Source: Gammaproteobacteria bacterium (GTDB lineage: Bacteria > Pseudomonadota > Gammaproteobacteria > Pseudomonadales > Azotimanducaceae). Taken from it: a DNA stretch of 45,663 bases. The notes under the pieces are model-generated. The model made no database searches. It was not told where the DNA came from and saw only the letters and a list, made by a program, of their open reading frames with translations. Positions 1 through 45,663 of this stretch are shown here, piece after piece. The position numbers and the translations under genes were made by a program. Numbering within the stretch: the stretch's first letter is position 1; each line of letters begins with the position of its first letter. The stretch lies in assembly GCA_009845835.1 (NCBI GenBank), contig VXYV01000017.1, forward strand, positions 1 to 45,663, given 5' to 3'.

Positions 1-77
1 ATAATATTTTGACGATATAGATATTCCAGTTGGCGATTTAAACGACGCATATGATAAAACGATAGAACTCGGTTGTG

Positions 78-1544
78 ATGAGAAAAAGGAAAATAGCAAA
101 GATACAGATGAAGAATAGGCAAGTAACCCAATGGATTGGAGTGCTTGGACTTCCCCTCCTTGCGCTGATTGTGTTTTATTCTGTATCTTTTAATAATCCA
201 CGTTCAATCTCAAAAGAAAGCCCGGTCGCACCAGCACCCAGTACTCTAATTGCAACCAGAGGCGCAGCCGGCGAATATGACAGTCCTCAACGAGAGGTGC
301 TTGATATACCTGAACTTCCCCCAGTTAGTTATCCGCCCGGTTCAGTTGGCGAAGCCTGTGGAGTAAACAAACTTCCACCAAGCGTCGGGTTCCACTCTTG
401 GTATCTTTCTCAGGATCCGTATATGAAACAAAAAATTGACAATATAACAGAAGCGCCCCTGCAAAAAAAGGAATGTCTCATAGCTTTAGAACGGCATATT
501 AACCCGATTAATCCCTACCTCTGGGGATCGCGCGACACGACGGAAGGGTTCTCTACCCCTGCGTTTTTGTTTATAGTCATTGACAATCCATTGACTTTTG
601 AACGAATCTTTACAGATCCGGCGGGGGACTTTGCACGCGTTCAAGAAGCTTTTACGCGCCCTGAGTGTCAACTCGGTCATGACGCAGAAAGCAATTGGGA
701 ACTCAACGCACCCTGCCACGCCGATGCTATTCTCAACTATGCACTGTTAACAAGGTTCTGCTACCAAGAATACGAAGCAAAATGGATGTCAAATACACAC
801 GAAACAAACGGTGTCAGTAACCGCTATCTTCAAATTTATCATAAAAAGGACAATCCAACCCCTGAGCAAGATCGAAGTATGTGGATTCAAGATTTGGAAA
901 AAGATTGGGTAAGACAAAAGTGTGACACCTTAGACCCAAATCTCGATCTGCAGTTACCAAAGCATAACGAATTACGTAAGAAAATCCGAGCGCTTTATGT
1001 CGAAGAGCAACCTTTTCCTGAGCTAGATAAAACCTTAAATGTAGTGTTAATCGAGCTAGCAGCGCGGCTGGGCGATGAGGCTGCCGGGTTGACTCAACCG
1101 TTTACTCCTAGCAGACGATCGCACACTTTCGGGGAAGAAGGGTATAAATATGGACCTTTTGCAGATTGGGCAGGTTGGGGTACTAAAACAGGTACCGATA
1201 TGCTTATGAAAACAACCTTGTTTCACAAGTACCCACCAAGTGTTAATCGCTTGCGTAAACTCATCCGTGTGTTTTCAGAGAAAACCAACGGGCATGCCGA
1301 CCACCCGATCAGGTTTAATCATAATGCATTTGTGCAACACTTATGCGATCCACCATTTTTTAATTATAATTCCAAAGACGAACCACCGAGTTGTCGTACG
1401 ATCGTGAACAAGTTACGACAGGAAGCACACTCACCGTCAATGCTGGAAGCGATTGACACCTTCGAAGACGTCGCAATACGCCTTGACGTCTATGAAAAAC
1501 CGCTAAAAAAGCCATCACAGATTGAACGAAACAATACTCGCTAA
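78..1544 (+). CDS. Unrecognised envelope protein with N-terminal signal anchor
   Basis: The product is about 488 residues and I do not recognise its family. It opens with a basic stretch and then one hydrophobic segment (roughly residues 20-39, GVLGLPLLALIVFYSV), which fits a signal anchor or uncleaved signal peptide. A low-complexity linker with Pro, Ser and Ala follows, then a soluble domain with about ten scattered cysteines, which suggests a disulfide-bearing periplasmic domain. Starts are uncertain: GTG at 75, ATG at 78 and ATG at 108 are all in frame, and none has a well-spaced ribosome binding site (the only AAGGA is at 86-90). The start at 108 would still keep the membrane segment. 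A weak hairpin follows the stop. The gene stands alone on the plus strand, so context gives no function. Confidence 0.75.
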   Translation: MRKRKIAKIQMKNRQVTQWIGVLGLPLLALIVFYSVSFNNPRSISKESPVAPAPSTLIATRGAAGEYDSPQREVLDIPELPPVSYPPGSVGEACGVNKLPPSVGFHSWYLSQDPYMKQKIDNITEAPLQKKECLIALERHINPINPYLWGSRDTTEGFSTPAFLFIVIDNPLTFERIFTDPAGDFARVQEAFTRPECQLGHDAESNWELNAPCHADAILNYALLTRFCYQEYEAKWMSNTHETNGVSNRYLQIYHKKDNPTPEQDRSMWIQDLEKDWVRQKCDTLDPNLDLQLPKHNELRKKIRALYVEEQPFPELDKTLNVVLIELAARLGDEAAGLTQPFTPSRRSHTFGEEGYKYGPFADWAGWGTKTGTDMLMKTTLFHKYPPSVNRLRKLIRVFSEKTNGHADHPIRFNHNAFVQHLCDPPFFNYNSKDEPPSCRTIVNKLRQEAHSPSMLEAIDTFEDVAIRLDVYEKPLKKPSQIERNNTR

Positions 1545-1556
1545 TACGATTCAGCA

Positions 1557-1596
1557 CCGCGTACGTGAACGCTTAAACGCGGTTCTGTTCGATTTT
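1557..1596 (+). terminator. Possible weak terminator hairpin
   Basis: A six-base inverted repeat CCGCGT (1557-1562) and ACGCGG (1577-1582) lies 13 bases past the preceding stop and is followed by a loosely T-rich run. The loop is long and the T tract interrupted, so this is only a candidate. Confidence 0.25.
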
Positions 1597-1632
1597 GACA
1601 GGAGCTAACCTTGCGATCATGGATTCTAGGAG

Positions 1633-1731
1633 TTGTCGTTGTCACTGGGTAGTGATGACGACAGTCGCCTGTTCCGCACAGGATACCGCTGCTGCTTGTC
1701 GGCAGGGGCATCTATCGTAAGGGACAGCCCC
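1633..1731 (+). ncRNA. Series of four hairpins, possible structured RNA
   Basis: Four stem-loops lie nearly end to end. First, a stem of about 14 pairs with a four-base loop (1633-1646 with 1651-1664, three G-U pairs). Then CCTGT/ACAGG (1668-1672 with 1678-1682), CTGC/GCAG (1692-1695 with 1702-1705), and GGGGC/GCCCC (1705-1709 with 1727-1731). The first helix is the strongest. No T tract follows, so it is not a plain terminator. I cannot match it to a known RNA family. The same bases may instead be remnants of a coding gene. Confidence 0.25.
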
Positions 1732-1773
1732 AGCGAAAAACCTCCCCTCGCAGTGATGCTTAAGTGACCGGGG

Positions 1774-1802
1774 TTGCACGATTCTTTAACTATACGTATA
1801 AT
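1774..1802 (+). promoter_or_regulatory. Near-consensus sigma70 promoter
   Basis: TTGCAC (1774-1779) and a perfect TATAAT (1797-1802) are separated by exactly 17 bases. Transcription would begin near 1809 and give a leader of about 210 nt before the small reading frame at 2019. It includes a perfect eight-pair hairpin (1873-1880 with 1889-1896). Confidence 0.5.
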
Positions 1803-2018
1803 CATTGCATAGAGAAGTGCTGACTGACACCCTTTAGTCCAGAAAGCCGCCGAATTCTTGAACCTGCTTACGGTGCTCTTGGTACGCGAAGAGCACACCG
1901 GAATTCTCGTTCTACTGCCATCACCGGACTGTGTTACTCACACGTTCCACGATCATTCCACCCTCGTCATGCGGGACTCCGCTGACTCTTTTACCGACAA
2001 GTTTCAGGAGGTCAAACC

Positions 2019-2126
2019 ATGAAACTACTTTTCTACCCTCATGCTTATAACCCATTTAATTGCTCGATAACAGGTCGTAAAGCAGATAGAGTTGCTATCG
2101 CCGCCGAGGGCTTTATCGCTTCCTAG
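2019..2126 (+). CDS. Small ORF, 35 residues, strong ribosome binding site
   Basis: This short frame encodes 35 residues starting MKLLFYPHAYNPFNC. It is preceded by AGGAGG (2006-2011) with a seven-base spacer, the best ribosome binding site in this part of the window. Its ATG overlaps the stop of the upstream open frame as ATGA, the usual sign of translational coupling. A near-consensus promoter lies about 220 bases upstream. There is no membrane helix or recognisable domain. It may be a genuine small protein, the start of a truncated gene, or chance. The strong initiation signals are the only support. Confidence 0.35.
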   Translation: MKLLFYPHAYNPFNCSITGRKADRVAIAAEGFIAS

Positions 2127-2213
2127 GTAAGTTCTCACACTGGTCGTGTAGACAACCAGCATCATGCCGAGCCCACATCGCTAGCCAACGGCGGACTTCC
2201 CGGTCTGTTAAGT
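2127..2213. other. Short convergent gap
   Basis: This is the gap between the small plus-strand frame and the minus-strand helicase stop. I see no clear terminator or other element in it. Confidence 0.4.
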
Positions 2214-4523
2214 TCATCCATCCAATGAGGTCTCTGTGCTCGCCCAAAATGCAGTCAGTTCGCTTTGTAAGCTAGCTAAGTCCACTATCGTTGGAATCCA
2301 ATGTTGAGGAAAGTAAGACTGATACTCGCCACGACTAAAACGCGGGTCGATCAAGATGACAACACCGCGGTCTTGTACCCCTCGAACTACCCTACCCGCT
2401 GATTGAACCACACGTGTCATACCGGGCTGGCGGTATGCTAATTCGTAACCTAAATTTGACGATTGTTTTATTTTTTCCAGTTCGACCGACAGCGGTGGTA
2501 GCGCCGGACCTATAACAATAACTCCAGAAAGTGCGTCTTGGGCATAATCAACCGACTCGGTAAAAACTCCTCCCATCACGACAAATCCTAATATCGAATT
2601 CGGTGTGTTCAGGCGATCAATAAATTCTTTTCGATCTTCAACGGACATTTCTGTCTTTTGTCTGAGTACCGTCGATTCAAATTCTTCGGGAACTTGTACT
2701 AGATTCAAATATTCGAATGAAGGAAAGGCTACTAGCCAGTTTCCATCAGAACTATGGACAGCCGTCTGAATTACAGAGTTAATCGCAGGAGCAGACTTTT
2801 CCCGATCTTTGAAATATGTTGAGATTTGTGGAAGGATAAAGACTCGCAGTCGGTCCACATTCGCATGCATCGTTACACGCGAGGTTGCGCCGGCGACACC
2901 GTGTCCTTCCTGAAAAACTTCGAATGGCGACAACGTACCTGAAAATCGAACAGTACTCTGAAAATCCCCTAGTACCTGTTTAGTCCATGATCCTGGCGTG
3001 ATGCATCTTAAAAGTAACACGGTATCTTCGCCCGTTTTGGTAATTAGATAAATGTAAGCTGCTGTTTCGCAGCGATTGCGACCTTCGTTAAAACGTAGTG
3101 TAGCGCTCCAACATTGATTGACAACATCGTGAGTAGATTCGATTGGCGTTTCTTCAACTGCTTCGAGGAACGCACGTAACGTCTCCCAAAACTGCTCATC
3201 AGGAATGTCGATCATCGCTTCGGTCGAGCCCTGCAAATACTGATTCTTAAGCGTGTCAATCCCAATAACGATGCTTCGAGCTATACGACCGATGGTTTGT
3301 GTAGCAAATTTTTCGTGTACTTGCGTAAACAACTTTGCACTGAGGGAAGCAGACAACATTTCTGACGCCCGTTCTCCCAATCTATGGGCTTCGTCAATAA
3401 GTAGCGATAATTTTCGGAATTGGCGAGATTGCAATCGTTTCAGGTTAACAAAAGGATCAAACACATAGTTGTAGTCACAAATCACTACATCGGACCAATC
3501 TGCACCTTCCAAAGACAATTCATAGGGACACACCCGATTAGCCCGCGCAACCAACTCTACCCCTCTCTTATCAGCAACCGCACGTTTGAGTAAGTCTTCC
3601 CGCGCCTTAGGCAGTCGATCGTAATGCCCCTTTGCAAACTCGCACTGTTCGGGGACACAAAGGGCACCCGGAGTGAAACAAACACGATCTTTTGCAGTTA
3701 TAGTAACCGCCCGAAGATGTGGATTCGATTTACTAAGTTGCTCCATGGTCTCTTGGGCAATCGACTGACCTGTTGTCCGCGCCGTAGCAAATACAGTACG
3801 ATCAATTAACTTTTCACCTAAAGCTTTCACTGATGGGAACAAAGTAGCGACAGTCTTGCCGGTACCAGTCGGCGATTCAAACATCAAGTTTTCGCGATCT
3901 CGGATAGACATATACACTCGTCTCGCAAGATTAAGTTGTTCGTCCGATACGTTGGTAAATGGCATTTCCTGGTTTTTTGCAAGCTCGTTGCGGTTTGCAA
4001 GTCTAGCAAGCAGAGTTCGAATAAACTGTGCGTACACTTCACACGTTTTTGAAAGAAATTCCTCCAATTCACCAACAGAAATCTTTTCGTCAAATGAGTG
4101 ATGTGACAGTGTATCGGGATTGATGTAGGTTACCCGCACAGTACAGTCTCCGAATTTACATTCTTTTAATAACAGTGCCGCGTACAGCGTCCCCTGCGCA
4201 CGGTGTACCGAACCATTTACACGATAAAAATCTCCTACATTTTTGCGTGTTGTTTTAATTTCCTCAACTAACATATCAGGTTCAAGCGTCATACCATCCG
4301 CCCGTCCCTGAATATGTAATTCGAACCCATCACTCTTATATCGGTCTTTGCAACGCACTTCGGTCTGATAATTTTTGAACTTTTTCAACATCATCTCTTG
4401 GTATTTACGCTGCACCTGTAGTCCTTCAGACATGACGGTCGATTCCTCTCGTCGAGCATCTATATCGCCCCGACGGTGGACAAAGCTAGCGAGTTCGGTA
4501 ACTGATACTGCGATAGCTTTCAT
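2214..4523 (-). CDS. XPD/DinG-family Fe-S helicase with N-terminal RecB-like nuclease domain
   Basis: This is an ATP-dependent superfamily 2 DNA helicase of 769 residues. The N-terminus carries a PD-(D/E)XK nuclease fold with GRADGM (D76), EEIK (E88, K90) and a QxxxY (Q110, Y114) motif as in the RecB/Cas4 group. The helicase follows: Walker A ESPTGTGKT (216-224), four cysteines placed like the 4Fe-4S ligands of XPD (C282, C289, C294, C332), DEAH (377-380), and a C-terminal QSAGRVVR motif VI. I place the start at 4523, because that ATG overlaps the stop of the upstream nuclease gene as ATGA; a longer frame to 4550 has no support. The pair is therefore translationally coupled. The inferred role is repair of branched or crosslinked DNA with the FAN1-like partner. 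The nuclease motifs look intact, so it may cut as well as unwind. Confidence 0.88.
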   Translation of the reverse strand: MKAIAVSVTELASFVHRRGDIDARREESTVMSEGLQVQRKYQEMMLKKFKNYQTEVRCKDRYKSDGFELHIQGRADGMTLEPDMLVEEIKTTRKNVGDFYRVNGSVHRAQGTLYAALLLKECKFGDCTVRVTYINPDTLSHHSFDEKISVGELEEFLSKTCEVYAQFIRTLLARLANRNELAKNQEMPFTNVSDEQLNLARRVYMSIRDRENLMFESPTGTGKTVATLFPSVKALGEKLIDRTVFATARTTGQSIAQETMEQLSKSNPHLRAVTITAKDRVCFTPGALCVPEQCEFAKGHYDRLPKAREDLLKRAVADKRGVELVARANRVCPYELSLEGADWSDVVICDYNYVFDPFVNLKRLQSRQFRKLSLLIDEAHRLGERASEMLSASLSAKLFTQVHEKFATQTIGRIARSIVIGIDTLKNQYLQGSTEAMIDIPDEQFWETLRAFLEAVEETPIESTHDVVNQCWSATLRFNEGRNRCETAAYIYLITKTGEDTVLLLRCITPGSWTKQVLGDFQSTVRFSGTLSPFEVFQEGHGVAGATSRVTMHANVDRLRVFILPQISTYFKDREKSAPAINSVIQTAVHSSDGNWLVAFPSFEYLNLVQVPEEFESTVLRQKTEMSVEDRKEFIDRLNTPNSILGFVVMGGVFTESVDYAQDALSGVIVIGPALPPLSVELEKIKQSSNLGYELAYRQPGMTRVVQSAGRVVRGVQDRGVVILIDPRFSRGEYQSYFPQHWIPTIVDLASLQSELTAFWASTETSLDG

Positions 4524-6124
4524 GACTTTGAAACCAATCGTAAAACACATGCATTCAGTTCTGATTCGACAAGTTCTGTCAACCAGATATGCTGGTTGCG
4601 TTGAACTCGGTCACGCGCTGCCTTGACTTCAACAAATTCTGAAGTTCCGTCGCTATGCAACACCATTAAATCTGGAAACCCTGAACGAAACTGCCGAAGA
4701 TCAGAAATGAAAATCTTTAGCAAAGCTTGAATTTGAACTGTTCCCAATGCCACGACGACAGAACTGAGTAATTGAGGAGTAAAAACGTTCCACACAACAA
4801 ACGGGTTAGCAATCCCCCATTTCGCTTTCGCCGTAGCTTGAATGTGTGCGATCAATTGGTGAGGACTTGCTAACGGATCGACACAGCTTCGGTGTCGCAC
4901 TTTAAAAAACTCGGACCAGTATAGATCGCGCGGTCCAATCTGAAATTGGTTTGTGAACGCTCCTGGAATCGGTGCATAGATCCAGTCCCAGTAAGCAATT
5001 CCAAACAACATCGTCGGTAAAGTATTCTCAAAGTGCCACGCGTTTGCGCCTTGTTGTTCAAAATGCTCGATCGCGATTTGTTCGGGATTTTCGAGACGAT
5101 TGTCGTCGACAGAGTGAACACGCTCTTCATATCGACTTGACTGCGGCGTTCTGCGAGGAAATCGCTGTGCGAATAGTTCTTCTTCCTTGTTCCAAGGCTC
5201 TGAACTGATGCGTGCCAACATCTCGTCTCGCAATTCGAACAACTTGCATTTGTGAAAAATGCGCGTTATTCTTTCACGTGCTGGTGCTAAAGAAGACAGT
5301 CTAAAACTTGCAGTCGCGAGCTCGTAATCACGATTGCGTTCGTATTTTTTACCAATTTGATTCAAGAGTTTTGAGCGTAATCGTTCAAGAAATCTGTTAG
5401 GTTGAATTTCTTCGAGTTTGCCCACATATTCCCACAAGTCTTGCGTCGCGTTACGGTCTGAAATTTCATCTATCACACTGCCCCAAGTCGACCACTCAAA
5501 GAGCAAATCCAACTCACTTCTCGAATCAAATTGTCGGACACTTTTGTCGACATCGTAGTTTTCAAATCGAACAATTCCTAAGTCACGAACAACGAACGAC
5601 GAAAGATCGTGGTAACGATCACCAAAAAACAATAGAGAGTATTTCTCAAGAACGTCGCTTACACAAAGGGTAATCCAGCGAACCTGCTCAGTTAAGTAAG
5701 TGTGAATCGAAGTGGCGCTGTGTTTTTCCAAAACTTCGGAGATCATTGAGAATTTATCTTTACTCGACTCGTGAATTGAGAAGATAGTTGAGATTTGAGA
5801 TTTCGTAAGTGTTGTTAACAATTCTTCAACAGGGACCTCATCGTTGAAACGAAGTAAACCAACCTTCCCCATCTCTTCAAGGGCTTTATTCCGATCTCTT
5901 ACTTCAGAATAATTGAGTTTGTTGACAAAGTAAACTGGTCCCTTTCGACTCAATACCCGCGCAAACAAACGGATCGCGTCGGTCGAGAGATTGAGTATGC
6001 TACCAGCAACGTCCAGCTCTTCTTCGTTTAGGATTTCCTGATACTGACGCACTGTATGGTGCAGCAACTTGCACAAATTGTCGACGTAATAGTTCGGCGG
6101 GGGTGGTGTCCGCGGTGTCAACAT
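4520..6124 (-). CDS. FAN1-like VRR-NUC structure-specific nuclease
   Basis: The protein has 534 residues, close to bacterial FAN1 homologues. The C-terminal VRR-NUC domain shows the PD-(D/E)XK core: FPDL (D485) and VEVK (E499, K501), followed by ARDRVQRNQ, the conserved basic and Gln motif of the family. The middle holds helical, TPR-like sequence (around residues 240-300) and the N-terminus is helical, matching the SAP-TPR-nuclease order of the family. FAN1 proteins incise 5' flaps and unhook DNA interstrand crosslinks. The gene is first of a two-gene unit: its TGA overlaps the helicase ATG. A minus-strand TATACT lies upstream in the divergent gap, but no convincing -35 goes with it. The family call is firm; the in vivo substrate is inferred. 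Confidence 0.88.
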   Translation of the reverse strand: MLTPRTPPPPNYYVDNLCKLLHHTVRQYQEILNEEELDVAGSILNLSTDAIRLFARVLSRKGPVYFVNKLNYSEVRDRNKALEEMGKVGLLRFNDEVPVEELLTTLTKSQISTIFSIHESSKDKFSMISEVLEKHSATSIHTYLTEQVRWITLCVSDVLEKYSLLFFGDRYHDLSSFVVRDLGIVRFENYDVDKSVRQFDSRSELDLLFEWSTWGSVIDEISDRNATQDLWEYVGKLEEIQPNRFLERLRSKLLNQIGKKYERNRDYELATASFRLSSLAPARERITRIFHKCKLFELRDEMLARISSEPWNKEEELFAQRFPRRTPQSSRYEERVHSVDDNRLENPEQIAIEHFEQQGANAWHFENTLPTMLFGIAYWDWIYAPIPGAFTNQFQIGPRDLYWSEFFKVRHRSCVDPLASPHQLIAHIQATAKAKWGIANPFVVWNVFTPQLLSSVVVALGTVQIQALLKIFISDLRQFRSGFPDLMVLHSDGTSEFVEVKAARDRVQRNQHIWLTELVESELNACVLRLVSKS

Positions 6125-6255
6125 TCGAATATTCAGTGATTTATTTACGCAGAAGTATAGATTGCCAGAAATCGCAATCAGGAAATTGAAGTATCTAACA
6201 TATCATTTTACTAGAATGTGATAAACTCCACTTAACTCCCTCTTTTAACTCATGA

Positions 6256-6283
6256 TTCACAAAGTTGTTCTGTGGAATATACA
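6256..6283 (+). promoter_or_regulatory. Predicted sigma70 promoter for the acyl-CoA ligase
   Basis: TTCACA (6256-6261), a 16-base spacer and TATACA (6278-6283) lie 28 bases before the ATG. It is the best promoter match on the plus strand of the divergent gap at 6125-6310. Confidence 0.45.
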
Positions 6284-6310
6284 ATGTTGTGAAATTTTTG
6301 GAAGCTAAAA

Positions 6311-8074
6311 ATGAACGCAGATTACCTACAAGCTATCGCAGAAATCACAGCTCCGGGCGAACTGTACGAAACCACTAAGATTAAAGTTGGTTCAATCGAT
6401 TACATCGGATTCGCAAGGGCACCTGAAAATCTCCTGGAAATTTTCCGTGCCGGGCTGCAATTCGCCGAAAATGACTTTTACGTTTTCCAAAACGAAAGAT
6501 ACACATTCAAAGATACATGGACTGAAGCCGCTCGGGTAGCTAATACGTTACTTGAGCTAGGGATTAAGCAAGGAGATCGCATCGGTATAAACTGTCGAAA
6601 CTTCCCCGAATGGATATTTGCGTTCATGGGAATTACCGCGATTGGAGGCGTAGCGACGGCATTGAACGCTTGGTGGTCGAAAGAAGAAACAATTCTTGCA
6701 ATTAAAGATTCTGGGTTGGAGTATTTGATAGTTGATCGCGAAAGACACACCAAAATTCAAGATTCGATTGAAGGCTTAAATCTCAAACTTATCACTGTTC
6801 GCATGCCACCACAAGTCGGTGCAATTCCATGGGAATCATGGCTAAGAACTGCGTCCACTGAGATGCCGGAACTGGATATCCCAGGACATGAACCGGCGAC
6901 CTTGTTGTTTACATCTGGTTCGACTGCTCACCCAAAAGGAGTACTTTCAAATCATCGAGCAATCGTTAGTGCCCTATTAGGCTGGGAAGCTGGTGCAACT
7001 ATAAATTGGCGCGCGCAGCAACTGGAAATGGAAGCACAGGGCTTGGATACAACCGATCTTCCAGACCCTCGTAAACGATTTGGCGGGCCGGAAACATCTA
7101 AAAAACTTGAAAACCCACCTGCGAGCATCCTCTCGGTACCTCTCTTTCATGTAACGGGACTTTTCGTGCAAATGCTCACTTCGTTTCGGGGTGGGCGAAA
7201 ACTAGTCGGAATGTATAAATGGGATGCCAATGAGGCACTTCGGATCATTCAAGATGAGAAACTCACCTCATTTAATGGTGTTCCCACTATGTCTTGGGAA
7301 CTCACACAATCACCAAACTTACATAAATATGACTTAAGCAGTTTGCATAGTGCTGGTGGTGGTGGCGCCCCCATGGCACCCGAACATTCCAAACAAATCG
7401 ATGAAAAATTGTGCAAAGGTGGTCAATTGACTGGTTGGGGTATGACGGAAACTCAGGGTTATGGAGCTAACATCAGTGGATCGGACTTCGCTCAACGTCC
7501 GAAAAGTTGTGGTCGTGCAATTCCTCCTATCTGCAAAGTACGAGCCGTAGATGAAGATGGCAATGATGTGGGTCCGGAAAACGAAGGCGAACTCTCAATT
7601 TGGGGAATCATGAGTTTTTCGGGTTATTGGAAAGACCCTGAGGCGACTGCACAGGCCATGTCTGACGGTTGGGTTCGTTCTGGCGATATCGGTTACGTCG
7701 ATGAAGAGGGTTTTGTGTACATTACTGATCGCAAAAAAGACATAGTAATTCGCGGTGGTGAAAACATCAGCTGTCAGGAAGTGGAATCTGTGCTGTATGA
7801 ACACGGTGACATTTTGGAATGTGCTGTTATTGGCATACCGCATGAACGTCTCGGAGAAGTCGTCGGCGCAGTTGTCTGTGTTGCTAAAGAATCCGTTCTT
7901 ACAGCTGCAAGCATTCAAGAATGGGCGCGCAACAGCCTAGCCTCCTTTCAAGTCCCCGAAAGAATTTGGATACGTTACGAACGACTTCCGAGGACCGGTT
8001 CAGAGAAAATATTCAAACGGGTAATCCGGCGAGAGATTCTCGAAGAATTAGCAAAAGCTAATCGAAGCAGTTAA
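6311..8074 (+). CDS. AMP-forming acyl-CoA synthetase (adenylate-forming enzyme)
   Basis: This class I adenylate-forming enzyme has 587 residues. It should activate a carboxylic acid with ATP to an acyl adenylate and then transfer it to CoA in the cytoplasm. Visible motifs are the phosphate loop TSGSTAHPKG (201-210), the A5 motif GWGMTETQGYG, the A7 motif SGDIGY, the hinge DRKKDIVIRGGENI, and a C-terminal GSEKIFKR carrying the expected catalytic lysine. The phosphate loop has Ala where Gly is usual (STGxPKG). The ATG has GGAAG seven to eight bases upstream. The gene converges on the phosphopantetheinyl transferase, and the two stop codons share the TTAA at 8071-8074. The acyl substrate cannot be fixed from sequence; a medium or long chain fatty acid is the default inference. 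Confidence 0.85.
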   Translation: MNADYLQAIAEITAPGELYETTKIKVGSIDYIGFARAPENLLEIFRAGLQFAENDFYVFQNERYTFKDTWTEAARVANTLLELGIKQGDRIGINCRNFPEWIFAFMGITAIGGVATALNAWWSKEETILAIKDSGLEYLIVDRERHTKIQDSIEGLNLKLITVRMPPQVGAIPWESWLRTASTEMPELDIPGHEPATLLFTSGSTAHPKGVLSNHRAIVSALLGWEAGATINWRAQQLEMEAQGLDTTDLPDPRKRFGGPETSKKLENPPASILSVPLFHVTGLFVQMLTSFRGGRKLVGMYKWDANEALRIIQDEKLTSFNGVPTMSWELTQSPNLHKYDLSSLHSAGGGGAPMAPEHSKQIDEKLCKGGQLTGWGMTETQGYGANISGSDFAQRPKSCGRAIPPICKVRAVDEDGNDVGPENEGELSIWGIMSFSGYWKDPEATAQAMSDGWVRSGDIGYVDEEGFVYITDRKKDIVIRGGENISCQEVESVLYEHGDILECAVIGIPHERLGEVVGAVVCVAKESVLTAASIQEWARNSLASFQVPERIWIRYERLPRTGSEKIFKRVIRREILEELAKANRSS

Positions 8075-8775
8075 CGTTCAATCACAAAAAGCGTTAACCA
8101 ATGTCCCGCTACCTCACGAAAGAACCCCAGCCCCGTTTCTACCAAATTCGTTGAACGTAGCCTTGTTGTTGAACGGACTTTGAAAGTGTGTGCGGCTTCA
8201 TCGAAATCTACGTGGGCATCAGGTAAAGTTAAAGACTCTAGAGTCAGAGGGTGTACAGCTTTATAGACAGCTTCTTTCGCACAAAAATAAACCGTGTTCA
8301 GATTTGGCTCACCGCGCATTGACACCACATTCCGCTCTTCATCCAATAACGCTTTTTTAGCGACTTTCGAGCTCACGGCATTGACAGGAAGGATATCCAC
8401 TCCGATCCCTAAGAAATCTTCACTTTTACCGGCAGCAGCGAACGCTAATCTTTTAGAATGAGCAATGTTTCCGACCGTACCAGCTGGAAACTTGGGACGT
8501 TTATCTAGTTTCAGGATTTCTTCAGTCGGATTCCCTAGTTGTCGCAAAGCATACTTAGCCACGCGTCGTCCTGACGCGAACTGTTGCTGCCGTGCCGGAT
8601 TATTACCTGGTACGATTGCTTGTTCTGTTGTACTCAATCCGGTAAAAAAGTCGGCGACCTCACCCAAAACCAACGAGAGTCGACCGATCGAAAAATGAGT
8701 TTCTTGGGAGGAATCGATGCCGTCTAAACAAACAAGTACAGACCGTTCGGTATGGATAGTCAAGGATGAACACAC
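8071..8775 (-). CDS. 4'-phosphopantetheinyl transferase, EntD/Sfp type
   Basis: This enzyme of about 234 residues would move phosphopantetheine from CoA to a carrier-protein serine. Family marks are SGRRVAKYALRQLG (68-81, CoA-binding Arg region), the KFPAGTVGNIAHS block (95-107), the Mg-binding GVD (125-127), and FCAKEAVYK (164-172) with the catalytic Lys-Glu. The longest frame begins with a GTG at 8775, only 10 bases from the tRNA-Leu, and has no obvious ribosome binding site, so the true start may lie a little downstream. No polyketide or siderophore synthetase is nearby. The target could be the housekeeping acyl carrier protein or a distant cluster. Confidence 0.85.
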   Translation of the reverse strand: MCSSLTIHTERSVLVCLDGIDSSQETHFSIGRLSLVLGEVADFFTGLSTTEQAIVPGNNPARQQQFASGRRVAKYALRQLGNPTEEILKLDKRPKFPAGTVGNIAHSKRLAFAAAGKSEDFLGIGVDILPVNAVSSKVAKKALLDEERNVVSMRGEPNLNTVYFCAKEAVYKAVHPLTLESLTLPDAHVDFDEAAHTFKVRSTTRLRSTNLVETGLGFFREVAGHWLTLFVIER

Positions 8776-8785
8776 CGTCTGTTAG

Positions 8786-8870
8786 TGGTGCCCAGGGAGG
8801 GAGTCGAACCCTCACGCCCGAAGGCACAGGAACCTAAATCCTGCTTGTCTGCCAATTCCAACACCTGGGC
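8786..8870 (-). tRNA. tRNA-Leu(UAG), CCA encoded
   Basis: The minus strand folds into a complete 85-nt class II tRNA. It has a seven-pair acceptor stem (GCCCAGG with CCTGGGC), an anticodon stem CAGGA/TCCTG around the loop TTTAGGT (anticodon UAG), a long variable arm and a T arm with GGTTCGACTCC. The 3' CCA is encoded at 8786-8788. Confidence 0.95.
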
Positions 8871-9385
8871 TAGATTTCAAACCTCTACTCAAGGACAAAA
8901 ATTTTAGCAATCAAACATTCACATACTTTGAATACTCGATGTGAGTCGACCAATAAGATCAGTGTAATAGACGGAATAGCGTAAAGTTGACGGACTTTGA
9001 GATCTTTTCTTTAACATTGTTTACCCGGTTAATACGAAGGTAGTAAATCAGATCCCTACAACGAAATGTAACAAAATTTGCTCTCCCATAGAAACATTTT
9101 TATGGTCACAGGACGTCAAAAAAGTCGATAAAATGAATTGTCAGCATAAAGTAATCCCATTTTTTGTTTTTGGGAATCCGTTTTAAGACATAATTGTGGA
9201 TGTTCACTGAACCGATCTTATATCAAAAAAAGAAAGGAAACTATTGATTGATGCTGGAAGTTCGTAGCACCGAGGCTCAAACCAATTAAACGTTACCTCA
9301 AGTACTTAAGACGCTGAATCCAGTTCGGAACGACAAAAACTGTACATACGGAACGAACAAATATGAACCTCTGAGGGGGACTATC
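8871..9385. other. Long AT-rich intergenic region upstream of the A2M array
   Basis: These 515 bases carry no convincing gene on either strand. They are rich in A and T runs and presumably hold the promoters for the tRNA-Leu (leftward) and the A2M array (rightward). The only fair plus-strand promoter match is at 8987-9015. The sequence just before the first A2M gene supplies a strong GAGGGGG ribosome binding site. Confidence 0.5.
8987..9015 (+). promoter_or_regulatory. Weak candidate promoter for the A2M array
   Basis: TTGACG (8987-8992), a 17-base spacer and TTTAAC (9010-9015). The -35 matches five of six consensus bases and the -10 four of six. It would leave a leader of about 365 nt, so a closer promoter may exist that I do not recognise. 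Confidence 0.25.
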
Positions 9386-12300
9386 ATGACACAGAAAAAA
9401 ATACTCTTGATTATTTTCGCGATCTTTGCTTCTGGTCTTCACGCACAAACGAGCAGTCACGATAAACCCTTAAGGGTGAGTGCGATTTACCCAACAGGAA
9501 CAGAGGTAGCTCTAGGCGATAGTATTACTATTGAATTCAATCAAAACATGGTGTCGTTTGGTAAATCAATGTTTACCGACGCGGCCATACCGATCAAAGT
9601 TGAACCGGCTCTGGAATGTGAATGGAATTGGGTTAAGTTGAACACTCTCAAGTGCGAGTTGCCTTTTGATTCCAGACTTGCTCCATCCACCAGATATCAG
9701 ATAACTGTGCTACCCGGAATCGTAGCGCCCCGGGGGCAATCACTTGAGCAAGAACACGTACATGTATTTGAGACAATCACACCTGCGATTCACCGCGTTA
9801 ACCTAGTCTCGTGGATGTCTCCGAATCAACCAATCTTAAAAGTTCAGTTCAACCAAGAACTTACTCGGGAACAATTACTCGGAAACGTGTACCTTTACGA
9901 TGAAGTTTCTGGTAAAGAAATACCAACCACAATAAAGCAGCATTCATATGATTTAGAACGGAGTCTTAGAGACGATTACTTCGGTCGTTCGAAACGTTAT
10001 TTATATAAACGTCGGTTTACGCAAGACGATGCGGTGATGGTTCTACCTGACGAGAACTTATCTTTCGAATCAAAAGTCTCGGTTGTGTTATCGGCAGGGG
10101 TTTCAGGCGCTTTGGGTCAACTAAAATCAACAAAACGTTTAGTTATTGAAACATCGATCACCACGTTTACTGAGGAATTTCGTTTATTGGGACTCCATTG
10201 TCGAGACTTTCACGGTGAATCACTATTTATTACGGCGGAGCAACCACTGGACGCTCTCTGTGCTGTGCAGGCTTCAGTTTCGTTAGAGTTCTCATCCCGT
10301 TTCGACGATATCAACTTGACGGACTATGTTCAGCTCGAACCCAGTGCTGATATAAACATTTATCTGAAATCGGGTCAAAGGATTACTAGTTCACGAAACA
10401 CTTTCCAAGGGATAGGTTCGCGCTATGTTCATCGCGGTACCTTAGCACCAGATACCAACTATATCCTAGAAATTAACTCGGAACCTCCACAATCAGTCGA
10501 AGGAGGTAGACAATCGTCGCTTGCAAGTCTCAAAGATGGATTTGGACGGACTCTAAGTGGACCTAATCAGATCAAGTTCAAAACCGCTCATCATTCTCCT
10601 ATGATGTCTTTGAGAACTCCATTAGTCGTCGACTCTGCAGACAGATATGAACCGATGCTTTCCTTACAAAATGTGGAAGATGTGACGATTATTTATGACT
10701 TAATGGACGGCCACGGAACCATTCGAAATCAGACGCGACAACTTCGAAACTTTGATCAAATCGATGTTGTTCAAAAGCAACCATTGGGCTTGAGATCGAC
10801 TCTTCGTTCTGCTTCGGGCGTCATGTATGGCACTATTGTTGGAAGCGCAACGTTTGAATATCCTCTAGAAAAGTTAGAATGGAGCTTTTTTGCTCAAGCC
10901 ACACCTTATTCAGTTTTCTTCAAACTCGGCGCACTCAGCACTTTAGCTTGGGTTGTCAATTTTCAAACGGGGCAACCTATCGCTAACGCGGAAGTTGAAC
11001 TCTTTAAGAGTGTTTCGACCAAGCTCGCTAAGTCAGATTCACCCATTATGAAGGGGATAACAAACACAAATGGTATTGTTGTTCTACCGGGTTTCAAAAC
11101 TTTCGATCCAAAATGGGATTTAGTCGATCATGACATGGATGAAAATTGTGCCGAGAATCGTGAATGTACAGCGTACTTCTTATACGTTGAAACGGACGAA
11201 GGACAGGCACTCCTGCCGGTTGTCGATGACTATCAAATCGGTAGGTCAAGGATGATCTTCAATGACTACATTGATCATTGGGCGACTACCGCTCAGAAAC
11301 TCTATCAACCGGGTGATACCGTGCATATCAAGGGTTATGTTCGTCGAGATCGCCATGAACATCGGACAATTTTTCAAGATGGACACTTTGCCCTTTGTGT
11401 CAGTGGACCAAGAGAACGCGAGTACGAAATAAACAACATTACGGTAAATGAATTTGGTGCATATGATGCGATTCTCAAGTTGAACAAGCAGACGACGTTG
11501 GGCGAATACAAAATTGTGCTGGTTTACGCCCCGGATTCGTCCTTAGCGGAAGTCTGTAGGGTAGCGGTAAGAGACTACGACGAAATAGACGTTTACTCGG
11601 CGTTGGAACTGTCAAGGTCGGATTCAGTTCAGTTTGAAGACGAAGAAAACAATGTTCAATTTCTTCAGTTCAGGGTCGGTGGCAAGTTTGAAGTTCACGA
11701 GTTCAAGACCAATCCCATTCGAGTCAGTCAATCATTTGATGCTGAATATTATGAACGCGAAGACTCCATGATCATCACTACGAAGGCAGAATTACATGCT
11801 GGTGATCCATATGCTAATGCCCCCAGTCGAGTCCATGTAACGATATCGGCGAAGACTCTACCGGTTAAGGTAGATGATGATTATGAGTATAAGTTCAGTG
11901 CGGGACGTTATGGTAACCATAGGAAAAGGTCGTGGGACGTTGGTATTGTATCTGATGAGTTTCAACTCAATCGCAAAGGATTCTACGAATATACCATTGA
12001 CGCGCTCACTAGTGACTTTTACTATGGTGAAATCACTGTGGAAACATCAGTCGCGAGTGATCGCGGTAAATATGTTGCGGTCACTTCTTCGGTACCCTAT
12101 TTCGGTGTCGATCAATTTGTCGGCATTAGACGACCAGTTGCGAACTACCGGTTGTCATACTCTCGCGGCATTCCGATTGGCGAGCCCTGGCCTATCAACG
12201 TATTGGTGGTTTCGAAAGATAATGAGATTGTACCCGAAAAAGTAGTCAGTATCACAGTATATCGGCGCGGTAAACAAATATTAAATGGAAACTATACTTG

Positions 12301-12472
12301 GTATCGAGTGTTTGACTGCGAGGTGATTTCAACTGTGCAAGTAGAGGCCTGCGACTTCACGCCACCCACAGAAACTATTACAAAGTTCAAGCCAAAATTT
12401 TCGATTCCAAAGGCAATCCACATCAATCTGAAATCCACATCAACGCAGTTGAGCGTAAACGTGAAAGTGTAG
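9386..12472 (+). CDS. A2M copy 1, 5' part: signal peptide and N-terminal macroglobulin domains
   Basis: This frame encodes 1028 residues. It begins with a clear signal peptide (MTQKKILLIIFAIFASGLHAQ) behind a strong GAGGGGG site. An SbsA/Big_5-like Ig domain follows (about 30-130), then macroglobulin-like beta domains, including the A2M_N-type segment DHWATTAQKLYQPGDTVHIKG. The last 30 or so residues are out of frame relative to copies 2 and 3 and are not native sequence. Alone it lacks bait and thioester domains, so it could not trap a protease. Confidence 0.75.
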   Translation: MTQKKILLIIFAIFASGLHAQTSSHDKPLRVSAIYPTGTEVALGDSITIEFNQNMVSFGKSMFTDAAIPIKVEPALECEWNWVKLNTLKCELPFDSRLAPSTRYQITVLPGIVAPRGQSLEQEHVHVFETITPAIHRVNLVSWMSPNQPILKVQFNQELTREQLLGNVYLYDEVSGKEIPTTIKQHSYDLERSLRDDYFGRSKRYLYKRRFTQDDAVMVLPDENLSFESKVSVVLSAGVSGALGQLKSTKRLVIETSITTFTEEFRLLGLHCRDFHGESLFITAEQPLDALCAVQASVSLEFSSRFDDINLTDYVQLEPSADINIYLKSGQRITSSRNTFQGIGSRYVHRGTLAPDTNYILEINSEPPQSVEGGRQSSLASLKDGFGRTLSGPNQIKFKTAHHSPMMSLRTPLVVDSADRYEPMLSLQNVEDVTIIYDLMDGHGTIRNQTRQLRNFDQIDVVQKQPLGLRSTLRSASGVMYGTIVGSATFEYPLEKLEWSFFAQATPYSVFFKLGALSTLAWVVNFQTGQPIANAEVELFKSVSTKLAKSDSPIMKGITNTNGIVVLPGFKTFDPKWDLVDHDMDENCAENRECTAYFLYVETDEGQALLPVVDDYQIGRSRMIFNDYIDHWATTAQKLYQPGDTVHIKGYVRRDRHEHRTIFQDGHFALCVSGPREREYEINNITVNEFGAYDAILKLNKQTTLGEYKIVLVYAPDSSLAEVCRVAVRDYDEIDVYSALELSRSDSVQFEDEENNVQFLQFRVGGKFEVHEFKTNPIRVSQSFDAEYYEREDSMIITTKAELHAGDPYANAPSRVHVTISAKTLPVKVDDDYEYKFSAGRYGNHRKRSWDVGIVSDEFQLNRKGFYEYTIDALTSDFYYGEITVETSVASDRGKYVAVTSSVPYFGVDQFVGIRRPVANYRLSYSRGIPIGEPWPINVLVVSKDNEIVPEKVVSITVYRRGKQILNGNYTWYRVFDCEVISTVQVEACDFTPPTETITKFKPKFSIPKAIHINLKSTSTQLSVNVKV

Positions 12473-15400
12473 AAGAAAAGGTCTCGCTCGAGTTGCACTG
12501 TAGTTCTCGGCAGGTTGCAGTTGGCGATACGGTCAAATGTGAAGTCAAAAACTATTTTGATTCGACACCTGTTCTTGTGACAATTGAACGGGCTGGTATT
12601 GTCGATCAATGGATTACTGAACTAGATCTTAGAAATCCTGTTATTGAGTTTTCTGTAGCAGAAACTTACGCGCCCCAATTCAAACTCTCGGTCATTGCCA
12701 TCGCTCGACTTGACGCCGGTGAACGAAAAGATACCCGTTTACATCGATTCGCGAGTGCCAAATTCAACGTTGAAGATTCACGGGCGATTCCGTTAAAGGT
12801 TATCGTGTTGTCGGATAGGTCGTCCTACGGTCCTCACGATACAGTGAAATTAACCATCAATGGAGAAAGTACAACACCGGTAGAGTATGCAGTTACTGTC
12901 ATTGATGAAGCCTTAATGGACTTGAGTCAAGCTAGTGAAAAGTATTACGACCCCACTCAGAAGCATTGGACAGTCAGAACTGATCCCGTACCGACCTTTG
13001 GTTTGATCCACCTGCTGAACAATTCTTGGCTTAGATCTTCTTATGGGTCTCGTTTAAGAAGGGAGATGTATAGTTCCATCAGTCCGCTGCAGCTTTCAAT
13101 GACGAGTGTGGTAAATACAGGTTCTCGGCTACCTGCACCTGCTTTAGGCGAACGTAAATCCTTCCAGCAAACGACCGATTCGAAAACAAGGCGCGTAAAT
13201 AAGTTTATTGCTTACTGGAATCCTTCGGTGATCGCGACCGACGAACCAGCTGAACTAGAGTTTGTGTTACCGGACAACTTAACGAGTTGGAAAGTGGTTG
13301 TAATGGCAGCATCGACAGATGATCGATTTGGATTTGCTTCGACCACATTCAATTCGGTGAAGGATACTGAAATTCGAACAGTTTCACCGAACGTAGTGAC
13401 AGAAGGAGACACTTTTCATGTTGGTGCATCCATTTACAATCGCGCCAATCGTGAACGAAATTTATTAGTCGAGTTAAGCGCTGATGGGTTGCTTGCAGAC
13501 ACCGTCAACAGTGAATTTAGAGAACGAATTCGCTTTGACCCACAGGAGCGTAAAGTTGTGACCATTCCGTTAGTTGCAGGTGAGTTACCAGTGGACTTTC
13601 AGAATTTGCAACAAACAGGGGAAATTAGATTTGTCGCCCGTGTACGTGATCGCCATGATCACGATGCACTTGATGTCCGCATTCCGGTACGAACCAGTCG
13701 TTTTCCCGTTTCGAGTGTCGTTTATGGAGCTCTAACCGGGGATTTAACGTCCATTCCTTTAGAAGTACCGGAAAAATTGGTTGATCAAACCGGAGAATTA
13801 AACCTTTCTTTAACCACTGAAGAAAAAGTCAATTTCGACGGGGTGTTTCAATATGTCCGAGACTACCCGTATTTTTGTTGGGAACAACATTTGACGAAAG
13901 CGGTTTTGGCGTTGCATTATTTACGTCTCGAAGCTGAGGGGGACAAGCACGGTGTCGAGTGGCATGAAGCACAAGAAATCATCGGTCAGCTTCTAGCAGC
14001 AGCGGTCGATCATCAAGCACCCAATGGAGGTATGGCTTTCTTCGCCTCTCGGGATGATGCGGCTCGACCGTACTTGTCGGCGTATACAGCCATTGTCTTT
14101 GCTTGGTTAGCAGAAGCTGGGTATGACGTGCCACGCAAAGTCAGCGAAAAATTGATTGGATATCTGAAAGAGTATTTGGCGTCGGATCTGACTGACGAGT
14201 ATGGGTGGCCTTCAGAACAAAATTCGACTGTGCTTTCAGGATATCAAGCAACTATCGGTAGTTTGCTTTTACATGCACTTTCGATTTCTGGTGAACTCGA
14301 AGTAGCTGAGCTAGACGTTTACTCCGAACAGATCCATCAACTACATCTATTTGGATTGTCACATTACCTGCTCGCGGCATTGAGAGTCGATCCGACTTTG
14401 CCTTTGATCGACAAAATTTTCACGCGCATTATGAATCATCGTTCGTTGGTCGACGGGGCAGTGGAATTCAGAGAGAAAGCCGTACCTTTAGCGTATGTGC
14501 GCATGCTACATTCAGACACTAGGTCACTATGTTCGGTACTAGAAGCATTAACCCTGATGTCAGAAAAGACTACCCAAGATATAGATATTGGAGAATTGAA
14601 GGAGTTAGCAAACGCAGTACGATATGCACGGGACAATCAACCACGTTGGATGAGTACGCAAGACAATGTTTTTTGTACCAATGCGATGCTTGCATATTCG
14701 GATTTTGTTGGTAGCAACTTCGACGAAATTTTTGCTACTGTTGATTTTCGTAGACAGGATACTGGGCAAACTACGCGCATTGCCGATGCTTGGCAGTTTA
14801 ACGCCGAGACCACAAAGTTGCAGACTCGATTTTCCTTGCAACCGCAGTTACTAGGTACCAATGGCACAATTGATATCGCACGCCAAGGAAATGGTACCGC
14901 GTTTTACAATGTGAAATTGTCGTATCTGAGCAAAACTGACAACGATCTAAATCGGTTTTCTGGTTTTGAAATCCATCGTGAATACGTCGTACTTAGAGGC
15001 CAAGAAACTTCTATTCTCAGTCCCGGAGATTCCGCAGAAAGAGGTGATATCATCTATGTCAATCTGTATTTGAACAATAAATCTGATCGATTTTTTGTTA
15101 TGGTTGACGATACGGTACCGGGTGGGATCGAACCAGTCAATTTTGCACTAGGAACCGAATCTCGGTTTATGGATTCTCAAGATGTCGATGACATCTTGCC
15201 GTCAAGTAAATTTTATGAAGATTTTCGACTAGCCCGCAGAGTTTGGGCAGATTACACTATTTCAAATGTGATTTGGGATTTATATGATATACGTGGTTTT
15301 AGACACAGAGAACTAGGGCTTCAAAACGTACGTTATTTTGCCGAAGAACTAGAGCGAGGAAAGTATCATTTGCAGTGGATTGGCCAAGTGATCACACCGG

Positions 15401-15495
15401 GTGAATTCACGGTGATCCCGACACATGTCGAAGAGATGTATCGTCCAGTTATGTTCGGTAAATCAGAACCCTGGACATTGATTGTTGAGCCTTGA
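12375..15495 (+). CDS. A2M copy 1, 3' part: bait-like segment, thioester domain and C-terminus
   Basis: Homology to copies 2 and 3 resumes near 12376 in this frame. The first start-like codon is only a TTG at 12493 with no ribosome binding site, so it is unlikely to be an independent gene. It carries a bait-like variable stretch (about 13018-13200), the A2M signature segment LPDNLTSWKVVVMAASTDDRFG, the thioester YFCWEQHL with Cys at 13876-13878, the alpha/alpha-toroid repeat region, and a C-terminal domain ending EPWTLIVEP. Confidence 0.7.
13018..13200 (+). other. Putative bait region of A2M copy 1
   Basis: These 61 codons between conserved blocks (ending PTFGLIHLL, resuming KTRRVNKFIAYW) differ from the other copies in length and sequence. 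They are rich in Ser, Arg, Leu and Thr. In the A2M family the bait lies between these macroglobulin domains and is cut by the target protease. Confidence 0.5.
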
Positions 15496-15513
15496 ATTTT
15501 GGAGTCTAATCTA
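15493..15513 (+). repeat. 21-bp spacer repeat, unit 1
   Basis: The stop codon of copy 1 and the next 18 bases are identical to those after copy 2 (21525-21545). The repeat supplies a GGAG upstream of the next copy and marks the duplication junction. Confidence 0.8.
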
Positions 15514-15515
15514 CG

Positions 15516-18500
15516 GTGGCAAATACGACAATGAAATTTTTGGTTTTGATAGCTATTGGAATCCTGTCCTGTGGGCTCTATGCACAAAACAGTGGTGCAA
15601 GTAAACCGTTAGAAGTCAGAGCAGTTTATCCATCAGGGTCCGAGGTGCGATCTACCAATCAGATTACGATAGAGTTTAATCAAAATGTCGTCGCGCTTGG
15701 TGCTTCGATGTTTATCGAAGATGCCATTCCGATAGAGATTGAACCTGCACTCGAATGTGAATGGAATTGGGTAGAGTTAGACACGTTGACGTGTGATTTA
15801 CCGTCCAACTCCAAGTTGGCTCTATCGACTAGGTATCAGGTTACTGTACTTCCAGGAATTCAGACATCGGGTGGTCAAACTCTTGCACAAGAATACGTTC
15901 ACGTGTTTGAGACAATTACACCTGCTATTTGGAGGGCCAGCCTCGTCTCATGGATGTCTCCTACGCAACCGATCATAACAGTCGGCTTCAACCAGGACGT
16001 TGAAAACAACGAACTTCATAATAAAGTTTTTCTGTTCGATGAAGTCTCTGGCCGAACAATACCTACCTCAATCAAACGAGATGACTGGCAGTTCAGATCA
16101 ACTCTCAGAGACGACTATTTTGGGACTGAGAGAAAGTATCTGAATGTGGAAGATTTTATACGCGGATCCGCCGTACTACTGCTGCCTGATGAACCGCTCT
16201 CACCTAGCTCGAAAGTCTCTGTTGTATTGGCGACCGGTGTCGCAGGCGCGACCGGAAATCTGAAATCGAAAGAACGCTTGGTATTCGATCCTTCGATTAC
16301 GACCTACGCCGAAGAGTTTAGATTGCTAGGATTTGGTTGTCATGACGTATTTGAAAATGTTTTGTATTTCGAAGCCGGCAAACCTGACATTCCCCGTTGT
16401 AGTATCTCGTCCCCAGTTATCCTCACTTTCAGTTCTAAATTCGTGGAACGCGAAATTTTTGATTACGTTCAGACCCAACCAACCACAAGCCTAGTTGGTA
16501 ACTCTTGGTATCGCAATTGGTATACCCCCAGCCTAGAGGGTATCGAAGGTATACATTACACGGTAAAAGGAGAATTTGCCCCTAATGAGACCTATCAATT
16601 CGCCCTAGCCCCTGAACCTCCCCAGAAAGCTCTTGAGGATATCTATCCCCGTGTGTTACCGGTTTACGATGGTTTTGGACGACCCTTGGTTGGGCCTAAG
16701 GAATTTGCAATACATACATCTCATCTTGCGCCCGAATCGAGATTGGAGGTAACGACTTTCGTAACAGCTGCAAACTCTCTGTTTGATCCGCAAATGCATC
16801 TTCGAAACGTGGATGACGTCAAAATCTTATTCGATACCATCGACTCAAACGGGGTGTCAAGAAATCAGATTTTTACTCGCATGGGCCCAGATCGTGACGA
16901 TGTTGAGGAATCACGACTGCTAGGTCTGAGAGCAGCACTCAACTCCGCCGGGGTTATGCGCGGCCGAATTGTCGGCAAGCCAAGATTCTCCTGGCCAGCT
17001 GACCAAACTGAGCATCAATTTTTTGCTCAGGTTACGCCGTATTCGGTCTTTTTCAAATTAGGTGAATACAACAGCTTAGCTTGGGTATTGGATTTACAAA
17101 CCGGCGCCCCCATCGCTAATGCAACCGTAGACTTTTACGAAAGCACCTCGATAGATTTCTTCCAACCAAAAAACAAGATTTTTACTGGATTTACAGATGA
17201 AGATGGTCTCTTAGTTGTACCGGGTTTTGAGACGTTTAAATCAGGTTGGGACGAGGCTGATCATTCAATGGAGCAAGAGTGTGAAGAGAACCGTGAATGT
17301 ACCGTATACCTAGCGAGGGTTACCAAGAATGAAGAGCTTGCGTTTTTGCCACTTGTCTCAGACTACCGCATTAACGGTCCGTACCGTTTAAAACTCCATG
17401 CAAATGTTGATCATTGGGCCACGACGGGACAGAAGTTGTATCGCCGTGGAGATACAGTTCATGTTAAAGGTTATGTTCGACTAGATTTTGATGAACAGCG
17501 GCAGATTCCAAAGACTGGAAATTTTGGTCTTTGCGTCAGGGGTCCAGAAGATCGCAATTATGAGTTCGACTCCTTATCGCTAAACGAATTCGGGGCATAT
17601 AACGAGACGTTCAAGTTAAACGATCACACGCCGTTGGGAGACTATAAGTTGATTCTTGTATATGACCCTATTAGACCGCTATCTGACGTGTGTTCCCATT
17701 TCCCCCATCGCTTTTTTCTGGACCTTTCACCGACAGACGGTATCCTAACCACGATTGGAGGTGAGTTTGAGGTATTCGAATTTAAAACCAATCCTATTCG
17801 CGTGAGTCAAAATCTAAGTGCCAAGACTTACGTGCGCGGGGAAGCAATGTCTATCGCAACAAGTGCTCAATTGCATGCCGGTGGACCTTATGCTGACGCG
17901 CAAGTTCAGATTGTGGTAGAAATTGATCCACAGGAACCACCTATTGATATAGTAGATACCGGCTTGTGGGAGTTTGACACACCATATCCTAACCGGTACG
18001 AGAGACGACGACTAGTTGAAGACACTGTACAGACGGATGATTTTGGTGAGAACACTTACGTAGTCGAACCGATCGATATTGACATTTACTACGGTGAGCT
18101 GGTGTCAGAAACTGCCGTAGCCAGTGACCGTGGTAAGTATGTCGCGGCGCGAGCATCGGCGGCCTACTACGGGGTGGATCAGTTTGTTGGGATACAAAGA
18201 CCCGATAGGTATAACGATTTTTATGACGGATACAACCAAGAAGTAAAGGTGAACGAACCGTGGCCGATTGGTGTACTGGTCGTCTCTAAAGATCAAGAAA
18301 TTGTCTCTGACAAGAAAGTGACCATCACAGTTTATGAACGGGGCGAAAAACTGTCCGGTGAAAGTAATCGGTACGATTGGAAAAAATTCTTCGATTGTGA
18401 GCTCATCTCGCAACCCCAGTTGGTTGCGTGCGAGTTCACTCCGACTAAGGAGACCTATTATCGAATTGAAGCTGAAATAGTCGATTCGAAAGGATATTCG

Positions 18501-21500
18501 CACCGCTCGCGTATTCAGATCGAAGCCATAGACGATGTACACGGATGGCTAGACAAACTGGAGCTTAAGGAAATAGTGGAGCTAGGTGTAAGCTGTAGCA
18601 ATAGTGCAGTCGGTGTGGGTGACTTGGTTCAATGTGAAGTTAAGAATCACTTTGATTCGTCGCCAGTTCTTGTCACTATTGAACGTGCTGGAATTCTAGA
18701 TCAATGGTTGGTGCGACTCGATGATGTAGATTCGATCATAGAGTTTAAAGTGCGCGAATCTTATGCACCGCATTTTAGAATGACGGTTCTTTCCACAGCA
18801 CCGAGAACCCGTGAAGGTCACGTAGGAAATGTCTATCAAGGCAGTTTCTTTCAACTCGCAAACGCAGAGTTTAAGGTCGAGGATCTCAGGTTTATTCCGC
18901 TTTCGCTAACCGTGGCAGCTGATCGTGAGACCTACAGCCCACGAGACACCGTGAAATTGACAATCACTAGTGACCACCCTTATGGTAAATCAATACCGGT
19001 CGAGTACGCAGTTGCTGTGATCGACGAAGCTCTGTTAGATTTGAGTGGTGCTGGTGAAGACTATTATGACCCCTCTAAGAAGATTTGGGATATAGATGTC
19101 AATGGACCAGTGACTTACGGATTAGTCGCTAGGTTGATGAACACATCACGAACGGTTACAAATATCGAATCTAGGTTGTTTAGGGAAGCTAGAGGGGTCA
19201 TGTTTTCAATGATGGCCTCCTACGACGATCCCCATTTGAACGAGGAGTTGCCTGATTCGAAGACTCGACGAGCTGACAAATTGATCGCCTATTGGGAACC
19301 CTCAGTTATCGCGTCGAAAAAACGCACAAAACTAGAGTTTGCACTACCGGACAATTTAACGAGTTGGAAAGTGGTGGTTATGGCAGTTTCGACTGATGAT
19401 CGGTTTGGATTTGCGTCGACAACCTTTGGTTCGGTTAAAGATACTGAGATTCGTCCAGTCGCACCCAATGTTGTGACAGAAGGCGACAAATTCCACCTAG
19501 GCGCGTCGATTTACAACCGTGCGAATCGTAACCGAACTCTAACGGTCGAGTTGCAAATTGAAGGGTTACTTGCTGCCGACGTAGAGAAGTCTTATCGAGA
19601 AAAATTGCGATTTGCTCCCCAAGAAAGGAAGCTAGTAACTGTTCCCGTCAAAGCTGGATTTTTACCAATGGACTTTCCAAACTACCAGAATTCTTCTGAA
19701 ATTACCGTCGTCGCTAGTGCGGGCGATCGTCGCGATAAAGATGCACTAGAGATGCATATTCCAGTGCGTACAAGTCGTTTCCCGGTATCGAGTATCGTTT
19801 ACGGTGCATTGGAAGGCGACTTAACCTCGATTCCGTTTGCGATACCGGACAAACTCGTAGACCAGAAAGGTGAGTTGACATTCTCGTTGGCAACCGACGA
19901 AGGTGTGAATTTAGATGGCGTGTTTCGCTATATACGCGACTATCGCTATCCTTGTTGGGAGCAACGACTCACAAGAGCACTGTTAGCAATGCAATACTCA
20001 CGAATCGAAAGACAAGGTGGGAAACACGGTATTCAATGGTCTGGAACGGAAGAAATCATCACAATGGTGTTGGACGAAGCGAGCAACTATCAAGCACCAA
20101 ACGGGGGTATGGCATTTTTTGAGCCTAAGAATGCCAACGCTAGTCCATATTTGTCAGCGTACACGTTGATTGCTTTTGCTTGGTTAGCAGACGCAGGTTA
20201 TAGTGTACCACAATCAATAAAAGATAAGTTGATTGATTTCTTAAGTGAAGTCATACCTTGGGATTCTGAAGATCTTGAACAAGATGTTCCATACGGCGAG
20301 AAGAAATTGTTAAGTCCCTTCCAAGCAACCGTTGGTGCAGTGATTCTTCACGGGCGGGCGATTTCAAATGAACTTAGCGAGAGTGAACTCATTGCATATT
20401 CTGATTACCTTGAACAGATGGGATTATTCGGACTATCTCAGTACCTGCTCGCGGCATTGGAATTAGATCCGCAACTACAGCTAATTGACGAGATTCTTGC
20501 GCGGATTATGAATCATCGATCACTGGTCGATGGTGCAGTGGAGTTTGTCGAAGATGCACCATTTTCAACTGGCGCCCGTTTACTGCATTCAGACACTCGA
20601 TCGCTCTGTTCAATTTTGGAATCACTGACGAAATATTCGGAACTGTCTTCGAATGGAATTGATGTAGGTGAATTAAAGGAGTTGGCTAACTCAGTTCGTT
20701 ATATCCGCGGCAGTTTGCCGCGTTGGATGAGTACACAAGATAACGTTTTCTGTACGCAAGCGATGTTAGAGTTTTCTGACTTTATGAGTTCGAAAGTTGG
20801 AGAGTTTGTCGCGACAGTGGACTTAAGCAGTCAAAGTACAGGAATGACCACTCGAATCGCTGATGCATGGCAGTTTGACCTGGACACAACACGGTTGCAA
20901 CAACGATACTCTCTAAAACCAGAACTGCTAGGTAATCGAGGGACTATAGATATCCGTCGACAAGGAAAAGGTATCGCATTCTATAACGTCGAGCTATCGT
21001 ATTTGACGACTGCAGACCGGAATCTCAACCGTCTCTCAGGCTTCGAGATCTACCGCGAGTATGTGGTTTTTCGTAACCACGAACCACAGATTTTACAACC
21101 TGGGGATCATGTTAATAAAGGAGAATTTGTCTTAGTAAATTTATACTTGAGCAACGAAGTAAATCGCTACTTTGTCGTGGTGGATGACACGGTGCCGGGT
21201 GGGATCGAACCGGTCAACGACGAGTTAGGTACCGAATCCCGATTTCATAAATCACGTGGAAAACAGGAGATTCTACCAACCAGCACGTGGTTTGATGTTT
21301 TTAAGAATGCGTCTAGCGGTGCAGGGTCATTTCGGTACCGTGAGTTAGGTTTACAGAACGTGCGTTATTTCGCTAAATACCTATGGCGTGGTAAATATCA
21401 TTTGCAGTGGATGGGTCAGGTGATTACGCCTGGTGAATTCACGGTGATCCCGACTCACGTCGAAGAAATGTATCGTCCAGTTATGTTCGGCAAGTCAGAA

Positions 21501-21527
21501 CCGTGGACACTGATCGTTGAGCCGTGA
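15516..21527 (+). CDS. A2M copy 2: intact secreted thioester alpha-2-macroglobulin
   Basis: This 2003-residue protein is the only unbroken copy. It is longer than the well-known enterobacterial YfhM type (about 1650). The start is GTG 15516 or ATG 15531; either leaves a signal peptide ending ILSCGLYAQ, in which ILSC could serve as a lipobox. Domains in order: SbsA-like Ig (about 30-130), macroglobulin domains including the A2M_N segment near residue 632, a variable bait-like region (about 1209-1253), LPDNLTSWKVVVMAVSTDDRFG, and the CWEQ thioester (1480-1483, matching CxEQ). An alpha/alpha-toroid and a C-terminal domain end in EPWTLIVEP. By family knowledge a protease cuts the bait, the thioester reacts and the protease is trapped at the outer membrane or in the periplasm. 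No pbpC lies beside it, unlike many bacterial A2M loci. Confidence 0.9.
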   Translation: MANTTMKFLVLIAIGILSCGLYAQNSGASKPLEVRAVYPSGSEVRSTNQITIEFNQNVVALGASMFIEDAIPIEIEPALECEWNWVELDTLTCDLPSNSKLALSTRYQVTVLPGIQTSGGQTLAQEYVHVFETITPAIWRASLVSWMSPTQPIITVGFNQDVENNELHNKVFLFDEVSGRTIPTSIKRDDWQFRSTLRDDYFGTERKYLNVEDFIRGSAVLLLPDEPLSPSSKVSVVLATGVAGATGNLKSKERLVFDPSITTYAEEFRLLGFGCHDVFENVLYFEAGKPDIPRCSISSPVILTFSSKFVEREIFDYVQTQPTTSLVGNSWYRNWYTPSLEGIEGIHYTVKGEFAPNETYQFALAPEPPQKALEDIYPRVLPVYDGFGRPLVGPKEFAIHTSHLAPESRLEVTTFVTAANSLFDPQMHLRNVDDVKILFDTIDSNGVSRNQIFTRMGPDRDDVEESRLLGLRAALNSAGVMRGRIVGKPRFSWPADQTEHQFFAQVTPYSVFFKLGEYNSLAWVLDLQTGAPIANATVDFYESTSIDFFQPKNKIFTGFTDEDGLLVVPGFETFKSGWDEADHSMEQECEENRECTVYLARVTKNEELAFLPLVSDYRINGPYRLKLHANVDHWATTGQKLYRRGDTVHVKGYVRLDFDEQRQIPKTGNFGLCVRGPEDRNYEFDSLSLNEFGAYNETFKLNDHTPLGDYKLILVYDPIRPLSDVCSHFPHRFFLDLSPTDGILTTIGGEFEVFEFKTNPIRVSQNLSAKTYVRGEAMSIATSAQLHAGGPYADAQVQIVVEIDPQEPPIDIVDTGLWEFDTPYPNRYERRRLVEDTVQTDDFGENTYVVEPIDIDIYYGELVSETAVASDRGKYVAARASAAYYGVDQFVGIQRPDRYNDFYDGYNQEVKVNEPWPIGVLVVSKDQEIVSDKKVTITVYERGEKLSGESNRYDWKKFFDCELISQPQLVACEFTPTKETYYRIEAEIVDSKGYSHRSRIQIEAIDDVHGWLDKLELKEIVELGVSCSNSAVGVGDLVQCEVKNHFDSSPVLVTIERAGILDQWLVRLDDVDSIIEFKVRESYAPHFRMTVLSTAPRTREGHVGNVYQGSFFQLANAEFKVEDLRFIPLSLTVAADRETYSPRDTVKLTITSDHPYGKSIPVEYAVAVIDEALLDLSGAGEDYYDPSKKIWDIDVNGPVTYGLVARLMNTSRTVTNIESRLFREARGVMFSMMASYDDPHLNEELPDSKTRRADKLIAYWEPSVIASKKRTKLEFALPDNLTSWKVVVMAVSTDDRFGFASTTFGSVKDTEIRPVAPNVVTEGDKFHLGASIYNRANRNRTLTVELQIEGLLAADVEKSYREKLRFAPQERKLVTVPVKAGFLPMDFPNYQNSSEITVVASAGDRRDKDALEMHIPVRTSRFPVSSIVYGALEGDLTSIPFAIPDKLVDQKGELTFSLATDEGVNLDGVFRYIRDYRYPCWEQRLTRALLAMQYSRIERQGGKHGIQWSGTEEIITMVLDEASNYQAPNGGMAFFEPKNANASPYLSAYTLIAFAWLADAGYSVPQSIKDKLIDFLSEVIPWDSEDLEQDVPYGEKKLLSPFQATVGAVILHGRAISNELSESELIAYSDYLEQMGLFGLSQYLLAALELDPQLQLIDEILARIMNHRSLVDGAVEFVEDAPFSTGARLLHSDTRSLCSILESLTKYSELSSNGIDVGELKELANSVRYIRGSLPRWMSTQDNVFCTQAMLEFSDFMSSKVGEFVATVDLSSQSTGMTTRIADAWQFDLDTTRLQQRYSLKPELLGNRGTIDIRRQGKGIAFYNVELSYLTTADRNLNRLSGFEIYREYVVFRNHEPQILQPGDHVNKGEFVLVNLYLSNEVNRYFVVVDDTVPGGIEPVNDELGTESRFHKSRGKQEILPTSTWFDVFKNASSGAGSFRYRELGLQNVRYFAKYLWRGKYHLQWMGQVITPGEFTVIPTHVEEMYRPVMFGKSEPWTLIVEP
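19140..19275 (+). other. Putative bait region of A2M copy 2
   Basis: These 45 codons lie between TYGLVARLM and TRRADKLIAYW. The segment contains several Arg, Met and Glu residues and is shorter than in copies 1 and 3. The flanking blocks are strongly conserved, while this segment hardly aligns. Confidence 0.5.
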
Positions 21528-21545
21528 ATTTTGGAGTCTAATCTA
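21525..21545 (+). repeat. 21-bp spacer repeat, unit 2
   Basis: It is identical to 15493-15513: stop codon of one A2M copy plus spacer leading to the next. An added AAAGAGGA at 21545-21552 then gives copy 3 a better ribosome binding site. Confidence 0.8.
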
Positions 21546-21556
21546 AAGAGGAACCT

Positions 21557-21892
21557 ATGACCAAGAACTTTCTGGGTTTGATATTCGTTGGGATCATCTT
21601 CTGTGAGTTGTATGCACAAAGTCTCGTTGCAGAGACATCTTTAGAAGTGCGAGCAGTTTACCCAACCGGATCCGAGGTTCGAATTTCCGCTCAAATTACC
21701 ATAGAGTTTAATCAAATTGTCGTCTCGCTTGGTGCTTCGATGTTTAACGAAGATGACATCCCGATAGAGATTGAACCAGCCCTCGAATGTGAATGGAATT
21801 GGGTTAAATTAGACACGTTGAAGTGTGATTTACCGACCAACTTCAAGTTGGCTCTATCGACTAGGTATCAGGTTACTAGGAACTTCTATTAA
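21557..21892 (+). CDS. A2M copy 3, fragment 1: signal peptide and first Ig domain
   Basis: The fragment encodes 111 residues behind AGAGGA: signal peptide ending CELYAQ and most of the SbsA-like first domain. The native sequence ends at RYQVT; the last four residues and stop come from the IS left end. Confidence 0.6.
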   Translation: MTKNFLGLIFVGIIFCELYAQSLVAETSLEVRAVYPTGSEVRISAQITIEFNQIVVSLGASMFNEDDIPIEIEPALECEWNWVKLDTLKCDLPTNFKLALSTRYQVTRNFY

Positions 21893-21983
21893 TTCTGCAA
21901 ATTGGTTAAATTGTATTGAATTGTGACTAGAATCACTAGTTGGAACAGGATTTCCAGAACTTGAGAAGACTGGAGGATTTGAG

Positions 21984-23084
21984 ATGACCCGAGAAATAAG
22001 TTCAAGTGAGTCTGATTGTTTCGTTGCTTCAGAGATAACCGATGCGTTATCGCAAGTTAAGGAAACGATGTTGGAGCGTTTAGATCGAGTGGTGGATTGG
22101 GAACGGTTTCGGGTGCCATTGGGCTTGATTTGGACCTGGACGGGCGATGATGGTCGCCGCGGTCGGCCGTCGTGGGATGCGGTGCAGATGTTTAAGGTAT
22201 TGGTGTATGGGAAATGTCACGGGAATCTGTCGGAGGCGTCATTGGAAGATCACTGTTCGGTAAATCTGCGGGTGAAACGCTTTGTTGGTTTAGGCTTAAA
22301 ACAAGGGCCGGATGCGAAGACGATCCACAAGTATCGTTCAGTGTTAGCTCACAGTGGTCGGATGGTGGAATTGTTTGACGAGTTTATCTCGCAGTTGACG
22401 GCCAAAGGTTATCGGTTAGCGGAAGGTACGTTAATTGATGCGAGTTTGATCGCCGCCCCGGTGCAACGTAAGTTGGCGCCGTCCGCGGCCGCCGAGTTAT
22501 CGGGGGAAGCCGATCAACCACCGACCTTGACTACGGTGTCTGAAGTTAGGGAGGCTAACGCGGGGAAGGAAGCCCAGCACCGCCAACAGGATCGGGAGGC
22601 GCGTTGGGTGAAACGTCAGGGGCACGCGGTGTTTGGTTATAAGGATCACGTGGTTGCGGATACGACCCACAAGTTTATTTGGGCGAGTGGTGTGACGCCG
22701 GCGAATGTTCACGATTCGCAGGTGGCGTTGGGGTTATTGGAGAAAGTGCCGATCCCAACCAAGGTTGATGCGGATCGGGGTTATGATTCGGTGCGAATCC
22801 GTTCGGGTTTAACGGTCTTAGGTCATGAGCCGTGCATTGCGGCCCGGGCCCCGACCCGTGGGCACGAAACTAAGACGGCGAAGTCGGCCCGAATCACCAC
22901 CAACCAAAAGCTCTCGCGCACTCGGGTTCGGGTTGAACACATCTTCGGGACGATCAAACACGATATGGGGTGTCGCTTACATCGGGGAATAGGTTTAGCT
23001 CGAGCGGAATCGGAAATCTTCTTGCAAAACTTGGTGTACAACATGCGTCGCCTCGTTTCGGTGGAGGCAAAATTGAAGCCGTAG
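21984..23084 (+). CDS. IS5-family DDE transposase
   Basis: This intact 366-residue transposase starts behind GGAGG with a seven-base spacer. The N-terminal domain (RGRPSWDAVQMFKVLVYGK) and the DDE core are clear: LIDASLIAAP (D152), VDADRGYDS (D264) and VRVEHIFGTIKHDMG (E318). The last has the family's Glu plus a downstream His-Asp context. It is somewhat longer than IS5 itself because of a charged insert around residues 165-215. It catalyses cut-and-paste movement of the element between its terminal repeats. No frameshift or missing catalytic residue is visible, so it may be active. Confidence 0.92.
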   Translation: MTREISSSESDCFVASEITDALSQVKETMLERLDRVVDWERFRVPLGLIWTWTGDDGRRGRPSWDAVQMFKVLVYGKCHGNLSEASLEDHCSVNLRVKRFVGLGLKQGPDAKTIHKYRSVLAHSGRMVELFDEFISQLTAKGYRLAEGTLIDASLIAAPVQRKLAPSAAAELSGEADQPPTLTTVSEVREANAGKEAQHRQQDREARWVKRQGHAVFGYKDHVVADTTHKFIWASGVTPANVHDSQVALGLLEKVPIPTKVDADRGYDSVRIRSGLTVLGHEPCIAARAPTRGHETKTAKSARITTNQKLSRTRVRVEHIFGTIKHDMGCRLHRGIGLARAESEIFLQNLVYNMRRLVSVEAKLKP

Positions 23085-23120
23085 CCGTTCTTTCAGGGGG
23101 GCGTCCGCCCGCGTGCCTAA

Positions 23121-23143
23121 AAACAGGCATAAACCGCCTGTTT
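23121..23143 (+). terminator. Hairpin past the transposase gene
   Basis: AAACAGGC (23121-23128) and GCCTGTTT (23136-23143) pair perfectly over eight bases with a seven-base loop, 37 bases after the transposase stop. No T run follows, so the terminator role is tentative. Confidence 0.35.
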
Positions 23144-23257
23144 GGCGGGTAAATTCACTCATTTTTACCGCTTTTTTGCCAAATTTCTTCCAAAAATTCA
23201 ATTTTCAATGAGCACAAACCAAAACCAGCAAAATCATTCGTTAAATAGAAGTTCCCT

Positions 23258-25252
23258 ACTGTACTTCCAGGAATTCAGACACCACATGGTCAAACACTCG
23301 AACAAGAATACGTGCATGTGTTTGAGACGATCACGCCAGCGATCACGGACACACGACTGATTTCGTGGATGTCTCCTACACGGCCGATCATAAGAGTGGA
23401 ATTTAACCAAGAAATTGATCGAAACGAACTGCTCAATAAGGTTTTCTTGTACGATGAAGTCTTAGGGCGAACCGTACCAACGGCAGTCAAACTTTATACC
23501 TGGCAGTTCCGTGAAAAACTTGAAGACGATTACTTCGGTACTGAGCAGGAATACCTGAGTGCAGGCCATTTCCTGCGCGGAGATGAGGTTATCGTTTTTC
23601 CTTCCGAAGATCTTTCATATAGTTCGAAGGTCTCTCTTGTATTGTCTCCCGGTGTGGCTGGTACTTCAGGAAGTGTCGAATCAAAAGAAAAACAGTTGAT
23701 TGAAACGTCAATTAAGACCTATCCAGAAGAGTTTCGTTTACTAGGTTTTGCATGTCAAGATGTGTCTAGAAATTTTCTATACTCCGATGTCGGTGAAACT
23801 GATATCCTCCTTTGCAGTTTCTCGTCACCGGTTGCCTTAACGTTCAATTCTCCCTTTAAGGAGCGCCACTTGCAAATGTTGAACTCTAGTTTGTTTGAAA
23901 CGGAAACCTTTGAATACGTACAGATTCAACCACCTGTTAATGTAGGTGATCATTCGTGGAACGCATGGCGGCTAAGGGAAATCGAAGAAATAGAAGGCAT
24001 ACATTTCTTGATTAATCCTAATTTCGCCCCAAATACGACCTATCAATTCACGATAGCTCCTGAACTTCCTCTGACAGATCTAGAGGATATATATCCGAGT
24101 GTTTTACCCGTTTACGATGGTTTTGGACGGCCTCTAGTCGGACCTAATGAATTTGCAATACATACCTCCCATCTTTATCCCAAAGCGAGTTTAGAAGTAC
24201 GGACCTTGGTAACAGCAGCCAACTCTATGTTTGATCCGAAGATGTATCTTCAAAACGTGGACGAAGTCAACGCTTTTTTCGATACTATCGATTCTCAAGG
24301 AGTGTCAAAAAACCAGACATTCACTCGCACCGGCCCAAATCTTAACGATGTTGAGGAATCACGGTTACTTGGTCTGAGAGAAGCACTTAACTCTACCTCG
24401 GGGGTAATGCGTGGAAGCATTGTCGGAAAGCCAAGATTCGCTGGCCACGATGACCAACTTGAACACGATTTCTTTGCGCAGATTACTCCATATTCGGTCT
24501 TTTTCAAATTGGGCGAATACAACAGTTTAGCTTGGGTTTTGGATATACAATCCGGCGAACCCATTGCAAGAGTAACCGTTGATTTCTACAAAAGCACCTC
24601 GAAAGAATTTTTCAAACCACAACACAAGATTTTTACTGGTATTACCGATGAGGATGGCATCTTAGTTGTACCCGGCTTCGAAACTTTCGATTCCGGTTGG
24701 GATCAGGCTGATCATTCGATGGATCAAGAATGTGAAGAGGGTGAGAGCTGTACCGTATATCTTGTAAGGGTTAGCAACAACGAAGATCTTGCGTTTTTGC
24801 CACTCGTCTCTGACTACCGCATGAGTGGTCATTACCGAACAGATTTCGATAAAGATATTGATCACTGGGCAACTACAGGACAGAAGTTGTATCGACGTGG
24901 AGATACAGTTCAGATTAAAGGTTACGTTCGTCTGGAATACGATGAACAGCGACAGATTCCAGATTCAGGCAATTTCGGTCTTTGCATTGAGGGACCAGAA
25001 AATCGCAATTACGAAATCGACTCTCTATCTGTGAACGAATTTGGAGCTTATTACGCAGAGTTCAAATTATTCGACAGTACTCCTTTAGGAGACTATGAGT
25101 TAGTTCTAGTGTATGACCCCCTCCAACCACTTTCGGGCTCATGTTCACACGTCGGCTATTGGAAGTCGAAGACCGACGGAATCCAAATCGTGAGGGAAGG
25201 TGAGTTTGAGGTATTCGAATTTAAAACTAACCTTATTCGGGTCAGTCAATAG
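23258..25252 (+). CDS. A2M copy 3, fragment 2: N-terminal macroglobulin domains
   Basis: This continues copy 3 directly after the IS in the same frame as fragment 1 (TVLPGIQTPHGQTL...) to a premature TAG at 25250-25252. The first start codon in the piece is near 23312 and lacks a ribosome binding site. It includes the A2M_N segment DHWATTGQKLYRRGDTVQIKG. Confidence 0.6.
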   Translation, partial: TVLPGIQTPHGQTLEQEYVHVFETITPAITDTRLISWMSPTRPIIRVEFNQEIDRNELLNKVFLYDEVLGRTVPTAVKLYTWQFREKLEDDYFGTEQEYLSAGHFLRGDEVIVFPSEDLSYSSKVSLVLSPGVAGTSGSVESKEKQLIETSIKTYPEEFRLLGFACQDVSRNFLYSDVGETDILLCSFSSPVALTFNSPFKERHLQMLNSSLFETETFEYVQIQPPVNVGDHSWNAWRLREIEEIEGIHFLINPNFAPNTTYQFTIAPELPLTDLEDIYPSVLPVYDGFGRPLVGPNEFAIHTSHLYPKASLEVRTLVTAANSMFDPKMYLQNVDEVNAFFDTIDSQGVSKNQTFTRTGPNLNDVEESRLLGLREALNSTSGVMRGSIVGKPRFAGHDDQLEHDFFAQITPYSVFFKLGEYNSLAWVLDIQSGEPIARVTVDFYKSTSKEFFKPQHKIFTGITDEDGILVVPGFETFDSGWDQADHSMDQECEEGESCTVYLVRVSNNEDLAFLPLVSDYRMSGHYRTDFDKDIDHWATTGQKLYRRGDTVQIKGYVRLEYDEQRQIPDSGNFGLCIEGPENRNYEIDSLSVNEFGAYYAEFKLFDSTPLGDYELVLVYDPLQPLSGSCSHVGYWKSKTDGIQIVREGEFEVFEFKTNLIRVSQ

Positions 25253-27955
25253 CTGGACGCCCCTAGCTATGAACGCGGGGAATCAATCACAATCACAACT
25301 ACTGCTGAATTGCATGCTGGCGGTCCTTATGCAGCGGCTAACGGGCAGGTCGCGATAGATATTTATCCAAAGATACGACCCATCGATATAGTCGATACCG
25401 ATTTTTGGGAGTTTGACAGAAATCGACGGACATGGTACCCTCAGCGTGGAATTATCGAAGACACGATTAAGTTAGATGAAAACGGTAAGAATAGCTATTT
25501 GGTCGAATCTTTCGATAGTCAAATTTACTATGGCCAATTAATCTCGGAAACTGCTGTATCCAGTGATCGTGGCAAACATGTCGCAGCGCGAGCATCTGCT
25601 ACCTACTTCGGCGTGGATCAATTTGTCGGAATTGAACGACCCGACGAGTTCAATAAGTATCGGATCGGAAACCGGCAAGAAGTACAAGTGAACGAACCAT
25701 GGCCAATCAACGTACTGGTCGTATCCAAAGACCAAGAAATCATCTCTGACAAGACAGTATCTGTCTCAGTTTATGAACGCGGTGAGAGGCAGTATGGACA
25801 AATAGATCCCTATGAATGGACTGAATTCTTCAACTGTGAGATCATTTCTCAACCACAAAAGGCTTCGTGTGAATTCACGCCGACTGCGGAAACCCATTAT
25901 CGAATTGTGGCAGAAATAACAGACTCGAAAGGACATTCGCACCTCTCATATATTGAAATTGAAGCAATTGACGACGAAACTCGGTGGCTGGATAAACCAG
26001 AACCAAAAGAAGTAGTGGAGATGGAGTTGGAGTTGACCTGTGATAACAAAAAAGTCGCCGTTGGCGATTTAGTTGAATGTAGCGTTCAGAATCACTTTGA
26101 CTCAACTCCAGTTCTTGTCACCGTTGAACGAGCTGGAGTTATTGATCAATGGTTAGTGAGACTAGATAATGTAGACCCAGTCTTTGAGTTTGAAGTACTC
26201 GAAACCTATGCGCCACGCTTTAGATTGGTGGTTCTGTCCACGGCACCCAAAACGCCTGCTGGTCATGTAGGGAGTGTCTATCATGGTAGTTTTTATCAAC
26301 TAGCAAAGGTAGGGTTTACGATCGAAAATCCTCGGTTAATTCCACTTTCGATTAAAGTGGCTGCAGATCGTCAGACCTACAGCCCTCGAGACTCCGTGAA
26401 ATTGACGATCACTAGTGAAAGAAACTACGGCAAGTCGATACCAATTGAATATGCAATTGCAGTAATCGACGAAGCTTTGTTAGATTTAAGTGACGCTGGT
26501 GAGGACTATTACGACCCAACCCAAAAGATATGGGACATTGATACTGATGGAGTAATGATTTATGGCTTAGTCACAAGGTTGATGAATATATCGCGAAAAA
26601 AAACCACATCAGGTTCGCGTTCTCGAATGAACGATTATTCTTCCGGCGACTCTGGTGGTATTCGTCCCTCATACATGACGCCATTCGAAGATGTTTCCCA
26701 GCTAAGTGAGTTAGATGAGAAGAGGGCGAAATCTGAGACACGCCGAGTAGTTAGGTTTCTAGCTCATTGGGAGCCTTCGGTTCTTGCGACGGGTGAACGC
26801 ACAAAACTAGAGTTTTCACTACCGGACAATTTGACGAGTTGGAAAGTGATGGTTCTGGCAGTTTCGGCAGATGATCGATTTGGATTTGCTTCGACAACCT
26901 TTGGATCGATTAAAGACACCGAAATTCGCCCGGTCGTTCCCAATGTTGTGACCGAAGGGGACAAATTTCACCTCGGGGCATCCATTTACAACCGGACCAA
27001 TCGAACTCGTACCTTAACGGTGGAATTGCAAGCGAAAGGATTACTGTCTACCGAGGTAGAAAATTCCTATCGTGAGAGATTGCAATTTGCTCCACAAGAA
27101 CGAAAATTAGTTACTTTTCCATTCGAGGCTGGGTTTTTACCGCGAGATTTTCAAAGTTACCGACGTTCTGGAGAGATTACCGTCGTCGCGAGTGCTGGAG
27201 ATCGTCGTGATAAAGATGTCCTGGAGATGCGGATTCCGGTACGAACTAGTCACTTCCCGGTATCGAGTGTGGTTTATGGTGCTTTGGATGGCGACTTGAC
27301 CTCCGTTCCATTTACGATACCAGAGAAACTGAAGGATCAGAACGGTGAGTTGACATTCTCGCTCACCACTGATGAGGGAGTAAATCTAGACGGTGTTTTT
27401 CGCTACATTCGTGACTACCGTTATCCTTGTTGGGAACAACGACTTACACGTGCCCTGTTAGCTATGCAGTATTTGCGAATCGAAGACGAAGGGGAACAAC
27501 ACGGTATTCAATGGTCAGAAGCCGAAGAAATCATCGAATTGGTTTTGGATGAAGCGATCAGCTATCAAGCACCAAACGGTGGTATGGTATTTTTTGAACC
27601 TAGGGACTCCAATGTTAGTCCGTATTTATCGGCGTACACCTTGATTGCTTTTGCATGGTTAGCTGACGCGGGATATGACGTACCGCAGTCGATAAGAGAT
27701 AAGTTGGTCAATTTCTTACGAACTTACATGACTTGGGAAACTAACCGGATTGCTTGGGTGCCACGCGAAGAGAGGAAGTGGTTTGGGCACTTCCAAGCAA
27801 CCGTTAGTGCAGTGATTCTTCAAGCACTAGCGATCTCAAATGAACTTGCCGAGAGTGAACTCATTGAATATTCTGATCGCCTTGAACAGATGGATTGTTC
27901 GGACTATCTCAGTATTTGCTTGCGGCACTGGAGGTGGATCCGAAACTACCTCTAA
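25253..27955 (+). CDS. A2M copy 3, fragment 3: bait-like region and thioester domain
   Basis: The reading continues in the same frame beyond the TAG (LDAPSYERGE...). It holds a bait-like stretch (26585-26750), the LPDNLTSWKVMVLAVSADDRFG segment and CWEQ (Cys at 27428-27430). Native sequence ends at LEQM (27890-27892); the final 20 or so residues are out of frame. Confidence 0.6.
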   Translation: MDAPSYERGESITITTTAELHAGGPYAAANGQVAIDIYPKIRPIDIVDTDFWEFDRNRRTWYPQRGIIEDTIKLDENGKNSYLVESFDSQIYYGQLISETAVSSDRGKHVAARASATYFGVDQFVGIERPDEFNKYRIGNRQEVQVNEPWPINVLVVSKDQEIISDKTVSVSVYERGERQYGQIDPYEWTEFFNCEIISQPQKASCEFTPTAETHYRIVAEITDSKGHSHLSYIEIEAIDDETRWLDKPEPKEVVEMELELTCDNKKVAVGDLVECSVQNHFDSTPVLVTVERAGVIDQWLVRLDNVDPVFEFEVLETYAPRFRLVVLSTAPKTPAGHVGSVYHGSFYQLAKVGFTIENPRLIPLSIKVAADRQTYSPRDSVKLTITSERNYGKSIPIEYAIAVIDEALLDLSDAGEDYYDPTQKIWDIDTDGVMIYGLVTRLMNISRKKTTSGSRSRMNDYSSGDSGGIRPSYMTPFEDVSQLSELDEKRAKSETRRVVRFLAHWEPSVLATGERTKLEFSLPDNLTSWKVMVLAVSADDRFGFASTTFGSIKDTEIRPVVPNVVTEGDKFHLGASIYNRTNRTRTLTVELQAKGLLSTEVENSYRERLQFAPQERKLVTFPFEAGFLPRDFQSYRRSGEITVVASAGDRRDKDVLEMRIPVRTSHFPVSSVVYGALDGDLTSVPFTIPEKLKDQNGELTFSLTTDEGVNLDGVFRYIRDYRYPCWEQRLTRALLAMQYLRIEDEGEQHGIQWSEAEEIIELVLDEAISYQAPNGGMVFFEPRDSNVSPYLSAYTLIAFAWLADAGYDVPQSIRDKLVNFLRTYMTWETNRIAWVPREERKWFGHFQATVSAVILQALAISNELAESELIEYSDRLEQMDCSDYLSICLRHWRWIRNYL
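26585..26750 (+). other. Putative bait region of A2M copy 3
   Basis: About 55 codons between MIYGLVTRLM and TRRVVRFLAHW, with a Ser, Gly and Arg rich first half and an acidic second half. It is unlike the matching stretches of copies 1 and 2. Confidence 0.45.
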
Positions 27956-29001
27956 ATGACGAGATATTTGCACGAATTATGAACCACCGTTCACTAGTCA
28001 ATGGTGCGGTGGAGTTTTTCGAAAACGTACCGGTGACAAGTCGCTACCGTCTACTGCATTCCAGTACTCGCTCACTATGTTCGATTCTGGAATCGCTAAC
28101 GAAATTTTCGGAATTATCTTCGAATGGAATCGATGTAAGCGAATTAAAGGAATTAGCGAACTCGGTTCGTTATGTTCGTGATGATTTGCCACGGTGGATG
28201 AGTACCCAAGATAATGTTTTCTGTACGCGAGCGATGCTAGAATTTTCTGACTTTATGAGTTCGAAAGTCGGAGAATTTCTCGCGACAGTGGACTTAAAAA
28301 GCCACAGTTCCAGGACAACCACTCGTCTGGCGGACGCTTGGGAATTTAACCTTAAAACGACAAGGCTGCAACAAAGTTACACTCTAAATCCCCAGATAGT
28401 GGGTGAACGTGGGGCGATAGAGATCAGTCGTCAGGGAAACGGTACCGCGTTCTATAACTTCGAGCTATCGTATTTAACTTCTGCAGACGAGAAACTCAAT
28501 CGTTTCTCAGGTTTGGAAATCCATCGAGAATACGTGGTTTATCGTAACCAAGAGTCGCATATCCTACAACCCGGGGATCACGTTCATAAGGGTGAAATCG
28601 TCGTTGTAAATTTATACCTGAACAACAAAATTGATCGTTATTTTGTTGTTGTGGATGACACAGTAGCGGGTGGCATCGAACCGGTTAATTATGAATTGGG
28701 GACAACATCAGAGTTTGATTTATCTCATGGGAGACATGATATTTTGTCGTCAAGTCAGTGGTCTGAGGAATTTAAAGACGCATCGCCTGGCAGTTGGGAT
28801 TTTGAGTACCGTGAACTGGACTTACAAAACGTGCGTTATTACGCTAAACGCCTTGATCGTGGTAAATTTCATTTGCAGTGGATTGGTCAAGTGATTACAC
28901 CAGGTGAATTCAAGGTAATTCCTACTCACGTTGAAGAGATGTACCGTCCCATTATGTTCGGTAAATCCGAACCGTGGACTTTGATTGTAAAAGAAAACTA
29001 G
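27893..29001 (+). CDS. A2M copy 3, fragment 4: C-terminal domains
   Basis: After a missing G the copy resumes in the next frame as LFGLSQYLLAALEVDPKL and runs to EPWTLIVKEN. The nominal TTG start at 27895 is an artefact of the frameshift. Confidence 0.6.
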
Positions 29002-29009
29002 AACGGGAT

Positions 29010-29036
29010 GTGTTTCAGTTGGGAACACTTTGTCTT
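29010..29036 (+). terminator. Probable terminator of the A2M array
   Basis: GTGTTT (29010-29015) and GAACAC (29023-29028) form a six-pair stem (one G-U) with a seven-base loop, nine bases after the stop, followed by TTTGTCTT. Confidence 0.4.
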
Positions 29037-29156
29037 GTACCAGTCCATTGAGTGTTTACGAGTGAATAAACTACTGAAATCAACAGTAAATTCTAGCGTG
29101 ATGTGTTTAGCAGGAAGGTAGCATTAAACTTTGTTTTCGTACAATATTGTTTCGAT

Positions 29157-29467
29157 GCCCGGGTGGCGAAATAGGTAGACGCAAGGGACTTAAGCAAAAA
29201 TTTTGAGCACTCAGGTGGCAACACCTCCAGTGAATGGAGTCAAATTCGGGGAAACCTTAGACAATAAGTCTGGCAATCCCGAGCTAAGCGTCGCGTTTTG
29301 TTAAACGTGTTGAAAGTGTAGAGACTTGACGGCTCCCCCTCACCTTCATGAGGTGAAGAGAAAGTCCAGACCACAAACGATGGATTACGTCGGCGGCGAA
29401 AGTCGTAGTGGTAAGAAAATCCCTCGGAGGTAACTCCGTGCCGGTTCGATTCCGGCCTCGGGCACCA
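29157..29467 (+). tRNA. tRNA-Leu(UAA) interrupted by a group I intron, CCA encoded
   Basis: Exon 1 is 29157-29191 and exon 2 is 29416-29467. Joined they give an 87-nt class II tRNA with acceptor GCCCGGG/CTCGGGC (one G-U), anticodon stem GGGA/TCCC, loop CTTAAAA (anticodon UAA), long variable arm, T arm GGTTCGATTCC and encoded CCA. The intron splits the anticodon loop after U34, the site used by the cyanobacterial and plastid tRNA-Leu intron. The 3' end abuts the stop codon of the converging hydantoinase gene with no base between. Confidence 0.95.
29192..29415 (+). ncRNA. Self-splicing group I intron (IC3-like), 224 nt
   Basis: The catalytic core elements are readable. P is AATTCGGGGAAACC (29243-29256), Q is GGCAATCCCGAGC (29272-29284), R is GTGTAGAGACTTGACGG (29316-29332) and S is AAGAGAAAGTCCA (29356-29368). 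GACTT and AAGTC form P7. P1 forms between exon CTT and the guide GAG (29205-29207), giving the required U-G pair at the 5' splice site. P2 has a GCAA tetraloop (29214-29225) and P8 is CACCT/AGGTG (29341-29355). The intron ends in G (29415). No homing endonuclease is encoded. It resembles the cyanobacterial tRNA-Leu intron. Confidence 0.93.
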
Positions 29468-31141
29468 TTAGCTGCTTTCCTTGTCCACCGAGCCATGAAA
29501 TTGATACACGGATGTTGCTTGCTCGGCGGAAACTAACTCTTCCATCAAATCATTCTCCACTAACTTACGATCCCTATCAGTTGGTTTACCTAGACCGCCT
29601 CCACCCGGAGTTTCCATAACCAAAGTAGCCCCCGAAGGAATATATTCTTTACCCTTACCTGCATATTCTTCTCCGTCTCTCAGGTAAACTCGACCAAGAC
29701 TACCGGCGTTAGCACCGTTTCTTCCCAGGGCAGCATGTTTTACTCTTTCAAACATTTTCGAAATCTCAAAGGGTGCTCGATGCCTATGTTGAATTTCGAT
29801 CACTTGCCCTAACCCACCTCGAAACTGCCCCGGTCCCCCAGTATCAGGTAAAAATTCTCGTTTCAAAAAGATCAATGGTGAAGTAACCTCATTCACTTCT
29901 GTTGAAGTGGTACGTACCCCTGAAGGGAATGCCGTTGTCGACAACCCATCCTTACCATTTCTCGCACCGGTGCCACCATTAAAGATTGGATTTACAACAA
30001 ATGGTGGAGCATCGAAATTTCTACTTGCTATGGGCGAATTCATCAATACCGGGTTCCATATACAAGAAGCGCCCTCACAAGGGACTTGATCTTTTAGTAC
30101 TTGACTTAAGCACCCGATCACAACGTCGGGAAGCATTTGCCCGATCGCATGACGTGCAGAAACTGCACAAGGTGGTTCTGCATTGAGTATCGATCCCTTG
30201 GAGGCTCGAACACTAATAGTCGATAATGATCCCGCATTGTTCGGAATATCGTTTCCAACAAGGCATCGAACCCCAAAACAAGCATAAGCCTCAGCATAAG
30301 GTAAAGGTACATTAATACCGTACTGAGAGATAGGTGAAGTCCCATCAAAGTCAATTTCGATGCAATTTTGCTTGATAGTCAATGAACATTGCAGATGTAT
30401 AGGTCGATCGTAGCCATCAATATTCATCGAATAGCAATGAGTTCCCGGTGCTAATTTATTAATCTCCGCTTGCATCGCTTCCTTGGAAATTTTTAATATC
30501 GAATTTCCAATTTCATCGAATCTTTTGATACCAAACTCTTCACAGGCTTGAATGAGTTTCTGCGACCCAAACTCATTGCAGGCCGCGAGTGAATACAAAT
30601 CACCCTCGGCCACTACAGGATCGCGGACATTGGCTTTGACTAGTTGGATGAGTGATTCGTTCACTACACCTTCACGAAACAAGTACATGATCGGAATCCG
30701 AATCCCTTCTTCATACACATCGTTTGCATCCGGACCAAACCCTCTACCGCCTACGTCAGCAATGTGACTTGTGGAGGCGAATAAGGCGACCACTTGCCCG
30801 TTCACAAATGTAGGTGTTACTAAGGTGAAATCGTTAAGATGTCCTGTCGCTAACCATGGATCATTGGTAATTAAAACGTCCCCGGGTTTCATGGCGCTAA
30901 TTGGTACTACTTGCAGAAAATGCGGTACCGCCTGGGCCATGGCATTGACATGACCAGGTGTTCCCGTAACGGCTTGCGCTAACATATTCCCATGAGTATC
31001 AAACACTCCAGCGGAAAGATCGCCCGCTTCACGAACAACCGGTGAAAACGCCGTACGCATCAAGGCCTGCGCTTGATCTTCGACAATCGCCAACAAACGA
31101 TCCCAAACTAACTGTCGATTAAACGCCTGTGATCCCTTCAT
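29468..31141 (-). CDS. Hydantoinase/oxoprolinase family, subunit B (HyuB-like)
   Basis: This 557-residue protein has the HyuB layout: an N-terminal segment AFSPVVREAGDLSAGVFD, ITNDPWLATGHLNDFTLVTP (about 91-110), HIADVGGRGFG with nearby acidic residues, and a C-terminal glycine-rich loop TPGGGGLGKPTDRD. With HyuA it forms an ATP-using amidohydrolase that opens cyclic amides such as N-methylhydantoin or 5-oxoproline, or a related carboxylase. The substrate cannot be told from sequence. Its ATG overlaps the HyuA stop as ATGA, so the subunits are translationally coupled. Its own stop abuts the 3' end of tRNA-Leu(UAA). Confidence 0.88.
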   Translation of the reverse strand: MKGSQAFNRQLVWDRLLAIVEDQAQALMRTAFSPVVREAGDLSAGVFDTHGNMLAQAVTGTPGHVNAMAQAVPHFLQVVPISAMKPGDVLITNDPWLATGHLNDFTLVTPTFVNGQVVALFASTSHIADVGGRGFGPDANDVYEEGIRIPIMYLFREGVVNESLIQLVKANVRDPVVAEGDLYSLAACNEFGSQKLIQACEEFGIKRFDEIGNSILKISKEAMQAEINKLAPGTHCYSMNIDGYDRPIHLQCSLTIKQNCIEIDFDGTSPISQYGINVPLPYAEAYACFGVRCLVGNDIPNNAGSLSTISVRASKGSILNAEPPCAVSARHAIGQMLPDVVIGCLSQVLKDQVPCEGASCIWNPVLMNSPIASRNFDAPPFVVNPIFNGGTGARNGKDGLSTTAFPSGVRTTSTEVNEVTSPLIFLKREFLPDTGGPGQFRGGLGQVIEIQHRHRAPFEISKMFERVKHAALGRNGANAGSLGRVYLRDGEEYAGKGKEYIPSGATLVMETPGGGGLGKPTDRDRKLVENDLMEELVSAEQATSVYQFHGSVDKESS

Positions 31142-33198
31142 GTTTCCCTTTCGAGAAGTAAATGATCTGTATCCATTCGTTGAATGTGAAAACCTGTTGG
31201 TACAACTGTTGTGGTATGCGGTTCAACTATGAGTACAGGTCCTTCTATCACAAAATTTGGTTCAAGCGATTCACGTGAAATAACTTTCGCTTTCTTGGAA
31301 CCAGATTGTTCAACGCAGGTTAACTCTCGAACGTCTATATCCATTCCATTTGTCGACGATGCTAAAGTGGCAGAGTTCGTAATATGATCTGTAAAAGCAG
31401 AAACGTTTAACGTCCATGACATGACCTCTAGATCGGCGTTTGGAATGATTTGACCATACATAGATATATAGTTTTCTTCAAATTTCTCACGTAAATTATC
31501 AGCATTTAGCGCATTTAAATCTAGCAACACCGATACTTCGTGTCCTTGTCCAACATAACGAACGTATGCATGTGCGGTTTCATCAAGGGTTTTGCCAACT
31601 GTCGAAGTAATAATAACTGAACGAGCCTCTTCACGCATATCATCGAACACGTCACCGATGAGATTAGAGTCAAAGTGTGACAACAACATATGGCGGCTAC
31701 GTACTACCTCGAACGCGATTGGCGCGCTGAGAAATCCAATCGCCGACCCTACTCCGGCATGAGTTGGGATCACGACTCGTGCTAAACTCATTTTTTCCAT
31801 GAGTCTCGCCGCATGTAAAGGAGCTGCACCGCCAAACGCAATTAGCGTGCGATCATTTAACGATTTACCCCATTCAGAGGCGTGACTCCGAGCGGCTGCG
31901 GCCATATTCTCATCAACTATTTCTGCTATACCAAGAGCAGCTTCAGCATTTGTTAAACCTAAAGGATTCGATACATGAGTCGATACAGCGTTTACAGCTG
32001 CTTCACGATCGAGTTTAATGGAACCAGCTGCGAAAAAATCTTCGTCCAACCGTCCCAATAAGCAATCTGCATCAGTAACTGTTGCGAATTCACCCCCTAA
32101 ACCATAACAAGCTGGTCCAGGATTTGAACCAGCACTTTCCGGTCCAATTTGCACACGATCAAGTTGATCAACTGTCGCAATCGAACCTCCCCCTGCACCG
32201 ATTTCAACCATTTCGATTACCGGGATACGAATGGGTAAGCCACTACCTTTCTTAAATCGGTATACTCGATCAACTTCAAATGAACGGGATAACAGAGTGT
32301 GACCATCGTCTACCAGACACAATTTAGCTGTCGTACCGCCCATATCGAACGACAACACCTTATCTAAGGCGAGCTCTGTGGCTAGCCGTTCAGCGAGAAT
32401 AGCACCCCCAGCTGGTCCAGACTCGACAAGCCTTATGGGAAATCGACGCGCCGTATCGAAACTAGTCAATCCCCCACCCGAAGTCATCATCAAATATGGA
32501 CAGGAAAACCCAAGCTCTCCCAATCGCTCAGCAAGGTTTTTCAGGTATCGCGCCATCAACGGCAGCACATATGCGTTAGCACAAGTCGTGCTTAAGCGTT
32601 CATATTCTCTTATTTCTGGACACACCTCGCTCGATAAACTAATCTCAATGTTCGGTAAACGACTTCGAACCGCGTCTGCGACAATTCGTTCGTGTTTGTC
32701 GTTTACATAGGAGTGTAAAAATCCAATCGCAACACTTTCAACTCTTTCTCGCACAACCGCATCTAATGCCCTATCGACCGACTCCATAGACAAAGAGGTA
32801 AAGATTTCACCCTGTGCATTCATTCGTTCTTCGATCGGAATTCTGAGCTTACGAGACACTAGTGGTCTAGGTCGTTCAATATTAACATCGTACTGCTCGA
32901 AACGATTTTCGAATGCCATTTCAAGTATGTCGCGATGACCAGCCGTAGTTAACAAAGCCGTTTTTGCACCGCGCCGTTCAATCAAAGCATTTGTAGCTAA
33001 CGTAGTACCATGCAGGACAAGTGAAACTTCCTCATAACTAGACCTACTATTTTCGAATATTTTTTGGATTCCATCAATTACAGCATCACTTGGGTCTTGA
33101 TGAGAAGTTAAAATCTTGGTCGAATGAATCCCATCTGAATCTTGTAAAACCACATCAGTAAAAGTTCCACCAATATCGATCGCCAAAGTAGTTCTCAT
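31138..33198 (-). CDS. Hydantoinase/oxoprolinase family, subunit A (HyuA-like)
   Basis: The ASKHA-fold ATPase subunit has 686 residues from the ATG at 33198. A TTG at 33213 would add five residues but is less likely. Phosphate-binding motifs are AIDIGGTFTDVVL near the N-terminus, SFDMGGTTAKLCLV in the middle, and GIAEIVDENMAAAARSH with FGGAAPLHA further on. The family couples ATP use to hydrolysis of cyclic amides together with subunit B, its downstream coupled neighbour. A GGGGAC lies upstream. The gap to the divergent prs gene contains a short palindrome that could be an operator. Confidence 0.88.
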   Translation of the reverse strand: MRTTLAIDIGGTFTDVVLQDSDGIHSTKILTSHQDPSDAVIDGIQKIFENSRSSYEEVSLVLHGTTLATNALIERRGAKTALLTTAGHRDILEMAFENRFEQYDVNIERPRPLVSRKLRIPIEERMNAQGEIFTSLSMESVDRALDAVVRERVESVAIGFLHSYVNDKHERIVADAVRSRLPNIEISLSSEVCPEIREYERLSTTCANAYVLPLMARYLKNLAERLGELGFSCPYLMMTSGGGLTSFDTARRFPIRLVESGPAGGAILAERLATELALDKVLSFDMGGTTAKLCLVDDGHTLLSRSFEVDRVYRFKKGSGLPIRIPVIEMVEIGAGGGSIATVDQLDRVQIGPESAGSNPGPACYGLGGEFATVTDADCLLGRLDEDFFAAGSIKLDREAAVNAVSTHVSNPLGLTNAEAALGIAEIVDENMAAAARSHASEWGKSLNDRTLIAFGGAAPLHAARLMEKMSLARVVIPTHAGVGSAIGFLSAPIAFEVVRSRHMLLSHFDSNLIGDVFDDMREEARSVIITSTVGKTLDETAHAYVRYVGQGHEVSVLLDLNALNADNLREKFEENYISMYGQIIPNADLEVMSWTLNVSAFTDHITNSATLASSTNGMDIDVRELTCVEQSGSKKAKVISRESLEPNFVIEGPVLIVEPHTTTVVPTGFHIQRMDTDHLLLERET

Positions 33199-33270
33199 AC
33201 CAGGTGTCCCCAACGAATTACCTGTTTATTCCCGTTATATTCAATCATGCTGTTGCGATTGGTGTGCTAG

Positions 33271-33282
33271 TCTAAACTTAGA
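33271..33282. promoter_or_regulatory. Small palindrome in the hyuA-prs divergent gap
   Basis: TCTAA-AC-TTAGA is a perfect inverted repeat about 75 bases upstream of hyuA and 100 upstream of prs. Its position suits a repressor site, but no regulator gene is nearby. Confidence 0.2.
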
Positions 33283-33384
33283 TTACTAAAATTAATTCCA
33301 TTCGGAAAGTGAACTCTTAACAAATATAACAATCAACTTATTAAATCCAAATAGGTCGCACAACGTTAACGATTAGAAAGACCG

Positions 33385-34329
33385 ATGCCTAACGACATCA
33401 AACTCATTTCCGGAACGTCGCACGAAGCGTTCACTCGCAAAATCGGCGAACATCTTGGAATCCCCCTCACCGAAACCGAGATCATTCGTTTTGGCAACGA
33501 AAACATCATGTTTCAATGCAAAGAAAACGTTCGTGAATCTGACGTTTTCGTCGTGCAGACGTCTTGCTCTCCTTTATCCGACTATATTGTAGAACTCTTA
33601 ATCATTATCGACGCACTAAAACATGCCTCAGCTCGGCGTATAACCGCGGTACTACCTTACTTTTTCTATGCGCGATCAGACAAAAAAGATCGCCCAAGAA
33701 TATCGGTAACAGCCCGTCTCATGGCAGATCTACTCGAAACTGCAGGTGTTCATCGCGTCTTGACCATGAACCTACATTCTCCTCAAGTAGCAGGATTCTT
33801 CCGCATTCCAGTAGATCAATTGAACGCCACTCCAATGGTCTGTGATACCTTACGCGATAAAGCTAGTTTGTCAAATTCTGTATTGGTCGCGAGTGATGTG
33901 AGTGAAGCCAAAGATGTTCGTGAATACGCTAACCGATTAGATCTACCCATCGCCATCGTTGACAAACGTCGAGTTGACGACGCTGAACGCGCCTTAGCTG
34001 TAGGACTAATCGGAGATGTCAACGGTAAAAATGCCCTACTTGTCGACGACGAAATTGCGAGCGGTGGAACCATGCTAGAAGCCGCGCGGTTTTTGCGTGA
34101 ACATGGGGCACAACAGATCGAAGCTGCTGCAGTACATCCCGTTCTATCCGGTCGCGCAAATGAAAGAATCACCGATTCGCCAATCGAACGTTTAGTCGTA
34201 ACCGACTCGATCCCTATCGATCCCAAAGTCATAAGTGACAAGATTGAAGTCGTAAGTGTTGCCCATTTGTTCGCGGACGCGATCAAAGCTATTCATTCGG
34301 GTTATAGTGTGTCAACACTCTTCAAGTAA
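33385..34329 (+). CDS. prs: Ribose-phosphate pyrophosphokinase (PRPP synthetase)
   Basis: This 314-residue class I PRPP synthetase makes phosphoribosyl pyrophosphate from ribose 5-phosphate and ATP for nucleotide, His and Trp synthesis. Landmarks are ISGTSHEAFTRKIGEHLG at the N-terminus, YFFYARSDKKDRPRISVTARLMADLL, MNLHSPQVAGFF, and the PRPP loop VDDEIASGGTM (about 220-230). Several normally fixed positions differ: the usual DLH before the flexible region reads NLH, and the PRPP loop has EIASGG where DTGG or DTAG is typical. It may therefore be a divergent or second paralogue rather than the main prs. It stands alone, without the ispE-lolB neighbours common in gammaproteobacteria. Confidence 0.88.
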   Translation: MPNDIKLISGTSHEAFTRKIGEHLGIPLTETEIIRFGNENIMFQCKENVRESDVFVVQTSCSPLSDYIVELLIIIDALKHASARRITAVLPYFFYARSDKKDRPRISVTARLMADLLETAGVHRVLTMNLHSPQVAGFFRIPVDQLNATPMVCDTLRDKASLSNSVLVASDVSEAKDVREYANRLDLPIAIVDKRRVDDAERALAVGLIGDVNGKNALLVDDEIASGGTMLEAARFLREHGAQQIEAAAVHPVLSGRANERITDSPIERLVVTDSIPIDPKVISDKIEVVSVAHLFADAIKAIHSGYSVSTLFK

Positions 34330-34336
34330 CGACAAA

Positions 34337-34410
34337 TGGAGGCTGGGGTCGGAATCGAACCGGCGTAAACGGAGTTGCAGTCCGCAGCATGACCACTCTG
34401 CCACCCAGCC
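34337..34410 (-). tRNA. tRNA-Cys(GCA), CCA encoded
   Basis: The minus strand gives a 74-nt cloverleaf. It has acceptor GGCTGGG/CCCAGCC, anticodon stem CGGA/TCCG with loop CTGCAAC (anticodon GCA), a T arm with GGTTCGATTCC and encoded CCA. It follows pgsA, as in the uvrC-pgsA-tRNA arrangement of many gammaproteobacteria. Confidence 0.95.
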
Positions 34411-34479
34411 GAATTTACGTAATTACTCGCTTCCTATAAACAGTGCATTGTAACGTTCAGTTACCTACCGTTATAGCAA

Positions 34480-35061
34480 TTACTTACTGAAAAACTCAGA
34501 CCGAATCGTCGGCCATGCCGCACGCATGTGAACAACCAGCGACCAAAGCGTGAATAGTGTCGCAAAGTACATTAACACAATCCCGATAATCACTAGGGGT
34601 AAACTCAATTTAGGTGGATTGGACAATAAGATGAAAATCGCCAACATTTGCAGAAAAGTCTTTACCTTCGCTAAATTGTTCACAGCTACCTTTGAACGAA
34701 CATTCATTTCTGCCATCCATTCACGCAAAGATGAAATCAACAGTTCGCGCCCGACAATGACAAGTCCTGGTAGAGTTAGCAGTAAACTCCCGAAAGAACC
34801 AATCAACACAACTAAAGCTGCTATAACAGCCAACTTATCCGCGACCGGATCAAGAAATGCACCAAAGCTCGTGGAGATTCCGTACCGGCGAGCAAGGAAT
34901 CCATCGAGCCAATCGGTCAATGACGCAATTGCAAAAACCACACCCGCTAACCAACGATGTTCGTCGGTTACGAGATAGACAATGACAAAAATTGGTACTA
35001 AAGCTATTCGGTAAACCGAAAGCATATTTGGTGATACTAGCGCACGTAATCTAAACCGCAT
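34480..35061 (-). CDS. pgsA: CDP-diacylglycerol-glycerol-3-phosphate 3-phosphatidyltransferase
   Basis: This 193-residue inner-membrane enzyme commits CDP-diacylglycerol to phosphatidylglycerol synthesis. The CDP-alcohol phosphotransferase motif is complete: D50, D53-G54, A57-R58, G67, D71 and D75 in TDWLDGFLARRYG...GAFLDPVADK. Four to five hydrophobic segments surround it. The ATG at 35061 lies inside the 3' end of uvrC (11-base overlap), so the two are coupled. A later Met (residue 13) is a possible alternative start that would remove a short basic lead. The order uvrC-pgsA-tRNA is conserved in gammaproteobacteria. Confidence 0.93.
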   Translation of the reverse strand: MRFRLRALVSPNMLSVYRIALVPIFVIVYLVTDEHRWLAGVVFAIASLTDWLDGFLARRYGISTSFGAFLDPVADKLAVIAALVVLIGSFGSLLLTLPGLVIVGRELLISSLREWMAEMNVRSKVAVNNLAKVKTFLQMLAIFILLSNPPKLSLPLVIIGIVLMYFATLFTLWSLVVHMRAAWPTIRSEFFSK

Positions 35062-36928
35062 TGAAGTGTCCGTAAATGTGCTCGGCTAATTTTCGATTAA
35101 TACCAGGTACCTTGGCAATTTCTGCTGCACTCGCTTGACGAATTGTAGCTACTGAACCAAAGTGTACGAGTAAATTTCGCCGTCGTTTTGGTCCAACACC
35201 ACTAATCGCATCTAATTGGCTACTTCGACGTGCTTTTTGTCGTGCTATTCTGTGTCCGGTAACTGCAAATCGATGGGCTTCATCGCGAATCTGTTGGAGC
35301 AAATGCATAGCTCTACTGGTAGGGTTGATTACTAATTTACCTTTACCAAACTGCCAAATTGTTTCCTTGCCTGATTTGCGAGTTGGATCTTTAGCTATTC
35401 CAAGTAACACTATATCTTCATCGAGCATCACCGAGATGCTTTCATACACAATGTTAATCTGACCTGTTCCACCATCTATGATAAGTATATCAGGTAGCGA
35501 TAAACCTTCGGCTTGCACACGAGTGAATCGACGAGAAACTGCTTGTTCTAGGGCGTGATAGTCATCGCCACGGTTCACTCCAGCTATTTTAAAACGGCGA
35601 TATTCAGACTTCACCGGACCCGTGTGATCGAATACTACACAACTAGCTACCGTTGCTTCTCCTTGTGAATGACTGATGTCAAAACACTCGATCCTTTGCG
35701 GTGGTTCTGATAATCCTAATAGCAACTGCAATTCGATAAAACGATCAGCTTCCTGCTGGCGGGCTTGTATGTAAGTTGACAACGAGTGTTCAACGTTCTC
35801 CCGCACTAATTCCAACCATTTTGCTCGTTTTTTCCTAACTTGAGTGACGACCTCGATCGTTCTACCAACGTGTGTCGACAAGGCTTCCGCCAATATCTGG
35901 CGATCGTCAAAATCCATATGAGTAATCACTGTTCTAGGAATTTCTCGTTCGACACTACCCAAATAAAACTGTGCAAGAAATTTCCCAAGAAACACATTCG
36001 GTTCTAAACCGAGTTCATTCGAAGGAAACCAGTTTCGATGACCGAGCAAACGCCCGTCTCTGATGAACATACCTTGAATACAAACGTGGCTTTCTCGGGC
36101 TGCGACCCCAAACAAATCAACCGAACCTGACGATGTATAGATGGATTGATCTTCCTGCACCTTTCGTAATGACTGAATTTGATCACGTAGTCTAGCGGCC
36201 AATTCATACTCTAAATCGGTGGAAGCCTGGTGCATTTGCTGCTTAAGTTCGTCCATCAGAGTTTGACTTTTACCATCCAGAAACAAAGTTGCCCGACTAA
36301 TGTCTTCGGCATAGTCTGATTCATCAATCATGCCGACACACGGACCACTACAACGATGAATTTGGTACTGTAGACAAGGTCTAGAACGATTTTTAAAGTA
36401 CGAATCTGAACAAGGTCGTAATCGAAAGACTCGTTGCAGTAACGAAATACTATTCCGGACTGCCGAAGCACTGGGAAACGGACCAAAATACGTGCCATGC
36501 TGAGATGTTTTCCCACGATGTACGCGAATTTGTGGAAACACATGATCGGACAAGTAAATGTACGGATAACTTTTGTCGTCTCTGAGCATAACGTTGAACG
36601 GCGGTTTTTCACTTTTTATGAGTGATTGCTCGAGTAGTAATGCTTCAGTTTCACTGTTGACAACGGTATATTGGATGTCTTCGGTTTTTGATACTAGATT
36701 GATCGTTTTGGTCGATAGGCACGTTGGCTTAAAGTACGATGAAACGCGCGCTTTGAGATTACGTGCCTTGCCAATGTACAGAATACGGTTTTCGTCGTCC
36801 ACCAGTCGATAAACACCGGTCCGTGTAGGTAACGCGCGTAAGAGTGCTGCGAGTCTAGCCTGTTTCTCAGTCTGCTCATCGGACAAATTTGTTCGTACTC
36901 GAACGGACTGTTGTTGTGGAACTAACAA
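35051..36928 (-). CDS. uvrC: Excinuclease ABC subunit C
   Basis: This 625-residue UvrC makes both incisions in nucleotide excision repair with UvrB. Domains: GIY-YIG nuclease with GVYRLVD (38-44) and [12 protein letters not shown] (51-62), a cysteine-containing stretch [14 protein letters not shown], the UVR motif for UvrB binding (around 224-258), the RNase H-like C-terminal nuclease ([10 protein letters not shown], then IIDGGTGQ), and tandem helix-hairpin-helix motifs ([24 protein letters not shown]). The first 35 residues extend beyond the usual start, so a later start is possible. The frame overlaps gcdH by seven bases and pgsA by eleven, which supports one operon. Confidence 0.95.
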
Positions 36929-38097
36929 AATGCTTGAATCCCTGTTTGCGCACGCCCTAAGATCAGTGCATGTATATCGTGTGTACCTTCGTAGGTATTG
37001 ACAGTTTCTAAATTCGTTACGTGCCGAATGACATGGTATTCGTCCACAATACCATTAGCACCATGCATGTCTCGTGCCATACGGGCGATTTCAAGTGCCT
37101 TTCCACAATTATTTCGCTTCAGTAGTGAAATACTTTCTACCGGTAATTGTTCTTCATCGAGTAATCTACCTAAACGCAAACATCCTTGGAGTCCCAGAGT
37201 AATGTCCGTCTGCATATCGACTAACTTCTTTTGAATGAGCTGGTTTGACGCAATCGGTCGACCAAATTGAGTTCGGTCTAAAGTGTATTGACGTGCCGCG
37301 TGCCAACAAAACTCAGCAGCTCCCATAGCTCCCCAAGTTATACCGAAACGAGCGAGGTTGAGACATGAAAAGGCCGAGCCGATTCCTTTCCCGTTAGGCA
37401 GAATACTATTCGACGGTACATGCACATCGTTAAGCACTATTTGCCCGGTGGCAGAAGCTCGCATGCTCATTTTTCCTTCAATTTTGGAAGTAGCAAACCC
37501 TGGTGTGTCGCGTTCCACCAAAAACCCGCAAATTGCACCATCAAGTTTCGCCCAAACCAATGCAAGATCTGCGATGGGTGCGTTGGTAATCCATGTCTTC
37601 GTTCCGTTCAATAAAAAGCCTGATTCGGTCGCGACCGCGATCGTCTCCATATTCCCCGGATCCGAGCCATGATTTGGCTCTGTTAAACCAAAACAACCGA
37701 TTAACTCTCCCGTGGCTAGTCGAGGCAAATATTTCGCTTTTTGCTCTGGGGATCCAAAGGTAAATATTGGATGCATGACTAACGACGACTGAGCACTAAC
37801 CGCCGATCGATAGCCGGAATCGATTCGTTCGATTTCTCGAGTCATGAATCCATAGCTAACGTAACTCACGTTCGTCCCACCATACTCCAAAGGTAGAGTA
37901 GCTCCAAGGAGTCCCATACGACCAAAATCCAACATGATTGAACGATCAAAAGACTCATTGCGAGTATCTTGGATCACTCGAGGCATGAGGTGTTGTGCCG
38001 CAAATTCAGCTGTGGATTCCGCGATCAATCGTTCTTCTTGAGTGAGTTGATCGTTAAGCAAAAAGGGATCAGCCCATTGAAAGCTTTTGGTTTTCAT
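36922..38097 (-). CDS. gcdH: Glutaryl-CoA dehydrogenase
   Basis: This 391-residue acyl-CoA dehydrogenase fits the glutaryl-CoA branch, which oxidises and decarboxylates glutaryl-CoA to crotonyl-CoA in lysine and tryptophan breakdown. Evidence: [14 protein letters not shown] for FAD and substrate binding, [18 protein letters not shown], the [19 protein letters not shown] segment, and [16 protein letters not shown], whose Glu (E370) is the catalytic base. Its stop overlaps the uvrC start, an unusual pairing with a DNA-repair gene that probably reflects compaction. The short gap to pyrF holds a composite hairpin. Confidence 0.92.
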
Positions 38098-38155
38098 GAC
38101 ACTACGAATTCTTGAAACTGCTGAACGCTAGATTCCATTATTCTAGGTTTTAGGA

Positions 38156-38187
38156 CGTAGCAACTCGACAAAGTTGACGACCCTACG
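38156..38187. terminator. Composite hairpin between pyrF and gcdH
   Basis: Outer CGTAG/CTACG (38156-38160 with 38183-38187) encloses inner CAACT/AGTTG (38161-38165 with 38172-38176). It lies just past the pyrF stop on the minus strand. No U-rich tail follows, so termination is uncertain. Confidence 0.25.
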
Positions 38188-38193
38188 CTGAAT

Positions 38194-39003
38194 TTAAGGT
38201 TTAACGACTAATGCTCGATTCCAGAAGACTGCTGACTGTTCGACTTCGTGTAGGTACATTTCTGCAGACACATCGTGCTGTGTAATACCTCTTGAACAGT
38301 TTACAACAATCCCTAAGCCGTCTTGTCGACGCGCTAGACGCCGTACTTCAGCTGTGTCGCCCCCCTGTGCACCCACTCCCGGAATCAGTAACCAGACATC
38401 GGGCGCGGTTTGTCGAACTCGCTCCAATGCGTCCAAGTGAGTTGCACCCACTACTAGCATGGTGTTTTCTCGTGCAAGTCGTTGCACGTGCTCGGCGATC
38501 CGCAAATAGACAGGTTCTGGTTCACCAATCGTCTGTATCCAATTCGAACCAGGATTACTGGTTCTACACAGGATGAACACACCCTTTTCTTCGTATGACA
38601 AAAATGGTTCAACAGTATCCCAACCCATAAACGCATTAACAGTCACGGCATCAGCTTCAAAACGATGAAAAGCTTCACTTGCATACCGTGCCGAGGACGA
38701 CCCGATATCGTTTCGTTTAGCATCAAGAATTACCGGTAATCCTGGGTATTCGGCATGCACCCAACGAATGAATGTAGCCAATTGTTGCTCTTGGCCAACT
38801 GCACCAAAAAATGCGTGATTTGTCTTTAAAGCACAGCAGTAAGGTGCTACTCTTTCGACAATACTTTTACAAAAATCTAAGAACCTGTCTGCAGTTTGCG
38901 GGTACAGCTGTTCAACAAGCGCCGGTGTTGGATCAATTCCAACACATAGAAAGGAGTTACTAGTCCAACACTGACTAGTTATGGTTTGGTGAAACGAAAC
39001 TAT
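38194..39003 (-). CDS. pyrF: Orotidine 5'-phosphate decarboxylase, with apparent AUA start
   Basis: This enzyme decarboxylates OMP to UMP in pyrimidine synthesis. Motifs: LCVGIDPTPAL near the N-terminus, ALKTNHAFFGA, the catalytic LDAKRNDIGSS, VNAFMGWDT, and PGVGAQGGD for phosphate binding. The only conventional start in this frame is a TTG at 38781, which would delete the CVGIDP and KTNHAFF regions. The frame is open up to 39018, and homology begins right after an ATA at 39001-39003, which overlaps the ribE stop as ATAG. A GAGGTGG lies four bases before the ATA. From there the protein is 269 residues, the normal length for the longer (type 2) family. I therefore place the start at the ATA. 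A mutated or misread ATG is the alternative. Confidence 0.85.
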   Translation of the reverse strand: MVSFHQTITSQCWTSNSFLCVGIDPTPALVEQLYPQTADRFLDFCKSIVERVAPYCCALKTNHAFFGAVGQEQQLATFIRWVHAEYPGLPVILDAKRNDIGSSSARYASEAFHRFEADAVTVNAFMGWDTVEPFLSYEEKGVFILCRTSNPGSNWIQTIGEPEPVYLRIAEHVQRLARENTMLVVGATHLDALERVRQTAPDVWLLIPGVGAQGGDTAEVRRLARRQDGLGIVVNCSRGITQHDVSAEMYLHEVEQSAVFWNRALVVKP

Positions 39004-39647
39004 GAATCCACCTCGTTATTGATTGGCAAGTTGCTTACACCAGAATTTTGTAGGTAATTTTCAACAGTCGATATTATTGTCTGAGTTTGTGAGTCGATCT
39101 CAAGATTCAATGAGGTACCAACACGCGCTAATCCTAAATTAGTTCGGCGTAGTGTTTCTGGTATCAAATACACTAAACCTAATCCAGTCTGTCGGGAATA
39201 CTCAGCCAGGGTCAAACTCACTCCATTAAGTGCAATAAATCCTTTCGGGAATAAGAAACGTCGCCAATTGATTGGAATTTGTACCTCCAATCTAGTTTGT
39301 TCATTTTGACTAGTTACAGAATTAACTAGCGCTAACCCAGCGATGTGTCCTGACAAGAGATGTCCGCCGATTTCGTCGCCTAGTTTTAATGAACGTTCGA
39401 CATTGATCCAATCCGCAGTCGTTAACTCACCTAGATTAGTTGTCCGCAGAGTTTGATCGACGACTTCGAATGAAACTGTCGAATTTTCAATTGCTACGGC
39501 GGTCAGGCAGACACCATTGATAGCCACGGACTGGCCCGCTTCTAAGTGAGTTACAAGCTCCCCTAGTTCGATAACTAAACGTACCGGATTGTTCTCAGTG
39601 GTCAGCGAATGAACTTGACAAAAAGCATGTACGATTCCAGAGAACAT
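39000..39647 (-). CDS. ribE: Riboflavin synthase, alpha chain
   Basis: This 215-residue enzyme dismutates two lumazine molecules to riboflavin. It has the classic start MFSGIV and two homologous beta-barrel halves. The first has VAINGVCLTAV (about 41-51) and GGHLLSGHI at its end; the second has IALNGVSLTLAE. The stop overlaps the proposed pyrF start by two bases. The C-terminal 20 residues are polar and poorly conserved, as is usual. It is the first gene of the ribE-pyrF pair; no other rib genes are present. The gene is often called ribE or ribC. Confidence 0.93.
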   Translation of the reverse strand: MFSGIVHAFCQVHSLTTENNPVRLVIELGELVTHLEAGQSVAINGVCLTAVAIENSTVSFEVVDQTLRTTNLGELTTADWINVERSLKLGDEIGGHLLSGHIAGLALVNSVTSQNEQTRLEVQIPINWRRFLFPKGFIALNGVSLTLAEYSRQTGLGLVYLIPETLRRTNLGLARVGTSLNLEIDSQTQTIISTVENYLQNSGVSNLPINNEVDS

Positions 39648-39812
39648 TCAGGGCTGTACATAGACGGTTGAGTTCAAAATACAGCTACGAGAAACGGTTT
39701 GAAACAGCAATTGGCAAAGTACACTTTCGCTACCAACAAAGTTGCCAAATGCTTTGACTTATTCAGGCAAGTAGCCTCACGTGTTTACCGATCGCAGTGA
39801 GATGCGAGCAAT

Positions 39813-41396
39813 CTAAGTCGACGATTGTTGACGTTTGCGTTTTTCTTCGAGGTAATCTCGTTCTTGTTGTTCGACTTCCTCTCGATATTCTATTCGCTTT
39901 TCTAAAGACTTAATGTAATTCAGGTAACTCTTGGCTTTCTTCTCGGTTTCCTCGTCTTCTTCACGTATTGCTTCTTTACGAATATTTGTAAGAGACTTTG
40001 TTGCACCTTTCAAATCACCTGTTTCAATCATACAAATTGATTGTAGAATTCTTACCGCCGGAACATTTCGAAGAACTTTTTGCTCTTTGTTCAGCTCAAT
40101 TGCTTTGGCGGCCGCGTCAACGCAGTCGGCAGGTCTTTTACTCCTCAAGTATCGCATGGCAATTTGATGATAGACTTTAGCATCTTTCTCTACTTCGAGG
40201 AAATTTTCAAGGTACTCAATGGCGCGGTCTTCTTCTCGACTCAAACTAGCATATTGTCCCAGGGTCTTGTGAACTTTAGAATCTACTTCTACGCTCTCAG
40301 CATCAATTTCTACCTCTAGTATCCATAGGGCACGAATCGCTGAAAACGTCCCGCCAAGCTTTTGTGCAAAACTGATGATGAGATCGGAAGTATCGAGATA
40401 ACCAGCCCAATAAGCAGCTTCCAATGCGTAAACGGACTCATCCAATCGCTCTAGTGCCGCAAGGGATTGGTGCATTCCAAGAAAATATTCCTTCTTGGGA
40501 TGATTAGTTGCGAGGAATTGCCAAATTTCAAGGGATTCCTCGAACTGCTCAAGCCGATCATGCGCTGCTACCAACATTCTCCACCAACTTTCACGAATAA
40601 CTTCTATTCCTGGGATTTCAGCCTCTGGAACCGGTTCTTCACCATATTGTATTTGAAGTTCAGCTAAGGCTTCTTCTTGTGCTTTTTCGATGGCGACGTT
40701 CACCCAATGAGTAACTTGCTCAAGATGAGGTTGCATTTTGGGTCTATACGAGTCGAAGATCTCATCTCGCAGTTCTTTTTTCTCAACTGCTTCTAAACCA
40801 ATAGTGCGACGATCGAATTCTTCATAAGCTTGTTCCTCAATCTGATACGACAGTGCCCAATGAACGTTCGCGAAAAAGAAAACATGCTTTGAGCTATGAT
40901 TTAACGCCAAATCCATCCATTGCATCAGATATTCTAAAGTCTCTTCATAATCTCCCCGCTGAAAGGCATACTGCGCGATTTGATAAAGCAAACCCTCTTC
41001 TACGTGATAAGGTATTTCTTCACGATGTTCGAGAGCTTGCATTAAATATTCCACAGCTAAGTCTTCTCGACTAGTCTCGTTTGCCCACCAAACCAAATTT
41101 CTATAGATATTGGCGATTTCATTACCGTTTAATCCTCGCGGCCGACTGATCATCCGGTCTAAGAGTTCTTTGGCTTTATCGAGTTCTCCTTCATCCATCA
41201 ACTCAGCGACACGGGATAGCTTTTCGTATGTTTCAAGAGACATCGGTTGCACATCCCGTTCGGGACGTGGATCTTCGTCCCTGGATGACTGAGCCATTAA
41301 CATGGACGCAGGATTGAGCACACCGTCGTAGGCAAACAGTAATCCAAACGTAATTGCGAGTAACCAATAAACTACTCGTGCTCTAGTCATTCTCAA
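39813..41396 (-). CDS. Membrane-anchored TPR protein of the TonB2-type operon
   Basis: This 527-residue protein has an N-terminal hydrophobic segment (about 9-25) and then a long, acidic, almost wholly helical region with several degenerate tetratricopeptide repeats. Examples are YAFQRGDYEETLEYLMQWMD, and LGQYASLSREEDRAIEYLENFL. A charged coiled tail rich in Glu, Arg and Lys ends the chain. TPR genes commonly close DUF3450-TtpC-ExbB-ExbD-TonB operons, and this one lies in the expected place and strand. It probably scaffolds or stabilises the TonB complex on the periplasmic side. It is separated from tonB by a 250-base gap holding a tonB remnant. Confidence 0.8.
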   Translation of the reverse strand: MRMTRARVVYWLLAITFGLLFAYDGVLNPASMLMAQSSRDEDPRPERDVQPMSLETYEKLSRVAELMDEGELDKAKELLDRMISRPRGLNGNEIANIYRNLVWWANETSREDLAVEYLMQALEHREEIPYHVEEGLLYQIAQYAFQRGDYEETLEYLMQWMDLALNHSSKHVFFFANVHWALSYQIEEQAYEEFDRRTIGLEAVEKKELRDEIFDSYRPKMQPHLEQVTHWVNVAIEKAQEEALAELQIQYGEEPVPEAEIPGIEVIRESWWRMLVAAHDRLEQFEESLEIWQFLATNHPKKEYFLGMHQSLAALERLDESVYALEAAYWAGYLDTSDLIISFAQKLGGTFSAIRALWILEVEIDAESVEVDSKVHKTLGQYASLSREEDRAIEYLENFLEVEKDAKVYHQIAMRYLRSKRPADCVDAAAKAIELNKEQKVLRNVPAVRILQSICMIETGDLKGATKSLTNIRKEAIREEDEETEKKAKSYLNYIKSLEKRIEYREEVEQQERDYLEEKRKRQQSST

Positions 41397-41441
41397 ACTC
41401 CCTGAATTCCTTTTAATTTAACTTAATAATCTCAACAGCTC

Positions 41442-41636
41442 TCAATCGTTAGTGTTCGACCTTTCAATTTCTAATTGAAAGATGATCCGATATTGGACTC
41501 CGTTCACACGTACCGGGTGTCCGTTCACGACCTTAGGTTTGAAACGCATCTCTTGGGCCGCTCTTATGGCTTCGTCGTCGAACAGTCGTTTCGGCTTAGC
41601 ATCTACGACAGACAAAGGTTGTGTTTCAACAACGTA
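41442..41636 (-). pseudogene. Remnant of a second TonB C-terminal domain
   Basis: Directly behind tonB and in the same frame, separated by its TAA and a further TAG, 64 codons read like the end of a TonB protein (VVDAKPKRLFDDEAIRAAQ, then MRFKPKVVNGHPVRVNGV and YRIIFQLE). They align with the last part of tonB (VTDAEPKGVFDSAAKKAAE, FRFKPRVVNEKNIRVTGV, YKITFEL) but differ at many positions. No start codon or ribosome binding site is present. It is therefore an old partial tandem duplicate or the tail of a deleted tonB paralogue. Confidence 0.75.
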
Positions 41637-41645
41637 CTAATGCGT

Positions 41646-42260
41646 TTAGTTGTCGTCCAACTCAAAGGTAATCTTATATGGTACCCCAGTAACACGAATA
41701 TTTTTTTCGTTCACCACTCGGGGCTTAAAACGAAACTTCTCTGCGGCTTTTTTGGCGGCACTGTCAAAAACACCTTTTGGTTCTGCATCGGTGACGACAA
41801 CGTTTTCAACAGTACCAGTCTCAGTTACGTCGAACTTGACGTGGACCCACCCTTCAAGCTCAAGTTGCAAAGCTCGCCGTGGATAAATCGGGGCAACTAC
41901 GAAAATTGGTTGATAGTCACCATCAGAAGTATATCCACCGGGGTCCGCTTCTACCGGGCCCACATCAACCTGAACATCGATTGGCGTCCCAATCGAGCCA
42001 CCATCTTCGAGTGATATTTCCGGATCCGGTAAATCGGGAGGCATTTCCTCGATATCTGGTGGTTTTTCCAATCTCAGATCCTCACGCACTGGTGCAACGT
42101 CGTCCAAGAGCTTAACAAATTCCAAATTACGGTATGTGACATCCTCGTTCAAAGGATTCTTGTCCGTTGAGATCACAGCTTGCATGACCCAAAGTAAACC
42201 AATCGTAACAATCGCGCCAGCACAAAGTCCGACACTGTATCGTTCAATCATTTTTTGCAT
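41646..42260 (-). CDS. tonB: TonB-type energy transducer
   Basis: This 204-residue periplasm-spanning protein has an N-terminal membrane anchor (about 10-31, with a Ser in the helix), a short proline-rich linker (PPDIEEMPPDLPDPE) and a C-terminal TonB domain (YPRRALQLELEGWVHVKFDV, FRFKPRVVN, ITFELDDN). It transmits proton-motive force from ExbB-ExbD to outer-membrane transporters. Its short linker is typical of TonB2-type proteins. It follows exbD after 28 bases in the operon. Confidence 0.92.
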   Translation of the reverse strand: MQKMIERYSVGLCAGAIVTIGLLWVMQAVISTDKNPLNEDVTYRNLEFVKLLDDVAPVREDLRLEKPPDIEEMPPDLPDPEISLEDGGSIGTPIDVQVDVGPVEADPGGYTSDGDYQPIFVVAPIYPRRALQLELEGWVHVKFDVTETGTVENVVVTDAEPKGVFDSAAKKAAEKFRFKPRVVNEKNIRVTGVPYKITFELDDN

Positions 42261-42288
42261 AGTTCGGTCCTCACTTAGTGATTCACAA

Positions 42289-42696
42289 TCAATTAGGTTC
42301 GGTCGCTAAAGATACGTTGGGTATTTTCGCACCTCTTGCAGCATTCAATACGACCCTTATTTTTTCGAAGTCGGCATTCACATCTGGCTTTATCACAAGG
42401 TCACCCTTGGGATTTTCCGCGTGAAGTCTTTCGATTTGCGCACGCACATGATCTGGATCAACCCGTTTCTTATCGATCATGATGTCGCCATTAGCAGTAA
42501 TACCCACTAATACACTGACCGTAGGTTTGGGCCTTGAAGTCACTGCTTCAGCCAGTCTCGGATCAGCGCCAGTTTGTTTAATAAAAGTTGCCGTTACGAT
42601 GAAAAAGATCAACATAATAAAGACTACATCAAGCATCGGTGTCAAGTTGATGTCGCTTTCGTCGTCAGCCGACGATCTTTGTTTTCCTAGTGTCAT
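42289..42696 (-). CDS. exbD: Biopolymer transport protein ExbD
   Basis: This protein has 135 residues: a short cytoplasmic lead, one transmembrane helix INLTPMLDVVFIMLIFFIV with the proton-carrying Asp (D23), and a periplasmic domain ending VSLATEPN. It works with ExbB to power TonB. Twelve bases separate it from exbB, and the next gene is tonB, so the three form the motor core of the operon. Confidence 0.94.
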   Translation of the reverse strand: MTLGKQRSSADDESDINLTPMLDVVFIMLIFFIVTATFIKQTGADPRLAEAVTSRPKPTVSVLVGITANGDIMIDKKRVDPDHVRAQIERLHAENPKGDLVIKPDVNADFEKIRVVLNAARGAKIPNVSLATEPN

Positions 42697-42708
42697 AACT
42701 TAGTTTCT

Positions 42709-43221
42709 CTAGTGATCTAGTGTTAACGCCTGATCTAATAATTCCGTTTCTGTGTTAATCTTACGTCGAAGGAAAGTCGATCCCATAATACCCGAAAGCG
42801 AAGCAATCATGCCAGACATTGTCGGAATCGTCGCCGCCGATACACCAGCCGCCATTGATCGGGCATTTCCACCTTGCGTCGCCATGGCATCAAAGACTTG
42901 AATCATACCCGTCACGGTCCCTAAAAGTCCAAGTAACGGACACAGTGTGATACAGGTCAAGATAATGGGCATACTACCGCGAATTTTTGACTTAGCGTCC
43001 GATAACAATGCTGTACGTATAACGTGCGCAGACCACGACGTCCGTTCGTCACGATTCTCCCAATTGGTGAGAACACCATTGGACATCGCCTTGTGTTCAC
43101 GAAAAAAATACCAGAATCGTTCTAGAATCAACATCCACATAACGAACGTCGTAGCGGCAATGAGCAGAATCACATCGCCGCCTTGGTCAAAGAACCTTGT
43201 AATGTCTAAATACAGTTCCAT
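42709..43221 (-). CDS. exbB: ExbB-type proton channel subunit
   Basis: This 170-residue MotA/TolQ/ExbB protein has three membrane helices: one near the N-terminus (VILLIAATTFVMWMLILERF) and two in the conserved C-terminal half (LLGLLGTVTGMIQVFDAMA and the AATIPTMSGMIASLSGIMG region). It matches the short ExbB2 of TonB2 systems and pairs with the larger TtpC-like protein encoded just upstream. Its role is the stator channel around ExbD. Confidence 0.93.
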   Translation of the reverse strand: MELYLDITRFFDQGGDVILLIAATTFVMWMLILERFWYFFREHKAMSNGVLTNWENRDERTSWSAHVIRTALLSDAKSKIRGSMPIILTCITLCPLLGLLGTVTGMIQVFDAMATQGGNARSMAAGVSAATIPTMSGMIASLSGIMGSTFLRRKINTETELLDQALTLDH

Positions 43222-43252
43222 TGCTTCGCCTCTAAACGAATATTAACCGATT

Positions 43253-44761
43253 TTAGGAAGTTTCGCGAATCGGTGTACCTCGGTCTTCAGCATGCTGTGC
43301 AATGATCCCTTCCGATTGTTCGTCTAAAACATGAATAACCGAACGACTGAATTGGGATGTTAATGCATGTAGCAAAACAGTTGGAATCGCAACACAAAGA
43401 CCTAGCACAGTGGTCATTAGTGCTGTAGAAATACCACCCGCCATAATCTTAGGATCTCCGGTTCCAAACAACGTAATGGCTTGGAAAGTCTGAATCATAC
43501 CAATTACTGTACCAAGTAACCCCATTAGAGGTGCGACTACGGAGATCACCTGCACAATCGAAATGTGTCTCGTCAGTACTGGCATTTCCGAGAGAATAGC
43601 TTCTCCCATTTTTAACTGTAACGTCTCATTATCTACATCCCGATTACTGTGATAGATTGTCAATAACCTACCCAACGGATTGTCGTCTCGAGGATTCTCG
43701 AGATCTTGACGTTGCGCAGTAACTTTACGACCAATGAAGAACAAAATAATCATTCGAGTCACAGCCAGTATGACCCCAATAATTCCGACGAGAATAATGA
43801 TCGATCCGACGGTCCCTCCCTGCCCATCACAAAACGGCAAAAAACAACTACCATTCATAATTCCACCAAACGGAGACCCCACCATTTCTCCCAAGGTCGC
43901 ACGCTCAGTTTCCAAGCTAAGTAAACCACCTCGAGTTGGATCAATCGCAAACGCGACGACCTCACCTGGTCTAGCACGACTCATACGTTTTGCGGTACTA
44001 GCAAACTCAGCAGATGGTTGTCGTGGTAACTCGACGATTTTTTGCAATGTCGTATCAAAATTGACGTAGCCATCTCGAGAGACAATGTTGAACGCACCAA
44101 CACGTAGCAAGGGAGTCTTTACTTGGTTTCCACTGTGAGTTGTAACTTCACCAGTGAATCGAGAGACACGGCCTGTTTCATTGATGTGCTGTTGTAGATA
44201 GTAGAAGACCATGGTTAATTCATCAATGGTTGCCAAATCGGAACTAGTCCCCATTTTCACGGCTAGATCACCCAAAAACTCACCACGTTCAGGGGGTAAC
44301 TCCCCACTGACTACAGAGGCATTAAACACTCCACGGGTATCGCCAGCTACCTGTTGAATGACGCCAAATAACTCTCTTAATGTACCTAATTTTGTATCAA
44401 GTTCTTCTTGCTTATTGGCAATTTCAATTTTGTTGTCTTCGAATTGCTCTTCGAGGTCTTTTCCGATACCTTGTTGTCGAACGAGTTCATCTTCAGTTTG
44501 TTTCAACAATGTTTGTTGATCATTAGCTCGACGTTGAAAGTCTAGAACACGTTGTTCGTGCATATTGTTTTCAGTTATACGACCTTCTTTAATATTCTCT
44601 AAGAGTTCGTCTAAACTAGCAGCTTGGTTAATCGTAAGTCCCGAGTCAATCAAGGCATTTGAAGACTCGGTTGATTCATCATTTTCCTGGGCTGAAACAT
44701 AAAATGCTGTCAACATCGATACAGCAAGGAATAAAAAGCAGCGTGTCATAACAGAATTCAT
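43253..44761 (-). CDS. ttpC: TtpC-like ExbB homologue with large periplasmic N-terminal domain
   Basis: This 502-residue protein joins a signal peptide (to about residue 24, VSAQ), a long coiled-coil periplasmic region (about 70-140, rich in Glu and Gln), a folded domain, a membrane helix (SIIILVGIIGVILAV) and a C-terminal MotA/TolQ/ExbB domain (APLMGLLGTVIGMIQTF, TTVLGLCVAIPTVLLHAL). This is the layout of TtpC, the fourth component needed by Vibrio TonB2 systems. GAGGAG lies nine bases before the ATG, inside the end of the DUF3450 gene. Symbol use follows Vibrio and is by homology of architecture and context. Confidence 0.88.
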   Translation of the reverse strand: MNSVMTRCFLFLAVSMLTAFYVSAQENDESTESSNALIDSGLTINQAASLDELLENIKEGRITENNMHEQRVLDFQRRANDQQTLLKQTEDELVRQQGIGKDLEEQFEDNKIEIANKQEELDTKLGTLRELFGVIQQVAGDTRGVFNASVVSGELPPERGEFLGDLAVKMGTSSDLATIDELTMVFYYLQQHINETGRVSRFTGEVTTHSGNQVKTPLLRVGAFNIVSRDGYVNFDTTLQKIVELPRQPSAEFASTAKRMSRARPGEVVAFAIDPTRGGLLSLETERATLGEMVGSPFGGIMNGSCFLPFCDGQGGTVGSIIILVGIIGVILAVTRMIILFFIGRKVTAQRQDLENPRDDNPLGRLLTIYHSNRDVDNETLQLKMGEAILSEMPVLTRHISIVQVISVVAPLMGLLGTVIGMIQTFQAITLFGTGDPKIMAGGISTALMTTVLGLCVAIPTVLLHALTSQFSRSVIHVLDEQSEGIIAQHAEDRGTPIRETS

Positions 44762-44766
44762 ATTTC

Positions 44767-45561
44767 TTACTCCTCAGGAATTAGTATTGGAACACGGAAA
44801 AGACCACCAGTCATGGTTTTATTGGCCATTTTTAATCCGTTACGTACATGCGCGGTATAGCTATTGTCAAGTGCTTCCCAATCGCGCACACCTTCTGCTG
44901 GATTCCACCAACCGGTATGTTTCCCGTCGGTGGTCTGATACATTAACGCGATTCTGCCTACTCGCAAGATATCCACATCAAATTTATTTCCATTGATTTC
45001 GAAGTTCTCAGCCCGCGTCGCATCCATAGTTCTACCGTACTCAGATTCGATGCGGAAACCGCGCAAAATCTGGGAAAATTTTTCTGAATTAGATACTCCT
45101 GGATCCGTCAGCATATCTCTTAACTTGAGCACACGATCGGTCCGTGCTTCGTAAAGGAACGGTAAGTCGTTTTCAATTAACTGATCTAGTGCTTCAACCA
45201 TCTCGAACATCAAGGGAACGATATCGCGTTGAATACTCGTGACCTCTTCAATGGACTCATTGAGTGTTTGTAATTCATCGTTTTGTCTGTTAACCAGCAG
45301 TTGCCTACTTCTGTTGTACACCTTCTGTCCATCGACAGCGTGGAGTACGCTTTCGTATTTTGCAACGGCTTTCCCGATTTCATCGTCGAGATGATCAACT
45401 TGTGCTTGCGCCGCGATTGCATCTTCATTCATTTGTTTCGCAACATCAAAAATATCCTCCAGCGTTGCCTGTGCGAACAGACTTCCGCTGAGAAGTACAA
45501 AGGTTGCGACCAGAATGCATTGAATTCGGGTGTTACAGTTCTCTCTTCCCAAATGGGTCAT
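44767..45561 (-). CDS. DUF3450 family exported coiled-coil protein
   Basis: From the ATG at 45561 this is 264 residues. AAGGAG six bases upstream favours this start over an ATG at 45576. A signal peptide ends near LSGSLFAQ. A long coiled coil follows (about 35-110), and then the conserved domain with LPFLYEARTDRVLKLRDML, FRIESEYGRTMD, LRVGRIALMYQT and TGWWNP, all typical of DUF3450. The family regularly leads TonB2-type operons, as here, and is thought to act with TtpC; its exact role is not established. Five bases separate it from ttpC. Confidence 0.9.
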   Translation of the reverse strand: MTHLGRENCNTRIQCILVATFVLLSGSLFAQATLEDIFDVAKQMNEDAIAAQAQVDHLDDEIGKAVAKYESVLHAVDGQKVYNRSRQLLVNRQNDELQTLNESIEEVTSIQRDIVPLMFEMVEALDQLIENDLPFLYEARTDRVLKLRDMLTDPGVSNSEKFSQILRGFRIESEYGRTMDATRAENFEINGNKFDVDILRVGRIALMYQTTDGKHTGWWNPAEGVRDWEALDNSYTAHVRNGLKMANKTMTGGLFRVPILIPEE

Positions 45562-45663
45562 AAAGACTCCTTCCATTCCTGTACTGTACTAAACTTAGAA
45601 CAAGCTATTTATTTCTTTGACCGCTATAACTGTCGCCGATTATCCAATAATCTCAACGGGTAA

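What the first reader, a model, noticed from the sequence alone, without database searches (positions are those of the whole stretch)
9386..29001. Tandem triple array of giant thioester A2M genes with divergent bait regions
Three head-to-tail copies of an unusually long (about 2000 residue) bacterial alpha-2-macroglobulin fill nearly 20 kb. All keep the CWEQ thioester and the flanking LPDNLTSWK block almost unchanged. The segment where the family places its protease bait differs in length (about 61, 45 and 55 codons) and sequence. This is seen directly. That A2M proteins trap proteases through bait cleavage is family knowledge. The inference is that the array is a diversifying antiprotease set aimed at different foreign proteases, for example from predators, hosts or competing bacteria. 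No pbpC, the usual partner, is present, so it is not the common colonisation-type A2M locus.
Basis: partly seen in the sequence, partly recalled or inferred. Interest (0 to 1): 0.72.

Follow-up and report, generated by a model that had tools for sequence, protein, structure and literature searches.

The report
Decaying tandem array of bacterial protease traps
Three giant protease-trap (alpha-2-macroglobulin) genes sit in a row, but two are broken; in arrays like this one the trap's protease-bait loop has become one of the most variable parts of the protein, whereas in related single-copy genes of other bacteria the same loop is strongly conserved.

Summary
The three head-to-tail A2M genes are real (9386-29001), but only copy 2 (15516-21527, 2003 aa) is intact. 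Copy 1 has a frameshift. Copy 3 has an IS in its 5' part, an in-frame TAG and a frameshift. The array lies between two divergent tRNA-Leu genes that sit 134-214 bp apart in three relatives, so it was moved in or grew there.

The bait claim holds in part. The segment at the bait position is disordered in the model and less alike between copies (33-36% identity) than the rest (56-70%). Other loops also dip, and dN/dS above 1 was not seen.

The unexpected result is a contrast. In 65 single-copy relatives from other bacteria, mostly pbpC-linked, the slot is a 22-24-residue sequence conserved better than the rest. In tandem arrays of this genus it is longer (42-57 residues in the window), has lost that sequence and changes fast. 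In the order sample 35 of 145 genomes carry an A2M domain and only this one more than one.

I read this as a type I A2M trap family released from a conserved bait, multiplied and bait-diversified in a probably sponge-associated genus, now decaying in this genome. Which proteases are trapped is unknown.

The parts
8786..8870 (-). tRNA-Leu(UAG), left border of the inserted block
   Evidence: ARAGORN; 134-214 bp from tRNA-Leu(UAA) in G002, G007 and G014
9386..12472 (+). A2M copy 1, N-terminal part (Big_5 and MG2; bMG3 below its cut-off); frame lost after a one-base indel near 12,376
12493..15495 (+). A2M copy 1, C-terminal part (BRD, A2M, CWEQ, bMG10) in another frame; the open frame reaches back to 12316
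13018..13188 (+). bait segment of copy 1 (57 codons)
15516..21527 (+). A2M copy 2, intact, 2003 aa, the only copy able to give a whole protein
   Evidence: residues 897-2003 modelled
19140..19265 (+). bait segment of copy 2 (42 codons); pLDDT blocks of 28-38 in the model
21560..21877 (+). A2M copy 3, 5' piece
   Evidence: query 5-110, 75% identity
21878..23257 (+). insertion sequence with DDE transposase (ORF 21984-23084), inverted ends, target duplication ACT at 21875-21877 and 23258-23260
   Evidence: only full copy found in the genome
23258..25252 (+). A2M copy 3, second piece, ends at an in-frame TAG (25250-25252)
25253..27955 (+). A2M copy 3, third piece (BRD, A2M, CWEQ); frame lost near 27,892
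26585..26740 (+). bait segment of copy 3 (52 codons)
27895..29001 (+). A2M copy 3, last piece (bMG10)
29157..29467 (+). tRNA-Leu(UAA) holding a group I intron; right border of the inserted block
   Evidence: (RF00028, 55.1 bits) and ARAGORN with introns

Best explanation
The block is a tandem array of type I bacterial alpha-2-macroglobulins: exported protease traps in which a foreign protease cuts the exposed bait, the protein closes round it, and the CWEQ thioester bonds to it. In this genus the family left its usual state, one gene beside pbpC with a strongly conserved bait, and became pbpC-free arrays with longer, quickly changing baits. I infer that each copy offers cut sites to a different range of proteases met in a host-associated (probably sponge) habitat. 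In this genome the array arose by duplication within its own lineage, sits at a new site between two tRNA-Leu genes and is decaying: copy 2 alone can make a whole trap. Shown: sequence, breaks, bait position, contrast in bait conservation, different site. Inferred: trapping activity, export, benefit of diversity, habitat.
For: Pfam bMG10, A2M, MG2, BRD in copy 2. Fold search puts Salmonella and E. coli A2M in the first five places (4u48 E 7.5e-48). CWEQ in all three copies. Bait inside the model's longest low-confidence stretch, 293-358. Bait identity 33-36% against 56-70% in the rest, three window pairs. Bait dN over rest dN 1.97-3.47 in 7 of 7 array pairs from relatives, below 1 in 25 of 26 close outside pairs, 1.09 in the one pbpC-linked genus pair. 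65 outside baits of 22-24 aa share one sequence pattern. pbpC-like gene in 49 of 67 outside loci and 0 of 6 array loci as fetched. Arrays in same-genus genomes; more than one A2M domain in 1 of 35 A2M-bearing genomes of the order sample, this genome. Window copies one clade, SH-aLRT 100, C-terminal part only. Empty site in three relatives.
Against: No trapping, export or expression data. Bait dN/dS stays below 1, so relaxed constraint explains the pattern without any gain. Other loops vary almost as much, and in the 9 distant same-genus copies the bait ranks only 64th of 2002 windows. Two of three copies are broken here, and broken or thioester-less copies occur in relatives, which looks like turnover rather than a maintained repertoire. 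The two tRNA-Leu genes are adjacent in only 3 of 10 relatives' stretches fetched; in 3 only the UAA gene and in 4 neither was found there. The model's domain layout fits solved A2Ms poorly (TM 0.35, pTM 0.62).
Confidence: 0.6

Rival explanations
1. Relaxed constraint only: after losing the pbpC-linked role, the bait became a free linker and drifts; the copies are redundant and die.
For: Bait dN/dS below 1; broken copies here and in relatives; thioester cysteine lost in three full-length relatives; other loops vary too.
Against: The rest of the array copies is constrained (dN/dS 0.14-0.19 in seven pairs); CWEQ kept in 19 of 25 aligned genus copies; some copies are kept as orthologues across species; baits became longer, not shorter.
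Confidence: 0.3
2. The frame breaks are assembly or sequencing errors and all three copies work.
For: The single-base breaks cannot be checked without reads; dN/dS between copies 2 and 3 is 0.13-0.20 over the three longer pieces, as if constrained; the genome is fragmented (122 contigs).
Against: An IS with a target duplication and an in-frame TAG are not typical errors; 11 of 11 other window stretches compared with relatives show no break; relatives also hold split copies.
Confidence: 0.06
3. The pieces are expressed as separate proteins that still assemble (split A2M).
For: The two pieces of copy 1 are each about 1000 aa and carry whole domain sets.
Against: I see no signal-like start on the C-terminal pieces (by eye); break points differ between copies, and an IS and a stop break copy 3 elsewhere.
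Confidence: 0.03

Closest known systems
Type I bacterial A2M beside pbpC (E. coli YfhM/ECAM, Salmonella A2M)
   Same: Domain set, CxEQ thioester, disordered bait before the A2M domain, an EXMY motif (EEMY) near the C-terminus; best solved-structure matches (PMC4498604 passages)
   Different: Longer (about 2000 aa against 1614-1647 in the solved chains), CWEQ rather than CLEQ, tandem, no pbpC, no clear lipobox, variable bait
Single-copy ~2000-aa A2Ms of other bacteria (67 loci, L056-L123 except L074)
   Same: Same architecture over the whole length, 26-31% best-segment identity in the listing, CWEQ in 65 of 67
   Different: One gene per locus, pbpC-like gene in 49 of 67, 44 of them within 1 kb, bait 22-24 aa and strongly conserved
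Type II bacterial A2M (Pseudomonas MagD)
   Same: No pbpC; some array relatives lack the thioester as MagD does
   Different: Window copies keep CWEQ; I saw no mag-like operon in the window's gene list (by eye); MagD traps without thioester (PMC5764988 passages)
Animal thioester-containing proteins with variable baits
   Same: Thioester protein families with variable parts in animal immunity; the parallel is recalled, only listings were seen
   Different: Bacterial, tandem; no recent shared origin shown

Membership tests
Type I bacterial A2M | CxEQ thioester motif | tested here: met
   CWEQ in copies 1, 2 and 3
Type I bacterial A2M | MG2, bait-region (BRD), A2M and MG10 domains in family order | tested here: met
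   Pfam in copy 2; profile and fold matches
Type I bacterial A2M | Disordered bait between BRD and A2M domain | tested here: met
   Model residues 293-358 below pLDDT 50
Type I bacterial A2M | Gene beside pbpC | tested here: not met
   described as frequent, not obligatory (PMC3328433 passages)
Type I bacterial A2M | Lipoprotein signal (as in YfhM) | tested here: inconclusive
   By eye: copy 1 has no cysteine there; copy 2 has one in a poor lipobox context
Type I bacterial A2M | Traps a protease after bait cleavage | not testable with these tools
   needs protein
Type II bacterial A2M | No CxEQ | tested here: not met
   CWEQ present
   0.29-0.66 (bait dN over rest dS) in seven array pairs of relatives; dS about 1 or saturated between window copies; other loops also dip

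The most novel reading that the evidence does not exclude
A bacterial protease trap changed regime: a bait strongly conserved across several phyla in mostly pbpC-linked single genes became, in pbpC-free tandem arrays of a sponge-associated genus, a hypervariable bait that works as a repertoire against many proteases, with arrays that move between chromosomal sites and include thioester-less members.
Probability: 0.35. Interest if true: 0.8.

Novelty: new variant of a known kind. Interest (0 to 1): 0.57.

Why it matters
Bacterial A2Ms are described as broad-spectrum traps. The strongly conserved bait in single-copy relatives suggests instead a fixed partner protease or a structural duty, and the arrays are a natural experiment in which that constraint was dropped. 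Exchanging conserved and array baits would test directly what the bait is for and whether copies divide up proteases.

Tried and rejected
A single-protein search of genome contigs found no relatives; the alignment search did. Confinement of divergence to the bait was tested and rejected. Shared location was tested: the site of the relatives' arrays, beside a DUF2857 gene and a TraD-like gene, is present without A2M on this genome's contig C34. In 9 more distant same-genus copies (G003, G007, G014) the bait ranks only 64th of 2002 windows. The conserved bait does not need an adjacent pbpC: outside loci without a pbpC match, some of them cut short, have the same bait. A suspicion that pyrF in the window carries a stop was tested and rejected; its frame is open.

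Limits. The outside set is the best 80 hits only (75 loci). Two of 67 outside loci (L080, L123) were dropped from the bait comparison for frames under 1600 aa. The array set there was ten thioester-bearing copies (copy 2 and nine from G002, G008, G009, G011); thioester-less copies, broken copies (copies 1 and 3 too), the solitary pbpC-linked genes and the distant arrays were left out. Pairs are not independent lineages. Bait identity is counted over the longer bait. The tree used the C-terminal part only; no tree of the N-terminal part was built, where copy 1 is less like copy 2 (49% against 58-61%).

Papers. None of the titles listed in ten searches (capped lists) reports such arrays. Passages of PMC6697440 tell of repeats of an A2M-like domain in a sponge-associated archaeon. 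Term look-ups in PMC8163846 and PMC8941161, both on sponge symbionts, found no 'macroglobulin'. Budd 2004 is not held.

Full report
What is there. The window is contig C78 of a 2.54-Mb, 122-contig genome, 95.7% complete. Three A2M-family genes run head to tail at 9386-29001. Copy 2 (15516-21527) is a whole 2003-aa frame. Copy 1 lies in two frames whose open stretches overlap at 12316-12469, with a one-base indel near 12,376. Copy 3 is in four pieces: a 1380-bp IS (21878-23257) sits after about codon 110 with target duplication ACT, then come an in-frame TAG at 25250-25252 and a frame change near 27,892. The IS has no other full copy in the genome. Copies 2 and 3 differ at dS about 1.0-1.1 in the three longer pieces (0.38 in the short 5' piece), yet copy 3 carries only three lesions. 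So the decay is recent compared with the duplication, unless the single-base breaks are errors. Eleven other stretches of the window that I checked against relatives, about 12.6 kb, have no break.

Where it sits. In G002, G007 and G014 two divergent tRNA-Leu genes lie 186, 214 and 134 bp apart; in the window the same pair is 20,286 bp apart and the array fills the gap. In the other seven of ten stretches fetched, three (G006, G010, G015) showed only the UAA gene and four (G005, G008, G009, G011) neither. In G002, G005, G008, G009 and G011 arrays of the same type end beside a DUF2857 gene. A TraD-like gene lies on the other side on the same contig in G002, G009 and G011; in G008 it lies on the contig that holds the other part of the array; in G005 it is on another contig. 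In the window's genome the same two genes are about 0.86 kb apart on C34, with one small gene and no A2M between. The array is therefore at a different site from its relatives'. By tree (C-terminal part, quick method) the three window copies form one clade (SH-aLRT 100), while several copies of relatives group across species. That fits duplication within this lineage.

Distribution. Of 18 same-genus genomes including this one, 11 have a match to copy 2 and 7 have none. Tandem frames of about 2000 aa occur in G002 (4), G011 (3) and G007 (3), with further whole or broken copies in G003, G005, G008, G009 and G014. In a sample of the order, 35 of 145 genomes have an A2M domain; 34 show one match and only the window's genome shows more. 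The relatives with arrays are not among that sample's listed matches; G006 and G010 of the genus are in it without a match. One paper matches a Nitrospira sp. SB0677 to sponge samples (PMC12203066, passages); otherwise the sponge origin of these series is recalled, not shown, and the window's own source is unknown to me.

The bait. I take as bait the stretch between TYGL..L and R..D..AYW. It is 57, 42 and 52 codons in copies 1, 2 and 3. Bait identity against the rest is 36/61% (copies 1-2), 34/56% (1-3) and 33/70% (2-3). In an alignment of 15 close copies the bait is the 2nd lowest of 1963 windows (0.17 against 0.46 overall), with other dips of 0.22-0.23 at residues 800-841, 312-353 and 711-752. 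In 9 distant same-genus copies it ranks 64th of 2002. AlphaFold2 gave its longest low-confidence stretch at model residues 293-358, which covers the bait. The fold search put Salmonella and E. coli A2M in the first five places, though domain placement fits poorly (TM 0.35-0.40). The profile alignment to YfhM places the segment at and just after Arg923-Leu942, the stretch not seen in cleaved E. coli A2M (PMC4498604 passages; the residue mapping is mine).

The contrast. In 65 of 67 outside-genus loci (two dropped as short) the same slot is 22-24 residues and resembles GRQKFEKKGANPGGDGGSDLSM. At matched identity of the C-terminal half, baits of ten array copies and of outside genes hardly overlap: at 0.5-0.6, 25 array pairs 0.17-0.39 against 1028 outside pairs 0.36-0.95; at 0.6-0.7, 9 pairs 0.30-0.40 against 127 pairs 0.59-1.00; at 0.7-0.8, 5 pairs 0.37-0.48 against 14 pairs 0.82-1.00. 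Bait dN over rest dN is 1.97-3.47 in 7 of 7 array pairs and below 1 in 25 of 26 outside pairs, 1.07 in the other. G008 and G009 also carry a solitary A2M beside a PBP1C-like gene (Transgly, Transpeptidase and BiPBP_C in the G008 one); its 34-residue bait is as conserved as the rest (85%). G012 has a pbpC-like neighbour, CTEQ and a canonical-looking bait. A pbpC-like gene was found in 49 of 67 outside loci, 44 of them within 1 kb, and in none of the 6 array loci as fetched. The search patterns that found the outside loci lie outside the bait.

Selection. Bait dN over rest dS is 0.29-0.66 in the seven array pairs, about two to three and a half times the rest but not above 1. Diversification is thus shown as change of rate and length; positive selection is not shown. 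dS is saturated or 2.6 for copy 1 comparisons.

Thioester-less members. Of 25 full-length genus copies aligned, 19 have CWEQ and one CTEQ; three have lost the cysteine (G002 17910, G008 C25 3697, G009 C14 31520) and two have CWEH (G003 C51, G014 C9 35984). MagD shows that an A2M without thioester can still hold a protease (PMC5764988 passages), so these need not be dead.

Mechanism. Shown: the parts, their order, bait position, contrast and breaks. From family knowledge: cleavage, closing and thioester bonding. Inferred: export (signal-like N-termini, by eye), an antiprotease role in a host, and benefit from several baits. I hold the trap reading likely, the repertoire reading possible, and drift after loss of the pbpC role as the main rival.

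Noticed in passing
29157-29467: tRNA-Leu(UAA) with a group I intron (Rfam 55.1 bits, cut-off 50); an intron-bearing tRNA-Leu(UAA) was also found near hyuB in 6 of 10 relatives' stretches (G002, G006, G007, G010, G014, G015).
   Followed up: partly
L151 (G000 C34) 9929-13388; L152 and L027-L029 (G011 C34): TraD-like and DUF2857 genes with neighbours that look like an integrated conjugative element (my reading); relatives' A2M arrays sit there, this genome's does not.
   Followed up: partly
L056-L122 except L074, bait segments: Strongly conserved 22-24 residue bait in single-copy A2Ms of several phyla, hard to square with a broad-spectrum lure.
   Followed up: yes
L030:17175-19899: Row of outer-membrane-protein-like genes (the first hits OMP_b-brl; the others by eye) next to the DUF2857 gene and the array in G008; similar rows in G005 and G011.
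   Followed up: no
L030:3697-9801, L034:6521-12631, G002 C35:17910-23984: Full-length A2M paralogues without the thioester cysteine inside the arrays.
   Followed up: partly
2214-6124: VRR-NUC/FAN1-HTH nuclease gene (4520-6124) overlapping a DEAD_2/Helicase_C_2 helicase gene (2214-4550).
   Followed up: no
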